From Dysidea avara (Eukaryota; Porifera; Demospongiae; Dictyoceratida; Dysideidae): 64,000 bases of DNA. Location: NCBI RefSeq assembly GCF_963678975.1, contig NC_089272.1, positions 45,962,032 to 46,026,031 of the forward strand. The letters run 5' to 3'. The translations under genes and the position numbers were made by a program. Shown here in pieces: positions 1-64,000 of this stretch (position 1 is its first letter; the number at the start of each line of letters is the position of its first letter). The notes beneath the pieces were generated by a model. That model ran no database searches. It worked only from the letters and a program-made list of their open reading frames with translations, and was not told the DNA's origin.

Positions 1-208
1 ATCCGACCATAGATTTTATCGGACTAAGCATACTATTGGCTGTAACTCTTAAACTTTTAATCATGCAAAGCTGATTATTGGAGGATAATTATTGCTTATT
101 GTAGCCTACCTTTTGGTACAATAACCAAAGCTGCAGGATTCCCAGGAAGTGAATGGCAGCTGTCCGAACATCATATTAAAAAATAAATAAAAAATAAATA
201 AAAAATTT
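1..208 (+). mobile_element. 3' end of a LINE retrotransposon (tail only)
   Basis: No coding sequence is visible. Positions 129-134 (AGCTGC) pair with 156-161 (GCAGCT), and an inner TTC/GAA stem lies near 139-148. This nested hairpin is followed by an A-rich (AAATA)n tract at about 175-207. The same arrangement, hairpin then short-repeat tail, ends most other LINEs in this window, so I read this as the 3' untranslated end of a LINE whose body lies left of the window. Nothing in it identifies the family. Confidence 0.5.
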
Positions 209-531
209 GCGGTTCGCGTGTGGATGATTCCTTTTCGCTCCGTACGTCCTCTTCATTTGGGGCTTGTTTTAGACTTCAAGTGTCTGCTATTGCTCCCACT
301 GGATATTTACAAGGTCTCCCGCGTAGTGAGTACGCATTTCCTGAAGTGGAGTATCCTGAAGCAACCCCTGAAGCGACCCAGTTGTGGTACCGTGGCTGTG
401 CTTCTTCCTTAACGGTACACTTAACAGGCCAGTCGGTTTTATCCATTTAATTGCAGTCAACTTTGACGCATTTTCCTTTTTTCATTGGCAGGTGGGCTTT
501 AATTAGAGTTTTCTAGTCCTAATACACTGAA

Positions 532-1584
532 ATGGCTGATAATGCTGGAAGCAAGAAGAGAAAAGCTGGACTTGATGATTCACCAGATAAGTGCCACTAT
601 GTGTTAAATAAGCAATTAGATGTATGTGGGAAATGTAATAAGAAATGTGAGGAAGATGATGATGCCATACAATGTGATTTATGTCGTATGTGGGTACATA
701 CTAATTGTGATAATGTTTCTCAAGAACAGTACAAAGCAATTAACACTCTATCTGAAATCAACAACTGTGTGTACTACTGCAATATTAATGATTGTCTAAC
801 TTGTCTCAAAAGTATCATTAATGATTGGATGATCCACCAGGCTGGGCTACCCCAACCAGATCTAACTGTCTCAACCTTATCAGCAGATCTTGAGCAACTG
901 GCTTCAGCACACTGCAAAATCGAAAAGGCTGTGTCCGATTTGTCTAATAAAATAGAAACCTTGCAGTTGCAGGAGACAAAGCTGGTTGACCAAATCCAAA
1001 CAACGTCAAATGCCCTTGATAGACATACAGCCAATCCTACTCAACAAGTGCCTGATCGCAAATCCAATGTTGTTTTGTATGGTATCGATGAATGCTCTTC
1101 AAGAACATCTAGACACGAAAGACAACAGAATGATGTTAAAGCCGTTTTAGAAACCCTTAGTAGTATAAAAGTTCAGATAAACCCTGATCACATAATCGAC
1201 TGTTTTCGTCTTGGGAAATTCAAACAGAATCAATCTAGGCCACGGCCCATCTTAATTAAACTCCAACGTACCATGGACGTAAATACAATTTTAGCAAACA
1301 AAAGTTCCTTACCTTCCCCATTGATTATCAAACCTGATATGTCACCACAAGAAAGAGCAATAGAGTCAGTTTTACTAAAGGAAAGGTGGTCCCTAATCAA
1401 GGCTGGTCATAACCGTAAACAAATCAAACTTAGCAACAATCGTATTTTTGTCAACAACCAACTTCATGGAGAGGTTATTAATGCAGTTTTTAAATACTCT
1501 TCATCTACAGCTTCGAATTCGTCAGCTCAACCAATGGACATAACACACACGAAACAACCGCGCTCACAGGAGCAGTCTTCCTGA
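532..1584 (+). CDS. LINE ORF1 protein: PHD-like zinc finger, coiled coil, RRM-like domain
   Basis: 350 residues from an ATG in good context (GAAATGG). Residues 32-88 hold a PHD-type cysteine/histidine pattern: C32-x2-C35, C48-x2-C51, H56-x2-C59, then a final cysteine pair near 83-88, with the usual W-V-H box at 54-56. Residues about 105-160 are heptad-like and should form a coiled coil. Residues about 178-320 resemble the RRM-like/C-terminal nucleic-acid-binding region of LINE ORF1 proteins, with an FRLGK box. By family knowledge the protein coats the element RNA and acts as a chaperone in the RNP. It ends at 1584 and overlaps the open ORF2 frame. A second, diverged ORF1 with the same layout is at 23847-24750. 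Confidence 0.85.
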   Translation: MADNAGSKKRKAGLDDSPDKCHYVLNKQLDVCGKCNKKCEEDDDAIQCDLCRMWVHTNCDNVSQEQYKAINTLSEINNCVYYCNINDCLTCLKSIINDWMIHQAGLPQPDLTVSTLSADLEQLASAHCKIEKAVSDLSNKIETLQLQETKLVDQIQTTSNALDRHTANPTQQVPDRKSNVVLYGIDECSSRTSRHERQQNDVKAVLETLSSIKVQINPDHIIDCFRLGKFKQNQSRPRPILIKLQRTMDVNTILANKSSLPSPLIIKPDMSPQERAIESVLLKERWSLIKAGHNRKQIKLSNNRIFVNNQLHGEVINAVFKYSSSTASNSSAQPMDITHTKQPRSQEQSS

Positions 1585-1654
1585 TGACTGCTCAGCTACA
1601 AGTAGTTACAATGCTTCAAATTTTCAAAATCACAATCATACTAAACTAAAAATC

Positions 1655-3601
1655 TTGAGTCTAAATTGTTGTAGTTTACGCAGTTCCGGAAAAAGAGCTC
1701 ATTTCCAAGCCTTAATTGATGAACACAACCCTCATATTATTTGTGGCTGTGAATCACATCTTGATAGTTCTTATTACAACGCTGAAATTTTTCGTCCTAC
1801 ATATACTGTATTAAGAAAGGATCGAGTAGACGGTGCTGGAGGTGTATTCTTATGCATTAAGGAAGGCCTAGATGTATCTGAAGAACCTGAATTGGATGTA
1901 AATGCTGAAATCATTTGGGCAAAAGTGACTCCTTCTAAAAGGACCCCCATTTATGTTTGCTCATTTTATCGTCCACCAGACCTGTCCATTGACCCCATAC
2001 TGCAATTGGGATTATCTTTGAACACTCTTACACGTAGGTTTACTGAACTACCTAATATAATAGTAATGGGTGATTTCAACCTTCCAGGTATTAATTGGTT
2101 AGATGGAAGTGGTCAGGTTATCTCTAATCCTAGCTATGGAGTAGAACTAAATAATATATTTCTTGATCAAATTAATGATATTGGCCTTAATCAATTTGTC
2201 AATACTCTGACTAGAAACAACAACATACTTGATCTTGTACTTTCTACCTCATCTACCATTTTGGACTTAACTACTGCACCAGGAATGTCGGATCATGAGG
2301 CCGTTGTCTTCCATCATAATATAGATAACACAAATACTAATACTAAATCTGAACACAAAGTTGCTTTATACCACCGAGCTAATCTTGAGAATATTAAAAG
2401 AGACCTACTTGAATTTCAAACTTATTTTCTTGGGAATGATCCTTACTGTAAAACTGTCGAACAAAACTGGACTGATCTAAAAGGTGTAATCAATGACAGT
2501 GTTGCAAAGCACGTGCCATACAAAACTATACGTTCCAACTCCAAATTACCATGGATAAACAGAGAAATAAAGAGGGATATGAAGAGACGCAAACAATTAT
2601 ACAACATAGCTAAAAGAACCAAATCTAGTAATGACTGGAATGCCTATCGCAAGATTAAAAACTCTATAAATAGCAAGATTAAAGTAGCACACAATAATTA
2701 TTTTAATAGAATGTTTGACAACTCATTTAATGGAAATCGTAGACAATTTTGGAAGTATATTAGAGCAAAACGTAAGGACTACCATAATATCTCCACCCTA
2801 ATTGTAGATGGTGAATCTATCTCAGATACAAAGAGTAAAGCCAATGCATTAAACAACTATTTTGAGTCAGTCTTCACTAAAGAAAACTTATCTAATATCC
2901 CTTCCATGAATGGTTGCAACAACCCTGTGAATGCTCAGCCTACTATGCCAAGTATTACATTTTCAGTGGCTGGTATCCACCATCAATTATCCCTATTAGA
3001 TACCAACAAAGCCAGTGGGCCAGACAACATTCATCCATATATCTTGAAGAATTGTGCAAACGAAATATCTCCTATACTGCAAGTTATATTCACTCAATCA
3101 CTAGACACAGGTATACTACCTTCCGATTGGCTCATGGCCAATGTATGTCCTGTTTTCAAGAAAGGAAACCGTACTAGTACCGCAAACTACCGACCAATAT
3201 CATTGACTTCTGTATGCTCCAAAACTATGGAACATATTATATATCATTCCATAATGAATCATTTAAACTCTAATAGCATTCTCATTGATACCCAGCACGG
3301 CTTCAGATCCCAGCACTCTTGTGTTACCCAACTTATTTCACTGATAGAAGACTTGTCACATGCTCTAGACCAACAGAAACAAACCGATGTCATTCTCCTT
3401 GACTTTGCTAAAGCGTTTGATAGTGTCCCACATCAAAGACTATTAGTTAAATTAAGACACTATGGTATCAACGATCACATCTGTCAGTGGGTCAATACTT
3501 GGCTGACCAGAAGGTCACAGCAAGTAGCTTTGGATGGTACTTTTTCTGACTCGATAGCTGTTCACTCAGGAGTCCCTCAAGGGACGGTCCTCGGCCTTTG
3601 A
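1655..3601 (+). CDS. LINE ORF2, endonuclease and N-terminal half of reverse transcriptase (frameshifted)
   Basis: The product nicks target DNA and copies the element RNA. An APE-type endonuclease runs from about 1655 to 2330, with the CESHL, GDFN and SDH boxes expected of this fold. A linker follows, then RT blocks: SGPDNIHP, NYRPISLTS, AFDSVPHQRLL and SGVPQGTVLG. The frame has no ATG at its start: it is open from 1544, so it overlaps ORF1 by about 40 nt in a different frame. Translation would need reinitiation or frameshifting. The frame ends at TGA 3599-3601 because one base is missing just after the VLG box, and the homologous protein continues directly in the next frame from 3598. Confidence 0.85.
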   Translation: MSLNCCSLRSSGKRAHFQALIDEHNPHIICGCESHLDSSYYNAEIFRPTYTVLRKDRVDGAGGVFLCIKEGLDVSEEPELDVNAEIIWAKVTPSKRTPIYVCSFYRPPDLSIDPILQLGLSLNTLTRRFTELPNIIVMGDFNLPGINWLDGSGQVISNPSYGVELNNIFLDQINDIGLNQFVNTLTRNNNILDLVLSTSSTILDLTTAPGMSDHEAVVFHHNIDNTNTNTKSEHKVALYHRANLENIKRDLLEFQTYFLGNDPYCKTVEQNWTDLKGVINDSVAKHVPYKTIRSNSKLPWINREIKRDMKRRKQLYNIAKRTKSSNDWNAYRKIKNSINSKIKVAHNNYFNRMFDNSFNGNRRQFWKYIRAKRKDYHNISTLIVDGESISDTKSKANALNNYFESVFTKENLSNIPSMNGCNNPVNAQPTMPSITFSVAGIHHQLSLLDTNKASGPDNIHPYILKNCANEISPILQVIFTQSLDTGILPSDWLMANVCPVFKKGNRTSTANYRPISLTSVCSKTMEHIIYHSIMNHLNSNSILIDTQHGFRSQHSCVTQLISLIEDLSHALDQQKQTDVILLDFAKAFDSVPHQRLLVKLRHYGINDHICQWVNTWLTRRSQQVALDGTFSDSIAVHSGVPQGTVLGL

Positions 3602-4470
3602 TGTTTCTTCTATACATTAATGATATAACAGAACATGTAAATTCGCCACTACGGTTATTTGCTGATGACTGTTTACTTTACAGAATTATCACCACCAAGG
3701 AGGATGCCATTCAACTTCAGCATGATCTTGATCAACTACACGAATGGGCAACTAAGTGGCAATTAAGATTCAATGTAACCAAATGTACTATTATGCGGTT
3801 TACCAGATCATTATCACCAATCATTTTCAACTACAAGCTAAACAATCACAACTTGGGTACATCAAACCAACACTCCTACCTTGGTGTTATATTGGACAAC
3901 AAACTATCATGGTCTCCACATATTAGTAATATAGCTGCTAAGGCCAATAGAACATTAAACTTTTTGAAACGCAATCTGAGTTGCTGCTCGTCTAACATCA
4001 AAGCAACAGCCTACCTTATGATAGTACGACCGTCAATGGAATACACTGCAGTCATCTGGGACCCATACCACCATAACAATATTCAACAGCTAGAGAAAGT
4101 ACAGCGTAGGGCAGCTAGATGGGTCCTAAATAATTTCAATCGAATCAGCTCAGTCACAGCTATGTTACAGCATCTTTCTTGGCCAAGCCTTCAGCTGAGA
4201 CGTAAAATATCCAGATTACAAGCACTTTTTAAAATTATACATCAATATTATTTACTGTCAATTCCTCCTCATTTTATTTCAATGACAAGATCCACCAGAC
4301 TATATCACCCACATTGTTTTATTCTACCAAACTCATCCACCTATTCATACCAACAGAGCTTTTTCTCCAGATCAATTAAGGATTGGAACAACTTACCATC
4401 TTCCACCATTGAGAGCAACAATATTGACTCTTTTTCAGCGGAACTGCAAACATTGTATAGAACTCAATAA
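3598..4470 (+). CDS. LINE ORF2, catalytic palm and C-terminal part of reverse transcriptase
   Basis: Continuation of the preceding ORF2 after a one-base deletion. It opens with the LYINDI box and carries the catalytic LFADDCLLY motif at about residues 18-26. A YLGVxxD box follows, then the thumb and C-terminal segment typical of this LINE group (PxMEYxAVIWDPY, QRRAARW). It ends in the conserved tail pattern FFSRSIKDWNNLP before the stop at 4468-4470. No RNase H domain is visible. The ATG at 3598 is only where the frame happens to open; it is not an independent gene. All catalytic residues I can see are intact, so the frameshift is the only clear lesion. Confidence 0.85.
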   Translation: MMFLLYINDITEHVNSPLRLFADDCLLYRIITTKEDAIQLQHDLDQLHEWATKWQLRFNVTKCTIMRFTRSLSPIIFNYKLNNHNLGTSNQHSYLGVILDNKLSWSPHISNIAAKANRTLNFLKRNLSCCSSNIKATAYLMIVRPSMEYTAVIWDPYHHNNIQQLEKVQRRAARWVLNNFNRISSVTAMLQHLSWPSLQLRRKISRLQALFKIIHQYYLLSIPPHFISMTRSTRLYHPHCFILPNSSTYSYQQSFFSRSIKDWNNLPSSTIESNNIDSFSAELQTLYRTQ

Positions 4471-4524
4471 CTGTAATCTTTGTAACTACGTAGCTAAATT
4501 CATTTTATGATTGCTTTTCTTTTC

Positions 4525-4572
4525 CTGAGCATATCAGCTGTGCTGTCTGCTCAGTAACAATAATAATAATAT
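4525..4572 (+). other. LINE A 3'-terminal nested hairpin and (AAT)n tail
   Basis: CTGAGCA (4525-4531) pairs with TGCTCAG (4548-4554). Inside it, CAGC (4535-4538) pairs with GCTG (4542-4545) around a TGT loop. The stem is followed at once by an AAT-repeat tail. The minus-strand relative at 22311-23690 keeps both stems with compensating sequence differences in the loop. By analogy with the 3' stem-loop of L2-type LINEs this is probably the site the reverse transcriptase recognises; that role is inferred. Confidence 0.6.
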
Positions 4573-4597
4573 TGTCCAATAATTGATACTTTACTCT

Positions 4598-5112
4598 ACG
4601 TATATTCCGGAAAAAGTCGATTCACGGACACCCACAGTTTACAAATAACACTTACGTCCAATCAACAGTTTTACATGTTCACCTGTTAGATCAACTCATC
4701 TACTTTCTAAACATCACTAGTTTATTTAATCAAATCGTTTGAATCACGAATTACAAACCAAATGAAATGAGACGTCACTGGAGTAATAATCGCTCTATGA
4801 ATTTAAGTATACGGAAGTGAACGTTGTCTGTAAAAGTATACGGTGTACCTTTCCCGTAAGTGTTTCTCAAACAACGTATGCTTAATCAAGTTTCCGTATA
4901 CTTAAATTTATGGTGCGATTATTATTCCAGTGACGTCTCGTTTTATTTGATTTGTAATTCGTTATTAAAAGGATTTGATAAAATAAACTGGGAATATTTA
5001 GAAAGTAGATGAGTTCATCTAACAAGTGAATATGTAAAACTGTTGATTGGATGTAAGTGTTATTTATAAACTGTGGGTGTCCGTGAATCAACTGTTTTTC
5101 CAGGATATACGT
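4598..5112. mobile_element. Foldback element, ~515 bp, arms ~220 bp
   Basis: Two arms (about 4598-4820 and 4880-5112) are inverted copies around a ~60-bp centre. Shared stretches include GGACACCCACAG facing CTGTGGGTGTCC, and CATCTACTTTCTAAA facing TTTAGAAAGTAGATG. There is no coding capacity; the 122-residue minus-strand reading frame across 4882-5250 simply crosses one arm and its flank. This is the structure of a non-autonomous foldback DNA transposon. I could not define a clean target-site duplication. Confidence 0.7.
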
Positions 5113-5317
5113 ATTAATCGGAAATGACTTTGCAGGGCTGCTGCCACCAGACAAAGAAGCCGAGAAAGCTGATAATTGGTGTCCAAAATCCCACAGCCAT
5201 GAACTATCCAAAGACATATGAGTTGTCAAAAAATTCCTGTTGTAGCTCAAGTAATCCCGTCCGATACCTGTGACATTGTAGAAAAAATACTAGCAGTTTA
5301 TGATTCGTCATTCTGAC

Positions 5318-5698
5318 CATAGGTGGCGGAAAGTGGAGGCCAGGGGGCTAAAGCCCTCCTTTGTCTGCTGAGGGGGAGCGTAACTACGCCCCCCCTCAGA
5401 ATGATACCATGCCCAAGTTATCCTTCTTGGAGTGAAGCTGAAAACCGCGATGAAGATCGAGATACTCTAATAGAGCAGTCACTCTAATAAAGCAGTCACA
5501 GAATTAGAGCAGTGTGTAGCGAGCTATGTAAGGATTTTTCAGTGTAGTTTATCAGCTATTAATGCGTAGCTGGTGAGGTGGGCAGCTACTGTCAGCTAGT
5601 TGCGACTTTTTTTTTTTTTGGTCTCACCATAAAAACCAGAGACTAAGTCTGGGTCAGCCCAGCCCCCCCCCTCGTATCAACTACCTCCTCCGCCCCTG
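5318..5698. mobile_element. hAT-type MITE with a near-perfect 8-bp target duplication
   Basis: The right end reads TCCGCCCCTG, and the left end (CATAGGTGGCGGA) is a decayed match to its reverse complement. The flanks ATTCTGAC (5310-5317) and ATTGTGAC (5699-5706) agree at 7 of 8 positions, as hAT insertions produce. The interior is non-coding, includes runs of T (about 5609-5620) and C, and carries the recurrent ACTCTAATAGAGCAGTC cassette at 5455-5514 in three tandem, progressively diverged units. Confidence 0.65.
5455..5514 (+). repeat. Recurrent cassette: GATCGAGAT leader plus three 17-bp units
   Basis: The leader GATCGAGAT is followed by ACTCTAATAGAGCAGTC, ACTCTAATAAAGCAGTC and a more diverged third unit. 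The unit core CTCTAATAGAG is an odd-length palindrome. The same leader-plus-unit arrangement recurs at many separate loci in this window, on both strands. Confidence 0.8.
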
Positions 5699-5784
5699 AT
5701 TGTGACACAAATAACATAGCTAAACGGACTTATGACCATGCGGAGATACAGTGTAAATTCAGAAGTGTAAAGTTTATAGCTAGC

Positions 5785-5817
5785 TACTGATGGTATGACT
5801 CCTGTGGTTCCATACCA
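5785..5817. repeat. Short hairpin at the left edge of LINE B
   Basis: GATGGTATG and CATACCATC form a 9-bp stem around ACTCCTGTGGTTC. The sequence TGATGGTATGACTCCTG is repeated in inverse orientation at 8674-8690 (CAGGAGTCATACCATCA), on the far side of LINE B. LINE B therefore seems to sit inside a small palindromic element. Confidence 0.5.
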
Positions 5818-5823
5818 TCATCA

Positions 5824-8406
5824 ATTCTAGAGATAGACTCAACTTGTGAAGTTATCTGGGTCCTTTTACATCTCCAACATTCTCATGACATCATCCTGGG
5901 AGCTTTCTATGCTCCTCCAAATTCTCCATCATCTGTATGGGATGAGCTTTCTGAAAGCTTAACACAAGTAAGGCAAAAATTTCCAACCACAATGATCGTA
6001 TTGGGAGGTGACTTTAATTGCCCTGGGGTGGATTGGTCGTCTGGTTCACTTATGGACTCTTACGTAACATCAACTTTCCGAGAATCCTTGATAACACTAG
6101 CTCATGATTTTATGTTGGAGCAAACTGTTAATTTGCCAACCAGAGGTAATAACATTTTAGATTTGTGCTTTACCACCCACCCTGACTATATCCACCAGTG
6201 TATAACAGTATCAGGCTTCAGTGACCATGAGACAGTTATTGTAGAACTGGCCAATCTTCAAGTTGGTCACAAGAATGTTCAGAAGAAAATATACCTTTAT
6301 AATAGAGCAAACTGGGATATAATTAGGGAAGAGGTCTCTACAGTTTCAGACATGTATTTAACTTTGAATGAAAATAGCTCTAGAACTGTGGAACAAAATT
6401 GGAACTTTATTCATGAAAGTATTCTACAAATCGTTAAAGACCATATTCCAGCTAAGCAAATATCTACATCAAGTCGCTTACCATGGATGACCTCTCAACT
6501 CAAAAGGCTGATTAAAAGAAAACAACGTTTGTATAAGCGAGCTAAAAGATTTAAACGCCCTTCTGATTGGAAAGCATATAAAGACATGCAATCCCAAGTA
6601 CGATCTGCTTTAAAGCAACAGCGTCTTAAATATCTTACTAGTAGTTTAAACTCAGATTGTGACAATAACAGAAGAAAAACATTTTGGAGGTTTATTAAGT
6701 CTCAAAAGCAGGATACAACTGGCATTAGCACATTACAGACACCTACTGATCAAGTAACTACACCCAAAGAAATTGCAGAAACTTTAAATAACCAGTTTAA
6801 ATCGGTCTTTACAGTAGAGGACTTGGAAAGCATCCCTGAAATGCCAGCATCCTCATATCCATCTATAAACAACATTGATATATCACCAAATGGGGTTTTC
6901 AAAATACTATCTGAGTTGGATCCCTATAAATCCCCTGGCCCTGATGCTATCTCTGGACATTTAGTAAAACAAACTGCTGCTGAAATTACTCCGATGCTGA
7001 CCCATCTCTTTCAACAATCTTTGTCCGCTGGTGTGGTCCCTAGACAATGGAAACTAGCACATGTCACTCCCATTTTCAAATCTGGCAAAAGATCTATCCC
7101 ACAAAACTACCGACCAGTATCTCTGACATCAATCATTTGCAAAGCAATGGAACATATACTCACAAGTCAAATTATGAAACACTTGGAAGCTCATGATATC
7201 TTAGTCCCCTGTCAATTCGGCTTTAGATCAAGGCATTCCTGTGAATCGCAGTTGCTTACTGTTACTGATGACTTTGCAAAAGCATTGAATAATAAACTCC
7301 AAGTAGATGTTGGTATACTAGACCTGTCCAAAGCATTTGATAAAGTTCCACATAAAAGACTGCTAAGCAAAATTGAATTCTATGGCATTAGAGGCAAGAT
7401 TTTACAATGGCTAGAGTCTTTCTTGAGCAATCGCTACCAACAAGTTGTCGTAGATGGTTCCTTTTCTAATTATTGTAAAGTCACATCGGGAGTACCACAA
7501 GGCTCAGTTTTGGGTCCTACCTTGTTCTTACTGTACATAAATGATATAACTGAGGGTATTAGTAGCCAAATGAAACTCTTTGCAGATGATTGCTTAATAT
7601 ACAAAGTTATTCACAGTTCAACAGACCATCAAACACTCCAACAAGACTTGACAATACTGTCAAAGTGGGCAGATAAATGGCAAATGGCTTTTAACATCAG
7701 CAAATGTAAGATAATGCAAATTTCTAATCACCATAACAAAAGTTTATTTTCGTATGTAATGAATGGCACCTCACTGGCAGTTACAGAACAACATTTGTAT
7801 CTTGGAGTAAAGTTACATCACAGACTTTCATGGAAGCCACATATAGATTACATCTGCAATAAGGCAAACAGAGCTGTTGGTTTTCTGCGACGAAATCTTC
7901 AGCATTGTCCTAGCCATCTACGTGAGCTAGCATATAAACAATTTGTCTTGCCTATTTTAGAGTATTGTTCCCCAATATGGGATCCATATCACCAAACCAA
8001 CATAAATCAAGTAGAGATGGTCCAACATAGAGCTGCTCGTTTTGTCACAGGTCAACCATGGAGACGAAATAATAGAGACAGCATCACTAACATCCTTGAA
8101 AACTTGCAATGGCCTACACTACAAGAACGTCGCAAATCAGCTAGACTAGTTTTACTATATAAAGTACTACATGATTTATTAATTATACCGAACTGTTATC
8201 TCCCATTTAAATCTACTGTATTACAGACCCGACACTCACACAACTTTAAACTAGTACCTTACCAACCAAGAATTGATGTATATAAATATTCCTTCCTCCC
8301 AAGAACTGTACCAGAATGGAATAGATTAGATGATGAGATTATTGAGACTGACTGTGTTGAAGAATTTAAGCAAAAATTAGCCCCTTCTATGTATATTGTT
8401 AAGTAA
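5824..8406 (+). CDS. LINE B ORF2: partial endonuclease plus complete reverse transcriptase
   Basis: The reading frame is open from 5824, in frame with the first ATG at 5992, which is probably internal rather than a true start. The upstream codons already encode endonuclease sequence (EVIWV, LGAFYAPPN), followed by GGDFNCPGVDW and GFSDHETV. RT blocks follow in order: SPGPDAISG, NYRPVSLTS, LDLSKAFDKVPHKRLL, SGVPQGSVLGP and the catalytic LFADDCLIY (FADD at about residues 530-533 counted from 5992). After YLGVKLH comes the C-terminal segment ILEYCSPIWDPY and QHRAARFV. It ends in the group-typical tail SFLPRTVPEWNRL before the stop at 8404-8406. It has no frameshift or stop: the best-preserved RT in the window. 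Confidence 0.9.
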   Translation: MLEIDSTCEVIWVLLHLQHSHDIILGAFYAPPNSPSSVWDELSESLTQVRQKFPTTMIVLGGDFNCPGVDWSSGSLMDSYVTSTFRESLITLAHDFMLEQTVNLPTRGNNILDLCFTTHPDYIHQCITVSGFSDHETVIVELANLQVGHKNVQKKIYLYNRANWDIIREEVSTVSDMYLTLNENSSRTVEQNWNFIHESILQIVKDHIPAKQISTSSRLPWMTSQLKRLIKRKQRLYKRAKRFKRPSDWKAYKDMQSQVRSALKQQRLKYLTSSLNSDCDNNRRKTFWRFIKSQKQDTTGISTLQTPTDQVTTPKEIAETLNNQFKSVFTVEDLESIPEMPASSYPSINNIDISPNGVFKILSELDPYKSPGPDAISGHLVKQTAAEITPMLTHLFQQSLSAGVVPRQWKLAHVTPIFKSGKRSIPQNYRPVSLTSIICKAMEHILTSQIMKHLEAHDILVPCQFGFRSRHSCESQLLTVTDDFAKALNNKLQVDVGILDLSKAFDKVPHKRLLSKIEFYGIRGKILQWLESFLSNRYQQVVVDGSFSNYCKVTSGVPQGSVLGPTLFLLYINDITEGISSQMKLFADDCLIYKVIHSSTDHQTLQQDLTILSKWADKWQMAFNISKCKIMQISNHHNKSLFSYVMNGTSLAVTEQHLYLGVKLHHRLSWKPHIDYICNKANRAVGFLRRNLQHCPSHLRELAYKQFVLPILEYCSPIWDPYHQTNINQVEMVQHRAARFVTGQPWRRNNRDSITNILENLQWPTLQERRKSARLVLLYKVLHDLLIIPNCYLPFKSTVLQTRHSHNFKLVPYQPRIDVYKYSFLPRTVPEWNRLDDEIIETDCVEEFKQKLAPSMYIVK

Positions 8407-8530
8407 CTTATCGTAATTGTATATATTTTTATAGTTTATTATTGTAATTGTACATATGTATATAATTAAGTAACTTGTCGTAATTGTACATACTTATATA
8501 GTTAAGTAACTAATGGAAATTGTACACATG
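8399..8530 (+). repeat. Tandem repeat in the LINE B 3' UTR
   Basis: Three imperfect copies of an AT-rich unit containing TAAGTAACT and GTAATTGTA, at about 8399, 8466 and 8503. It lies between the RT stop codon and the terminal hairpin. Short tandem repeats in a LINE 3' UTR are common; no function is visible. Confidence 0.5.
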
Positions 8531-8539
8531 TAATTGCAC

Positions 8540-8596
8540 ATCAGCATTATACCCCTGGAGGGTCCTGCTGATTAACAATAAATAAATAAATAATAG
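8540..8596 (+). other. LINE B 3'-terminal nested hairpin and (AAATA)n tail
   Basis: ATCAGCA (8540-8546) pairs with TGCTGAT (8566-8572). Inside, ACCC (8551-8554) pairs with GGGT (8560-8563) around CTGGA. The AAATA-type tail follows immediately. It is the same topology as LINE A with a completely different sequence. Confidence 0.6.
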
Positions 8597-8690
8597 TATG
8601 ATCATCATACTTCAAAAGTACGAGCATCACACTTTAAAGTATGCATGATTATCATACTATAAGCAACCGCAGGAGTCATACCATCAATTT
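8595..8690. repeat. Imperfect palindrome right of LINE B
   Basis: TAGTATGATCATCATACTT is answered about 40 bp later by its imperfect inverse (GCATGATTATCATACTA). Then CAGGAGTCATACCATCA mirrors the sequence at the left edge of LINE B. Together with 5785-5817 this looks like a small palindromic host element split by the LINE insertion. Confidence 0.45.
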
Positions 8691-9480
8691 ACTGTGTAAA
8701 TTAATGCGCATCACAACGAGTTGTATTTACGCAGTAGATATTCTTCCAGCAGCCGAACACAACTTTTTTTTCTATTCATCCGAAAGCGTCACACCGTCAT
8801 CCATAACTCGAGTTCAAGCACACAAGTTGTATGAAGCTAAGTTTTGGGGTGAGTTGAGATGAGATGGCTTCAGTTGCTGGGAGACTCGCTTTGCTCGATC
8901 CAACCAAAAAATAAGTAGCTAACTACATATGTACGAATATACTCATGATTGAGTTTGTACATTAACAAATATATATATATAACCCTAGCCTGCCTCGAAC
9001 TTACCCAAAAACTTACCTTCGTACAGGCAGTAAAATCCATGCATCATTTATGCTTAATAGTTAAACTTCAAGTTAGCGTTAAGGTTAGGACTCGGTTCGG
9101 TTCAGATTTGGATTCTTCTTCACTAGGTATATTTCTTATGGTAGTGGTTACTGAACATAAAGTCGGTTGAATAAGCCGAACAACGTTGTAAGTGGGCCGG
9201 GTCATCCGCATTATCTGAATCATTTGGGTCACATTTTGTCCGGATCAAGTGGGTGTTATCCACTTCACTGAATATCCGGATGCGATAACGGGTGACGATA
9301 AGTTAACAAGCTCTATTGTATTGGTGGAAATGCAGTTGTAAACACCCAAGAAACCATTCAGGAATATGTTTTGCTGTCTGTGCGGGGTATGTAGAGCCAC
9401 GCCCACTTATCGAAATTGTATCAGCTGTACCCTGTGGGCATGCATGGCACCACCAGATCCGTGTTGCTACTTGCCATGTA
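8691..9480. other. No gene recognised
   Basis: AT-rich sequence with only short open frames. A sequence near 9387-9402 matches the core of the 30-bp tandem repeat that follows (GAGCCACGCCCACTT). No domain, tRNA or element boundary was recognised. Confidence 0.5.
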
Positions 9481-9570
9481 ACTTACGTGGAGCCACACCC
9501 ACTTGATAGTACGTACGTGGAGCCACACCCACTTGAAAATACGTACGTGAAGCCACATCCACTTGAGAAT
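9481..9570 (+). repeat. 30-bp tandem repeat, three copies
   Basis: Three units start at 9481, 9511 and 9541 and share ACGTGGAGCCACACCCACTT. Because 30 is a multiple of three, an open frame with a repeated peptide runs through them; this is a by-product, not evidence for a gene. The core (AAGTGGGTGTGGCTCCA on the other strand) also occurs singly at 9387-9402, 45812-45831, 45939-45957 and, weaker, at 51123-51142. Confidence 0.8.
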
Positions 9571-9650
9571 ACGTAGCTATTCACTTCTTGCAGACAATCC
9601 TTTCTATAGTGTATTTTAAAAATGTAGGGCAAAAAAGAGGCCGCTAAACG

Positions 9651-9752
9651 CAAAAAAAAAAACCAACACAAAACTCAACCTGGGCTAGAACCCTGGACTA
9701 CTGAAACTGTAGGTAGTGGGCAGTCAAACTGTAGGCACTAGGCACTGTGCTA
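9651..9752 (-). repeat. tRNA-like unit (probable SINE fragment)
   Basis: On the minus strand, TAGCACAGTGCC (9752-9741) fits a Pol III A box and GGTTCTAGCCC (9692-9682) fits a B box (consensus GGTTCRANNCC). About 48 nt separate them, and an oligo-T run at 9661-9651 could terminate transcription. The spacing suits a tRNA with a long variable arm. The anticodon stem is not convincing, so I call this a tRNA-derived repeat rather than a working tRNA. Confidence 0.4.
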
Positions 9753-10165
9753 TCGTTGCTAACTACACGTTACCCCCACATTTCTACCTTATTATGCTAC
9801 TCACGTAGTAATTGGTCTCACTATATGCACTATATAGTAGGGTCCGCAACGAGAAAAATCGATATCCTCCAATCAGCTATCTAACTATTGTCATGTGTTA
9901 GGCTAAGTGTAACTTGAATAACACCAGCGTGGCAGCCAAGTTTGTTACTTTCTTCTGGTAGAAATCGATATAAATGTCTTAAAATCACGTGATTTTTCGT
10001 TCCGGCAGTTCGTAGGATTCTTCGTATGCCACGATATTCACTCTCAACATTGTGCAAAAATCGCTTCAACACTATTATTATTATTATTTGTTTACTGTAC
10101 AGAAACCTCCATATGGAGTATATAGTATAACAGATTAAATTAAGAATAAATTGTAGTGATTTTAC

Positions 10166-11069
10166 TTAGCTATAAGTATAATTAATACATTGTTTAAATG
10201 TGCTTAAGGTAGGTGATTCCACAGTACTGCTAGATAGATTATTCCATAATTTAATTGTAGAGGGGTAATAAGAGTAAAGGTAAGAATCAATTCTGGAGTG
10301 TGGCTGCAAAAATCGTTGATCGTGACCTCGTGTTTGGCTTGCTGTTGGGATTAAATAGGTTCCATTATCGATGTGAACTTGTCTATGCACCATTTTATAC
10401 ATCATAACTAGCTTCAAATTGTTCCGTCGCTGTTCAAGAGTTGGTAGATTCAGGTGATCTAGTATCTTAGTTACACTAGCCCAGGGTGAATAGTTGTTTG
10501 TAATAAACCTTGCAGCTCTTCGTTGGACCATTTCTAACTTGTAGATGCTACTGTTAGTGTATGGAGACCAGACAGTTGATGCATACTCTAAGATAGGACG
10601 TACCATTGCTAGATAAACAGCTTCTTAGTTTGTTGAGTGCAAGAGCTAATATTACGTCGCAAAAAGGCATTGGCTGAGTTTGCTTTACAGGTAACATGTT
10701 GGATATGGTTTGTCCATTTCAGGTGTTCATCTATTGTTACTCCCAGGTAAGTGGCACTGCTAGATCTACAAATTTGATGTTGTTTCAGAAAATATGTTGA
10801 GTTAGTTATTAATATCCTGTTAGTGATCTTGAGGCGTACACATTTGCTAAGGTTGAAAAACATTTGCCAGTCTTCACTCCACCTCACTATGGCACCAAAG
10901 TCTCTCTGCAATACCAAAGTGTCTTCATTTGAATAAATTGGTCTAAAAATAAGTATATCATCAGCGTAGAGTCGTATCTGAGAGTTCACTAGAGCTGGTA
11001 GGTCGTTAATAAAACAAGTAAATAGTAAAGGGCCAAGTACTGTACCTTGTGGTACGCCAGAGATAACTT
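10166..11069 (-). pseudogene. LINE E reverse transcriptase, C-terminal part (frameshifted)
   Basis: Reading leftward, the sequence starts at VISGVPQGTVLGPLLF and continues through the catalytic LYADDILIF motif and YLGVTIDEHLKW. A frameshift at about 10610-10630 follows, then VRPILEYASTVWSPY and QRRAARF, and the terminal pattern SYYPSTIKLWNNL. The upstream part of the same RT, including RQQQVVLNG, lies at 11391-11450 beyond the inserted MITE. The open frame beginning at 11148 contains MITE sequence at its N-terminus and should not be taken as the real protein start. Confidence 0.8.
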
Positions 11070-11390
11070 CAGGGGCGGATCCAGAGTCTGGAAAGAGGGG
11101 GGCACCTTGCTGAAATAAAGTTGAAGAGCAAAAAAAAAAAAAGGTCACAACAATAATAGCTAGTTATCCTTTACCAAATATATTATATCACGTATGTTAT
11201 GTAAAATAAAATCCTATTTATAGCTTCCTAAATAAGCTACACTTCCCCATGAACACTGTGACTGCTTTATTAGAGTGATTGGTGATTGAATGCTCTATTA
11301 GAGTATCTCGATCTTATATACATTCTTTTAAGGGAGGGGGGCACGTGCCCCCTGTGCCCCCCCCCCCCCCCCCCCCTAGATCCGCCCCTG
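11070..11390. mobile_element. MITE with CAGGGGCGGATC termini inside LINE E
   Basis: The terminal inverted repeats CAGGGGCGGATCCAG (11070-11084) and CTAGATCCGCCCCTG (11376-11390) match at 14 of 15 bases. AACTT flanks both sides (11065-11069, 11391-11395). Skipping the insert and one AACTT rejoins the RT frame on the minus strand, so the boundaries are independently supported. The interior has a long C run and the recurrent cassette at 11258-11314. The termini look hAT-like, although only five duplicated bases remain. Confidence 0.8.
11258..11314 (-). repeat. Recurrent cassette, two units plus leader
   Basis: On the minus strand: leader (AGATCGAGAT), a unit with core CTCTAATAGAG, then a second unit (CTCTAATAAAG). 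It lies about 75 bp from the right end of the host MITE. Confidence 0.8.
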
Positions 11391-11450
11391 AACTTCACAC
11401 TCCTCACTAGTTACACCATTCAGAACTACTTGCTGTTGTCTTTTTCCAAA
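11391..11450 (-). pseudogene. LINE E reverse transcriptase, segment upstream of the MITE
   Basis: The minus-strand translation ends RQQQVVLNGVTSEECEV, the segment that precedes SGVPQGT in this RT group. It continues in frame across the MITE when one copy of the AACTT duplication is skipped. To its right the similarity stops and a plus-strand LINE tail begins. Confidence 0.65.
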
Positions 11451-11695
11451 AACACTTCTATTAAAGGTCATAGTTTTTCACAGAGAATCGTCAATGATTG
11501 GAACACCTCACCCCACGAAATTGTATCTGCACCTATTAATGCACTGATCTTTAAGACTAACTTAATTAGATGTATTTTTATATTACCGACGGTTTGATTT
11601 TATTTAGATGTATTTGAGATTGGTTTTTATAAGACTTTGTCTTCCTTATACCAATTAACAAATAATAATAACAATAGTAATAATAATAATAGTAA
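11451..11695 (+). mobile_element. LINE 3' tail fragment (LINE F)
   Basis: The plus-strand frame encodes SFSQRIVNDWNTSP and an SAPxxxxFK segment, the C-terminal signature of these LINE RTs, with a stop at 11595-11597. A 3' UTR follows: ATTGGT (11619-11624) pairs with ACCAAT (11650-11655) around an inner AAGAC/GTCTT stem (11631-11643). The AAT-type tail ends near 11693. It belongs to a different family from the minus-strand LINE it abuts. Confidence 0.7.
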
Positions 11696-13022
11696 AGTAG
11701 TCTATCATCAACTCAAACTATTGGTGGTTTGATTTTATTGGTCAGTTTCCGGTGGCAGCACGATCTATGCAGCTTTTTGGTGACAGACAAAATGTTTCTT
11801 GCTCTGGAGCACAGGACAAGCAGAACAGCAACTGCGCCGTGGGTCAGCAATGACCAGTACTAGGTAAAGTACCTGCATGCGGAGTATGGTTATAATTGAA
11901 GCTTGTTAGCCATCTGGCTGAACCATCTATATGCTGAAATTCGGCCAAAATGACACGATTTTTGCAAACAAATACCAGAATGGTTGATACATCAGTGAGA
12001 CAGTCTCCAACAGCAAGGATACGAAGCTTATACACACCTAACAATACGGCTATCTCGCCCAGTAAATGCATAGAGCAATCCAATGGATGAAATAGGCACT
12101 CACGTGATTAATATTCAAATCTCGAAAAATACAATCATAATCTATTCCAATGACATTAAATCACTTGGAATCAAGTGACAATCAGTTTGTGTGCATTAGG
12201 TTCAACATCTCGATTAGCCCAGCAGTCTGAAACTCCCTATGATGCCATATCACAGCATGAAACACCCGCACTGGCCCAGACCACGCCTGAGTGAACAATT
12301 AACACAAATATTTACAGAAGGAACACACTGCATGGTTCCTATTCAGAAATAAAAGTGATTTCATGGGTATTTCCGCGATTTGAATTTCGATCACGTGATT
12401 GCCTATTTCATGCATTGGATTGCTCTATGCGTTTACTGGGCGAGATAGCCGTATTGTTAGGTGTTTATAAGCTTCGTATCCTTGCTGTTGGAGACTGTCT
12501 CACTGATGTATCAACCATTCTGGTATTTTTTTTGCAAAAATCGCGTCATTTTGACCGAATTTCAGCATATAGATGGTTCAGCCAGATGGCTAACAAGCTT
12601 CAATTATAACCATACTCCGCATGCAGGTACTTTACCTAGTACTGGTCATTGCTGACCCACGGCACAGTTGCTGCTCTGCTTGTCCTGTGCTCCAGAGCAA
12701 GAAACATTTTGTCTGTCGCCAAAAAGCTGCATAGATCATGCTGCCACCGGAAACTGACCAATAAAATCAAACCACCAATACTTTGAGTTGATAATAGACT
12801 ACTTGAACAATGTTGAGAGTGAATATCGTGGTATACGAAGAACCCTACGAACTGCTGGAACGAAAAATCACGTGATTTTAAGACATTTGTATCGTTTTCT
12901 ACCAGAAGAAAGTGACAAACTTGGCTGCCACGCTGGTGTTATTCAAGTTACATTTAGCCTAACACATGACAATAGTTAGATAGTTGATTGGAGGATATCG
13001 ATTTTTCGCGTTGCGGACCCTA

Positions 13023-13300
13023 ACTATAGTACAGTAAAAAGAACGTAACCTAAAGGTGAAGAAGAAACCAAAGCTGAAACCGACTAACGCTAATACTACT
13101 TTTCGCATTCCCTAAAGTCGAATGCTGGGGGAAACTACTAGACGCGTCCCCTGAAGTAGAATGCTCGGGGAACTACTAGACGAGAAAATAAAAACCTTTC
13201 GTTTCAGTAACCACTTACTTCCTTTTCTTATAGCTAGCTATAGGTTTCTTGAATGACACATGATAGAAACTAGCTAGCTAGCTAAGGTAGGTAGCTGCCA
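13023..13300. repeat. Intergenic; two-copy ~40-bp tandem repeat at 13100-13183
   Basis: The sequence around GAATGCTGGGGGAAACTACT (about 13119-13138) is repeated some 40 bp later as GAATGCTCGGGGAACTACT, each followed by AGACG. A (CTAG)n run lies near 13269-13283. No coding potential was seen. Confidence 0.55.
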
Positions 13301-13385
13301 GCGCAGTAGCTTAGAGGTTAGAGCACTGGACTTGAGTGTGAAAGCTCCCAGGCTCGGTTCCGCTCTTGGATTTTTTTCTTCTTTT
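13301..13385 (+). repeat. tRNA-like unit with oligo-T end (probable SINE or tRNA pseudogene)
   Basis: TAGCTTAGAGG (13307-13317), followed by TTAGAGCACTGGAC, is a convincing A box and D arm of a tRNA. GGTTCCGCTC near 13356 is a plausible but imperfect B box, and T runs follow from 13371. The anticodon stem does not close well, so a functional tRNA is unlikely. A second tRNA-like unit is at 9651-9752 on the other strand. Confidence 0.5.
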
Positions 13386-13930
13386 TATTGACTTCTTAGT
13401 GTGTAGCTAGCTAAGTTTTTTATGCCGTACAAATAGTGAAAAAATCGTGTCCGGCTTCCGGACGAATATCCACTGCCTTTTATTTAGCTAAGGCATGCTT
13501 TTATTTAATTACCTCATCATGAACACATGGTGGCATTTTGTCGATTCTTGGCACTTGCTTTACTGTTCTTTTGTCTTGTGCACTTCCAGTTACCGAGCAA
13601 ACATTAATCAACTGCACACAGAGTGTAAGGACGCACCAAAACTTGATTTCCCAGAACATTTTATCCACTTTCAATATACTAGCTGTTCCATTAATGCATA
13701 TTCAAATTTGCCTCAAGCTTGTATAAAATTTATGCACATTTTATGCTACCAAGTATTACTGTGGTGTGCGCAATAAATTTTAATATGCTTGCATGCAGTA
13801 ACATTATAGCTAGCTATTATACACATCGTCAGTCTGCATCCAACTAGCAACAACGAAAGCTTGTTTTTTAGGTTATGCAGTATGATTATGATTATATTAT
13901 GGAAAGACAGCAATGTGCTGATATACATCC
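13386..13930. other. No gene recognised
   Basis: AT-rich sequence. A 93-residue open frame (13495-13776) shows no recognisable domain. The right part probably contains the decayed 3' UTR of the minus-strand LINE fragment that follows. Confidence 0.4.
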
Positions 13931-13959
13931 AATAATATAAATTGACTTATAAATGTTGG

Positions 13960-14217
13960 TCCAGGAGTTTGTCATAACTAGATTGTGGCAGCTCATTCCA
14001 TTCTTTAGTAGTTCTGTAAAAAAAGCATTCTTGATAATGTTGGGTGTGTGATGGTGGTAATATAAAATGTAATTGGTGGAATTATCTGGTGGTGGAGGTC
14101 TGTGGCAAAAAATATTGTGGCATTTGTATGGCTGGCTCTTGATGGTGAACAATTCTAGATAAGAGTGTCAATCTGCTGGCTTTCCGTCTTTCTTCAGTAT
14201 GCAGCCACTGAAGTGTA
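13960..14217 (-). pseudogene. LINE RT C-terminal fragment, decayed
   Basis: The minus-strand translation from 14217 gives LQWLHTEERRKASRLTLL, then a PQYFLPQTSTTR segment and a stop or frameshift. In shifted frames it gives YHHHTPNIIKNAFF and finally RTTKEWNELP. These match, in order, the last ~110 residues of the LINE RTs elsewhere in the window. At least two frame changes are present. No intact 3' hairpin was found. Confidence 0.65.
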
Positions 14218-14307
14218 ATATTTAGCTACATATAGCTACAGTAGCAAAAGCTAGTTAGCTATGTAATGTACAATTGCCATATTAATTTTATAAATATTTT
14301 CTAAGAA

Positions 14308-14985
14308 ATGTGCAGCCTCAGTTTGAGGATTAATGCACATATGGAACATGCATACAAAATGGTTTACAATGTGATTGATTATGGGATTGCTGATTTGTAG
14401 GGGAAAGTAATAATAATTTCAGGTGGTGCTTAAAAATTTTTAATGATTGTTGTTGGATTAGGTCAGGTGGGAGTGAATTCCAGTCTTATTGATCTAGAAA
14501 AGAATGAATTACTGTACTGATTGGTCCTTGCATAGATGTGATGAAATCCTTGGTCATGTCCTCTGGTGTTAGAAGTGACAGGGATTAAATCAACAGGAGA
14601 TATATCAATGAGATCATGAACAATTTTGTAGAGGAGGGTGATACTAGATACTTGTCTGCGGTGTTCTAAACTGGGAATTTTAAGGTCAATGAGCATGTTG
14701 GATATGCTGCTGAAACTTGAGAAGTCAGCCATAATGAATCTGGCAGATTGCCTCTGTACTCTTTCAAGCTTATCAATATCTCTTCTAATGTGAGGGGACC
14801 AGACAGGATTGGTATACTCTAAGATTGGTCTTATCATGGCATTATAACATTTCAATTTAATTTGTGTTGGGCAGGACTTAAGATTTCTCTGTAGGAATGC
14901 TTTGACTGATAGAGTTTTGGATGTGATGCTAGTAATATGTGTGGACCAAGACAAGTCATTTGGCATATAAGTAATAGTTGTACCG
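14308..14985 (-). pseudogene. LINE RT C-terminal fragment with nested 3' hairpin
   Basis: The minus-strand frame 14966-14463 encodes LSWSTHITSITSKT, MIRPILEYTNPVWSPH, QRQSARF and SFFSRSI. A frameshift near 14480 then moves the tail (DWNSLPPDLI) to the next frame. It is truncated near 14985 inside the region that follows the catalytic motif. The end carries a nested hairpin: ATGTGCA (14308-14314) with TGCACAT (14334-14340), and CCTCA (14316-14320) with TGAGG (14324-14328). Confidence 0.75.
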
Positions 14986-16320
14986 TAGAGAAGAGCTAAG
15001 GAGCCAGTAGCTATAGCTTGATCTTCACAAAGTTAATGTTTCTCTTACATTAGAAATAAGGTGACAAATGCATAACTACAAGTGTAGCTACTGTATAGAC
15101 GCTAACTCCGTCTTGGCGAACGTACAATATTATAAAAATGAAGAGTAACCAACACTCTAAAGGGTTCCCAGTGTAGGGAGGATTTAACACCCTTGGGCCT
15201 TGGACGCCTGGAGATTATAGCTAGCTCGCTTCAACCGAATGCTGCAGTAAAGAAGATACGTACCCTTAGCAAATAATTAATTACTCGGTAAGATCGAGTG
15301 AAGAAACCCAATTGCTGTACTTACATGCAGTAGCTCGACTATAATTAAATGCGCATGCATTCCAAAAGAGGTGGATCGGTCGGACTTACGGCAACGATGA
15401 CTAGACCTATAATTTGTGTTATTATTAATGCACAGAACAAAACAATTTAATCATGCTATTGTTTCGAATAGCCACATATACTAGTTTTGTACATAACCAT
15501 TACTGTAACCTTAAAGCTAGCTAGTTAGCTATCTGGAAGCAATATTAAATACATAAATAGCTATCGCTACGTGTTTTATAAACCTACACAGTATTATTTT
15601 TTGGTGGTACCTAGCTATTGTAAATGGTTCGGCTGTGTCACCGACTTACGTGGCTACCAATAATAATTTCGTTTCCGGCTGACCACAAAGATCTAATTAT
15701 AACAATTAATGATACGTATTTGCACACACACACACACACACACACCCCACCTTTTATGTACGTTTACACTCGCTTGTCGAGTTCTGTATATTACATATAA
15801 TTAATTAATTTTATCAAACTTAACACAATTTTTTTATTACTATTAACTAATGTATAAATTAGCTAATATAGCTATAATTAACAAATCCGAAATCCTACAA
15901 TCATTTGATACGTATCACAAAGTATAAATGTTATGTTTCTACAAGATTCTAGCTATGCCAGAACCAAACTAACATTACCTTAGATCTTTCTTTAAACTGA
16001 AAGCTGGGTGTGCAAGTTGAAAGTATATTTGTTTGCATAACTAGACTTATTTTCAATTTTGATATGGTTTTTTTAAATACACATTGAAAGTAATTATAAA
16101 ATTATTGTTATTATAAGTCTATACCAAACAGCCAAACTGTGGTATTTGTTTTGTAATTGCAAGTTAAAACCAGCCTATATTGCCAGTTTTGAGGTAAACT
16201 TTTTTCTTTACTACAGTAATCATCAACACAAGACAAAGACCACTATTTTGTTAAAAAAATGTGTTAATTATAAATTTAAAACTGGACTTTATGATGACTT
16301 AATTGTAACTGAACTCTCTA
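14986..16320. other. No gene recognised; (CA)n at 15722-15746
   Basis: AT-rich sequence with a short CA microsatellite and several TAGC/CTAG runs. Open frames are short and lack domains, including the 60-residue one at 16146-16328, whose last bases overlap the start of the next LINE relic. Confidence 0.5.
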
Positions 16321-16325
16321 CATGG

Positions 16326-17650
16326 TGACTTTGATTCTGTACCTCACTATCTTTTGAAGTTAAAGCGTATGGTATTTTGTGGATCAATGCTTCAATGGTT
16401 TTGTTCATTCATTACTAACAGAAGACAGCAAGTTGTCTGTACCTACCATTTTCTTTGTCTGTGCAGCAAATATCACAATACCACCAACATCAAACTTTCA
16501 GACACTTTAGCTAGTTGTTAATTAAAATTGTATTTTGGGCTGCAAACACCAGTCGTTTGCAGGCCCTTGGCATATTTGCAAATGAATAAATAAATAAACA
16601 ATGGGTATTCCTCTAATTGGTCTCCAGCGCTATCAGGGGTCCCACATGCAAGGCTCTATCCTGGGGCCCTTACTTTTCATCCTATACATCAACGATTTGC
16701 CTTCTGCTATCTGCTCTCCCATTAAGATTTTTGCTGATGATGTAGCTATGCATTGTTCAGTTCAATCTAATAGTGATTGTAGTGTCTTCCAACATGACTT
16801 GGACTTAATTGCTGCTTGGTGCTCCAAATGGCAGATGGGTTTGAATCTTTCTAGATGTGAGCCTCTGTGTATATCCAATAAATATTCATCTGTTATGCCA
16901 TTGTGTATTACATCAATAACCATAATCTCCAATGGATTTTATCTGTGAAATACTTGGGTGTTTTTGTTGATAGCAAACTATCATGGAACAATCACATTTC
17001 ACATGTTTCTGATAAAGCTACCAAAGTTTAAACCTTATGCATTGTCACATGTACACCTGTTGTGCTTCCTCAAAACACAAGGCCTTTAGAGCATGCACTT
17101 GTGTTTCCTATCCTGAGTTATGATGCTAGTGTTGTATAGAATGCCCATACCAACAAAAATATTAAAATTTTCTGCATCAGAAAGGATACAGAATCATGGT
17201 GCCTGTTGGATTTGTGGTAGCAGATTAAATCCTCACACTTACAAATGGTCCAAGTCCTCAGAAGAATGCTGTAATGAGTTGCGTTGGCCATCACTGTCAA
17301 CCCGCTGTAAATATGTGTGTTTGAAAATTGTGATATGCTCCATCGACATATCTCCTTATCTTTTAATAATCATTTTATGTCTACTGCTGCGACAAGGTTA
17401 AGGTCACATTCATGCTCTCTCTTTTATGTAAACATGCAATCATCTATAAATTCGTATATGTATTCGTTTGTTGTATCTTTTTTGGATGTTTTATCTACTT
17501 CTCATCATGCCTCATTTAGGCAACTGTTGTAGAGTTTTCTTTGTTCTAATTAGTAATTTTATATAATTTCGTGTGTTGTGCATTAGTTTTGTATTGCATG
17601 TGTATTTTTGTTCTTGTAACTGTTTCTCAGTTGCCTATAAAGCATCATGC
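16326..17650 (+). pseudogene. Degenerate LINE RT (LINE J), split by another LINE tail
   Basis: 16326-16450 translates to DFDSVPHYLLKLK and LQWFCSFITNRRQQVV, the RT block before SGVPQG. After an inserted LINE tail (16451-16600) the RT resumes with LSGVP, then, one frame later, QGSILGPLLFILYINDLP and the catalytic FADD box near 16731. YLGVFVDSKLSW follows at about 16950 in yet another frame, then relics of the C-terminal region with stops. Multiple frameshifts and stops make it clearly dead. Confidence 0.75.
16451..16600 (+). mobile_element. Short LINE 3' tail inserted in LINE J (LINE G)
   Basis: TGCAAAC (16541-16547) pairs with GTTTGCA (16555-16561). The stem extends as GGGC (16537-16540) with GCCC (16563-16566) across one bulged base. 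An (AAATA)n tail follows to about 16598. It interrupts the RT frame of LINE J between the QQVV block and the SGVP block, which fixes it as an insertion. Confidence 0.65.
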
Positions 17651-18270
17651 ATAATTGCAATTATACTGCAGTTGTACTATATGGTATGGTAGTGATTAGT
17701 AAGGGGTATTTCTTTTATTTGCAGTGGAAATTCTCCCCACTCTCCTTACTAAACTACTCTAATAGAACACACATATTATCTTATCATTCCCCTCACTCCA
17801 GGCAAATAATGGAGCTCCTATTAACGGTCCAGTACTTCTACCAATAGCTACTACTAGTGATTGTCCATTAACTGTACCCCTTGTAGCTGGCTGTATGGAG
17901 GGGGGAGTGGTGATTACACAGCTCATGACATACACTGTACTCACAAGCAGAGTTACTCACCAACACAAACACACTGGTTAACCTAGCAAGGCCGGAGGAG
18001 ACGGTCCGGTTGGTCAGGCCTGAGCCGGACCAATAATCTGGATTGAACCAACTAGCTGACCAGCTCGAACTATATTACTCTCATGCAATCTTTGGACGAT
18101 CACTTCACATGTAGCTACGTACATTTCACAAATGTTAAAATGCATGACACGAGTAGTTACCTAGTTTCTCAGCCTAACTAAAGCACAGAACTACATGTAT
18201 AGTACCTCCAATTACCTTACAGTACAGCATAGCATTCGTATCGTTTTGTACAGAAATGATTGTGGGTTAT
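17651..18270. other. No gene recognised; remnant of a CCGGAG...CGGTCCGG repeat
   Basis: A single unit of the recurrent cassette lies at 17749-17771. At 17989-18037 the sequence GCCGGAGGAGACGGTCCGG resembles the left end of the hAT-like element at 27363. A 61-residue minus-strand frame (17944-17759) rich in small residues could be a lone exon, but no convincing splice sites or homology were seen. Confidence 0.35.
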
Positions 18271-19103
18271 ACCATAGATAATAGAGTAAAGGGATAGGAA
18301 ACGCAAGCGATTTCCGGTTTGATTTCCGTTACGAGTACTTGAAAGGACAAGACAGTTTTGTGCCCAAGCATGGGAATTAGTGTTCTAAGCAGCGTAAATA
18401 GTAATCCAACAGACTACAGCAAGTATTTAGGCCTATGTGAGAGATTTTGGCGAGAGGATTCAGACCGTAGATTTTGTAACAAACCGTATCGCGTTAACCT
18501 TGATTGTTACACGCTGTCATACTTTCGCTCATAGTACCTTCATGCCTCGTCGATATCGATTCTTTTATAGCCGGTTCCACTTTCGAATCTTGTGGTAAGC
18601 TAGGCGTGTCACCAACAAAGTCTTTTACCGTTGCGTTGTACTGCAAGGTGGTTTAAACTTTTGGTAAAAAATGGAGGATAGCTACTTAGTCGTTTCTTCA
18701 AGCAACAGTTCCTGTTTTGCTCCGATATTTCCTCTGGTTCCCTCTGTTAAATGGTAAGGAATAGGTTTATCACAGTTAAAAGGATAGAATATATTTACGA
18801 AGAAAGTTAAGTGATTTAAAGTAATTTTTGGGCCGTTTTTTCACTTTCAATCTCCTTTAATTTTGCGTATAACTTCCTTGAGGGTTGGTACCATCCTAGT
18901 TCACTCGATTACATACTTGAGTTCACTGTAGCGAAGTTTCACAGTCGTTGGTTACAAAATTCTGTCGTTACAACAATTTGTTTCTCTTTGATACAAGCGC
19001 AGCAAGCGTAACGAGTATGTTCGTGACGTAATGCACGGAATTCCAATAGAAATGTACGTATTTTGTGACGTCACGTTTCCTATTCCTTTTAAGTATCTAT
19101 GGT
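18271..19103. mobile_element. TIR element, 833 bp, non-coding
   Basis: ACCATAGATA (18271-18280) and TATCTATGGT (19094-19103) are inverted ends. The similarity continues inward for about 35 bp with mismatches, including GATAGGAAACG facing CGTTTCCTATTC. TAT flanks both sides. No open frame of note lies inside, so it is a non-autonomous DNA transposon. The superfamily was not determined. Confidence 0.65.
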
Positions 19104-22100
19104 TATACGTACAGTACGTATCACGTGTGTTGACAGTTGGCATTTATCACGTGTAAGGAAGGTGTCACAGCGCAACTGGAAGCATATACGGATATATACA
19201 AAACAGTCATTTTCAGACGTATACGGAGAATATACAGACAAATACAGAGACGGAACAAGATGGCAGGCCGTGTACAGGTGTATAGCTTGCCAATGAACGA
19301 CGTTACATATACGTGAACGCCTTTTTCTGTTCATATAATTGTGGTCAAGACTGACTGCATTGTGTGAAACGTCGTCAGGGGCGAATCGCTACTGTGACAA
19401 AGAACCAGCCGCAGCTACTGACTGACTGACGCTCGAGTGGCAGTATCGTGCAGCCGAAGCACAGATGGTAGAAGTGACTCAGATGTTTCGAGTGAGTACT
19501 AGTTTGTATGTACAAATATAACAGCAGTTAGCTGCCGTCCTTGTTGAGCTACCAGCGGCCCAACGAGAAGGAAGAACTGGTTTTGTCCACTCTTGGGTAA
19601 CTCAGGCGCCCTTGTTCGCTTGTCCCTTTTATTCTTTTGTCAATGGGTCGGAAAAGAGAATGAACAACGGATGAAAAATCATGCGGCTAGCTACACTCAG
19701 GAAGAAAAAGTCTTTGGGTAACACGCTGCCGTCATGTAGCTACAGTCTCGGTGGACATGGAACAGACTTAAATGCTACAGATTGTATATTAGTTATAATT
19801 ATTTTCAGTTTATATGAATTTGGTTAGACAATATGAATTCCTAGCCACTCTTTACAAACTTTAGCCAGAGAGATTCTTTGTGATGTACGAAATATCAGCA
19901 TCATGTTATTAGTAAATTTGATTCAAGGAGCAAACGTTAGCAGATTCTTGATGGTAGATATTTAGTAGTGGCCCAACACCGCTTCACTTAGTAAAACATC
20001 TGTTTCTTTGCTGACCCAATGACAAAACAGTGCTCTGGCTGTAGACTAGTTGTTCACCGCCAATCCATATATGGCAGCACACTTCATCTGTTGTCTGAAG
20101 AGAAAGTGGCATGGCCACAACAGACTAGTAGAGTCAATCCAATGGTCCCAGCATAGAATCTGGGCTGGCCTGATTTCTGTGGTCCTGGAACAAAGGTGTA
20201 AAATTCTGAGTGGGTCAATGAAGGTGAATCCATGGCAGAATTAAATTTTGTTGAGTCAGTCTGGCAATGCTTACCCCTCAAAAAGAATAACAGAAGCTTT
20301 TACACATGCAGTAGTATGCACGGGATTGCTTGAGTGTGGGATTGTAAGGGATCATTCTTTACACGTACTCATAAAACTGTCGACACGCTTTACTTACCAG
20401 TTATACTTGTCTGGTCTCTTGCGTGGGAATTCTGTGGGATGCTCTGCATCTGTGGGAGCTGGTGCAATATATTAAGAGACCCATCTGTATCAGATGAGTC
20501 CCATACAAATATTAATTATTGTGATATTCCTGTAGTGTGCTTTATTTTAAATCTCTGTACCATGTTATTATAAAGTACCCAGCAATAACTACGGTTACAG
20601 ACAAAAGTGTAACTGTTACATCTTTGTCTCATCTCTCTTGGGTGTGATGCATGTGACTGGCCTAGCCCAAGCCCAAGACAACATGTGGCCATATATACCC
20701 CTTAGCTTTGTGTGCTAATAGTATTGGCAAGAATAAATAATAATTTACTGTAGGTATTGGTATGAATTTTACTTGTGTATACCATGTCCTGTGTACAATA
20801 TCCTCTACTTATATAGCTGCATGTGGGTCTCAAGAACGCCAAATGATGACACAGGCAATTTTAACTCTTAGGAAGGACATTGGTGAGCTGTGAAGTCAGA
20901 TGACCAACATGAAATTGCAGTAAGGGAAAATCCATGCAGTGAGCCATTACCAATCAATGTTATAATTATCACAATTTTTTAAATTTACAACAACTTCATA
21001 AATATTATAGGTTTTTTGACTGTTATATTCAATTACTTGCTAACGAATTTACTCAAGATGAGAAAGAAAGCTGATGACTATTTTCTTAAGTTGTAATTTT
21101 GTCTTATATCTCTAATTCTGTTCACAGAGCGGCACATCGACACTATGACACCAGCGTTTACAGCGTCAACCATGAAGGAGTGAGTGAATCGCTCAAACAG
21201 TTAAAAAAGAGGTGCACATAAACTAGATAGTCAGATACTGTAATATGCAAGCTGTATTATGTTGACTGCATATGTCCTTTCATAGAAGAATTACATGCAG
21301 GACATGTACCTACGAGAAGAGGGACGATGAAAGTAATCAGGTGTTACACGTCCTACTAACCACTGTGGAGATCTGACAGTATGTGTATATGTGTACCCTA
21401 TAATAATTGGTGACTGTACACTTATGCAATATAGACGTTGGATTGCCTACATTTTTGAAATGTTGGAACATTGAATAAAGCATTGAAGGAAAGTGGATAT
21501 TGTCTACTCCTTTGTAAACTCTGTATGATGTACCTGCTTGGGTGATTCAGTAAGTTATTTGTGCTGCATTGACCCTGTGTTTCTAACAATCTTGAATCTT
21601 CAAGGTGCACAAGTGCTGAATATCCCAGCGTGGTACGTGGCATGCAAGATGGGGGTCACATGTATGTTTTTATATAGAGCACTCCAAGAGCAGCTAGTTT
21701 GAGAGATATCGATGTGAGTAAAGTTATACTGTATGGTTTTGCTAATTTTTATCTCATGCACTACAGCAGTCCCATCAATGACTCCACAAGTTCAGTGTAC
21801 CTACTCACCTTGAAACTGGCATTGGTAAGTATATTTACAACATGCGAAGTATGAACATTAATGTTAACTATTTGCAGATGATTGTTCTCAGTATGAAGAA
21901 AGCAAGGATTGGGTAGTGTTGTAGGTTCTTGCTACACAGCTCAGTGATGATCAGGCAGAACAGTTATAACTGAAAACTCATTGACTATGAGGTTGTTTTA
22001 CCTTTTTTCAGTTTCATTATTGTACAACTGTACTTTGTTTTGGCTCACGTGAAATAGCAACAATAAATCGAAAGTGACGTCATTAATTGGGTATTTCGGA

Positions 22101-22310
22101 AGGGATCTGGGCCGTCTTGAGGGCAAGGCGTGGGTCTAGCAGAAGCGTATACAGCCGTATAGAGGATAGTATGCAGCCGTATTGAGGTATGTGTGACTCT
22201 GTGTGGGTCTATAATATGATTGTAGAGTAAATTATGTATTCTCGGACACCATGTACCTTCGATTGTGGTATGCAGCTACTTTTGTCGTCTATTTATTTAT
22301 TTATTTATTT
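19104..22310. other. Low-information region, no gene supported
   Basis: About 3.2 kb with only short open frames (all under 82 residues) that carry no recognisable domain. A possible LINE tail ends near 20752: TTAGC and GCTAA form a stem around 20702-20718, followed by AATAAATAATAA. A small direct repeat (CAGCCGTAT) sits near 22151-22183. No promoter or splice pattern was convincing. Confidence 0.5.
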
Positions 22311-22313
22311 GTA

Positions 22314-22343
22314 CTGAGCAGTCAGCCCTGCTGGTATGCTCAG
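22314..22343 (-). other. LINE D 3'-terminal nested hairpin
   Basis: Outer stem CTGAGCA/TGCTCAG (22314-22320, 22337-22343) and inner stem CAGC/GCTG (22323-22326, 22330-22333). The stems are identical to LINE A while loop bases differ, as expected if structure is under selection. Confidence 0.6.
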
Positions 22344-22400
22344 GAAAAAAAAACAACAAAAAACAGTTCTAACTTAACATACAGTAAACCAATTGTTCGA

Positions 22401-23690
22401 CTAAGTACTAGTGTGGTAATATGATTGTAAAAGTGATGTGAACGAATCTGGATCAGACGTTTCAATGATGTTAACAGGCAAGGTGTTCCATTCTTTAACA
22501 GTTCTTGAGAAGTAGCTGCTCTGGTATGATCTGGTGGATGATGATGGAATTATAAGATGCAATGGATGGTATGATCTAGTTTCTCTCGTTGGTGGTAGGT
22601 AATATGATGGTATGCAGATGGCAAGCAGGTGATGGAGTGCCTTGTGCAGGACTTGTAATCTAGATATCTTGCGACGAGTCTCAAGAGATGGCAGGGATAA
22701 TTCATTTAACATTGCTGAAACTGAGCTAAATCTACTATAGTCATTATAAATCCATCTGGCTGCACGACGTTGTACCTTCTCTAATTGCTGAATTTGTGAA
22801 TTGCAGTATGGATCCCACACAGCTGATGCATATTCCATTTGTGGCCTCACCATTGTGATGTATGCAGATTTCTTAACTCTTTGTGAGCAACTACTAAGGT
22901 TACGTTTCAAAAAGTTAAGGGTTTTTGTCGCCTTTGCTGCTATGGTAGATATGTGTGAAGACCAGGATAATGATTTGTTAATTAAGATGCCCAGATAAGA
23001 GTGTTGCTCAGATGTTTCTAATATATGGCCGTTCAGTATGTAATTATGTGTGATAGGTGAAGTATTCCTTGTGCATTGCACTACAGCACATTTGATGACA
23101 TTAAAGTTCAGTTGCCAGGTGTTAGCCCATTCAGATAACTTGTTCAGATCTTGTTGGAGCTGGATGGTGTCTTCTCTGCTATTGATTATTCTGTAAAGTA
23201 GACAATCATCTGCGAACATCCGAAGAGGAGAATCAATATCATTTGCTATGTCGTTTATATACAGTAAAAACATCAGGGGACCCAGGACAGTTCCTTGAGG
23301 GACTCCTGACAAAACAGGTACAGGGTTTGAGGTTTCACCATCCAAAACTACACATTGTGAACGTCTAGTGAGCCAGGATCCAATCCATGCAAGAGTACTG
23401 TCGCCAATTCCATAATGCTTTAATTTAGTCAGAAGTCGTTGATGTGGAACTGTATCAAATGCTTTAGAAAAGTCTAGAAGGATTATATCAATTTGCTTTT
23501 GATGGTCAAGAGCGTAGGATATGTCTTCAGTCAAAGTGATGAGTTGAGTGACACAGGAGTGCTGTGATCGAAAGCCATATTGATTTTCAATTAAAACGTT
23601 ATGTTGGTTAAGATGGTTCATAATGGAGTGGTAAATAATGTGTTCCATAGTCTTAGCACAAATGGATGTTAACGATATAGGTCGTCTCCT
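22401..23690 (-). CDS. LINE D reverse transcriptase, N-terminally truncated, open
   Basis: The open frame from ATG 23648 encodes 415 residues; homologous codons (RPISLTSICAKT) extend upstream to about 23690. Blocks in order: QYGFRSQHSCVTQL, LLDFSKAFDTVPHQRLL, LSGVPQGTVLGPLMF, the catalytic MFADDCLLY, YLGILINKSLSW, MEYASAVWDPY, QRRAARW and the terminal YFSRTVKEWNTLP. No internal stop or frameshift. The endonuclease and the first RT blocks are missing, so it cannot retrotranspose alone. It is the nearest relative of LINE A and shows that LINE A's frameshift is copy-specific. Confidence 0.88.
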   Translation of the reverse strand, partial: RRRPISLTSICAKTMEHIIYHSIMNHLNQHNVLIENQYGFRSQHSCVTQLITLTEDISYALDHQKQIDIILLDFSKAFDTVPHQRLLTKLKHYGIGDSTLAWIGSWLTRRSQCVVLDGETSNPVPVLSGVPQGTVLGPLMFLLYINDIANDIDSPLRMFADDCLLYRIINSREDTIQLQQDLNKLSEWANTWQLNFNVIKCAVVQCTRNTSPITHNYILNGHILETSEQHSYLGILINKSLSWSSHISTIAAKATKTLNFLKRNLSSCSQRVKKSAYITMVRPQMEYASAVWDPYCNSQIQQLEKVQRRAARWIYNDYSRFSSVSAMLNELSLPSLETRRKISRLQVLHKALHHLLAICIPSYYLPPTRETRSYHPLHLIIPSSSTRSYQSSYFSRTVKEWNTLPVNIIETSDPDSFTSLLQSYYHTST

Positions 23691-23846
23691 TGAAAGTAAG
23701 CTGCCAAGAAGATATTCCTGAAGAAAAGTTGTGCTTTCCTACCCTTCGTGAACAGAAATGTCGTTGAACGCAATTTCAACTCCCAGTCCAGGTTTATACT
23801 GCCGTTGAAACGACCGAGATCTAAAGACAGCTCAAACTAGCGCTAG

Positions 23847-24750
23847 AAGAAATCCAAAAGAAACAGTACTTGCCCAATATGCGATGAAGTAATTAAAGAA
23901 GCTACAAAGCACAGGAAAGGTGATGATGCAATCTATTGTGAAGGCTACTGTGACGCGTGGGTACATCATAGATGCACTGGGTTATCAGCAACGAACTTCG
24001 CGACATTAAGAGATGCTGGCGAAGAACACACGTTCTTTTGTCTATACTGTGAGATCCAAGCACAGAAGGCAGAAATAGACAGCTTAATGTCGACCATTAC
24101 TACACTTCAAACTTCTCTAAATGATCTTAAACGCAAACTAGACCTTGTTAATCAACCACAGCAGACTTCTACTCAAACTGTTCGTGCTCCAGTTGTTGAC
24201 AAAGTTTCAAACACTGTTTATCAAAATTCCACCAACATTGATAGGAAATTCAACATCGTTGTGTATGGTGTAGCAGAAAATCCCCAAAATACCAACAGAC
24301 AACTCCGAATGAAAAAGGACATGGAAAACGTGATGGAGGCTCTGTCTGCAACTGATATTGACATTGAACCTAGTGATATAAAAGATTTGTATCGTCTCGG
24401 CAAGTATGACCAAAAGAGTGAGCGTCCCAGACCCCTTCTGGTGAAGTTCCTTCATTCAAACACAGCAATTGATATCCTAAGTTCTAAGTCTAAGCTTGAA
24501 GCTCCAATCTACATAAAACCTGATCTAACTCCCCAGGAGCGTCAAAAAGGAATGCTTATTATTGAAGGAAAGGAGATCCCTAATTGACAATGGTACCAAA
24601 CGGAGATACATCAAAATAAGAAATGATTCCTTATACCTCAACAACAAGCTTCACTGCAAAGTGAATACAGATGGTAACAAATTAGAGTATGTAACTGTAT
24701 CAGCACAGCCACTTAATAATACCTCTGCCACAAGCATGGAGTCATCCTGA
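23847..24750 (+). pseudogene. LINE C ORF1: PHD finger, coiled coil, RRM-like domain (decayed)
   Basis: The frame is open after a TAG at 23844-23846, with no in-frame ATG before the PHD finger. The nearest ATG (23758) is in another frame, so the N-terminus has decayed. A complete C4HC3 PHD pattern follows: CPIC, YCEGYC, WVHHRC, then FCLYC. A coiled coil lies at about 24075-24160 and the RRM-like domain at about 24240-24540 (FNIVVYGV, LYRLGKYD, RPRPLLVKF). A frameshift at about 24555-24565 moves the end (ERRSLIDNG, LYLNNKLH) to the frame that stops at 24750. Confidence 0.8.
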
Positions 24751-24849
24751 CTCCCTATTTCCACTATAACTAACTCAAATCCTGACTCAAATTCACAGGT
24801 ATTTAATAACTCTACTAATAACCCAAACTCAAATAATGTATTAAGTGAT

Positions 24850-25327
24850 TTGAAACTGTCTATTGTAAATTTCTGTAGTGTTACTAACAAACGAACCCAA
24901 CTTGAAGTTTTTCTGGTTACCTATGCAATTGACATCATTATAGGGACAGAATCACATTTGAATGAATCTATTCTAAACTCTGAGGTTTTCCCAAATAATT
25001 ATCAAACATACAGAAAAGACAGAAAAACTTCTGGTGGTGGTGTGTTTATTTCCATAAAGAGCTCTATACCATGTACACAAATTAATGACAATTCAACTAT
25101 TGAAATAGTGTGGGCTCACGTTCATCTTGACAAGAACAATGACTTTATCGTTGGCTCCTTTTACTGTCCTCCTCACTCAAGTGATACAATACTTGACAAC
25201 TTGCAGTCTTCCATAGACACGATTAAGCAAAAGTATCCCCACACTCAAATCATTCTTGGAGGTGACTTTAATTGTCCAGGTATTGACTGGGAAAACAGTA
25301 CACTAATAAATTCCTATGTATCATGTC
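24850..25327 (+). pseudogene. LINE C endonuclease domain, N-terminal part
   Basis: The frame encodes the start of the APE-type endonuclease: LSIVNFCSVTNKR, IIGTESHL, YRKDRKTSGGGVFI, VWAHV, GSFYCPPHSS and IILGGDFNCPGIDW. The glutamate in ESHL and the GDFN box are catalytic or metal-binding in the family. The frame opens on a non-ATG codon as in the other ORF2s here. It runs into a MITE at 25328 and would otherwise continue at 25578. Confidence 0.85.
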
Positions 25328-25574
25328 CACTGCTTGAAGGTTCTTAGTTTACTAATTTGTTAAGCTGCTTTACTGTAGTTGTACCCAGTTATACTGTTAG
25401 TAAAATGTCAGTAACTTTAAGTATATGGAACATAATTGTTTTACTAAGTTTTAAACTCTCAGTAAAACATCAGTGAATGTGGGTTTACTGAAAAACTACT
25501 GAAATACCAAACAATTAACTGTTCCATATACTGGGGATATACCGCTGTAGTAAACTAAGAAACTTCAAGCAGTG
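25328..25574. mobile_element. CACTA-like MITE, 247 bp, 3-bp target duplication
   Basis: The termini CACTGCTTGAAG and CTTCAAGCAGTG are perfect inverted repeats; with one mismatch the match extends to 27 bp (through TTCTTAGTTTACTA). A subterminal inverted pair, AGTATATGGAACA with TGTTCCATATACT, adds to it. GTC flanks both sides (25325-25327 and 25575-25577). Skipping the element and one GTC rejoins the endonuclease frame at a point that aligns with LINE B, which proves the boundaries. CACTG/CACTA ends with a 3-bp duplication fit the CACTA (En/Spm) superfamily. There is no coding capacity. Confidence 0.85.
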
Positions 25575-25577
25575 GTC

Positions 25578-27360
25578 ACTTTCGTGAAAAACATATTGAC
25601 TTATCACACAACTACCAACTGTCTCAGTTAGTCACCTTCCCTACAAGAGCTCAAAATGTTTTAGACTTATGCTTTACTACTAATCCTAATTCTGTGATAT
25701 CATGTGAACCACTTCCAGGCTTGAGTGACCACGACGCTGTTTTAGTATCCATCAAGATTTCTAAACGTGTAATCAAACAACATCCCAGAACTGTTTACCT
25801 TTACAAGCTAGCTGACTGGGAAAAAATAAGAGAGGAATTATCAGACTTGTCACATGATTACTTTGAAATAAATCAAGCATCACCCCAAAGCTTAGATGAA
25901 AATTGGTCCTTCTTCTTACAAAATTTACAAGAAATAATAAACACTCATACTCCTACCAAGAAATTAAGTACAAGAATTCACCTTCCCTGGCTGTCTTCTG
26001 CTTTAAACGACTCATACGTAAAAAGCAAAGAGTTTATAGAAGAGCAAAGCGTTATTGTCGAGATAGTGACTGGAATGAATATAAATCATTACAAAAAGAG
26101 ATAGATCATAAACTAAAGTACCAACACAAATCCTACCTGACAAACCTAACTTCATCACCAGACAGTAACAAAAAGTCTTTATGGCACTACATCAAGTCAC
26201 GAAAACAAGAAAACAATGGTATTAGTACATTAATAAATCCTATAAATGGTCATATCATAACCAATCCTGTGGAAAAAGCAGACACCCTCAATCAACACTT
26301 TCAGTCTGTCTTTACATCCGAAGATAATAGTAACATTCCCGACAAAGGTCCATCCTTATTTCCATCTTTACCTACATTTGAGATTACCGAACAAGGAGTC
26401 TACAACTTGTTAAGTACCTGTGACACATCCAAATCCCCAGGACCTGACTCCTTGCATCCGTATGTACTGAAGGCCACAGCTGCCGAATTATCTCGCATTC
26501 TAACTCATATTTTCAAACAATTACTAGAATCTGGTGAAGTCCCATTACAATGGAAGCATGCCTATGTCACCCCAATATTTAAAAAAGGTTCCAAAGCTCA
26601 CCCAGGCAACTACCGTCCTATCTCACTCACCTCAGTAGTTTGTAAAACAATGGAGCATATCATCGTGAGTCAAATTATGAAGCATTTGGAGGACCACAAT
26701 ATTCTTTCAGACAACCAGTTTGGATTTAGATCAAAACATTCCTGTGAGACTCAACTACTCATTACTGTTAATGACATTGCAAAAGATATTGACAGGAACC
26801 TGCAAGTTGATGCTGCTATATTAGACTTTTCTAAAGCGTTCGACAGAGTAGCTCATTCTAGACTTCTCTACAAATTAAATTACTATGGTATAAGAGGAAC
26901 TGTCTTACACTGGCTAGAGTCCTTCCTTCATGGTCGTACCCAACAGGTTGTAGTAGAAGGCTCTAGATCTTCTACATGTCAAGTTACATCTGATATTCCA
27001 CAAGGTTCCGTACTTGGTCCTGTGTTGTTCCTAATTTACATTAACGATATTGTAACAAACATCAAGAGTGAAATTAGATTATTTGCTGACGACATTCTAC
27101 TCTTTAAAACTATAGCTACGCCCAACGATCACAGAATACTGCAAAATGACTTAGATTCCTTAACACAATGGGCTAGCAACTGGCTGATGGAATTTAACAT
27201 TCCCAAATGCAATATTTTACAATTTACAACCCACCACAGTAAAAGCACTTTTACATATATAATGTCTAATATTCCATTGAATATTGTATCAGAGCACACC
27301 TATCTTGGTATCCGCCTCCATCATACACTATCATGGGAACCTCATGTTAACTATATTTAA
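25578..27360 (+). pseudogene. LINE C ORF2: rest of endonuclease and most of reverse transcriptase
   Basis: It begins HFREKHIDLSHNY, then TFPTRAQNVLDLCF and LSDHDAVLV of the endonuclease. A one-base deletion near 26010 shifts frame; the RT then runs from the ALKRLIRKKQR segment through SPGPDSLHPY, NYRPISLTS, LDFSKAFDRVAHSRLL, a QVTSDIPQGSVLGP block and the catalytic LFADDILLF near 27079. It stops at HVNYI (27360) where a DNA transposon is inserted. Note SD-I-P rather than SGVP in the QG block, a change at a usually conserved glycine. Confidence 0.85.
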
Positions 27361-27413
27361 TACAGGGCCGGAGCCCACGGTCCGGCCGGTCCGGCCACTT
27401 TAATTTGAAAAAA

Positions 27414-27490
27414 GATCGAGATACTCTAATAGAGCAGTCATCATAATATACTCTAATAGAACAGTCATTGCAATACTCTAATAGAGCATT
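27414..27490 (+). repeat. Recurrent cassette, leader plus three units
   Basis: The leader AGATCGAGAT is followed by three units with cores CTCTAATAGAG, CTCTAATAGAA and CTCTAATAGAG, spaced about 28 and 27 bp apart instead of the 17 bp seen at 5455. It begins about 50 bp inside the left end of the host element. Confidence 0.8.
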
Positions 27491-27671
27491 CGGTTTAGAA
27501 AATAGCCACTGTTCTACTCAGTCTAAGCCATTAAATCTATGCTAATTGTCCTCAAATCACTCAAAAGTTCCAGTGAGTCATAAAGAACTAAGCTTTCACT
27601 AAAATTTTGAAAGTAAAATTAGCTATGAAATGGTACTGTAGTACAAAATTACCAGGATATATCCTTAATGT

Positions 27672-27946
27672 TAACAAAAGGAGAAAGAGGCTTTGCAAGT
27701 AAAATAGCCTCAAGATGCCATTTCAGAGCATCTATAATTTTTTCACCCAGAGAGTGACAAATACATGGAACTCCCTGCCAGCAGAAGTTGTTTCAGCACC
27801 AACAATCTCTACTTTCAAAGCAAGTCTTGATAATTATTGGAATGACATAGGATATGGATATGAACAAAGGCCTAGTGCCTAAACTTTATTTTTGTAACCC
27901 TGTTTGTATATCCATCCATCCATTAATAATAATAATAATAATATTT
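27672..27946 (+). mobile_element. LINE 3' tail nested in the hAT-like element (LINE I)
   Basis: The frames around 27672-27882 encode TKGERGFASKIASR and then, after a frameshift near 27720, FQSIYNFFTQRVTNTWNSLP and VSAPTISTFKASLDNYW, ending in a stop at 27880-27882. This is the same family as the tail at 32725-33182 (both end near QRPxA). AGGC and GCCT form a short stem at the stop codon (27868-27880). An (AAT)n tail follows at 27923-27943. The nesting order is LINE C, then the hAT-like element, then this LINE. Confidence 0.7.
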
Positions 27947-28128
27947 AAAAATTTTCCTGGGGGAGCATGCCCCCAGATCTCCCTAAATTGGCATGCTGTG
28001 TGTGCTTAGCACATGCAGTTGAGTATCACATGATCTAAAAATCACATCAGATCAATAAGTAGTATGACCTCCATTGCAGTCCATGGATGGCCGGACCACT
28101 CAAAATCTCTGGGCTCCGGCCCTGAATT

Positions 28129-28677
28129 TGTGGAAAGGCAAACCGTCTTCTTGGATTTCTGAAAAGGAATTTATATAATGCCCCAAAACAAATCAAAGAA
28201 CACTTATACAAACAATTATTGTTACCTTCTATTGAATACTGCTCAGCCATCTGGGATCCTTATCACCAAACAACAGTTAGCAAATTAGAAATGATCCAAC
28301 ACCGAGCTGCAAGATTTGTTCTTAATAAACCATGGCACAGATCCAGTCAACAACACAGTATTACAGATATGCTTAATTACCTTCAATGGCCAAGTTTAAA
28401 AAGTAGGAGAAGGAATGCTAGACTTATATTATTATTCAAGATTGTAAGAAACTTACCGGTGCTACCAAACCATTGGTTACCCCAGCCAACCCCTGTATCA
28501 TATACTCGTGCCAATAATCCCCTCAAATTTGCACAGCTGCAATCCAGAATTGATTTATATAAGTATTCTTTTCTGCCTAGATCAATTATTGATTGGAATA
28601 ACTTGAAAATTGACAACATTGACACAATTAACCTTGACACTTTTAAGAACATTATAGATAAGCTAAACAATTTGTGA
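28129..28677 (+). pseudogene. LINE C reverse transcriptase, C-terminal part
   Basis: Continues in the same frame as 27360 after the insert: CGKANRLLGFLKRNL, LPSIEYCSAIWDPY, QHRAARFV and the terminal SFLPRSIIDWNNL, with a stop at 28675-28677. No further lesions. Residues align with LINE B throughout. Confidence 0.85.
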
Positions 28678-28689
28678 TTTGTAATGCAC

Positions 28690-28745
28690 ATTAGCGTGTT
28701 GTCCCTGGTGGGCTTTGCTAATTAATAATAATAATAATAATAATG
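28690..28745 (+). other. LINE C 3'-terminal nested hairpin and (AAT)n tail
   Basis: ATTAGC (28690-28695) pairs with GCTAAT (28717-28722), and CCC (28703-28705) with GGG (28710-28712) around TGGT. The inner CCC-TGGN-GGG is shared with LINE B while the outer stem sequence differs. Confidence 0.6.
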
Positions 28746-31640
28746 TATACTCGGACACTCGTTCTCATAAACTGCTGGACAGAATCCTACGAAAATTGGT
28801 GTGGAGATACCTTGCATATAGCCCAACTATATCTCCAATTTTGAGCCAAAACTCTTGTTTGATTGTTGTGCTAGACCACATCAAAGTCGTTGCTCAAAAT
28901 CATATATTCTCGGACAAAATTTAAGTATTATTATTATTATTATTATCTAGGCCCGGGGCACATATAACCAAGTACAACTACCAACGGGGCAATCTATAAA
29001 TGGGGAAATCTACAAATTGGGCATGTACAACAGTGCATGACCAGCGCAGTGAATAGTGATAGTCACAGGTTTAATGATAAAATAACTATGTTGCAAAAAA
29101 TTAAATTCTTGCAGGCTACATAAGTACAAGTATAAGAAAAATTAGGACTACACTGTAGAGTAGGAACAATGTACATGTAGATGTGTATATGCAAGTAGTC
29201 AGCAAATTTTTGCTGATTAGTTAAAAGTATAACACACCACATATTGCTAAACTGCATGTACTCACTTAGAAGTTTATCAAGTTGTCTAGCTTAACACAAG
29301 GTTCACTCGCTAACTATATTTACATGGTATTACATGTATAGCTATATTATGTGGTTTGCTTGACACATCATGTGAAGAAACACAAAGAAAGTCACAAAGG
29401 AAAGAATGCTACCAGTCCGGATATGATGAAACAAACAAGAGAAGTATGCTTGACTCTATCCAACCAATACTGCCATGTCGTTATGAAGAAAAATCAAGGC
29501 AAGTTTTTGGGTGATGTTTTATCACCAGCCGCGCCCACCCTGTCATCATCTTTACTATGCAGTACTATTGTACTGTATGATAAATGTGCCCTTGGGATGG
29601 TGCTACTGATGGATGCAAGTTTTCATACTCAATGGAGGATTTTAATAGTGTTGTATATGGTGACTGTTTTATTAGAGTATTTGACAAGACTACAAAATCT
29701 TGTGTACATAATTAGTGTGTGTCTGTCTGTCTGTGGGGAGGGACGGAGACTGTCGGTTGAGTGGTTTCCACAGCCTCAGCCTGTGCATGGAGCTAAGGTC
29801 CATTGGAGAGACAAGGCGAGGCAGGAGCCATAAGGACCTGATTCAAGAGATTCAGTACTGCCTTGCCAAAGACAGGAACATGTAGAGAGATGTGTGCCAG
29901 AAGGTGCAGAACACTACTCTTTCTGCACAGGAACTTGTCACCATGAATTTCAAAGTAGACAGGGTATTGCCAGACAAGTATTAAATGACATGTCCACAAG
30001 GGAGGAAGAGGTAGCCATGGTTTGGTTCACTACCAATAGTGTGAGGCATCGTCCAGTGGATGGCTTCACTTTAATGGTCAATGGTGTGTGTATGTGTGTG
30101 TGTGTGTGAAAGGAAAGTGGCATGTGCCCTGTACCCCCTCCCACCACTGTCAATAGCATTGTAACCTTTCGCTTTTGATACATGCACTATATATGTGGAA
30201 ATTTGATGTTTAATAACATATAAAATATTATAGTATTGTCAATACAGTACGTACACATTGTGTGCTTTGACTTCAAGTTCGGTGACACCAAACTAACTAA
30301 GAGCAGCCATACAAGGTTAATTTGACAGTATGTTTGTGGTTACGCACAACAAATGCAGAAACCCAGACCATACTGAAAAATCTCAGTGGACTAACTTATG
30401 TACGTACATTGTTTCAAAAGTGGCAGAATGGATCAGATAAAGCATAATACAATTGTAAAAGGAGACTACTGCAATTCATGGAACGTATGCAGTGGCCAAA
30501 ATGAATGATGATTTTAGATTATGTGGCAGTAGATTGGAAAACCAGTTACTGATGAGGAAGTTTAAACATTGTAATTGAGTGGACATCAGAGATACCCTTT
30601 CCACAGCAGTGTGAACATGAAAAAATCACAAAGTTCATGCAATGTACTTATTCCTAATAGAGCAATCACCAATATGTGGTCAGTACAATTTATTGCTTCA
30701 CACTATCAGAGAGTAGCTGGGAAAGAAATAACACTTATTTTGCTTAAATTATAGTACAGTTGCCATTATAGTAATTTTACCGGTCATGAGAACTGTGTGA
30801 AAAATCGAACACAATGACCATTAACATGAAGGGACACATGCACTTAGCAGGCGGACATTCAAGAGATCAATCTAAGAACTAATTGATGTGGCTCAACAAT
30901 ACTGCAATGACAGTCAAAACCCTTTACCTTATGATGTGTGGTGATAAACAAAAGCTAAATAGAGCCTATATACATTATTGAGGTAACTTTCAACTACTCT
31001 ATTAGCGTATCTTGATGTACTTGACATTAGTGCTGCCACAATATGTGACTAGATATAGCAAAATCAACCATATGGGTGCAAGAGCCAAAAATGAGAAAAC
31101 ACCAGCATGAAGTTGCTGCACTAGTATCGGGCTAACAATTTCCATATCAAACTCCTCTTCAACTTGTCAGGTCTGCTTGTGGTAGACTGTTTTCTGGCAG
31201 CCTGTATAACCATGCCAGATGTCTGTACAGGTTTGTGAACAGCAGGGAAGTGCTTTTGGGGGTTTATGTATACACTCTGGACAGACGATCAGTAAGCTGA
31301 ATGTGTGATGTATGTTTGTTTCGTGAGATTTCAGTCTATTCCTGCCTTTGATGGGCTGTTTTGTGGTCTGGTGCCTTCAATTACCATCCTCATCCATTTT
31401 GTAGTCTTTCTCTTACCCACCCTGCCACTCAGCCCCTTTTTGAGGACTCATGATATAGCAACACTGGTGAAAAATCTATCTAAAATGGTGGGAAACTCTA
31501 CAAGAGTTATCTTGGCCACCAGGTATTCTTAAATGTTATGAATTGCTCCATCTTTGTTGAAAAATCCATATGTGTAGTTGCCAAGGCTGGTGAGTAACAA
31601 TGCATTAAATTAATAAAATACATTTTTTCTCTGAATCATT
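28746..31640. other. No gene supported; scattered cassette units
   Basis: A (TTA)n run lies at about 28924-28947 and TATA/GT-rich stretches occur throughout. Single cassette units appear at 29660-29684, 30648-30670 (diverged) and 30993-31018 (minus strand). The longest open frame (29351-29833) contains one of these units and shows no domain. Nothing else was recognised. Confidence 0.45.
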
Positions 31641-32724
31641 ATAACATACCTGCTGGTTAGAGCTCGATATCTTCCGTCTTAGCTGAGATATTGCCGTTCA
31701 AAAATACATAGTCGCCCATACAAATTGTATAAACGTCCCCACACTACAGCGGCTGTTTTACATCTGTGACGTAATTTCGGATAAGGATCATTAGGATATC
31801 ACAACATTTTATTTCTACTAAATACATAACACCCAAGAAAATTTTAAGCTTTAGACCCTCTGAAATTGAATGTGAGACGGATTTCAGCAGTTTAATAGAA
31901 TAGCTACTACTGAATAATCTGATTTGCCTGACTGCTACATTAGCGTGACTGTTCTATTAGAGTATCTCGATCTTTTTCTCGATCTTTTTAGTTATGCTCG
32001 GACCTGGGCCTCGATTCCCGCTACGCCTCTGTCAGCCTGGTGCTACCTTTCAGTCCTACCCCTACTTAAATTACAGAAACTTACAACACTTCTAGCCAGT
32101 TTAGTTGTAAATCTTGGGCTCAGTTGTTTCACCCTTTCAATGCCGCTCAGCTGTAGCCATCCTTCTGGTCAAGCAACTAGTCTATCCCAAACACCAGCTT
32201 TCTATGTAGTATGACGGTACCAGTATGGTACTCTAGCCAACGGCGCTTCACCCTAATCCGTTGAGTTTGTCTTGAACAAGTTCAAAGTAGTATCTAACGC
32301 CAAGTTAAACGCGCAACGCATAGCTATGAACTGCATGGTTGCTATAAACTAAAACCGGTTCCGAACAGTTCTCAAACCGGTTATACAAGCTCAATGTTTA
32401 CTGTTGCACGTAGTGCACTGGTTGCCGTACACTCAAACCGGTTATACGAGTGGAATGTGTTGTAACTAACGCGTACTGCGTTTGAACTAGTTGCCAGGTA
32501 CTGAAGAGATGTTACTACGGATAGCGCTATATAGAAAACCTAACTTGGTAATAAAGAGTAGCAGAAACAAACCTGTCGTTTTATTTAATGTTCGGATATC
32601 GCTTCATCTAATACCGGTTAGTGTTCTGTTCTATGCCTTGTAGTTTTGTCTGTGAATTAATTATTTATGACGTCACGTTTGTATTATTCTTATTACTTGG
32701 TTATATAATTAATGGGTTATTATT
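31641..32724. other. No gene supported; MITE end and an LTR-like segment
   Basis: A cassette with two units and leader lies on the minus strand at 31928-31974. CTACGCCTCTG (32018-32028) resembles the right end of CAGGGGCGTAG-type MITEs. Further right, CTCAAACCGGTTATAC occurs at 32370 and 32436, 66 bp apart. A TATATAG box (32528) is followed by AATAAAG (32551), which is reminiscent of a solo LTR. I could not define its ends. Confidence 0.3.
31928..31974 (-). repeat. Recurrent cassette, leader plus two units
   Basis: Minus strand: leader AGATCGAGAT, unit with core CTCTAATAGAA, then a second diverged unit (CGCTAATGTAG). About 45 bp further right is a possible MITE end. Confidence 0.75.
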
Positions 32725-33182
32725 AGTATTATTATTATTTAAATGGGCTTGTAGATGCCAAGGCAAGCTAACTTGCCAGGCTAGGCCGCAGGCCTTTGAA
32801 GGTGCCCATATCTAGATTGCTTCCAAAAATTATCCAAGCGCAGCTTGAAGGTTGCAACTGTTGGTGCTGAAATGATAAAGTCAGGTAAGGAGTTCCATAG
32901 ATTGACTATTCTATTTGTAAAAAAGTTCTGCCTAACAAGTAATCTTGATCTTTCTTTAAAAAGCTTAAGAGAGTGGCCCCTGGTGGTAGCAGTATTTAAA
33001 GTAAAAAATGTAGATGGGTCCAAGTCATAATGTCGTTTAAGTATCTTATATGTTTCAATCATATCACCCCTTTGACGTCTGCAATACAGAGAATAGAGAT
33101 CCAGAATTTCAAGACGGCTTTCATAAGTCAAGTGGGCTAATCCGCGAAGGTGTTTAGTTGGGTCCGTGTACTTTTCCGCCAT
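32725..33182 (-). mobile_element. LINE 3' fragment (LINE H)
   Basis: A short LINE piece on the minus strand with an (AAT)n-type tail at 32725-32741. A strong hairpin GGCAAG/CTTGCC lies at 32762-32777, flanked by an outer GCC/GGC pair (32757-32759, 32779-32781). It is truncated at about 33182, immediately beside the 81-bp palindrome at 33187. Same family as the tail at 27672-27946. Confidence 0.7.
32781..33182 (-). CDS. LINE H ORF2, last 133 residues
   Basis: An intact open frame of 133 residues with no stop or shift. It contains the region C-terminal to the RT thumb: HLRGLAHLTYESRLEILDLY, MIETYKILKRHYDLDP, then NFFTNRIVNLWNSLP and SAPTVATFKLRLDNFW. No catalytic motif is included, so the protein would have no RT activity. 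The ATG at the start is internal to the ancestral ORF and just happens to lie at the truncation point. I see no evidence for domestication. Confidence 0.75.
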   Translation of the reverse strand: MAEKYTDPTKHLRGLAHLTYESRLEILDLYSLYCRRQRGDMIETYKILKRHYDLDPSTFFTLNTATTRGHSLKLFKERSRLLVRQNFFTNRIVNLWNSLPDFIISAPTVATFKLRLDNFWKQSRYGHLQRPAA

Positions 33183-33186
33183 CTAT

Positions 33187-33267
33187 AGTCTCTATAGCCA
33201 AACAGAAAGGTAATAGGCGCTTCGCGCGCGAAGCGCCTATTACCTTTCTGTTTTGGCTATAGAGACT
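33187..33267. repeat. Near-perfect 81-bp palindrome without spacer
   Basis: Arms 33187-33226 and 33227-33267 are complementary along their whole length except for one extra base in the right arm (AAAC versus GTTTT). The centre is CTTCGCGCGCGAAG. It could extrude as a cruciform. It could be a minimal foldback element or a product of template switching. Confidence 0.85.
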
Positions 33268-33272
33268 AAGGT

Positions 33273-33296
33273 AATTGGAATTCACGAATTCCAATT
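33273..33296. repeat. Second palindrome, 11-bp arms
   Basis: AATTGGAATTC and GAATTCCAATT around a two-base centre (AC), only 5 bp after the larger palindrome. Confidence 0.8.
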
Positions 33297-34415
33297 TCCA
33301 ATAATAATTTTGCTGGTTAATTTAGGTGTGGAACCGTGTTGCTGGAGTGTTTAAAGTCTGACAAATACGCTCAAGATATAGAGTGAGTTGATATTTGTGG
33401 CGGTTTTTATGTTTGCGCTGTAATGTCACGGAATTTATTAATTTGTTCTAAATAATGCCCGCCAATACTGGTGTATGATAACTGTCTTTAAGCCTTTCTC
33501 AAGCGGCAGGTCAATAGTAGCTAACAGCAATATCCTGGTATTACTAGTTAACCTGGTTGAATGGAAGAATGTGTGACCTTACTGACCTGCCTATCTGTTC
33601 AAAATGGCCATTGTTTGTGTGAAGTGTTAACTTATCAAACGTGAACGTGCCTTTTACGTTATTTAGCTATCCTTAGTGTTTGTAACTTTGGTGCCCTCAT
33701 CTTCACTTGTTTTTCCACCTTAGTTGTGCATGTTTGTCTGCATTATGCACCTATCATTGTCAAGCCCCCTTCCCCTCCCCCTCCCGGGCATAGGTGGAGA
33801 TTTGTGCATATTTTGTTGAAATTTAGTGCCCTACAGGTAGGGATTTTGTAATTGTAAATATTTTTCATGGAATCTTGAATAACATTAAAATCCGTCGTGT
33901 TTCGAACTTTTTGGCAGACCGTGGTGATTGTACTAGCAATTTTAAGCTTGTGTCCATTACATGAATGCTACACAAAGTCCCCACATTCTCCAAGGGTGGT
34001 GGGTGCATCAACATTGGGGCATTGTAAAAATAATATTTTGCCTGAGGGGTGAGTCTTGTACTATCTGTTGTGCAAATCCCTCCTATGCCGGGGGGGGGAT
34101 TGTGGCTTTTCATTGATACATTCATTAATTTTGTGAGTGTATATAGTGTGTGTGGTATGTGTATTGGTATTGGGGTTGGGGTTGTTTGTTGTTTGGAACT
34201 TTAACCTCTCTCTCTCTCTTTGAGGCCTGGACAGTCCTCTTGTGGGTTACTAGTCCTGCCCTAGGAGGATTTTCCTGTGTAGATTTGAATGCCTAAGTGG
34301 TCTTAAGAAGTGTTTGGCAATAGCTTGGCATTAATGTGTTTCACATGGCTGCCAGAGGCTATGGTTTGCGTTTTGCTTTCTAGCTGTGTGTGTATACTAA
34401 GTATGTGTGTGTGTG

Positions 34416-34454
<39 letters not shown>

Positions 34455-35080
34455 AAAGTTTGTGTATGTATCTGTGTCTGGAGGGCTTGTTTTTGTGTGT
34501 ACATGCATGTGTGTGTAGTGTATATAGGTAAGTGACTGTAACCAGGGGCGTAGGGGTAAGGGGGGTTGTAGGGCTCAGGCCTGTAAAATTTTGACTTCTG
34601 CAGAGTTTACAACACACAATTTAGTGTGGCAGGACAAAATGAGTGAGTAATAGTGTATGAACAGGACAGCAATTTATAAAGCTTACGTTCATCTCTCCGG
34701 GAAGGATTTATAGAGCCCTCTTGAAATTTGTTTAAAGATTGATATACTCTAATAGAGCAGTCACGTATACTCTAATAGAACATGTGGGAGTTTTTCAGAC
34801 ATTCTAACAATGCAAAGCCGGCTGAGCATGACCTTATACTGCTATAGATGTTGTGCAGTGTTTAAAGATGTAGAACTTCAGTAATTTATCACTTGGGCAT
34901 GCAATATAAATCCATGCTATGTATATTTGTAGTTATATGTTTTGATTGTAAGTTATTCCATTCGTATCAGCGAATGTTTCTAATATTTAAAATCCACAAT
35001 CAAAATTTTTAATTTATTGAATCTAAGGAGTAAAGACCTATTGTTGTGAGAATTCTGTTGTTGTGAGAATTCTATGCACT
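33297..35080. other. No gene supported; GT microsatellite and MITE fragments
   Basis: 33748-33795 resembles the left end of the MITE at 49442 (CACCTATCATTGTCAAGCCC). (GT)n is at 34403-34453. At 34543 the sequence CAGGGGCGTAGGGG looks like a left MITE terminus, and a cassette follows at 34737-34780 with two units, but no matching right terminus was found. No coding sequence was recognised. Confidence 0.45.
34737..34780 (+). repeat. Recurrent cassette, leader plus two units
   Basis: Leader AGATTGATAT (diverged), unit core CTCTAATAGAG, then CTCTAATAGAA. It lies about 190 bp right of the CAGGGGCGTAG terminus at 34543, again consistent with a hAT-like MITE context. Confidence 0.7.
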
Positions 35081-35082
35081 TA

Positions 35083-35521
35083 CCGTATTTCCTCATATAA
35101 AACCCGCATTCAATTAAACGCCTGTCTCGATTGGAAACCCTGGGGGAGGGGTTTCCAGCACCTTTGGAAAATACATGCCTGGTCTCAGAGGGCCAGGCTA
35201 TTACTTGAGTCTACTGTTATTGGCTTTAATTGTTCCCTTGTTGCTGCTGCTGCTGCTGCTGCTTCTTAGAGCCTTCTGATGGATGACGGTCTTGAGTGCA
35301 TGCAGATACAACTATTTTCCAATCATTTAAAGCCTTGACTATAGTCAACACACTTTATCACTGTTTTCTATGCAGTAATCCCGTTCTACCACCACCCTAA
35401 TTTGATTAAACACTGGGCGTCAATTGGGCCAATCTCAATTAAAAGCCCTATTCACTTACAGGCCAGGTCAAAAATGCTGGGAAGGAAATAAAAGCCCGGG
35501 CTTTTATATGAGGAAATACGG
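35083..35521. mobile_element. TA-flanked MITE, 439 bp
   Basis: The inverted ends CCGTATTTCCTCATATAAAA and TTTTATATGAGGAAATACGG match over 20 bases, and TA flanks both sides (35081-35082, 35522-35523). The TA duplication fits a Tc1/mariner-type origin. It contains a (CTG)n run near 35242-35262 and no credible gene. Confidence 0.8.
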
Positions 35522-35900
35522 TACTTGTTGACATACTCTTTGATGTAGACAGTAAAGTGAATGTAAACAGCAGCAAAGTAGTAGTTTTATCACTGTAATC
35601 AACCTCAGACCTGGCACGCTAACCATCACATACAGTGTTGATGGCTTCACATGCACCTGACTGTAGACAACAGGCTGTTAGCTAAGCATAGACAATAGCA
35701 AAGTGCATGTTAACCACTTGAACGCATGTCATGTCCTATACTATTTTTAGCTGCACATGACCTAGTGATATAAATATATGCATTTTATAGGATTCGAAAG
35801 TTATCAATTTGTATTCGAATGCTTCCAAATGAGCAAACATTTAAGTCCCTCAGCTGCCCTTATTCTGGTAACTCAATACTGCTGCTGGAACCCAATGGTT

Positions 35901-36542
35901 ACCATATAGTAAAAAACTTTAGCAGTAAGAAACCTGGGCGAATTTGGCGAATAGCGTTCAATTCGCCAAAGTTTTTTTGCCAATTATTTTAGACGATCAC
36001 ACGAGCACATTGTAACTAGAACTTGAGATGAAGGTCAGCTTGTACCACCATGCAATAAAGATTGAGCTGACTTTGGAGATCTTCTTAGGAATGTGTCACA
36101 CAGTTGTAAGCACTCCTTGGGATAGCATTTCCAACCGGCTTCCCATGTGCTCGCACGTCAGCTAGTTCATCGTCTCTCAATGGATTTGGCCAGATATTCT
36201 GATATACGTGATAACCTCTGCTACTGGAGTTCACTGAAAAAGTAAATACAGTCGCTCTCGGCATCACAGGAGATAGCGAAGCACGCGTTAGCTAGCACGT
36301 CGTTAGATCAGTAGCTACAAAAGTACTGCTACAACAACAACGCTAGCTACCTATACACTTACTACACTACTTATTACTGATGAGTCGACACCTTGTTGTT
36401 ATCCTTACGTAGTGTACAGTAAAAACCTTGGCAGTAAAAACTTTGGCAAATATTATTTCAATTGCCAAAGTTTCTTTCGCAAATTTTTTCAACGAGGGGT
36501 TTCCTCACACTTTTTTACCGCCAAAATTTTTTACTACATGGT
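35901..36542. mobile_element. TIR MITE with internal inverted repeats
   Basis: ACCATATAGTAAAAAA at the left end faces TTTTTTACTACATGGT at the right. Inside, TTTGGCGAA and TTCGCCAAA (about 35949-35976) form a perfect stem; near the right end AACTTTGGCAA pairs with TTGCCAAAGTT (about 36448-36472). A second copy of the terminal motif (AGTAAAAACCTTGGCAGTAA, 36418) suggests a dimeric or chimeric element. The 60-residue frame inside is not a gene. Confidence 0.6.
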
Positions 36543-38260
36543 GTGCCCCTGGTAACCATATACAATAGCATCTGGAGGCTTTACTTTTGTTTGTATGTTT
36601 GTGCGTAAGGAGTGTACAGGTTACATATTTATAGTGATGATATAGTAGGTGTATCTGTGCCTACAGTATGATGCATGCTAACTACTTGTAGTGTGTCACT
36701 TTTTGCAGCTATTTACTTGTTGTGTTGGACAAGTTTTTGGAATGAGATTTAAGACTGTCGTACCTGATCAAAACTATGAATGACCAAACTAATAGTGTAC
36801 TCACTCCAGACTAACTACATATCATAGACCACTTACAGGACAATGGTATGTTTCTGAATATTGCAGAGAGTGTGATAAACAAAGTTTGTTTTCAGGATTA
36901 CCAGCATTTACCAGCTACGTACTCAACCAAGGCTCATTGAGACTAACCACACGCATAAAGGAGTGTCATTTAGGGGTGAGTAGTGGACTAGCTGTGATTG
37001 ACTGTGTTTATTTTTGTCCTTCAGAGTGGTATAAAGATTGTCTACTAGTAACATAATTGCCTCAGAAGAAAGGCGAACGCCCGCAAGAATGACGTTTTGC
37101 TGGAGATGTATTGATTGATATTTTTTACAATTGTTTAAATATTTTAATGTTAAAAGTACTGCTGCTGTATCAGCCATAGTGGAACTGTTTACTAGTGATT
37201 CAATTAATTTAGTTACCACCAAACATAGTCTGTGAATTAGCTGCAGTGCATTCTAATTTTTTTTTTTTGGAGTGGCAATCTTTATTCTTTACGTGAGTCC
37301 TACCAGCTGTGAGTAATCAACCTGATATTACAGCTAACTGCTTATTATATGGCACTCAAATAATTGAGGGTTTTAATATTAGCATAATTGTGGGCTTGCC
37401 ATTGGAGCTGTAGCAATTGCATTATTGATGCTAAACAACTTTTGTATAGCTAAAGTAATGCATGAAGACTGGATGAGGATTTTTATATTATTCACGGCAC
37501 AATTTACATAACACACATACTAGAAGGGGGCCAAGAACTCCTTGATGTATGTATGTATGTGTAAGGTATTTGGAAGAGTCACGTCTGTGGCATAAACATA
37601 AAAATTTGACAGTTAATTTCACTCAGTGCATGGTGTTGTAGAGCAAGGGTCCTCATGCATATGCATTGCTATAATTGTGTTGGTGTTATATAAGTGACTG
37701 CTTTATTAGAGTAGAAGACTCCAAGTTGACTGCTTTATTAGAGTAAGTATATAGCCAGCTGCTGTATTCAAGTATCTTATTGTTTCTTTGCTTGCACTGT
37801 TTCAGTGGTGTATCCAAAAGATTGTTGCATCACAGTACAAGAAAACTTATTAACTTGTACCATTCAATTATTCCTAGAACTCACCCAATTATAACTGCTA
37901 CCTATAATAGCTATATGCATGCTAGTATTTAAGGTAAAACCTCTTGGAACCATTCTTCAGAACTTTCAAGCATAACTATCGGTAGGGAAACAAACGACAT
38001 GAATGATATCTCGATTGATGATGTTTCATCTTTCTCTTTGATCTGTAACAAACATTATCGAACATTGCTAATCTATTACATTTGAAATACAAACATCTGA
38101 GTTGTTTATAGGTCATCAAGTTCTGATGTGGCCAGAAAATTATAATCATCTAGGCTCCAGGATGAAGTTTGCACTGACTGGAAAAGGAGGTTATTAGTCC
38201 TGACTTTCCCCAAATTTACTATGATCAGTACGTGGTGATCATGGTGAAGTGGATATAACA
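36543..38260. other. No gene supported; cassette units at 37693-37779
   Basis: Contains three minus-strand cassette units, the first two with core CTCTAATAAAG, within 37693-37779. A 99-residue minus-strand frame (37222-36923) has no recognisable domain. A T run lies at 37258-37268. Confidence 0.45.
37693..37779 (-). repeat. Recurrent cassette units (decayed)
   Basis: Reading the plus strand: GTGACTGCTTTATTAGAG at 37693, TGACTGCTTTATTAGAG at 37727, and a weaker third unit near 37758. Same unit, minus orientation, no clear leader. Confidence 0.65.
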
Positions 38261-38860
38261 TGTGTTCTGTTGATGATGACTTTTATTATGAAAATGATAT
38301 GACCGGCACAAAATTCATGGATCCTATTGGCAAAAGTGATCATGTTGCACTGATGTCTGTGAAGTATGAAAGTGAGTGTGTTATCCAGGCGGTTTGATAC
38401 ATTTATGATAGTGGTGACTAGGACTCATTATGACCGAATTATGCAACATCTACTGAGAAAATGAGTTTGCTGGCCTAGACATCAACACCAAGTGAAACAT
38501 GTTTCATAACAAAGTTTGTTAACAAGTGTGCATCATTTTCTAACATGTCTTTTTGCCCTCCATTGCTTACCAGAGAACTATAGCAGACAGTTAAAGCTAA
38601 GCATATTATAATCAAGGATTGAATACAAAATAACTAGGCATACTTCTGATTACCAATGATATAGTTATGCTTTACAACATGATTTTTGTCACAACACTTC
38701 TCAGAAATGTAAGATTTGAAAGGAGGGCGACTAACTTTGTTTCTATACTCACAATTCTGAGTTAAGATAAAGCTTGGCATTGGTGTGCTGGAGACAGAAG
38801 ATGGTACAACTAATGATGGTGAAGTAACTACTATTCTTAATGCTACTTTTGTACAGTGTC
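38260..38860 (+). pseudogene. Ancient LINE relic: endonuclease end, linker and pre-RT segment
   Basis: Three separated stretches translate, in order, to parts of a LINE ORF2. IGKSDHVALMSVKYES (about 38318) resembles the SDH box that ends the endonuclease. PPLLTRELWQTVKAKH (about 38554) resembles the linker, and IGVLETEDGTTNDGEV followed by ILNATF (about 38778) resembles the segment before RT. Many stops and frameshifts lie between. Each match is weak alone; the order and spacing make the call reasonable. Confidence 0.45.
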
Positions 38861-41800
38861 AGAGCTTATATACCCCCAGATCACTTTTACAGGTTTTGGT
38901 AAACTCATTGTAACACCTGAACAAGTTTGCTCTCAGTCATCTTGCTTATAGAAACAAATAAGTCAGCTAGTTTATTGTCACTATTGTTTTGTCTAGTGTT
39001 TGTAATGGTCTAGTTCTATACGTTTGCCTGGGTTTGGTCCTGCAACCTTTATACTGGTGTGACATTTGCACCATTCCATCAGCTTCCATATGAGTTGCGT
39101 AAAATGGCTTCTTCTAGTGATCATGATTTGTTAAAAATAGTCAATGTATATATATAATTCCTTGCTAAGAATAATCACTGGACAGTCAATTTTCCATCTC
39201 CTTGTAGTATTATTCTTTCTACTTTCTAGCCTGGTTGTTTCAATGTATCCTTTCATTGCAGTCTTGTTTCACTATAAAGAATAATGTATATTGTTTACCA
39301 AACTGACTCCATCTGCTATCCAATGGTGATTGGTGAATAGATCGATTCCTATATACTCCCACATTATAATATTATACTCTTGATTATGTAACACTTATGC
39401 ATGCACATTGGGGCATTCTGTCATGCAATCGCATGATGTAAGGGCTGAGTCTTGTACCACCATGTATACACAGGAACACCTTTAAAAGGAGGCACCTTGA
39501 TAGGTAGGACACCGTACACATGGTTAATTTGTAGTAAAGACACATGCATACTCCTGAGATCAGGGAACCTCTCTAATAAAGCCATTACTTTTAGCAGAAC
39601 CTCAATCAAGGTGTCTGGAATAGAGCTAGGACTGCAGTTCCACTGTATTACACAAAGAGTCTCTACATAGCTCGATGAGTACTTTGAATAACGATCATGT
39701 CCCAGCTTTTTTATTTTGTAGTGTACTATTTGTCATTATTGATATCAAATAGCAGTGATTTTATCAACTACTTCTGCTCTCTGTGCTACCCAAGACTTAT
39801 TTTATCCATTTCAAATGTCCAAGGTTTTGGATGCGTAGTAATCTTCTACTCTTGCTGCTTTCCTGCAATTTAGTACCTAGAAGAGAAGCTTTAATAATAT
39901 AAAAGTGCCATGTAAATTGCAGCCATCACAATTAAATTATGTACTTTCAGTCAAAAGTATTTGCAGTATTAGCTAACTATTGTTAACATCATGCTTTGTA
40001 ATTTATAAATGATGTATTTCTGTCATCAGTTGAATGCAATAAATAGATAAAAATAAACTACCACATGAATACTTTAGTGAACACGTGAGCCTGTATCATG
40101 TGATAAGGGGTTATAAGGTGTAAGAATTTATTCATACAATGTCACTATGAGGCTGTGTAATGGTGCAAGATGCCATCTTTTACTACCCTCGATAAGATTT
40201 CAGATGATGAAAGACATGTTTTGTTGTTGTTGTTGTTTTGTGTGTACACATAAATAACAGTTGAGCAATTCTGGGTTTTTTCCTGGTACCAGGCAAAAAA
40301 TAGCTTTCTAAGGCTTAAAAAAACTTAAAATTTCTCCCATACTATTAGTTGTAGCTGAGCTTTTGAGTATGTAGCATAGTTGTAAATGTTGAATTGACAT
40401 TTTGATAAATGGTAGCCCAAGCATGCCTAGTGGCACACAACCCAATGTAAGTGTATTGTAGGTGGTAAGAGTAATACTATATATGGTGAGTAAGCTAGTC
40501 CTTTCTGCTGCCATTCCAGAGTAGGGAAGGCTGAAATAGTTGAAGTAGTTAAAGTGAGGGGGAGCTGATCGGAGTGTAGGATCTCTGGTAGCAGGGGTTG
40601 AGGGATGCAGTCCCCCAGATGCTGTTGCCATTTTAACTTTCACAATGTCTTAAAGTATACCAAAATCATTTATAAGGGGAATTCGAAGCATTTTAACTAC
40701 ACCACCAACTCATTTGCATTTTAAGCAGACTATTTGCAGTCAACAAAACACTGCTTTGGAAAAGTTATTTTAGTGTAACTATTAATGAGTAAGGTTTAAA
40801 AGTTCATAAAGCACTACAAAACAGCCTTTTCTGCACTTGGAAACACTTGACATGCTGGTTAAAATAACCAAGTGGCTCGAATCTAAAATATTTGTGTTTC
40901 AACTAAGTTTAGGAACACATTTATGAAGCTTTTGACTGCTATATTAAAAGTCATTTTCTATTAATTTTCAAACAGTTATCAGCCCTGCCCTGCTGAATAA
41001 TTTTGGTAATCTTATTTTGAGGGATGGCAAAGACCCCTTCCACCTTGGCAGACCAAAAGGGATTTGGCATCCTAGCTTACTTCCCCCTCCCCCACCTCCT
41101 TTGTTTACTGCTTCTCACATCAAAATCAATATACCCCCTTGTTATAGACAACAGGAGATAAATTGTCTTTACCAAATTGGTGAAGTTAGTATAATCATGA
41201 CCTCGCTAAATATACCAGTGTCTTTAATTTCACCAGTTTGAAGAAAACTATATGATCTTCGCAGGAATAAGAAGGGGATTTGGTGTACATTTTATGTGAA
41301 ACATTATTGTTCAGAGAAACACCTAGTATATATGTATAATCAGTGGCTATGTAGCTAGTACAAACGTGTGCTGTGGTGGATCCAGATAGGGAACAACAGG
41401 CAAATGCTCCCCCTCTCCCTTCATCCTTTAACCCCTCCCCCCTCCCCCCCATCCTTTACCCTACACATCCATCTCTGAACTCCCTTACCCAAAACACAAA
41501 CTCCCTTATCCAAAATACAGACAAAATTCCTTACAAGATTGAGATACTCCAATAAAATATTCAGTCAAATGCTTTTAACGGAACAGTGACTGCATGTAAT
41601 GCTATTGTTACAATACAGTCCTTGCATCTTTAGCCATTTCATGGCATGCTCAGCTTGCTAGGATGAAAAGTACATAGTTCTTTGTATGCTATTCTATATC
41701 CCAACATGTACTTCAGTTTCATTACTGAACTACTCATGACACTGATCCATACAACTCTCAAGGCAAACCAGTTAGAAAGCACAAATTATTACTATAATAC

Positions 41801-42165
41801 AGATATTAATTTTGTGCATAAAATTACTCTATATATGCATGGAATTTCAGTTTTAAAACATGGCTCCATATCAATCGCGCGGCCAGTAAAGCAGAAACGC
41901 GCGCCGCAGACAATAAATGACGCGACCACTACGTGAGGATTTTACAAGAACGAACGTTGTCAAATTCGGCCTTCCTGTAATCCACCCGTCACTTACGCTA
42001 TCCCTCTGAAACTCTGGAGCTGAACTCATCATGTCACTAGTAACTACCACACAAGCAGTGAAGCAAATCCATGCCAATTGTTTCGTGATCGAGGTTGCCA
42101 ACATCAAAGGGGAAGTTTCATTTTTTTTTTTTTTAGCATGCGGTTAGACGCAACCGCAGGTGTAT
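38861..42165. other. Low-information region, no gene supported
   Basis: AT-rich. Positions about 39400-39460 share short blocks (ACATTGGGGCATT, TGAGTCTTGTAC) with 34010-34060, so a dispersed repeat is present. Around 41376 GGTGGATCCAGA looks like a decayed MITE terminus, followed by a cassette relic at 41536-41567. A minus-strand frame of 111 residues (40643-40308) has no domain. A small hairpin TGCGGTT/AACCGCA sits at 42139-42158. Confidence 0.45.
41536..41567 (+). repeat. Recurrent cassette, leader plus one decayed unit
   Basis: Leader AGATTGAGAT, unit core CTCCAATAAAA followed by TATTCAGTC. It is diverged but the leader-unit order is kept. Confidence 0.55.
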
Positions 42166-42392
42166 GCCTTGCGTGCGAATTTTTTTTTGGGCACACTTTG
42201 GACTTAGAAAATTTTCACGAAATATTTTTTTCCGGATAATGTTGTGTACGTATCCTGGATACTGACATGTTGAAGCCGACTAGTTAGCAGGGCCAACAAC
42301 GTCGTGTTCTCCGCCAGACTGGTAGCCGCTAGAAAAGAAGGGCGAAAAAAATGAGCCAGTTTAGAAGAACTCTTTCCTCCTGCCGTTTTTTC

Positions 42393-43194
42393 GGGTGTAA
42401 CTAATCACTGGACTGGACTACTGGACTGGAACACTGGACTGGACTACTGGACTGACATACTTTTGGTTTTTACACATTCTGAGATTGGTTTTATTGAGTC
42501 TAGCTAGCCAAGGGTCTTCAAAAAACTTGCAGCCTGCTACAGGAGTAAGCAAAAACTGACTTCTCACTACTTGTTGTGTTCTACAGCATTTATACACTTC
42601 TTAGTATTGTGTTTTGGAGATTGTAATACCTAGCAGTAGCTAACCAAAAATCATTTTACTATATTTGTGCTCCCTATCTTACACTGTATCCTTGAACTAA
42701 ATAGCTCAGACCCCTGGGACACAACCTATCCTTCCTAAGATAATCTATTGTAGCTAAATTTGTTCCTACATGTAATATACAAACTCATTACACAACTGTA
42801 GAGTTTTTTCTGCTATCATGATTAGTTCTTACATGTGCTGGTTGGCGTACTATAATATGTGACCAAATTTATTAGCATTGTACAAGCTTGCTACTATCTC
42901 CAATTGGTTAACTATAACTAGCATATTCCCTGTAGCATACTGATAAGTAGTATAGGTGTATGTACTGTAGAAGAACATAATAAATAGAAGTGAAATCACT
43001 AGAAGTCAGTTTTTGCTTACTCCCACTCCTCATACTCATCATTTTAGTAACAGACTGCAAGTTTTCTGAAGGCCCTTGGTTAGCAGGAATCAATAAAACC
43101 AACCTCAGAATGTGTAAAAACCCAAAATATGTCAGTCCAGTAGTCCAGTCCAATGTTCCAGTCCAGTAATCCAGTCCAGTGATTAGTTACAACC
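42393..43194. mobile_element. Mutator-like foldback, 802 bp, perfect 9-bp target duplication
   Basis: Arms of about 195 bp (42393-42590 and 43000-43194). They begin GGGTGTAACTAATCACTGG and end CCAGTGATTAGTTACAACC, with internal tandem copies of ACTGGACTGG. CGTTTTTTC occurs on both sides (42384-42392, 43195-43203). The right arm of the 8-kb host lacks this element at the corresponding place (near 49975), so the insertion is directly demonstrated. Confidence 0.8.
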
Positions 43195-43230
43195 CGTTTT
43201 TTCAGAAGGACTGTTCTTACCTTGTTTCTC

Positions 43231-43268
43231 TCACTGGCTGCCTCGCTGGCTGCCTCGCTGGCTGCCTC
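43231..43268. repeat. 12-bp tandem repeat (CTGGCTGCCTCG), three copies
   Basis: Three copies in the left arm of the 8-kb element. The right arm has two (GGCAGCCAG at about 49911-49930), so copy number changed after the arms formed. Confidence 0.7.
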
Positions 43269-43474
43269 ATCACTATGAACTGATTTGTCAGTGGCGTCTC
43301 GCATCACCTGGCAGCACAGAGCTATTCACAGGTTGGTGAAGAAGCAGCTTGTGTTTTATTCTTGACACCACTGTGTGTGTGTGTCTCGTTTTTGTGCTAT
43401 GTATTAAACTGTTTGTACCTCCTGCAAGGAAGAACAACTTAAGCCGATTGCATTGAGGTTAAACAATAAATCAA

Positions 43475-43574
<100 letters not shown>

Positions 43575-44808
43575 ACTATAGGTGTTACGAATTCTCTCAT
43601 GGAAGAACGACTCTGTCCAATGTGTTGAGTTTTAATTTTTTTTTTAAATCTGACATTAGATAACTTGTTTGTTTTTATCTGTTGTACCAGTTATAACTGA
43701 ACAAGGGATGGTCACTACCTATGTGTGGTTCTAGCTGTAAAACCATCTACGACTGTGCAGATGGTCCTACTGAGTATTGGAACTATAATATTATGTTGCT
43801 GAACATCAGTTGTGGTTTTTGTCATCTTATTAGTATTACCAAATTCTACTTTCTCAGAAAGAAATGTGAAAAATTATTTGCTATTCTATTGTAGGTACAA
43901 TTAAGTGACTGATATTTGTAGTGACATTAAGTCCCAATAGAAAATAACATTTCGCTACTTAGAGATGTTCCTTGCCCTATAGAGATGCTACTGTTATATA
44001 CGTTAATTCACCTATCAATGTATTACCCTACTATCCTGCCCTTGGGCATATATGGGGATTTCTAACAGCTGAATGTCAAATGACCCATAGAAGGGCAAAC
44101 CTATTGTGTCAAATCCTCACTTATCCACACAGAGATATGGCAAGTTACAAGAAAAAGTATACTTGTGTGCTTAATGAATGATTATCAAAATTAATGTCCT
44201 ATAGTGCGGCAACAGTTTTGTGTCAATTCTCCCTGTAAATACATTGATAGGTGTATTATAGATATTTTAATTTTCATCACCACTTTATTATGTGGTAACG
44301 TGGTCATGATTTTGTGTGATGTTGTGTGTATTGGGTATGATGTTCTTATTTGTAGGTGGAAACTCAGATATTGCAAGCAACTGGCTAGGGAATTCAACGT
44401 CTAATGAGGTAACCTAACACACTACAGAATGCCAAGAAATGCTTATTGGATCGAAGTCATCTCATCTTTATGCAATCACTGTGAGAATAAGGACTCATTG
44501 TTCCAACTAGTCTCCATGCCAGACAGTTTGTGTGGGGGTGGCAAATAAGCTTCTAGTCACTGTTGCACACATTCTGTGACCACTGTGGAATGTTGGCAGA
44601 GCTCAGATTGCCTTGCGGGCTCTATAAAACAAACACCAATTATTCAAATTCTTACTGTAATAAAGGACTGAAGTTTAACAATGCCAGGATATTTGTTCCC
44701 CTTGTACAGAGCTCTTATAATCATTGGATTTGTGAAGTAGTGGAATTGTCGAGGAAGACCTTCAGCAATGTTTCAAATACATCATGACATTACCAGTACA
44801 ATTTTCGA

Positions 44809-44907
44809 CTCAGCTTGCTCAGACGTGACTGGCACGATTCATCCTTGCCACAAAATTTACCTCAGCTTGCTCAGACGTGACTGGCACGATTCATCCTTGC
44901 CACAAAA
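44809..44907. repeat. 52-bp tandem duplication, about 1.9 copies, essentially identical
   Basis: CTCAGCTTGCTCAGACGTGA starts at 44809 and again at 44861. The copies are identical through GCCACAAAA, which implies a recent event or an assembly duplication. Confidence 0.9.
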
Positions 44908-46452
44908 CAATAGTGTGATGTAATCTAATTGCATGTCAGTTTATTCATAGAAAGTGTACAACAGTGATCAGACTGTTTATTTCTCGCCCCCACACAAACT
45001 GTCTGGCATGTGAGACTAGTTAGGTACCTATATACAAATGTTGTACTTTTGCTGCATATTCAAGTTTTTTTGTTATTCAGACAAAATAATTGTTAAATCT
45101 GCAATAATGGGTAAATATGTGGGAGCTGATGAAAACAGAAAAGAAACTCACTGTAGTTTCCAATAACTATGTTACATACTGTGCAGGAATTGTGATCCAC
45201 AGATGTGATTACTGTTAACCATTTAATTGAGTGACTGACAGTCTACTTGCTGGCTAATGTAGTACATAGTTCTACGTATATGACTCAACCATACAGTTAA
45301 GGTACATCTTTTTTATAAAGGACAAAAATTACCAATCTTTAAGAGGTTTCATTGTAGACAAATTTGTAAATTCTCAGTGCTATCTCTTATACAGGTTGTT
45401 GTACAGGAACATTTCTAATATTATTGGTAATTAGAACTGCTCCCGTACAGTATGAGTCAAGCATATGTTGAATGACCTAGTGTATGTATGGTATAATTAT
45501 GTACATATATATAAACTTATCTATTGGAACCACTACGTACGTATGTAACGAACAGTTTGAGACCAACTGAGGAAATCTTACTGAGAGTTTGTCCTTTAAA
45601 TTGTATTCTATAGGAACCACAGAAATTTTTCTTTATAGTGGAGGGTACTTTAAGAGAGGTTCTACAGTTAGATAATCCATCAATGCTTTTTAAATTCAGG
45701 AGTAAGAGTTACATGGTGCAAGTCAAGGTTGTCGACCAACAGGAAGAATTGTATGCAAAAGAAAATGAACAAGTAGCTACAGGTATCAAAACACACATAT
45801 CCAATGATCAATAAGTGGGTGTGGTTCCATGGTAGTCTACAGGCTCCCATAAGCAGGCATAGCACTTTTCTTGATGCCATGCAGACTTGTTGCGTACAAC
45901 AACACAAACCCAATAAGTGGGCATAATACCATAGAGGATGTGGGTGTGGCTCCATATATCACTTAAGACACCAAAAACATTCTCAAATGGTGCATGAGTA
46001 CAGCTCCACATTAAGTCCCTTGAAATGCAACCCAAATGACCTGACACTAACACACTAATAGACCTTCAGTGCTGGTCACTGTAAAGTGTTAGTAACAATA
46101 GCACTTCAAGTTCATACATGCATAAAGAAGGACAGTAGATGTACTCTATAAAATTGACGAGGATGCATTGATTTTTATTGCGGAAATTTTGAATGACATG
46201 TGCTCTTATATTATAGCACCTGAGAACTGATACCAGTAGTATATGGGAGAGTAAACTTCACAACTTCATTTTTTATCCCCTTAATTCTTTAGGCTATCAT
46301 TAGTTGTACAAGAGATGATATGGTGACACAATTAGTACACACATAAAGTATCCACTATAGCTGTCACAACAATGGATTAAATATCACACCTAATAGAAGT
46401 GAATACTTGATTATCTGACCTTCGACTATCAACACACTTACTTACAGTAGAT

Positions 46453-46508
46453 GTGTCTGTTCTATTAGAGTATTTCGTCTAAGGCGTTTATTTCATTAGA
46501 GTAACTCT
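46453..46508 (-). repeat. Recurrent cassette units (decayed)
   Basis: Plus-strand reading: TCTGTTCTATTAGAGTATTT at 46455 and TTTCATTAGAGTAACTCTG near 46491. Minus orientation, no convincing leader. Confidence 0.55.
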
Positions 46509-46842
46509 GTATAAAAATAGGCTTTGATTATCTGAACATGTCTTGGTACCTAGGGGTCAGGAAGCACTGTACGAGTAATTTCTTTACAGCTGTCAGCCAT
46601 GCAGGCATTATTTAGACAGTAAAGGACAATAAGTTTTCAAGCACAATTACCTTATAAATCATGGAGTAATAATAGTACTTCTGCAAATTTACCATTGGAT
46701 AAAATAGCAAATAACTTGCACTAAATCTACTACACTAACACTGATGCAGCCTTCAGGTGTGAGGATACAGCTAGCATATTGAGGTGAGCATACACTCTAT
46801 GTACAGCAAAATACGATTGGCTACACTCCAGCAAAAAGAATA

Positions 46843-47470
46843 TGTGACCTGATCTTGGAAAACCTACCTTTTTGGCACATTGGTCAATTTTCTGTTTTAT
46901 AGTTTAAATGAGGTACTGGGTGCTCATCTATCTTGTGTTAAAATTTCAGCTTAATATCTTGAAGCATTACTGAGATATGGCCAATTTTCTGTCCTGTACA
47001 TTACAAACTAACTTTTATGGTAATGTATTGAATTCTGTGAGTGATTAAGGGTGACAAATGGTGACAAATCACTTTGTTTACCAATAATTCCATTGTTACC
47101 ATCTAAAATACTTTAAAATACATTTCTGATAGATTAATGAAGTAGTATTAGTACTTTTCTGCAATTAAATGCCATGTGTCATTGTCTAAGACTAAGTTTT
47201 AGCCATTCCAGCAGCTGAACAAATCACCCAATTTGTAAGTTAATTGTTATCCCACGCATGTGAAATTACTACATGGTCTGATATAATCATCCATATCTCC
47301 TAGGAAAAAGAAGCTATGGGTGTGAAACTTCACAGCAAGAAGGTTTAATAGTTGCTTTATCCAAATGTGTAAAAAAAATGATTTTAAAAGAAAGTGTTGA
47401 AATTTTCATTTGAGTTTTCCCAAAAAGTTTGCTTGTGCCCAAAAAATAGGTTTTCCAAGATCCGGTCACA
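46843..47470. mobile_element. TA-flanked MITE, 628 bp
   Basis: The ends TGTGACCTGATCTTGGAAAA and TTTTCCAAGATCCGGTCACA are inverted with one mismatch over 20 bases; the similarity continues as ACCTA...TTTTTGG. TA flanks both sides (46841-46842, 47471-47472). Non-coding and Tc1/mariner-like by duplication size only. Confidence 0.8.
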
Positions 47471-48089
47471 TATACCATTTTCTTAAAGAGGGTGATATCA
47501 ATAACATGTAGCCATCAACAAAAATTAGTTGTGTAAAGGTGCTTTACAATACACACACTGGTGCTATTGTAATATACAACTAAATGCAAAACTTCAATCA
47601 TGTCTTTTGTTGTTGCTGTTACCCTTGAATGCTCACAGTCAAATTGTTCATCATTAAACATAGATCAGTCATCTCACAAGATCACCATAGTACGGACTCA
47701 TTGTTCCACACCTCATTTAGACGAGAAGTAAATCATTCACAATAACAATGTGAATCCACCTACAAATTAAGAACATTACACTCAATCATAGATCATCACA
47801 CAAAATCATCACCACATAATAAAGTAGTGAATCATTACCTAATATAATATACCTATAATGTACATAAAAACAGCAACATTTCTGTGGTACAAGGAACATC
47901 TGAGTGGCAAATTAGGGAAAAATATTACTTTATATTGTGAATTGTGTGCTTAAACTTGTAGTCACTTGATATTACAACAATAAAATAACAAACACACAAT
48001 TATCATGCTTTTGTATGTCTTCCTTTAATACTTAATAAGGTTAAGACAGATGGCTGATCAATTCAAATCACATTTTTTAATTTTTATAG
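47471..48089. other. No gene recognised
   Basis: AT-rich interior of the 8-kb element. No open frame, repeat or structure that I can name. Confidence 0.4.
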
Positions 48090-48472
48090 TAATCTCACTT
48101 AAAATTGTCAACCATTACAACATGTTTCGGTAGTGCATTCCAATGTTCAATTATTATTCTTTAGAAAATAATTATTTCTTCACAAATTTTCATGCACTGT
48201 ATGCTTGTACAATTGAATGTCAATGGGAAATGGTGGATCTGGTAAGCTGCAAGGATTGGTGCATGTTACCATTCAATTTTTGATATGTGGCTCTCTAAAT
48301 TTTCTGTATACTAAGGTGGGTGGTTGTAATCTTTCACAACGTTGAAAGTCACTAACTAGTTTTGAAGCTCTGTGTTTAAGTGATTCAACTCTGTTAATGT
48401 CACCCTAATAATCAGGCCCATAGATTACAGCAGCATAGTCGTAGAACTGGTTGAATCAAAGTTATCTCCAAT

Positions 48473-48908
48473 TAGGCACCGGCCTATTATGCCCGAAATT
48501 TTACCTATTATGCTTTTGAGCATTGCTCAAAAATTAAGCCTATTATGCTCAAAATTATGCTTTCAAAATCAAAATTATGCTCTAGAAGTGACTGTTTTAT
48601 TAGAGTATATCAGCCTTTCCTGACTGCTCTATTAGAGTAAGTGACTGCTCTATTAGAGTATCTCGATCTTATTTCTGCAAAGTGTGAATAACCAACAAAG
48701 AAACGGTTTAATAAGTTGTATTACGTGTTTTTGATTATAAAATGCACTAATAATACTATTGGCAGTAAATATTTGCTTTCTTTCAGGCGCGCGTATTGCG
48801 CATTTAATTAATTTTTCAAACATCGTCCCTATTATGCTGGCATTATGCTTGATGCTTTTGGCCACCTATTATGCTTTAAATTATGCCGGCATAATCGGCC
48901 GGTGCCTA
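48473..48908. mobile_element. hAT MITE, 436 bp, perfect 8-bp target duplication
   Basis: Ends TAGGCACCGGCC and GGCCGGTGCCTA (perfect 12 bp; 19 of 20 when extended). TCTCCAAT is duplicated exactly (48465-48472, 48909-48916). The interior is built from many copies of a CTATTATGC-like word. It carries the recurrent cassette with three units at 48588-48669. It interrupts a LINE relic. Confidence 0.85.
48588..48669 (-). repeat. Recurrent cassette, leader plus three units
   Basis: Minus strand: leader AGATCGAGAT (48669-48660), unit cores CTCTAATAGAG, CTCTAATAGAG and CTCTAATAAAA. It sits inside a hAT MITE whose TIR is unlike those at 11070 and 60597. Confidence 0.85.
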
Positions 48909-49441
48909 TCTCCAATACAACAAATATCATAGCGTCCAAGGACCAAAACATCTCTTTATTAAACCCATCAAAAGCACAACTGCTTGTTCACACATATATA
49001 ATACTCCTGTAAAACTATCCACGACAGCGATCAACCAAGAGATCAACACTGTGATGTTAATTTCTACTGACTTAAAAGAGGCAATCAAGTGGCTTGTTTT
49101 AGCAAAACAGTAAATTAAGCTTTGTCCCCTTTTTCTGAGATGAAATCAAGGTTGATCAAATATCTTGATCACAGTCACAGATGGTTTTACAGGACCATAC
49201 ATAGGTAGTGACCATCCCTTGTTCAGTTATAACTGGTAAAGCAGATAAGTTAACAAATGTCAGAATTTTTTAAAATTTAAACTCAACACATTCGGCAGAG
49301 CCGTTCTTCCATGAGAGAATTCGTAACACCTATAGTGACACACACACACAAGCACACGCACGCACAGATTTGATTTATTGTTTAAACTCAATGCAATCGG
49401 CTTAAGCTGTTCTTCCTTGCAGGAGGTACAAACAGTTATGC

Positions 49442-49715
49442 ACCTATCAATGTCAAGCCCCACCTACCCCAGGTCGGGCAGAGGTGGGGACTGTTGGGGA
49501 TTTGCAAATGCGAGAATGCAAATTCCCCAACCCTGGGGACAACTTTTGAGTTACGAATCCCCTACTAATTATCCCGGGAATCACAACAGTATGAAAAAGT
49601 ACGGATATTCGTGTTGCAAATGCCCTTACCCTGGGGACGAGCTTGGGTGACAAATCCCCTACAAATCCCCACCTGCTGCCCGACCTGGGGTAGGTGGGGC
49701 GTGACATTGATAGGT
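49442..49715. mobile_element. TIR MITE (ACCTATCAATGTCA ends), 274 bp
   Basis: ACCTATCAATGTCA at the left faces TGACATTGATAGGT at the right. The repeats continue inward (CCCCACCTACCCCAGGTCGG and complement) for about 40 bp. The left arm of the host 8-kb element lacks it (near 43414), which confirms insertion. Relics of the same family lie at about 33748 and 44005. The duplication is unclear. Confidence 0.75.
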
Positions 49716-50188
49716 ACATTACATAGCACAAAAACGAGACACACACACACACACACACATAGTGGTGTTACAAGAATCACATAGTGGTGTCACAAGAATA
49801 AAACACAAGCTGCTTCACACTCACATAATCAGTTTCACCAATACCTGTGAATAGCTCTGTGCTGCCAGATAATGCGAGACGCCACTGACAAATCAGTTCA
49901 TAATGATGAGGCAGCCAGCAAGGCAGCCAGTGAGAGAAACAAGGTAAGAACAGTCCTTCTGAAAAAAAGGCAGGAGAAACTAAGAGTTCTTCTAAACTGG
50001 CTCAATTTTTTCGCCCTTTTTTTCTAGCGGCTGCCAGCCTGGCGGAGAGCACGACGTTGTTGGCACTGCTAACTAGTCTTGAACATGTCAGTATCCAGGA
50101 TACGTACACAACATTATCCGGAAAAAAATATTTCGTGAAAATTTTCTAAGTCCAAAGTGTGCCCAAAAAAAAAATCCGCGCCTTGCGA

Positions 50189-51182
50189 TCGTTTGTGCAT
50201 TCCTAACATTGATCGCCCTGTTATCGCTTCAGTATTCACTCAATCACCTCAAGATTCACATCATCGATTTCACCATACATGATTACCCTACAGTCGTGAT
50301 TTCAGCACCAAACGAAGTTTCAGTCGTCCTCAGTCGACCTAGACGCCAAATACAAATCCCAGATTGTTGTTTTCCGCAATACTCGCTTGGCATGTAGGGC
50401 AATGTGTCTTTAAACTGTTCTAAAAGTTTCGTTCAGATTGAAACATTTGTTTTCGAGAATGGCTAGTTTGAAATTTGAATTTAGTCGCCCCGTCGTCATT
50501 TGCTCTCTAAGAATTTTACTCGGAATTTAAAGAATGACGCAGAGCACAACTGCGGTCACTGGGTATTGATGAACTGGGCTCAACTGGCGCTATATGTAGT
50601 TAATCAGTACATATAGCCAACAAGAAGTGTGCTGCCATAGATTATAGTCCATAGATATAATCTATGGTGCTACATACCATCCTTCGTTTTGAAATTAGTC
50701 GCCCCCACATAATTTGTCCTCTAAGGGCGCGCCTTAAAGAATGACACAAGAGTACAACTGCGGTTACCAGTTGTTGACACAAGCTGTGAGTAATTAGCAC
50801 ATGTAGCTAGCTTAAAAGGAAGTGTGCAAAATCGCCTAATACAATTGTCACCATACATTATTGCATTTTATAGCACCCCCACACAAAATTACACATGTAA
50901 TTACAACATACAGAGGAGACACATGAATACCAAACACTTTTCACAACAATAATGTAAGAATTGTACAATAATGACTGTAATATAACTGCTATGCAAATGT
51001 TTTCCAGTGGCCCGCCATGGTAGCAAGTCTCACAAGATGGCATGTATATTCATCCAAACACAATGGGAGTAACGAGTAAGTATGATGACAAGTTGGTATG
51101 ACTCCATTTGTAGAATCCAGATGAGTAGGTGTGGCTCCAGTATGTCTAAACAGTTAACAAACATTCCTGTTATAAATACGTG
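50189..51182. repeat. Diverged ~225-bp tandem duplication (50462-50840); otherwise empty
   Basis: Blocks TTAGTCGCCCC, GTCCTCTAAG/GCTCTCTAAG, TTAAAGAATGACRCA and ACAACTGCGGT recur in the same order at about 50462-50600 and 50684-50830. Between them CCATAGATTATA (50635-50646) and TATAATCTATGG (50656-50667) form a perfect 12-bp stem. No coding sequence is supported. Confidence 0.6.
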
Positions 51183-51286
51183 CTAGAGATGCAATATAAT
51201 AGTATAGTATTTAAATGCAATAATACATAATCTCCATTGCATCACTATCAAACGACACTAAGTGGAGGATATTGTTGCATCTCTAG
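51183..51286. mobile_element. Small TIR MITE, 104 bp
   Basis: CTAGAGATGCAA at the left and TTGCATCTCTAG at the right are perfect 12-bp inverted repeats with AT-rich interior. Flanking duplication not clear. Confidence 0.6.
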
Positions 51287-51770
51287 TATGTACACTCTAT
51301 CAGTACAACCTGTCTTAATGGCCACTAGTATAGAAAGACAACCACTCTTGAAAAGCCAATTACAATTGAGAATTTATACACTATTACCTGCTGAATGAGT
51401 GAAGGTGGCAATAAACAAGTTCCACCGTAATTTATACACGTGATCTGATCCTGTATATTCTGTCAGTGGATGAGAACCACTTGGCCAGGACAAAATGTGA
51501 CTCAAGTGTCCTGGATGATCCATACTCAACCAACTTATGACCCAGTGGCACAATGGAACTGACTATTTATAGAGAATACAATTATATTTATTTCTAAGAT
51601 GTGTGGATGTGTGGACACATTACAACACATTACATGTACATACAAGACATGCTACGTACTGTTTTAGCATTCCAAGTCACCACACTATACACGTACCAGT
51701 CAACAATGCTTCATAGTGCCCATCAGTAAACCTGAAGAAAAGTTATGAAAAATAAAAATTCACATAAGTA

Positions 51771-51946
51771 CAATGAAACCTCATAAATATGGCCAGCTGT
51801 GGGACCAAAAAATTTGGCCTGAATAACAAGGTGGCCTTATTAATGAGGTCATAAGTAATGCTTAGCTATATTTGGGACCTACTAGAGGTGGCCAATATAA
51901 TAAGGTGGTCTTATTAAAGAGGTGGCCACTAAGTGAGGTTTCACTG
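51771..51946. mobile_element. pogo/Tigger-like MITE, 176 bp
   Basis: The ends CAATGAAACCTC and GAGGTTTCACTG are inverted with one mismatch, and TA flanks both sides (51769-51770, 51947-51948). The CAGTGAAACCTC terminus with a TA duplication is characteristic of pogo/Tigger-type elements. The interior repeats GGTGGCC and GGTGGTC TTATTAA words. A further CACTGAAACCT start lies near 51995. Confidence 0.7.
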
Positions 51947-52063
51947 TACATACAGTTCACAATATTGTGAACAATATTAATGGTTAACAATATACACTGA
52001 AACCTGCAGGTCACTTCTTGTGGAAGATTGCTCTCTACACAAAATGACACATTCAGAGATCAA

Positions 52064-52723
52064 GACACACGATAGTGTGTCGTGCGGCCCAAGAAGCCGG
52101 CGCGCCACACCGTGAGTATATTGACAGGAAGAAAGAAAACGTCATTTTCACACTTTTGTATCTCGGTGATGGCTTATCCGATTGAAACCAAATTTGCTGC
52201 AGAGTTGCCCGCCAGCTGGGGGAGTCTACATTCCAAATTTGAAGGAAATCACTCAAGCCATTTCCAAGATATGAGCGGCCAAAGTTTGGTTCTTTTTTCT
52301 TCGTTTTTTTTTTCTTCTTCTTCTTCTTCGTCTTTTCGCACACTTGCAAAAATTGCTATAAAACGCAAGCGCGTGCTCCGATCGCCTTGAAATTTGGCAC
52401 ACAGAAAGGGAGTCCAAAGGTGCATTCTAGCATCAAATTTGGTGCAAATCCGATGAATGGTTCAGGAGTTATGACCAATTATTCGCGTAAAACAAGATCG
52501 ATTTGTTGTCACGCCTATAGGGTAAACCGCTTCATGGAATGAGCTGAAAATTGCTATGTAGATGGAGTAACCATCGTAGGAGTGCCTTTTGGTAGTTTGA
52601 AAGGAATCAAGATTAAGACCACGGAGATATGACACAAAACCCAACCTGTGTCACAATTACGCGATCGATTTTTAGTAATAAAAAAGTATTAGTTTTTACG
52701 CCTACTAGGCAAACCCGCTAAGA
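52064..52723. repeat. Unidentified repeat block, split by a foldback element
   Basis: Contains a hairpin GACACAC/GTGTGTC (52064-52081), a T/TTC-rich run near 52300-52330, and two diverged copies of a ~120-bp unit. The first (52510-52632) and second (52700-52723 plus 54951-55049) share ACGCCTA, AATGAGCTGAAAAT and GAGTTATGA or GAGATATGA. The second copy is cut by the element at 52724-54943. Confidence 0.45.
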
Positions 52724-54943
52724 TAGGGTCCGCAACGTGAAATTTCGACCTCCGAGAATCAGCTACCAAACCACCCACAAATGCTAGACTAGATACCACT
52801 TAGAAAATTCCAGATTGGCGTTATTTTTCATTAACGTCTTGTAGTGCAAATCGGCGAATATACTTACAAATTACGAGATTTTTTGCTATATCTTCAAGGA
52901 AATGTCTTTTAAAGCTACGAAACGCACTCTCAACCTTTCTTACTAACTGTACTCTAAACTAAAATCATCAGTGGCTGCATTGTCTGGAGCAATTTCCAGC
53001 TGCAGCATCGCGAAAATGTAATTTCGGACTCGAAAAAAGTTTTGATGCCACTGGAGCGCACAGTAGCGATGCCAAAGTGACCCTCCCAGGTAAAACTGGT
53101 CTGGCATGGGTCCAACTACTACCACACGAAATACCATCGAATTCCAAAATTGTTTGCCATCTGGCTGAGCTCGACGGCTGTCAAAAATTCGTCAAAAATG
53201 CCGATTTTATTCGCTGACGGGAACTTTTGTTAGCCAGATGTGCTAGTTTACTTCTCAAAAGCTTGCTAAACCCATAGCCTGGAGCTTTCATGCGTAGGAT
53301 TGGTCTGACAGCTCTTCAAGCGACCTCAAAAACCGCCAAATGCTGATATCCACGAATTTTGTCGATATCGACCAATTTACAATGCGTTAAAGAAATTTTG
53401 CACCCCAAACGTGATGCTTTGCCTCTCTAAAGTCATGCTGCATCCTTGTTTAATTATATTCGTCCATAGGGTGGCAATGGCGACTCTCTTATCGAGACCA
53501 AAATCCAAAAATGCCTATCTCACCTTTTGTCATCAGTTTTAGGAAGTTTTACAAGTCAAACATGCTGGTTTGCCTCTCTATATCTTTACTGGACGTTTCA
53601 ATCACCTTCGTCTGTGTAGGTACCTTTCTCAGTTCGGTCTCTTGAAAATTCCAGAGCACGCCAATTGGGCCGTGGCGCAACCATCAACACCACTTACTGT
53701 TTATTTTGTTTCATTGATTCCACGAAAATCAAGCGGAAATATTACATAGCCCAACTGGAGTTATAGTCTAGTTCTAAACATCCACCTTCGGAACTCTACA
53801 CGAATGGAAATTTCGATTGTGGTTTTTGATAATCGGCATTTGCATTTCGGTAATCATTTGTATAAACATGTGGAGTACAATATTTAGAGCTAAACTAACT
53901 CCATTTGCGCTCTATTACATTTCTGCTGGTTTTCCTATCATTCTTGCGTGGAACCAATGAAACAAAATAGCTAAGCATTAACTGGTGTTGATGGTTGCAC
54001 CAAATTGGCGTGCTCTGGCGTTTTCAAGAGACTGAAGAAAGCTGCCTACACAGACGAAGGTGATTGAATGGTCCAGCAAGGATGTAGAGAGGTAAACCAA
54101 CATGTTTGACATGTAAAACTTCCTAACACTGATGACAAATGGTGAGATGGACATTTTGATGGATTTTGGCCTCGATTAGAGAGTCTCCAGTGCCACCCTA
54201 TGGACGAATATAACTAAACAAGGATGCAGCATGACTTTAGAGAGGCAAAGCATGAAGTTTGGTGTGCAAGATTTCTTTAACGCATTGTAAATTGGTCCAC
54301 ACCAGCAAAATTTGTGGATATCGGAATTTGGTGGATTTTGAGGTCGCTAGAAGAGCTGCCAGACCAACCCTATGAATAAAAGCTACTGGTTATGGGTCTA
54401 GTAAGTTTTTGAGAAATAAACTAGCACATCTGGCTAGCAAAAGTTCCCGTCAGTGAATAAAATCGGCATTTTTGACAAATTTTTGACAGCCGTCGAGCTC
54501 AGCCAGATGGCAAACAATTTTGGAATTCGATTGTATTTCGTGTGGTAGTAGTTGGACCCATGCCAGACCAGTTTTACCTGGGAGGGTTACTTTGGCATCG
54601 ATACTGTGTGCTCCAGTGGCATCGAAACTTTTTTCGAGTCCGAAATTTCATTTTCGCGATGCTGCAGCTGGAAATTACTCCAGACAATGCAGCCACTGAT
54701 GGTTTTAGTTTAGAGTACAGTTAGTAAGAAAGGTTGAGAGCGCGTGTTGTAGCTTTAAACAACATTTCCTTGAAGATATAGCAAAAACTCTCGTAATTTG
54801 TAAGCATATTCGCCGATTTGCACGACAAGACGTTAATGAAAAATAACGCCAATCTGGCATTTTCTAAGTGGTACCTAGCTTAGCATTTGTGGGTGATTTG
54901 GTAGTTGTTTCTCGGAGGTCGACATTTCACGTTGCGGACCCTA
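52724..54943. mobile_element. 2.2-kb foldback transposon, 7-bp target duplication
   Basis: Starts TAGGGTCCGCAACG and ends with its complement. The two arms (about 52724-53800 and 53870-54943) are inverted, similar copies over ~1.07 kb, leaving only a short centre. GCTAAGA is duplicated exactly (52717-52723, 54944-54950). No transposase: the mirrored 60-65-residue frames at 53137-52943 and 54542-54724 are the same arm sequence read twice. The termini equal those of the 9838-13022 element, so they define one family. Confidence 0.85.
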
Positions 54944-55076
54944 GCTAAGAGCAATGAGCTGAAAATCGGTGTATAGCTGGAATAATCTTCATAGAAAGTC
55001 CTTGCAGTAGTATAGAAGAATTGGATTACAAACCACTGAGTTATGATTCGAAAGCCAACTCCGTGTAGCAAATGCG

Positions 55077-55122
55077 AGATCGAGATACTCTAATAGAACA
55101 GTCACCCTAATAGAGCATTCAG
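55077..55122 (+). repeat. Recurrent cassette, leader plus two units, at the satellite's left edge
   Basis: Leader AGATCGAGAT, unit core CTCTAATAGAA, then CCCTAATAGAGCATTCAGCT. The second unit resembles the satellite monomer that begins a few bases later (CCCTGTAGAGAGTTCAGCT). Confidence 0.8.
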
Positions 55123-55129
55123 CTAATTT

Positions 55130-58100
55130 ATTTACTCCATTATAGAATTCTATTACATTACAAGTTATTCTGTAGGGACTTCAGCTGCAAACAGTTAATC
55201 TTATAGACAGTTAAGCAAGAAGCAAGTCACCCTGTGGAGAATTAAGCTACAATTATATCACTGTAGAGATTCAGAGCATTACAAGTCACACTAAAGAGAG
55301 TTCAGCTATAAACAAGTCATGCACCCTGTAGAGAGTTCACCTACAATTAAATCACTCTCTAGAGAATTCAGCTACACACAAATCACTGTGCAGAGAGTTC
55401 AGCTACAAACAAATTATCCTGTAGAGAGATCAGCTACAAACAAAACACTTTCCAGAGAGTTCAGCTACAAACAAATCAATCTTAGAGTGATCAGCAACAA
55501 ACAAATTAACTTGTAGAGAGATCAGCTAGAAACAAATCAACCTGCAGAGAGATCAGCTACAAACAAATCAGCTTGTAGAGAGATCAGTTACACACAAATC
55601 AACCTGTAGAGAGATAAGCTAGAAAAAATCACCCTGTAGAGAGTTCAGCTAAAACAAATCAACCTGCAGAGAGATCAGCTACAAACATATCACCTTATAG
55701 ACAGTTCAGCTACAAACAAATTACCCTGTAGAGAGATCGACTACAAACAAATCAACTTGCAGAGAGATCAGCTACACACAAATCAACTTGTAGAGAGATC
55801 AGCTAGAAACAAATCACCTTGTAGAGAGTTCAGCTACAAACAAATCAATGTGCAGAGAGATCAACTACAACAAATCACCCTGTAGAGAGATCATCTAGGA
55901 ATTAGACACAATGTAAGGAGTTCAGCTACAAGCAAATCACCCTTTAGAGAGTTCAGCTACAAACAAATCAACCTGCAGAGAGATCAAATCACCTTATAGA
56001 GAGTTTAGCTACAAACAAATTGCCCTGTAGAGAGATCAGTTACAAACAAATCAACCTGCAGAGAGATCAGCTACACACAAATCAACTAGTAGAGAGATCA
56101 GCTACAAACAAATCACACTGTGGAGATCAGCTAGAAACTAGACACAATGTAAGAAGTTCAGCTACAAAGAAACCATCATGTAGAGAGTTCAGCTGCAAAC
56201 AAATTACTCTGTATAGAGTTCAGCTAGAAAAAGTCACCTTGTAGAGAGTTCAGCTACACAGTTCAGCCTCAAATAAATTACCGTGTAGAGAATTCAACAA
56301 AAAGCAAATCGCCCTTTAGAGGGATCAGCTAGAAGAAGTTACCTTGTAGAGAGTTCAGCTACAAAGAAACCATCATGTAGAGAGTTCAACTACAAAGAAA
56401 GCACCATGTAGAGAGTTTAGCTGCGCACAAATCACCTGTAGAGAGTTCAGCTAGAAACAAATCACGCTGTAGAGAGATCAGTTAGAAGAGGTCACCTTGG
56501 AGAGAGTTCAGCTACAAAGAAATCACCACCTAAAGAGTGCAGCTACAAAGAAATCACCCTGTAGAGAGTTCAGCTAAAAGAAGTCACCTTGTAGAGAGTT
56601 CAGCTACAAAGAAACCATCATGTAGAGAGTTCAGCTACAAAGAAAGCACCATGTAGAGAGTCTAGCAGCAAAAAAATCACCTGTAGAGAGTTCAGCTAGA
56701 AGAAGTCACCTTGTAGAGAGTTCAGCTACAAAGAAACCATCATGTAGAGAGTTCAGTTACAAAGAAACCACCATGGATGTAGAGAGTTTAGTTGTACACA
56801 AATAACCTGCAGACCGTTCAGTTAGAAACAAATCACCCTGTAGAGAAATCAGCTAGAAGAGGTCACCTTGTAGAGAGTTCAGCTACAAAGAAACCGTTAT
56901 GTAGAGAGTTCAGCTACAAAGAAAGCACCATGTAGAGAGTTTAGCTACAAACAAATCACCTGTAGAGAGTTCAGCTAGAAGAAGTCACCTTGTAGAGAGT
57001 TCAGCTACAAAGAAACCGTCATGTAGAGAGTTCAGCTAGAAACAAATCACCCTGTAGAGAAATCAGCTAGAAGAGGTCACCTTGTAGAGAGTTCAGCTAC
57101 AAAGAAACCATCATGTAGAGAGTTCAGCTAGAAACAAATCACCCTATAGAGAAATCAGCTAGAAGAGGTCACCTTGTAGAGAGTTCAGCTACAAAGAAAT
57201 CACCACCTAAAGAGTTCAGCTGCAAACAAATCACCCTGTAGAGGGATCAGCTAAAAGAAGTCACCTTGTAGAGAGTTCAGCTACAAAGAAACCATCATGT
57301 GGAGAGTTCAGCTACAAAGAAATCACCCTGTAGAGAGTTCAGCTAGAAGAAGTCACCTTGTAGAGAGTTCAGCTACAAAGAAACCATCATGTAGAGAGTT
57401 AGTTACAAAGAAACCACCATGGATGTAGAGAGTTTAGCTGCAAACAAATAACCTGTAGAGAGTTCAGCTAGAAGCAAATCACCCTGTAGAGAAATCAGCT
57501 AGAAGAGGTCACCTTGTAGAGAGTTCAGCTACAAAGAAAGCACCATGTAGAGAGTTTAGCTACAAACAAATCACCTGTAGAGAGTTCAGCTAGAAGAAGT
57601 CACCTTGTAGAGAGTTCAGCTACAAAGAAACCGTCATGTAGAGAGTTTAGCTAGCACCATGTAGAGAGTTTAGCTGCAAACAAATCACCTGTAGATAGTT
57701 GAGCTAGAAACAAATCACCCTGTAGAGAGATCAGCTAGAAGAGGTCATGCACCTTGTAGAGAGTTCAGCTACAAAGAAACCATCAGGTGGAGAGTTCAGC
57801 TACAAAGAAATCACCCTGTAGAGAGTTCAGCTAGAAGAAGTCACCTTGTAGAGAGTTCAGCTACAAAGAAACCATCATGTAGAGAGTTCAGTCACAAAGA
57901 AACCACCATGGATGTAGAGAGTTTAGCTGCAAACAAATAACCTGTAGAGAGTTCAGCTAGAAACAAATCACCCTGTAGAGAAATCAGCTAGAAGAGGTCA
58001 CCTTGTAGAGAGTTCAGCTACAAAGAAATCGTTATGTAGAGAGTTCAGCTACAAAGAAACCGTTATGTAGAGAGTTCAGCTACAAAGAAAGCACCATGTA

Positions 58101-58575
58101 GAGAGTTTAGCTGCAAACAAATCACCTGTAGAGAGTTCAGCTACAAACAAATCACCTGTCAGCTAGAAGAAGTCACCTTGTAGAGAGTTCAGCTACAAAG
58201 AAACCGTCATGTAGAGAGTTCAGCTACAAAGAAAGCACCATGTAGAGAGTTTAGCTGCAAACAAATCACCTGTAGAGAGTTCAGCTAGAAACAAATCACC
58301 CTGTAGAGAGTTCAGCTAGAAGAAGTCACCTTGTAGAGAGTTCAGCTACAAAGAAACCATCATGTAGAGAGTTCAGCTACAAAGAAACCACCATGGATGT
58401 AGAAAGTTTAGCTGCAAACAAATTACCTGTAGAGAGTTCAGCTGGAAACAAATCACCCTGTAGAGAAATCAGCTAGAAGAATTTATCTTGTAGAGAGTTC
58501 AGCTACAAAGAAACCATCCTGTATATAGTTCAGCTATATTTTAAGTCACCCAGTAGAGGGATCAGCTGCTAAAAA
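55130..58575 (+). repeat. Satellite array, ~31-bp monomer, ~110 copies, partly higher-order
   Basis: The monomer contains TAGAGAGTTCAGCTAC followed by an AAACAAATCACC-like half. From 55130 to about 56250 monomers of one type predominate. From about 56330 to 58570 variants (CTAGAAGAAGTCACC, CTACAAAGAAACCATCATG, CACCATGGATG) alternate in a recurring order. The CCATGGATG variant recurs near 56772, 57417, 57906 and 58392, giving a period near 490 bp in the right part. Open frames here are repeat artefacts. Individual monomers vary by a few substitutions and small deletions. Confidence 0.95.
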
Positions 58576-58783
58576 ATATACTGTGGGGAATAATGGGCAT
58601 GTAATAAATATATGTATATAATTTGTATAATTACTAATAAAATCAAAAATAATTGAAGTATTAAAAATCTTCTATAATTTCATTTCTTCTTCCTGTGGTA
58701 AATAAAAAAAACACATGGGTTAAAAAAGCCCCAAAGCCAGCCATAGGTTGGCTTTGCAGTATACAAATACAAAAAGGAGTGAT

Positions 58784-59109
58784 ATCTAATCAAAAACAGC
58801 CAAGCTGTAAAAAAAGGTGCGGCCCCCAAAAAGGCCATGGTGAAAAAAGATGTGAAATCCAAGGTGGCGGCCAAGAAATGGCTGTGATGGTAGGTTAATG
58901 GTAAAAATTTTAATAACGACAATTCAGGTGAATTTTGTGCCACTTGGTCTTGGCATCAAATTCACCTCAATTGTCGTTATTAAAATTTTTACCATTAACC
59001 TACCATCACAGCCATTTCTTGGCCGCCACCTTGGATTTCACATCTTTTTTCACCATGGCCTTTTTGGGGGCCGCACCTTTTTTTACAGCTTGGCTGTTTT
59101 TGATTAGAT
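58784..59109. mobile_element. Foldback element, 326 bp, almost identical arms
   Basis: Arms 58784-58939 and about 58957-59109 are nearly perfect inverted copies beginning ATCTAATCAAAAACAGCC. Near each end AGCNNAGCTGTAAAAAAAG forms a local motif shared with the element at 60911-61547. One strand can be read as a lysine/alanine-rich peptide (KKGAAPKKAMVKKDVKSK) resembling a histone H1 tail, but it has no start and is broken by the arm structure. Confidence 0.85.
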
Positions 59110-60343
59110 TGTATTTAGATGGATGATACAGTAACGCATTGTGACTTCAATACTCGTGATGTGTCACTGCTAGGCAGCAACCATATACACGGCACTGCCA
59201 CATCGCACTTGCTCGCACACACAATTTTGCTAAAGATTTTACAAATTGTTAATTAAGGGGTGTGGCAACTAGCTGTTTCGCTCGCAAGACTGTGTGGCAG
59301 CTGTTTCCCTTCTGTACAAGTGGCCACCAAGACAGGTCCACTGTGGATGAAAGCCAGGCATTAGATATTTGGTATTTCATGTGTTGAAGACATTCCAGAG
59401 CTTCTGGTAGTCTCAAATCTCACCACAGTTTAACTCAGGCAGTGTTGTGGTCACCACTAAACTACTGGAATACTGTGTTATGTTCATTTTATGCTTGGCT
59501 ACTATATTGTAGAACTGAAATGGATACTCTGAAAAATATATCCTATGGATAATGACTTCATCACTTTCTTCATCAGGAGCTTATAAGGACCAACAGTGAA
59601 ACTTTTTACGCTTGGGGCTGACAGTCAACTGCCTATGTCTGAAGCAGTGCTTTTGGTGCTCTAACAGATTGGCTGCCCCCTTGCTGCCAGCACTCACTGT
59701 CTCATACGCTGTCATACACTAAATCCATCTCTATAGCCAGTTAGAACAGTATGCTTCTTACCTTTTTTTAAGGCCGCATAATGCAGCCACCTCTTTAAAA
59801 GGCAAGGTCAGAAAATTTTGTCCCTACGGCCTGAATAATGACCAGTTTTCACTGTACTATTAGTGATTAGTGATCATGGGGGATTATTTATTAAGATACT
59901 AAGATATACAAACGCTACAACCTCTAAATATAGCAGTAAATTTTTTACCCTGGTCCAATGTCTCGTAATAATCGTGACTTCGTGAGAGACTCTACTGTGA
60001 CAAATACATGTTTATCGTGATATGTGCTAATCGCCTTTTTACAATTAAGTTTTACAACACAAATACATGTATAGTTAAACTCACCAATTGTGACTAAATC
60101 TCTTCAACACGAAAAGACAAGTAATGAGACAACCTTGGAGACAACAGTCACACAAGCCTATTCTGGTGCGTTTATTTAGTAGTAATATAAATTTTAAAGG
60201 CGTTTATGTACAACAGGACATAATTACGCGCCCCTCTATTGTCTCTGTACATACTTGCCTTTTCTTTACTATTCTCATTTCATTTCAAAAGATCTCTTGG
60301 CAGGGGCGTAGCTTCTTCACTTGAATTAGTCAATGCTTGTAGT
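59110..60343. other. No gene supported
   Basis: Around 59789-59856 a decayed pogo-like end is visible (GGCCTGAATAATGACC then TTTTCACTGTA). CAGGGGCGTAG at 60301-60311 looks like a left MITE terminus leading into the cassette pair at 60344-60510. No coding sequence recognised. Confidence 0.4.
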
Positions 60344-60510
60344 AGATCGAGATACTCTAATAGAACAGTCACATTTCTACAAGTGCCATATTTTTATATT
60401 GTAAAGTCTGTAAGTAGCTAGAACTATACAATCCGATGCTAAGCAGAAGCTAAATATTGATTGTTGTGTTACAGCTGTTTTGTGACTGCTCTAATAGAGT
60501 ATTTTGATCG
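60344..60510. repeat. Inverted pair of recurrent cassettes, 167 bp
   Basis: The left copy (leader AGATCGAGAT, core CTCTAATAGAA, AGTCACA) faces a right copy (TGTGACTGCTCTAATAGAG, then ATTTTGATC). This is the only place where two cassettes with leaders point toward each other, so here the cassette forms the ends of a palindromic unit. It follows a CAGGGGCGTAG MITE-like terminus at 60301. Confidence 0.7.
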
Positions 60511-60596
60511 TTTCAATGCAGTACAAGATGAAAGGCAAAGTGTTGTTAAGGGTTTGTTAAAATGGGTGTTAGTTGACTGCAGTTGCATGCCACTAA

Positions 60597-60787
60597 CAGG
60601 GCCGTCCAGAGAAATTAGAGGGCCCAGGGAAAAGAATTAAAGAGGGGCCCAGGGGCAAGGAAGGGTCTAGATCCTGACTGCTCTATTAGAGTATATCGAT
60701 CTTTCTTTAAACAGGTATTCAAGTGGCTTCTTTCGGGCTGTGGTAGGGGGCAAAATACCTCAGTTACCCCCAATGTTGGCGGCCCTG
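60597..60787. mobile_element. hAT MITE, 191 bp, perfect 8-bp target duplication
   Basis: Ends CAGGGCCG and CGGCCCTG. GCCACTAA is duplicated exactly (60589-60596, 60788-60795). It includes a purine-rich left part and a minus-strand cassette unit with leader at 60675-60703. The termini resemble those of the 762-bp element at 27363. Confidence 0.85.
60675..60703 (-). repeat. Recurrent cassette, leader plus one unit
   Basis: Minus strand: AGATCGATAT, core CTCTAATAGAG, CAGTC. Inside the 191-bp hAT MITE. Confidence 0.85.
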
Positions 60788-60910
60788 GCCACTAAAATTA
60801 CAGTTATATTTTAATATTCTGTCACTGTAATCTGGGGTTTCTGTCAAAACCATGGAAACTCACCTACTGTTATCAACAGTGCATTGCTTATTCTAACAAA
60901 AAGTATTGAA

Positions 60911-61547
60911 ATCTCATCCAAAAACAGCTTATAGCTGTAAAAAAAGTGCGCGTCCAAGTAAAAGCAGAGTTAACTGCGACAAAAAGTAATGATATCATAA
61001 TGCGGCCATGTGCGAGGTGTGCAAGTTGTAAAATTAATATATATTAGCTAATCAGATAATACAATGTTATTGTTAAAGTGTTAATGAGAACTATGTGATG
61101 CTGCTAGTTTTTAAGTGTGTGAGCATCTTCATAAATGCCACATAAATTTAATTCTCAATAAAGCAATGTGTATAGATTCTCTGATAGTAATAAATAGTTT
61201 GAGTTTGGCCGCCTTTCCTGTATACAGCAATGCTACAAACAAAGGAAAGGTGGCCAAACTCAAACTATTTATTACTATCAGAGAATCTATACACATTGCT
61301 TTATTGAGAATTAAATTTATGTGGCATTTATGAAGATGCTCACACACTTAAAAACTAGCAGCATCACATAGTTCTCATTAACACTTTAACAATAACATTG
61401 TATTATCTGATTAGCTAATATTAATTTTACAACTTGCACACCTCGCACATGGGCCGCATTATGATATCATTACTTTTTGTCGCAGTTAACTCTGCTTTAC
61501 TTTGACGCGCACTTTTTTTACAGCTATAAACTGTTTTTGGATGGGAT
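60911..61547. mobile_element. Foldback element, 637 bp, almost identical arms
   Basis: Arms of about 300 bp start ATCTCATCCAAAAACAG and end with the near-complement. The centre is near 61230. Close to each end CAGCTNATAGCTGTAAAAAA matches the motif of the 326-bp foldback. Because the arms mirror each other, nearly the same 72-residue frame appears on both strands (61115-61333 and 61347-61129); it is an artefact of symmetry. Confidence 0.88.
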
Positions 61548-63439
61548 ACTTATTACCCTAGTGGATCCCTTCAAATTCTAGATCCGCTGGCAGCCATATG
61601 CATGCAGTGTCAAGCTAGTGAAGCTGAACATCACACTGGTATGTAACTTTCATCTTTTATCAAGATTTTACCTCATCTTATAATTTATGGGAATATGTAA
61701 CTCGTGATGGTATTTTATATTGAACAAGTCATAACTTGTGATATGTATACTTGTTGATTCAGAAATAAACAACTATAGATTAGGTTTCAGGTAGGGTCTA
61801 CCATGTATTGTAAGTATTACCATATATACACTGTAACAACAAAATGAAGTTTCGGTGGAGTGTTGGCAAGGCCTGCATCAGATATTCCAGCATACTAAAA
61901 GCATAATAAGGCTGGAGTGCTATATATGCCAGCACAATGCTAGCATATTAGGTGGATATTTCAAACTATTGAGCTTAATTCCATGAAATAGATTAATACT
62001 CCCTAACAGAGCAGTCAGTGGAAACTACAAACTACAATAGAGCACTCAGATGCATTGCTCATAGCTCCTTAGATCAATACTCTCTAATTGACAGTCACTT
62101 TGTATTGAAATACTCTAACAGAGCATTCACTGATTAAAAATATTCCAAGATAAATATTATTGTTAGAAATGTTGTCAACCTAGGAGCACGATGCAAGCAT
62201 ATAATAGGAACACTGAAGGAGTATAATGGGTGAAAATTTTGGGAAATTCCTTAAAGCATTTTCGGCAAAATTTGAGTATATTGACTCAGGTCTATTCCTG
62301 TATATATGCCTAAAAATAAAATTCAATCTTTCTTGCTCAAGAGTTCTTAATATGTATGCTATAGCTAGGTCCCTAGCAATCATAATGTACATTTGTATTA
62401 ATTCTTGTTATAAAACAAATGTACTATAATATAAACATATATTAATAAATTTAATGACAATATAATATAACCATAATATATGCTTGCTTAATGTGTAAAG
62501 CACACTCAGAATGTGGCATGCAAATACCCTCAACATGCAAAGGGTGCATGCTCTTGCTAGCTAGCTTGCAGACAAGCTCCACCAGAAAATGAATTTGGTA
62601 GTGGTTTTAACTGAAAGCTATATTACAGTAAAATCTATACACTTTGGGACCAAAATATTTTGGTTGTAATAGAGTTGAGATTTTTTATCCTTAATACAGG
62701 TTTCCTTACTTGAAAGTGTCCTTTATAAAAAGGTTCAACTGTAATGTTTGAGTAGCTTTATTCATGGTGGATGGCTAGCTACCCCATCCACACCCCTTGA
62801 TCAGTCCCTGATACATGCTGCAAACACACCTGAATGTTACTAGCAACTGTTAATTAGCAGTTAAATAAATGATCATAATAGTACATATTGATGTATTGTG
62901 CAACAAGTAGGCTATTCCATTTTAGTGAAAATCAATAACATCATGATACCTAGCTACCGTTCCTGCCAGTTTTCTATTATGATATACATAGCTACTTATA
63001 ACCTACATCAAACCCGTTATACTTCTAGCTAACAACCATTAAACTGATTGGCCAAAAGTGCATGTAACAAACCCAATATGGTAGCTAGGTAACTAGTGTT
63101 CTGGAACAAGGACGTATCAGACAAATCCTGACTAGTAGTACTAACTCATCCTATCATGATGGAGTGAACCTGTCTAACCAATTCACAGTTGCATGACATG
63201 CTAGCTACCCTTGGGGCATGCGTAGCAGAATATATTGGATTTGTTAAACACAGTTTCCTCCCCATCTGTTGGTGCGCAAGTTAGTAGATGGATGTGAAAT
63301 AATATACCAATATGTATATACGACATTACATTAATCCTACAAATCAACACTTACAGAGCAAACTCAGCACAATATCAGTCATTGAAAAAAGTGTTTTGTA
63401 CATACCTAGGCTTTGCAGCTAGCAATAGTAAAGATTGTT
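61548..63439. other. No gene supported; decayed cassette units at 61985-62130
   Basis: Several weak units (CTCCCTAACAGAGCAGTCAG, CTCTCTAATTGACAGTCAC, CTCTAACAGAGCATTCAC) lie between 61995 and 62130. Flanking words such as GCATAATAAGG and GTATAATGGGTGAAAATTTT resemble the 48473 hAT MITE, so an old relative may be present. The rest is AT-rich. On the minus strand this region would hold the 3' UTR of the gene that follows. Confidence 0.4.
62626..62741. mobile_element. pogo/Tigger-like MITE, 116 bp
   Basis: CAGTAAAATCTATACACTTT and AAAGTGTCCTTTATAAAAAG...GTTCAACTG are imperfect inverted ends, flanked by TA on both sides (62624-62625, 62742-62743). Confidence 0.5.
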
Positions 63440-63957
63440 TTAACTTGACTCTTCCTCCTCCTCACTGTTAGTATTAAACAGCCGTTGAAGTACATCTAGA
63501 AAATCATCTAGACCCATCAATCTCATAGTTTCACTGAGCCCACGTTCTGCTCTGCACAATGGACATCTCTTTGACATAGCTTCCAGGCCTGAATACCAGC
63601 TGCAACATCAAGATTCACATCCCAGTATGCTTCGGCAACATCTTGCTATCATCACTGGTGGTCGTATGGGCAATGAGTGACATATACGACATTTAAAATT
63701 CTCTTGCAGAGATGTTTTCAAGGCTAATGGCATTTGTGCTTTGCTATCAGCTGCACACATTCGTATTTCTTCGATTTGTTCTTTCATTACTTCTATATTT
63801 GCTGCAACTCCATCTAAGCTTTGTGACATCCCTTCCAAATCTTTCTCTCTCATTTTCTTAGGTCTTGGCTCATTAGCAGCAAAATCATCATCTGAGCTAT
63901 CAGCTCCTTTTCTGATAGCAAAAACCTTTCTTTTAGGGCATTTCCAGAACGTCAGTC
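63440..63957 (-). CDS. Last exon of a RING-type zinc-finger gene, with in-frame TGA
   Basis: A minus-strand exon. Its left splice site is supported by a pyrimidine-rich tract ending TTTCTTCTTTAG at about 63969-63958; the frame opens upstream only as intron read-through. It encodes LTFWKCPKRKVFAIRK, an acidic/serine stretch, a basic RPKKMRE cluster, a coiled-coil-like segment (residues around VMKEQIEEIR), then a RING pattern: CRIC, ARCC, LGC and, further on, CPLC. TGA at 63610-63608 falls two residues after the GC cysteine, where the second cysteine of C-x2-C is expected. Past it the frame runs 55 codons (WYSGLEAMSKRCPLCRAERG and an acidic tail) to TAA at 63442-63440. By family knowledge RING domains usually act as ubiquitin E3 ligases; the specific protein is not recognised. 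Confidence 0.65.
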
Positions 63958-64000
63958 CTAAAGAAGAAAAGTGCACAACTAAAGACTCAATCATAATGAT

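Follow-up and report, generated by a model that had tools for sequence, protein, structure and literature searches.

Several MITEs with different terminal inverted repeats (TIRs) in a 64,000-nt stretch of the Dysidea avara genome (hereafter the window; C1:45962032-46026031 of assembly G000, which comprises 550.8 Mb in 108 contigs) share a short cassette, consisting of a leader followed by one or more copies of a 17-bp unit, which raises the question of why one internal sequence should occur in elements that differ in their ends. hAT transposases bind subterminal repeated motifs in addition to TIRs, and an earlier note on this DNA had proposed that the cassette is either a transposase-binding module that allows unrelated TIRs to use one transposase or a parasite of the MITEs themselves.

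Structure and abundance of the motif

The earlier note listed about 18 cassette loci in the window, all of which were recovered by unit or leader scans with the exception of a partial copy at 30648 that was recognised by eye. The features in the window are:

5318..5698, + strand: MITE E3, hAT-like; cassette 5455-5497 with two units; 8-bp target-site duplication (TSD) ATTCTGAC/ATTGTGAC with one mismatch
11070..11390, - strand: MITE E2; TIR CAGGGGCGGATC; 5-bp TSD AACTT; cassette 11260-11313
17756..17772, + strand: unit without leader (3 mismatches)
27363..28124, + strand: MITE E1; cassette 27414-27491 with three units; interrupts a LINE reverse-transcriptase frame
29662..29678, - strand: unit without leader (2 mismatches)
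30992..31017, - strand: weak cassette (3 mismatches in the unit scan, 3 in the leader plus half-unit scan)
31930..32031, - strand: cassette 31930-31972 and a single hAT-like end CAGAGGCGTAGC at 32031 (motif and end scans)
34543..34785, + strand: lone hAT-like end CAGGGGCGTAGG at 34543; cassette starting at 34737 (motif and end scans)
37696..37744, - strand: two units without leader (unit scan)
41537..41554, + strand: leader with degraded unit (leader plus half-unit scan)
46455..46471, - strand: unit flanked by pogo-like GTTCAGATAAT motifs (unit scan)
48473..48908, - strand: MITE E4; TIR TAGGCACCGGCC; perfect 8-bp TSD TCTCCAAT; cassette 48590-48668 with three units
55078..55120, + strand: cassette of a repeat family, running into a 31-bp tandem array (unit and leader scans, alignments)
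60301..60509, + strand: hAT-like end CAGGGGCGTAGC at 60301; cassette 60345-60371 (+) and inverted cassette 60484-60509 (-)
60597..60787, - strand: E5, hAT-like; 8-bp TSD GCCACTAA; cassette 60676-60701; lies within a larger repeat that has multiplied
62000..62128, + strand: weak units (2-3 mismatches)

The window also contains LINE elements at 523-4470, 5791-8406 and 22401-28677, one of which appears by eye to have a PHD-like first frame. Endonuclease and reverse transcriptase domains were identified by Pfam in the frames at 1544-3601 and 5791-8406, and LINE reverse transcriptases are encoded in the window, with RVT_1 present in four of the five frames scanned. Directly after the cassette at 55078, whose surrounding region has alignable relatives in L015, L020, L032 and L033, a tandem array of 31-bp units (like GTTCAGCTACAAACAAATCACCCTGTAGAGA) extends over ~3.4 kb (55169-58536). 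A long-arm hairpin element of ~0.6 kb without a unit is located at 60932-61526; such hairpins recur across the sampled stretches and are mostly unit-free.

Within the window, allowing three mismatches, 27 sites match the unit ACTCTAATAGAGCAGTC (0.23 expected; maximum of 2 in 100 shuffles), and leader plus half unit has 12 matches (0.03 expected). Twenty 10-kb stretches taken at fixed steps through the assembly (L017-L036) served as an unselected sample and contain 70 copies of the 18-mer described below with up to four mismatches, compared with 0 for the reversed pattern. At least one unit copy with up to two mismatches is present in 14 of these stretches (range 0 to 9 per stretch); at this threshold, unit density along the sample is uneven, with peaks in L029 and L024. 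Across the whole assembly (551 Mb), the unit occurs 129,515 times with up to two mismatches (64,514 forward and 65,001 reverse) and its reversed control 22 times (16 and 6), while the 27-bp leader plus unit occurs 58,480 times with up to three mismatches (29,124 and 29,356 on the two strands) and its reversed control 0 times (0 and 0). Shuffle and reversed-pattern counts in window, sample and assembly rule out chance as the source of the motif, and the frequency above background outside the window, on which the earlier note had made its proposal depend, is borne out.

The core CTCTAATAGAG can be read off as an odd-length palindrome of 11 bp, in agreement with the earlier note. In a set of 59 first units taken from unselected sequence totalling 264 kb, information content is confined to about -10 to +18 (~28 bp), and conserved columns stop sharply near both limits. 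A loose part near YRARAT is followed at once by a strong 18-bp part, ACTCTAATAGARCAGTCA, and the exact leader word GATCGAGAT lies directly 5' of a unit in 13 of its 14 occurrences in the same sequence. Position +11 of the unit is G (0.57) or A (0.42). Carriers have one to three tandem units, and close units in the 264 kb are spaced 17 to 32 bp apart, most commonly 17 and 25; the lower bound of 17 bp in the earlier note therefore holds, and the real range is slightly wider than its upper bound of about 28 bp. A pol III B box of a tRNA-derived SINE was considered for GATCGAGAT and rejected, as there is neither a conserved upstream box nor a tRNA or Rfam match.

piRNA sizes include ~28 nucleotides, and the conserved length of ~28 bp would be compatible with a shared piRNA or siRNA site that serves as small-RNA target or source. 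Active elements, however, should lose a silencing target rather than keep it, and the window contains no Rfam family at gathering scores, and a small-RNA role appears highly improbable.

Carrier elements and their target-site duplications

The 8-bp TSD typical of hAT elements is present in E4 (TCTCCAAT), in the E3 relative L022 (perfect, GCTCGTAC) and in L061 (TTTACCTG), and E3 itself matches at seven of eight positions. E4 has at least 39 other copies at 97-99% identity among those scored (3,536 candidates), whose matches start no more than 17 bases from its left end and stop no more than 26 from its right end; five of them are clustered in 9 kb of C2, and their independence is uncertain. E4 has recently multiplied. 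For E5, at least 40 full-length matches including itself were scored among 1,562 candidates. Its TSD is perfect in nine of ten fetched copies and has one substitution in the tenth, and as the outer flanks are identical in all ten, E5 represents a single insertion into a larger repeat that later multiplied, its TSD counts once, and a recently active E5 family with 8-bp TSDs is refuted.

Inspection of the ends of E1 (27363-28124) revealed no clean TSD, and a search for the right end of the element starting at 60301 found none. By eye, the interior of E1 (27690-27945) resembles the terminal part of a LINE frame with a TAA-repeat tail behind it; E1 would then be a MITE inserted into a LINE and itself containing a LINE fragment.

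Elements with the TIR CAGKGGCGGATC, namely E2, L015:1417-1759, L024:4042-4912 and L013, are flanked not by 8-bp but by 5-bp duplications (AACTT, TGATT, GAAGG and, in L013, GGTAC). A hAT5 group with 5-bp duplications exists. L015:2397-2687 has a TIR of this class, is flanked by a 5-bp duplication (TTTAG) and ends on the right in a module found also in E2, but no unit was found inside it with up to six mismatches allowed. This right-end module, common to elements of the 5-bp class including the unit-free one, consists of GTTGTGACC followed by poly-T and (G)GTCTTCAAC or a sequence close to it. All five bounded MITEs of the earlier note are real, with the corrections that the TSD of E2 comprises 5 rather than 8 bp, that E1 has no clean TSD and that E5 is nested. 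They share the cassette across different TIRs, as the earlier note had stated, and do not align end to end; a single MITE family is excluded by family alignments and copy boundaries.

A third type of carrier is represented by L028:7158-7374, which has pogo-like TIRs and a TA duplication and contains units. At least 39 other copies of this family were found among those scored (1,435 candidates), 38 starting at query position 150-159 and one at 174, while the element with its TA starts at 157. In all ten fetched copies, mostly the best-scoring of the 39, the features of pogo/Tigger elements were found, namely TA on both sides and inverted CAGT ends, together with distinct flanks and two units (up to four mismatches). 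Furthermore, TA duplications flank the carriers L029:3299-3747 and L065:341-581. CAGT-type pogo ends with a unit inward give a weak signal (3 of 10, with 1.15 expected and a maximum of 5), and the resemblance of one pogo TIR to the unit (shuffle fraction 0.015, one among seven comparisons) is only a lead. As the carrier classes differ in target duplications, they would also differ in transposases.

Automatic scans for TIR plus TSD called elements at only four of the 57 unit loci of the unselected sample, where 20 random sets gave 0-3, and at 4 of 28 loci selected for an exact unit, and with so few calls the class assignments rest on copy boundaries and individual duplications. Most of what general inverted-repeat scans yielded were unit-free hairpins with long arms, and unit-bearing pairs were no more frequent than expected by chance.

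Association of leader and unit with transposon ends

Among the 57 unselected loci, 10 of 23 leader loci (leader matching at least 7 of 9 positions) have a hAT-like end no more than 450 bp away, compared with 0 of 34 others (Fisher p = 2.6e-5), with the qualification that one of the ends on which the hAT-like pattern was based, that of E4, had itself been picked for carrying the cassette. Pogo-like signals, in turn, were found near 0 of 23 leader loci and 7 of 34 others (p = 0.034), several of the seven being close to one L028 element and hence not independent. In random 918-bp pieces, hAT-like ends occur at a background of 6.6% and pogo-like signals at 4.1%, and 40 of the 57 loci have neither. 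The leader goes with hAT-like ends, and the unit is more widely shared. The proximity of cassettes to hAT-like ends is also evident from CAGRGSCG ends, 11 of 17 of which (both ends of an element being counted separately) have a unit no more than 400 bp inward, compared with 1.65 at random places and a maximum of 5 in 300 trials. The distance of the unit from the leader-side TIR is not constant and varies from about 44 to 240 bp among the window elements, as calculated from coordinates.

The association with hAT-like ends would be expected of a cis-acting transposition signal, that is, a site for a transposase or helper, which might act in the hAT-like carriers alone and have in the leader its hAT-specific half. 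This explanation is at odds with the inconstant distance from the TIR and with the presence of the unit in elements that duplicate TA or 5 bp, and the unit is also missing from L015:2397-2687 and from four delimited autonomous hAT elements. At least 150 PF05699 matches, of 1,875 candidates, were scored as hAT transposases in the assembly, and six loci with long frames were fetched. Matching TIRs together with perfect 8-bp duplications marked out the element in four of these (L082, L085, L086 and L087). None of the four contains a unit with up to three mismatches, and L086 and L087 have units only outside the element; their TIR types (TAGGG, TAAGG, TAGGC and TAGAG) differ from those of the carriers, and as high scores and long frames guided the choice of loci, the true partners of the carriers may have been missed. 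Close to the edge of L080, a partial transposase locus, there is a leader plus unit, which may or may not belong to the element. Taken together, the unit-free element of the 5-bp class and the four delimited autonomous hATs constitute evidence against one transposase-binding module, the first proposal of the earlier note, and a transposition signal is distinctly unlikely. The data fit a weaker form, in which only hAT-like carriers would have the GATCGAGAT leader.

Unit conservation and variation in unit number

The unit is more conserved than its flank in 26 of 35 within-family pairs with a flank identity of up to 0.85 (mean 0.81 vs 0.74), a comparison biased toward conservation as reciprocal pairs were included and queries were picked for a good unit; several of the nine exceptions belong to the tandem-array family, in which alignments can lose register. 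This slower divergence of the unit, together with the sharp ends of the conserved columns, speaks against common descent with swapped ends, according to which the motif would be the leftover of one ancestral internal region, spread by recombination or gap repair and now functionless. Some different families do share about 60-110 bp around the unit, and unit number varies as in tandem repeats, both of which such descent would explain, and we consider it an unlikely alternative.

Related copies differ in unit number, L022 having one of the two units of E3. Together with the occurrence of one to three tandem units at spacings of 17-32 bp, this resembles an independently spreading minisatellite, in which the unit would insert or be copied into transposons and then vary in number. 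In 288 kb of local sequence, however, alignments that extend across a unit revealed no unit-free version of a matching copy (unit-free being an alignment that lacks at least 60% of the unit region). A minisatellite is accordingly quite improbable, and the second proposal of the earlier note, that the cassette is a parasite of the MITEs, likewise finds no support in these alignments.

Occurrence in a second sponge

Scans of viral contigs gave 0 and 5 unit matches, each of the five being single-copy and taken as chance. In genome contigs, a first scan gave 0 matches and a second gave three (L006, L007 and L008), of which the one in L007 lies inside a 2168-aa frame. L006 is a contig of a GTDB bacterial MAG (SP12ARB1), obtained from a Lamellodysidea sponge sample of host clade Ia according to the available part of the source (PMC7313196). 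Its GC content drops from ~55% to 38% or less near base 4200, and past this point it resembles by eye a eukaryotic gene with short introns. With its stretch 4200-5370, L006 is a bacterium-sponge chimera or contaminant.

The sponge end of L006 aligns to C12:25852043-25853328 in two pieces of 86% and 77% identity, so that the Lamellodysidea-derived piece and this assembly represent related sponges. One unit is located in an intron of L006, and the orthologous Dysidea intron (L037) contains two on the same strand. Most of this intron does not align, and the probability of a same-strand unit in a random 578-bp piece is 0.048. The L006 sequence around the unit has a second alignment, of 96 bp, to another place that contains a unit (L037:31-124), which is what copies of one transposon family would show, and the placement in orthologous introns is thus weak evidence. 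We take L006 to show that the motif is present in a second sponge, not that the site is conserved. A unit-like sequence with five mismatches at L037 1593-1610 reads by eye, on the reverse strand, like the 3' splice site of a short intron.

A putative protein-binding site spread by transposons

A very abundant compound motif of unrelated non-autonomous transposons is a better description of the cassette than a transposase-sharing device. Copy number, specificity, the three target-duplication classes (8 bp, 5 bp and TA) and the second sponge are observed directly. The best-supported explanation, tentative and with a probability of about 0.42, is a binding site for a DNA-binding protein of the host or of domesticated origin, which unrelated transposons would carry and amplify. 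The cassette would be a compound site composed of the near-invariant 18-bp ACTCTAATAGARCAGTCA and a looser, class-dependent upstream part, which is GATCGAGAT in hAT-like elements and in pogo-like elements resembles TTGACAAAAT. Its copies, one to three per element, have been spread ~130,000 times by non-autonomous DNA transposons that belong to several unrelated classes. A host protein or a domesticated transposase-derived protein may recognise the site, and carrying it may help the transposon, most simply by bringing it into accessible chromatin in those cells in which transposition is advantageous. The host may also have put some copies to use. A more far-reaching version of this interpretation is unlikely: a dedicated sequence-specific protein of dysideids, possibly a domesticated pogo-type transposase, would recognise the ~28-bp site in hAT-like, 5-bp and pogo-like transposons, and its more than 100,000 copies would form a genome-wide binding network predating the split of the two sponge lineages.

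The hAT elements Ac and Hermes contain subterminal transposase-binding repeats. The sponge motif is similarly short, repeated and present in hAT-like elements, often less than 100 bp from one end, but it is longer than these repeats, occurs also in non-hAT carriers at inconstant distances from the TIR, and is absent from the four delimited autonomous hATs, whose ends are unlike those of the carriers. Tandem-repeat MITEs of bivalves also have internal tandem units common to different elements, and one sponge family has a long 31-bp array; the bivalve units, however, are long satellite monomers, whereas the sponge units comprise 17-18 bp and mostly occur in one to three copies. Brassica MITEs amplified E2F sites, and the sponge motif would likewise be a host factor's site multiplied by MITEs, with the difference that the plant site is short and its factor known, whereas the sponge site is long and its factor a candidate only.

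Searches of the literature on sponge MITEs and shared hAT subterminal motifs found no description of the motif, and its letters gave only a chance match in Drosophila papers. The motifs discussed in the available part of the Amphimedon histone paper are other ones (PMC5429095), and the word 'transposable' is absent from the main text of the Dysidea avara genome paper (PMC12909245). The closest precedent by analogy appears to be the m1m2/HIM-17 system of Caenorhabditis, in which, according to the accessible text, CERP2 and CELE2 MITEs contain m1m2 motif pairs bound by HIM-17, many copies of which lie outside promoters (PMC9757741). As in that system, one specific two-part motif is present in thousands of copies and in more than one MITE family. 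The Caenorhabditis families are related, and both the protein that binds them and tests of promoter activity are described, whereas the sponge site is putative and known from sequence alone, its carriers fall into three target-duplication classes and its copies number ~130,000.

These results suggest that transposons have been spreading what may be a binding site for some cellular protein. To our knowledge, transposon-borne binding sites known so far belong to one family or to related families, whereas here one long, specific motif is common to classes that differ in target duplications and occurs about once per 4 kb. If it is not a protein site, it would represent an unusual short internal module common to unrelated transposons. 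If it is, this early-branching animal would allow testing whether transposons gain from host binding sites and how much regulatory wiring can come from transposons.
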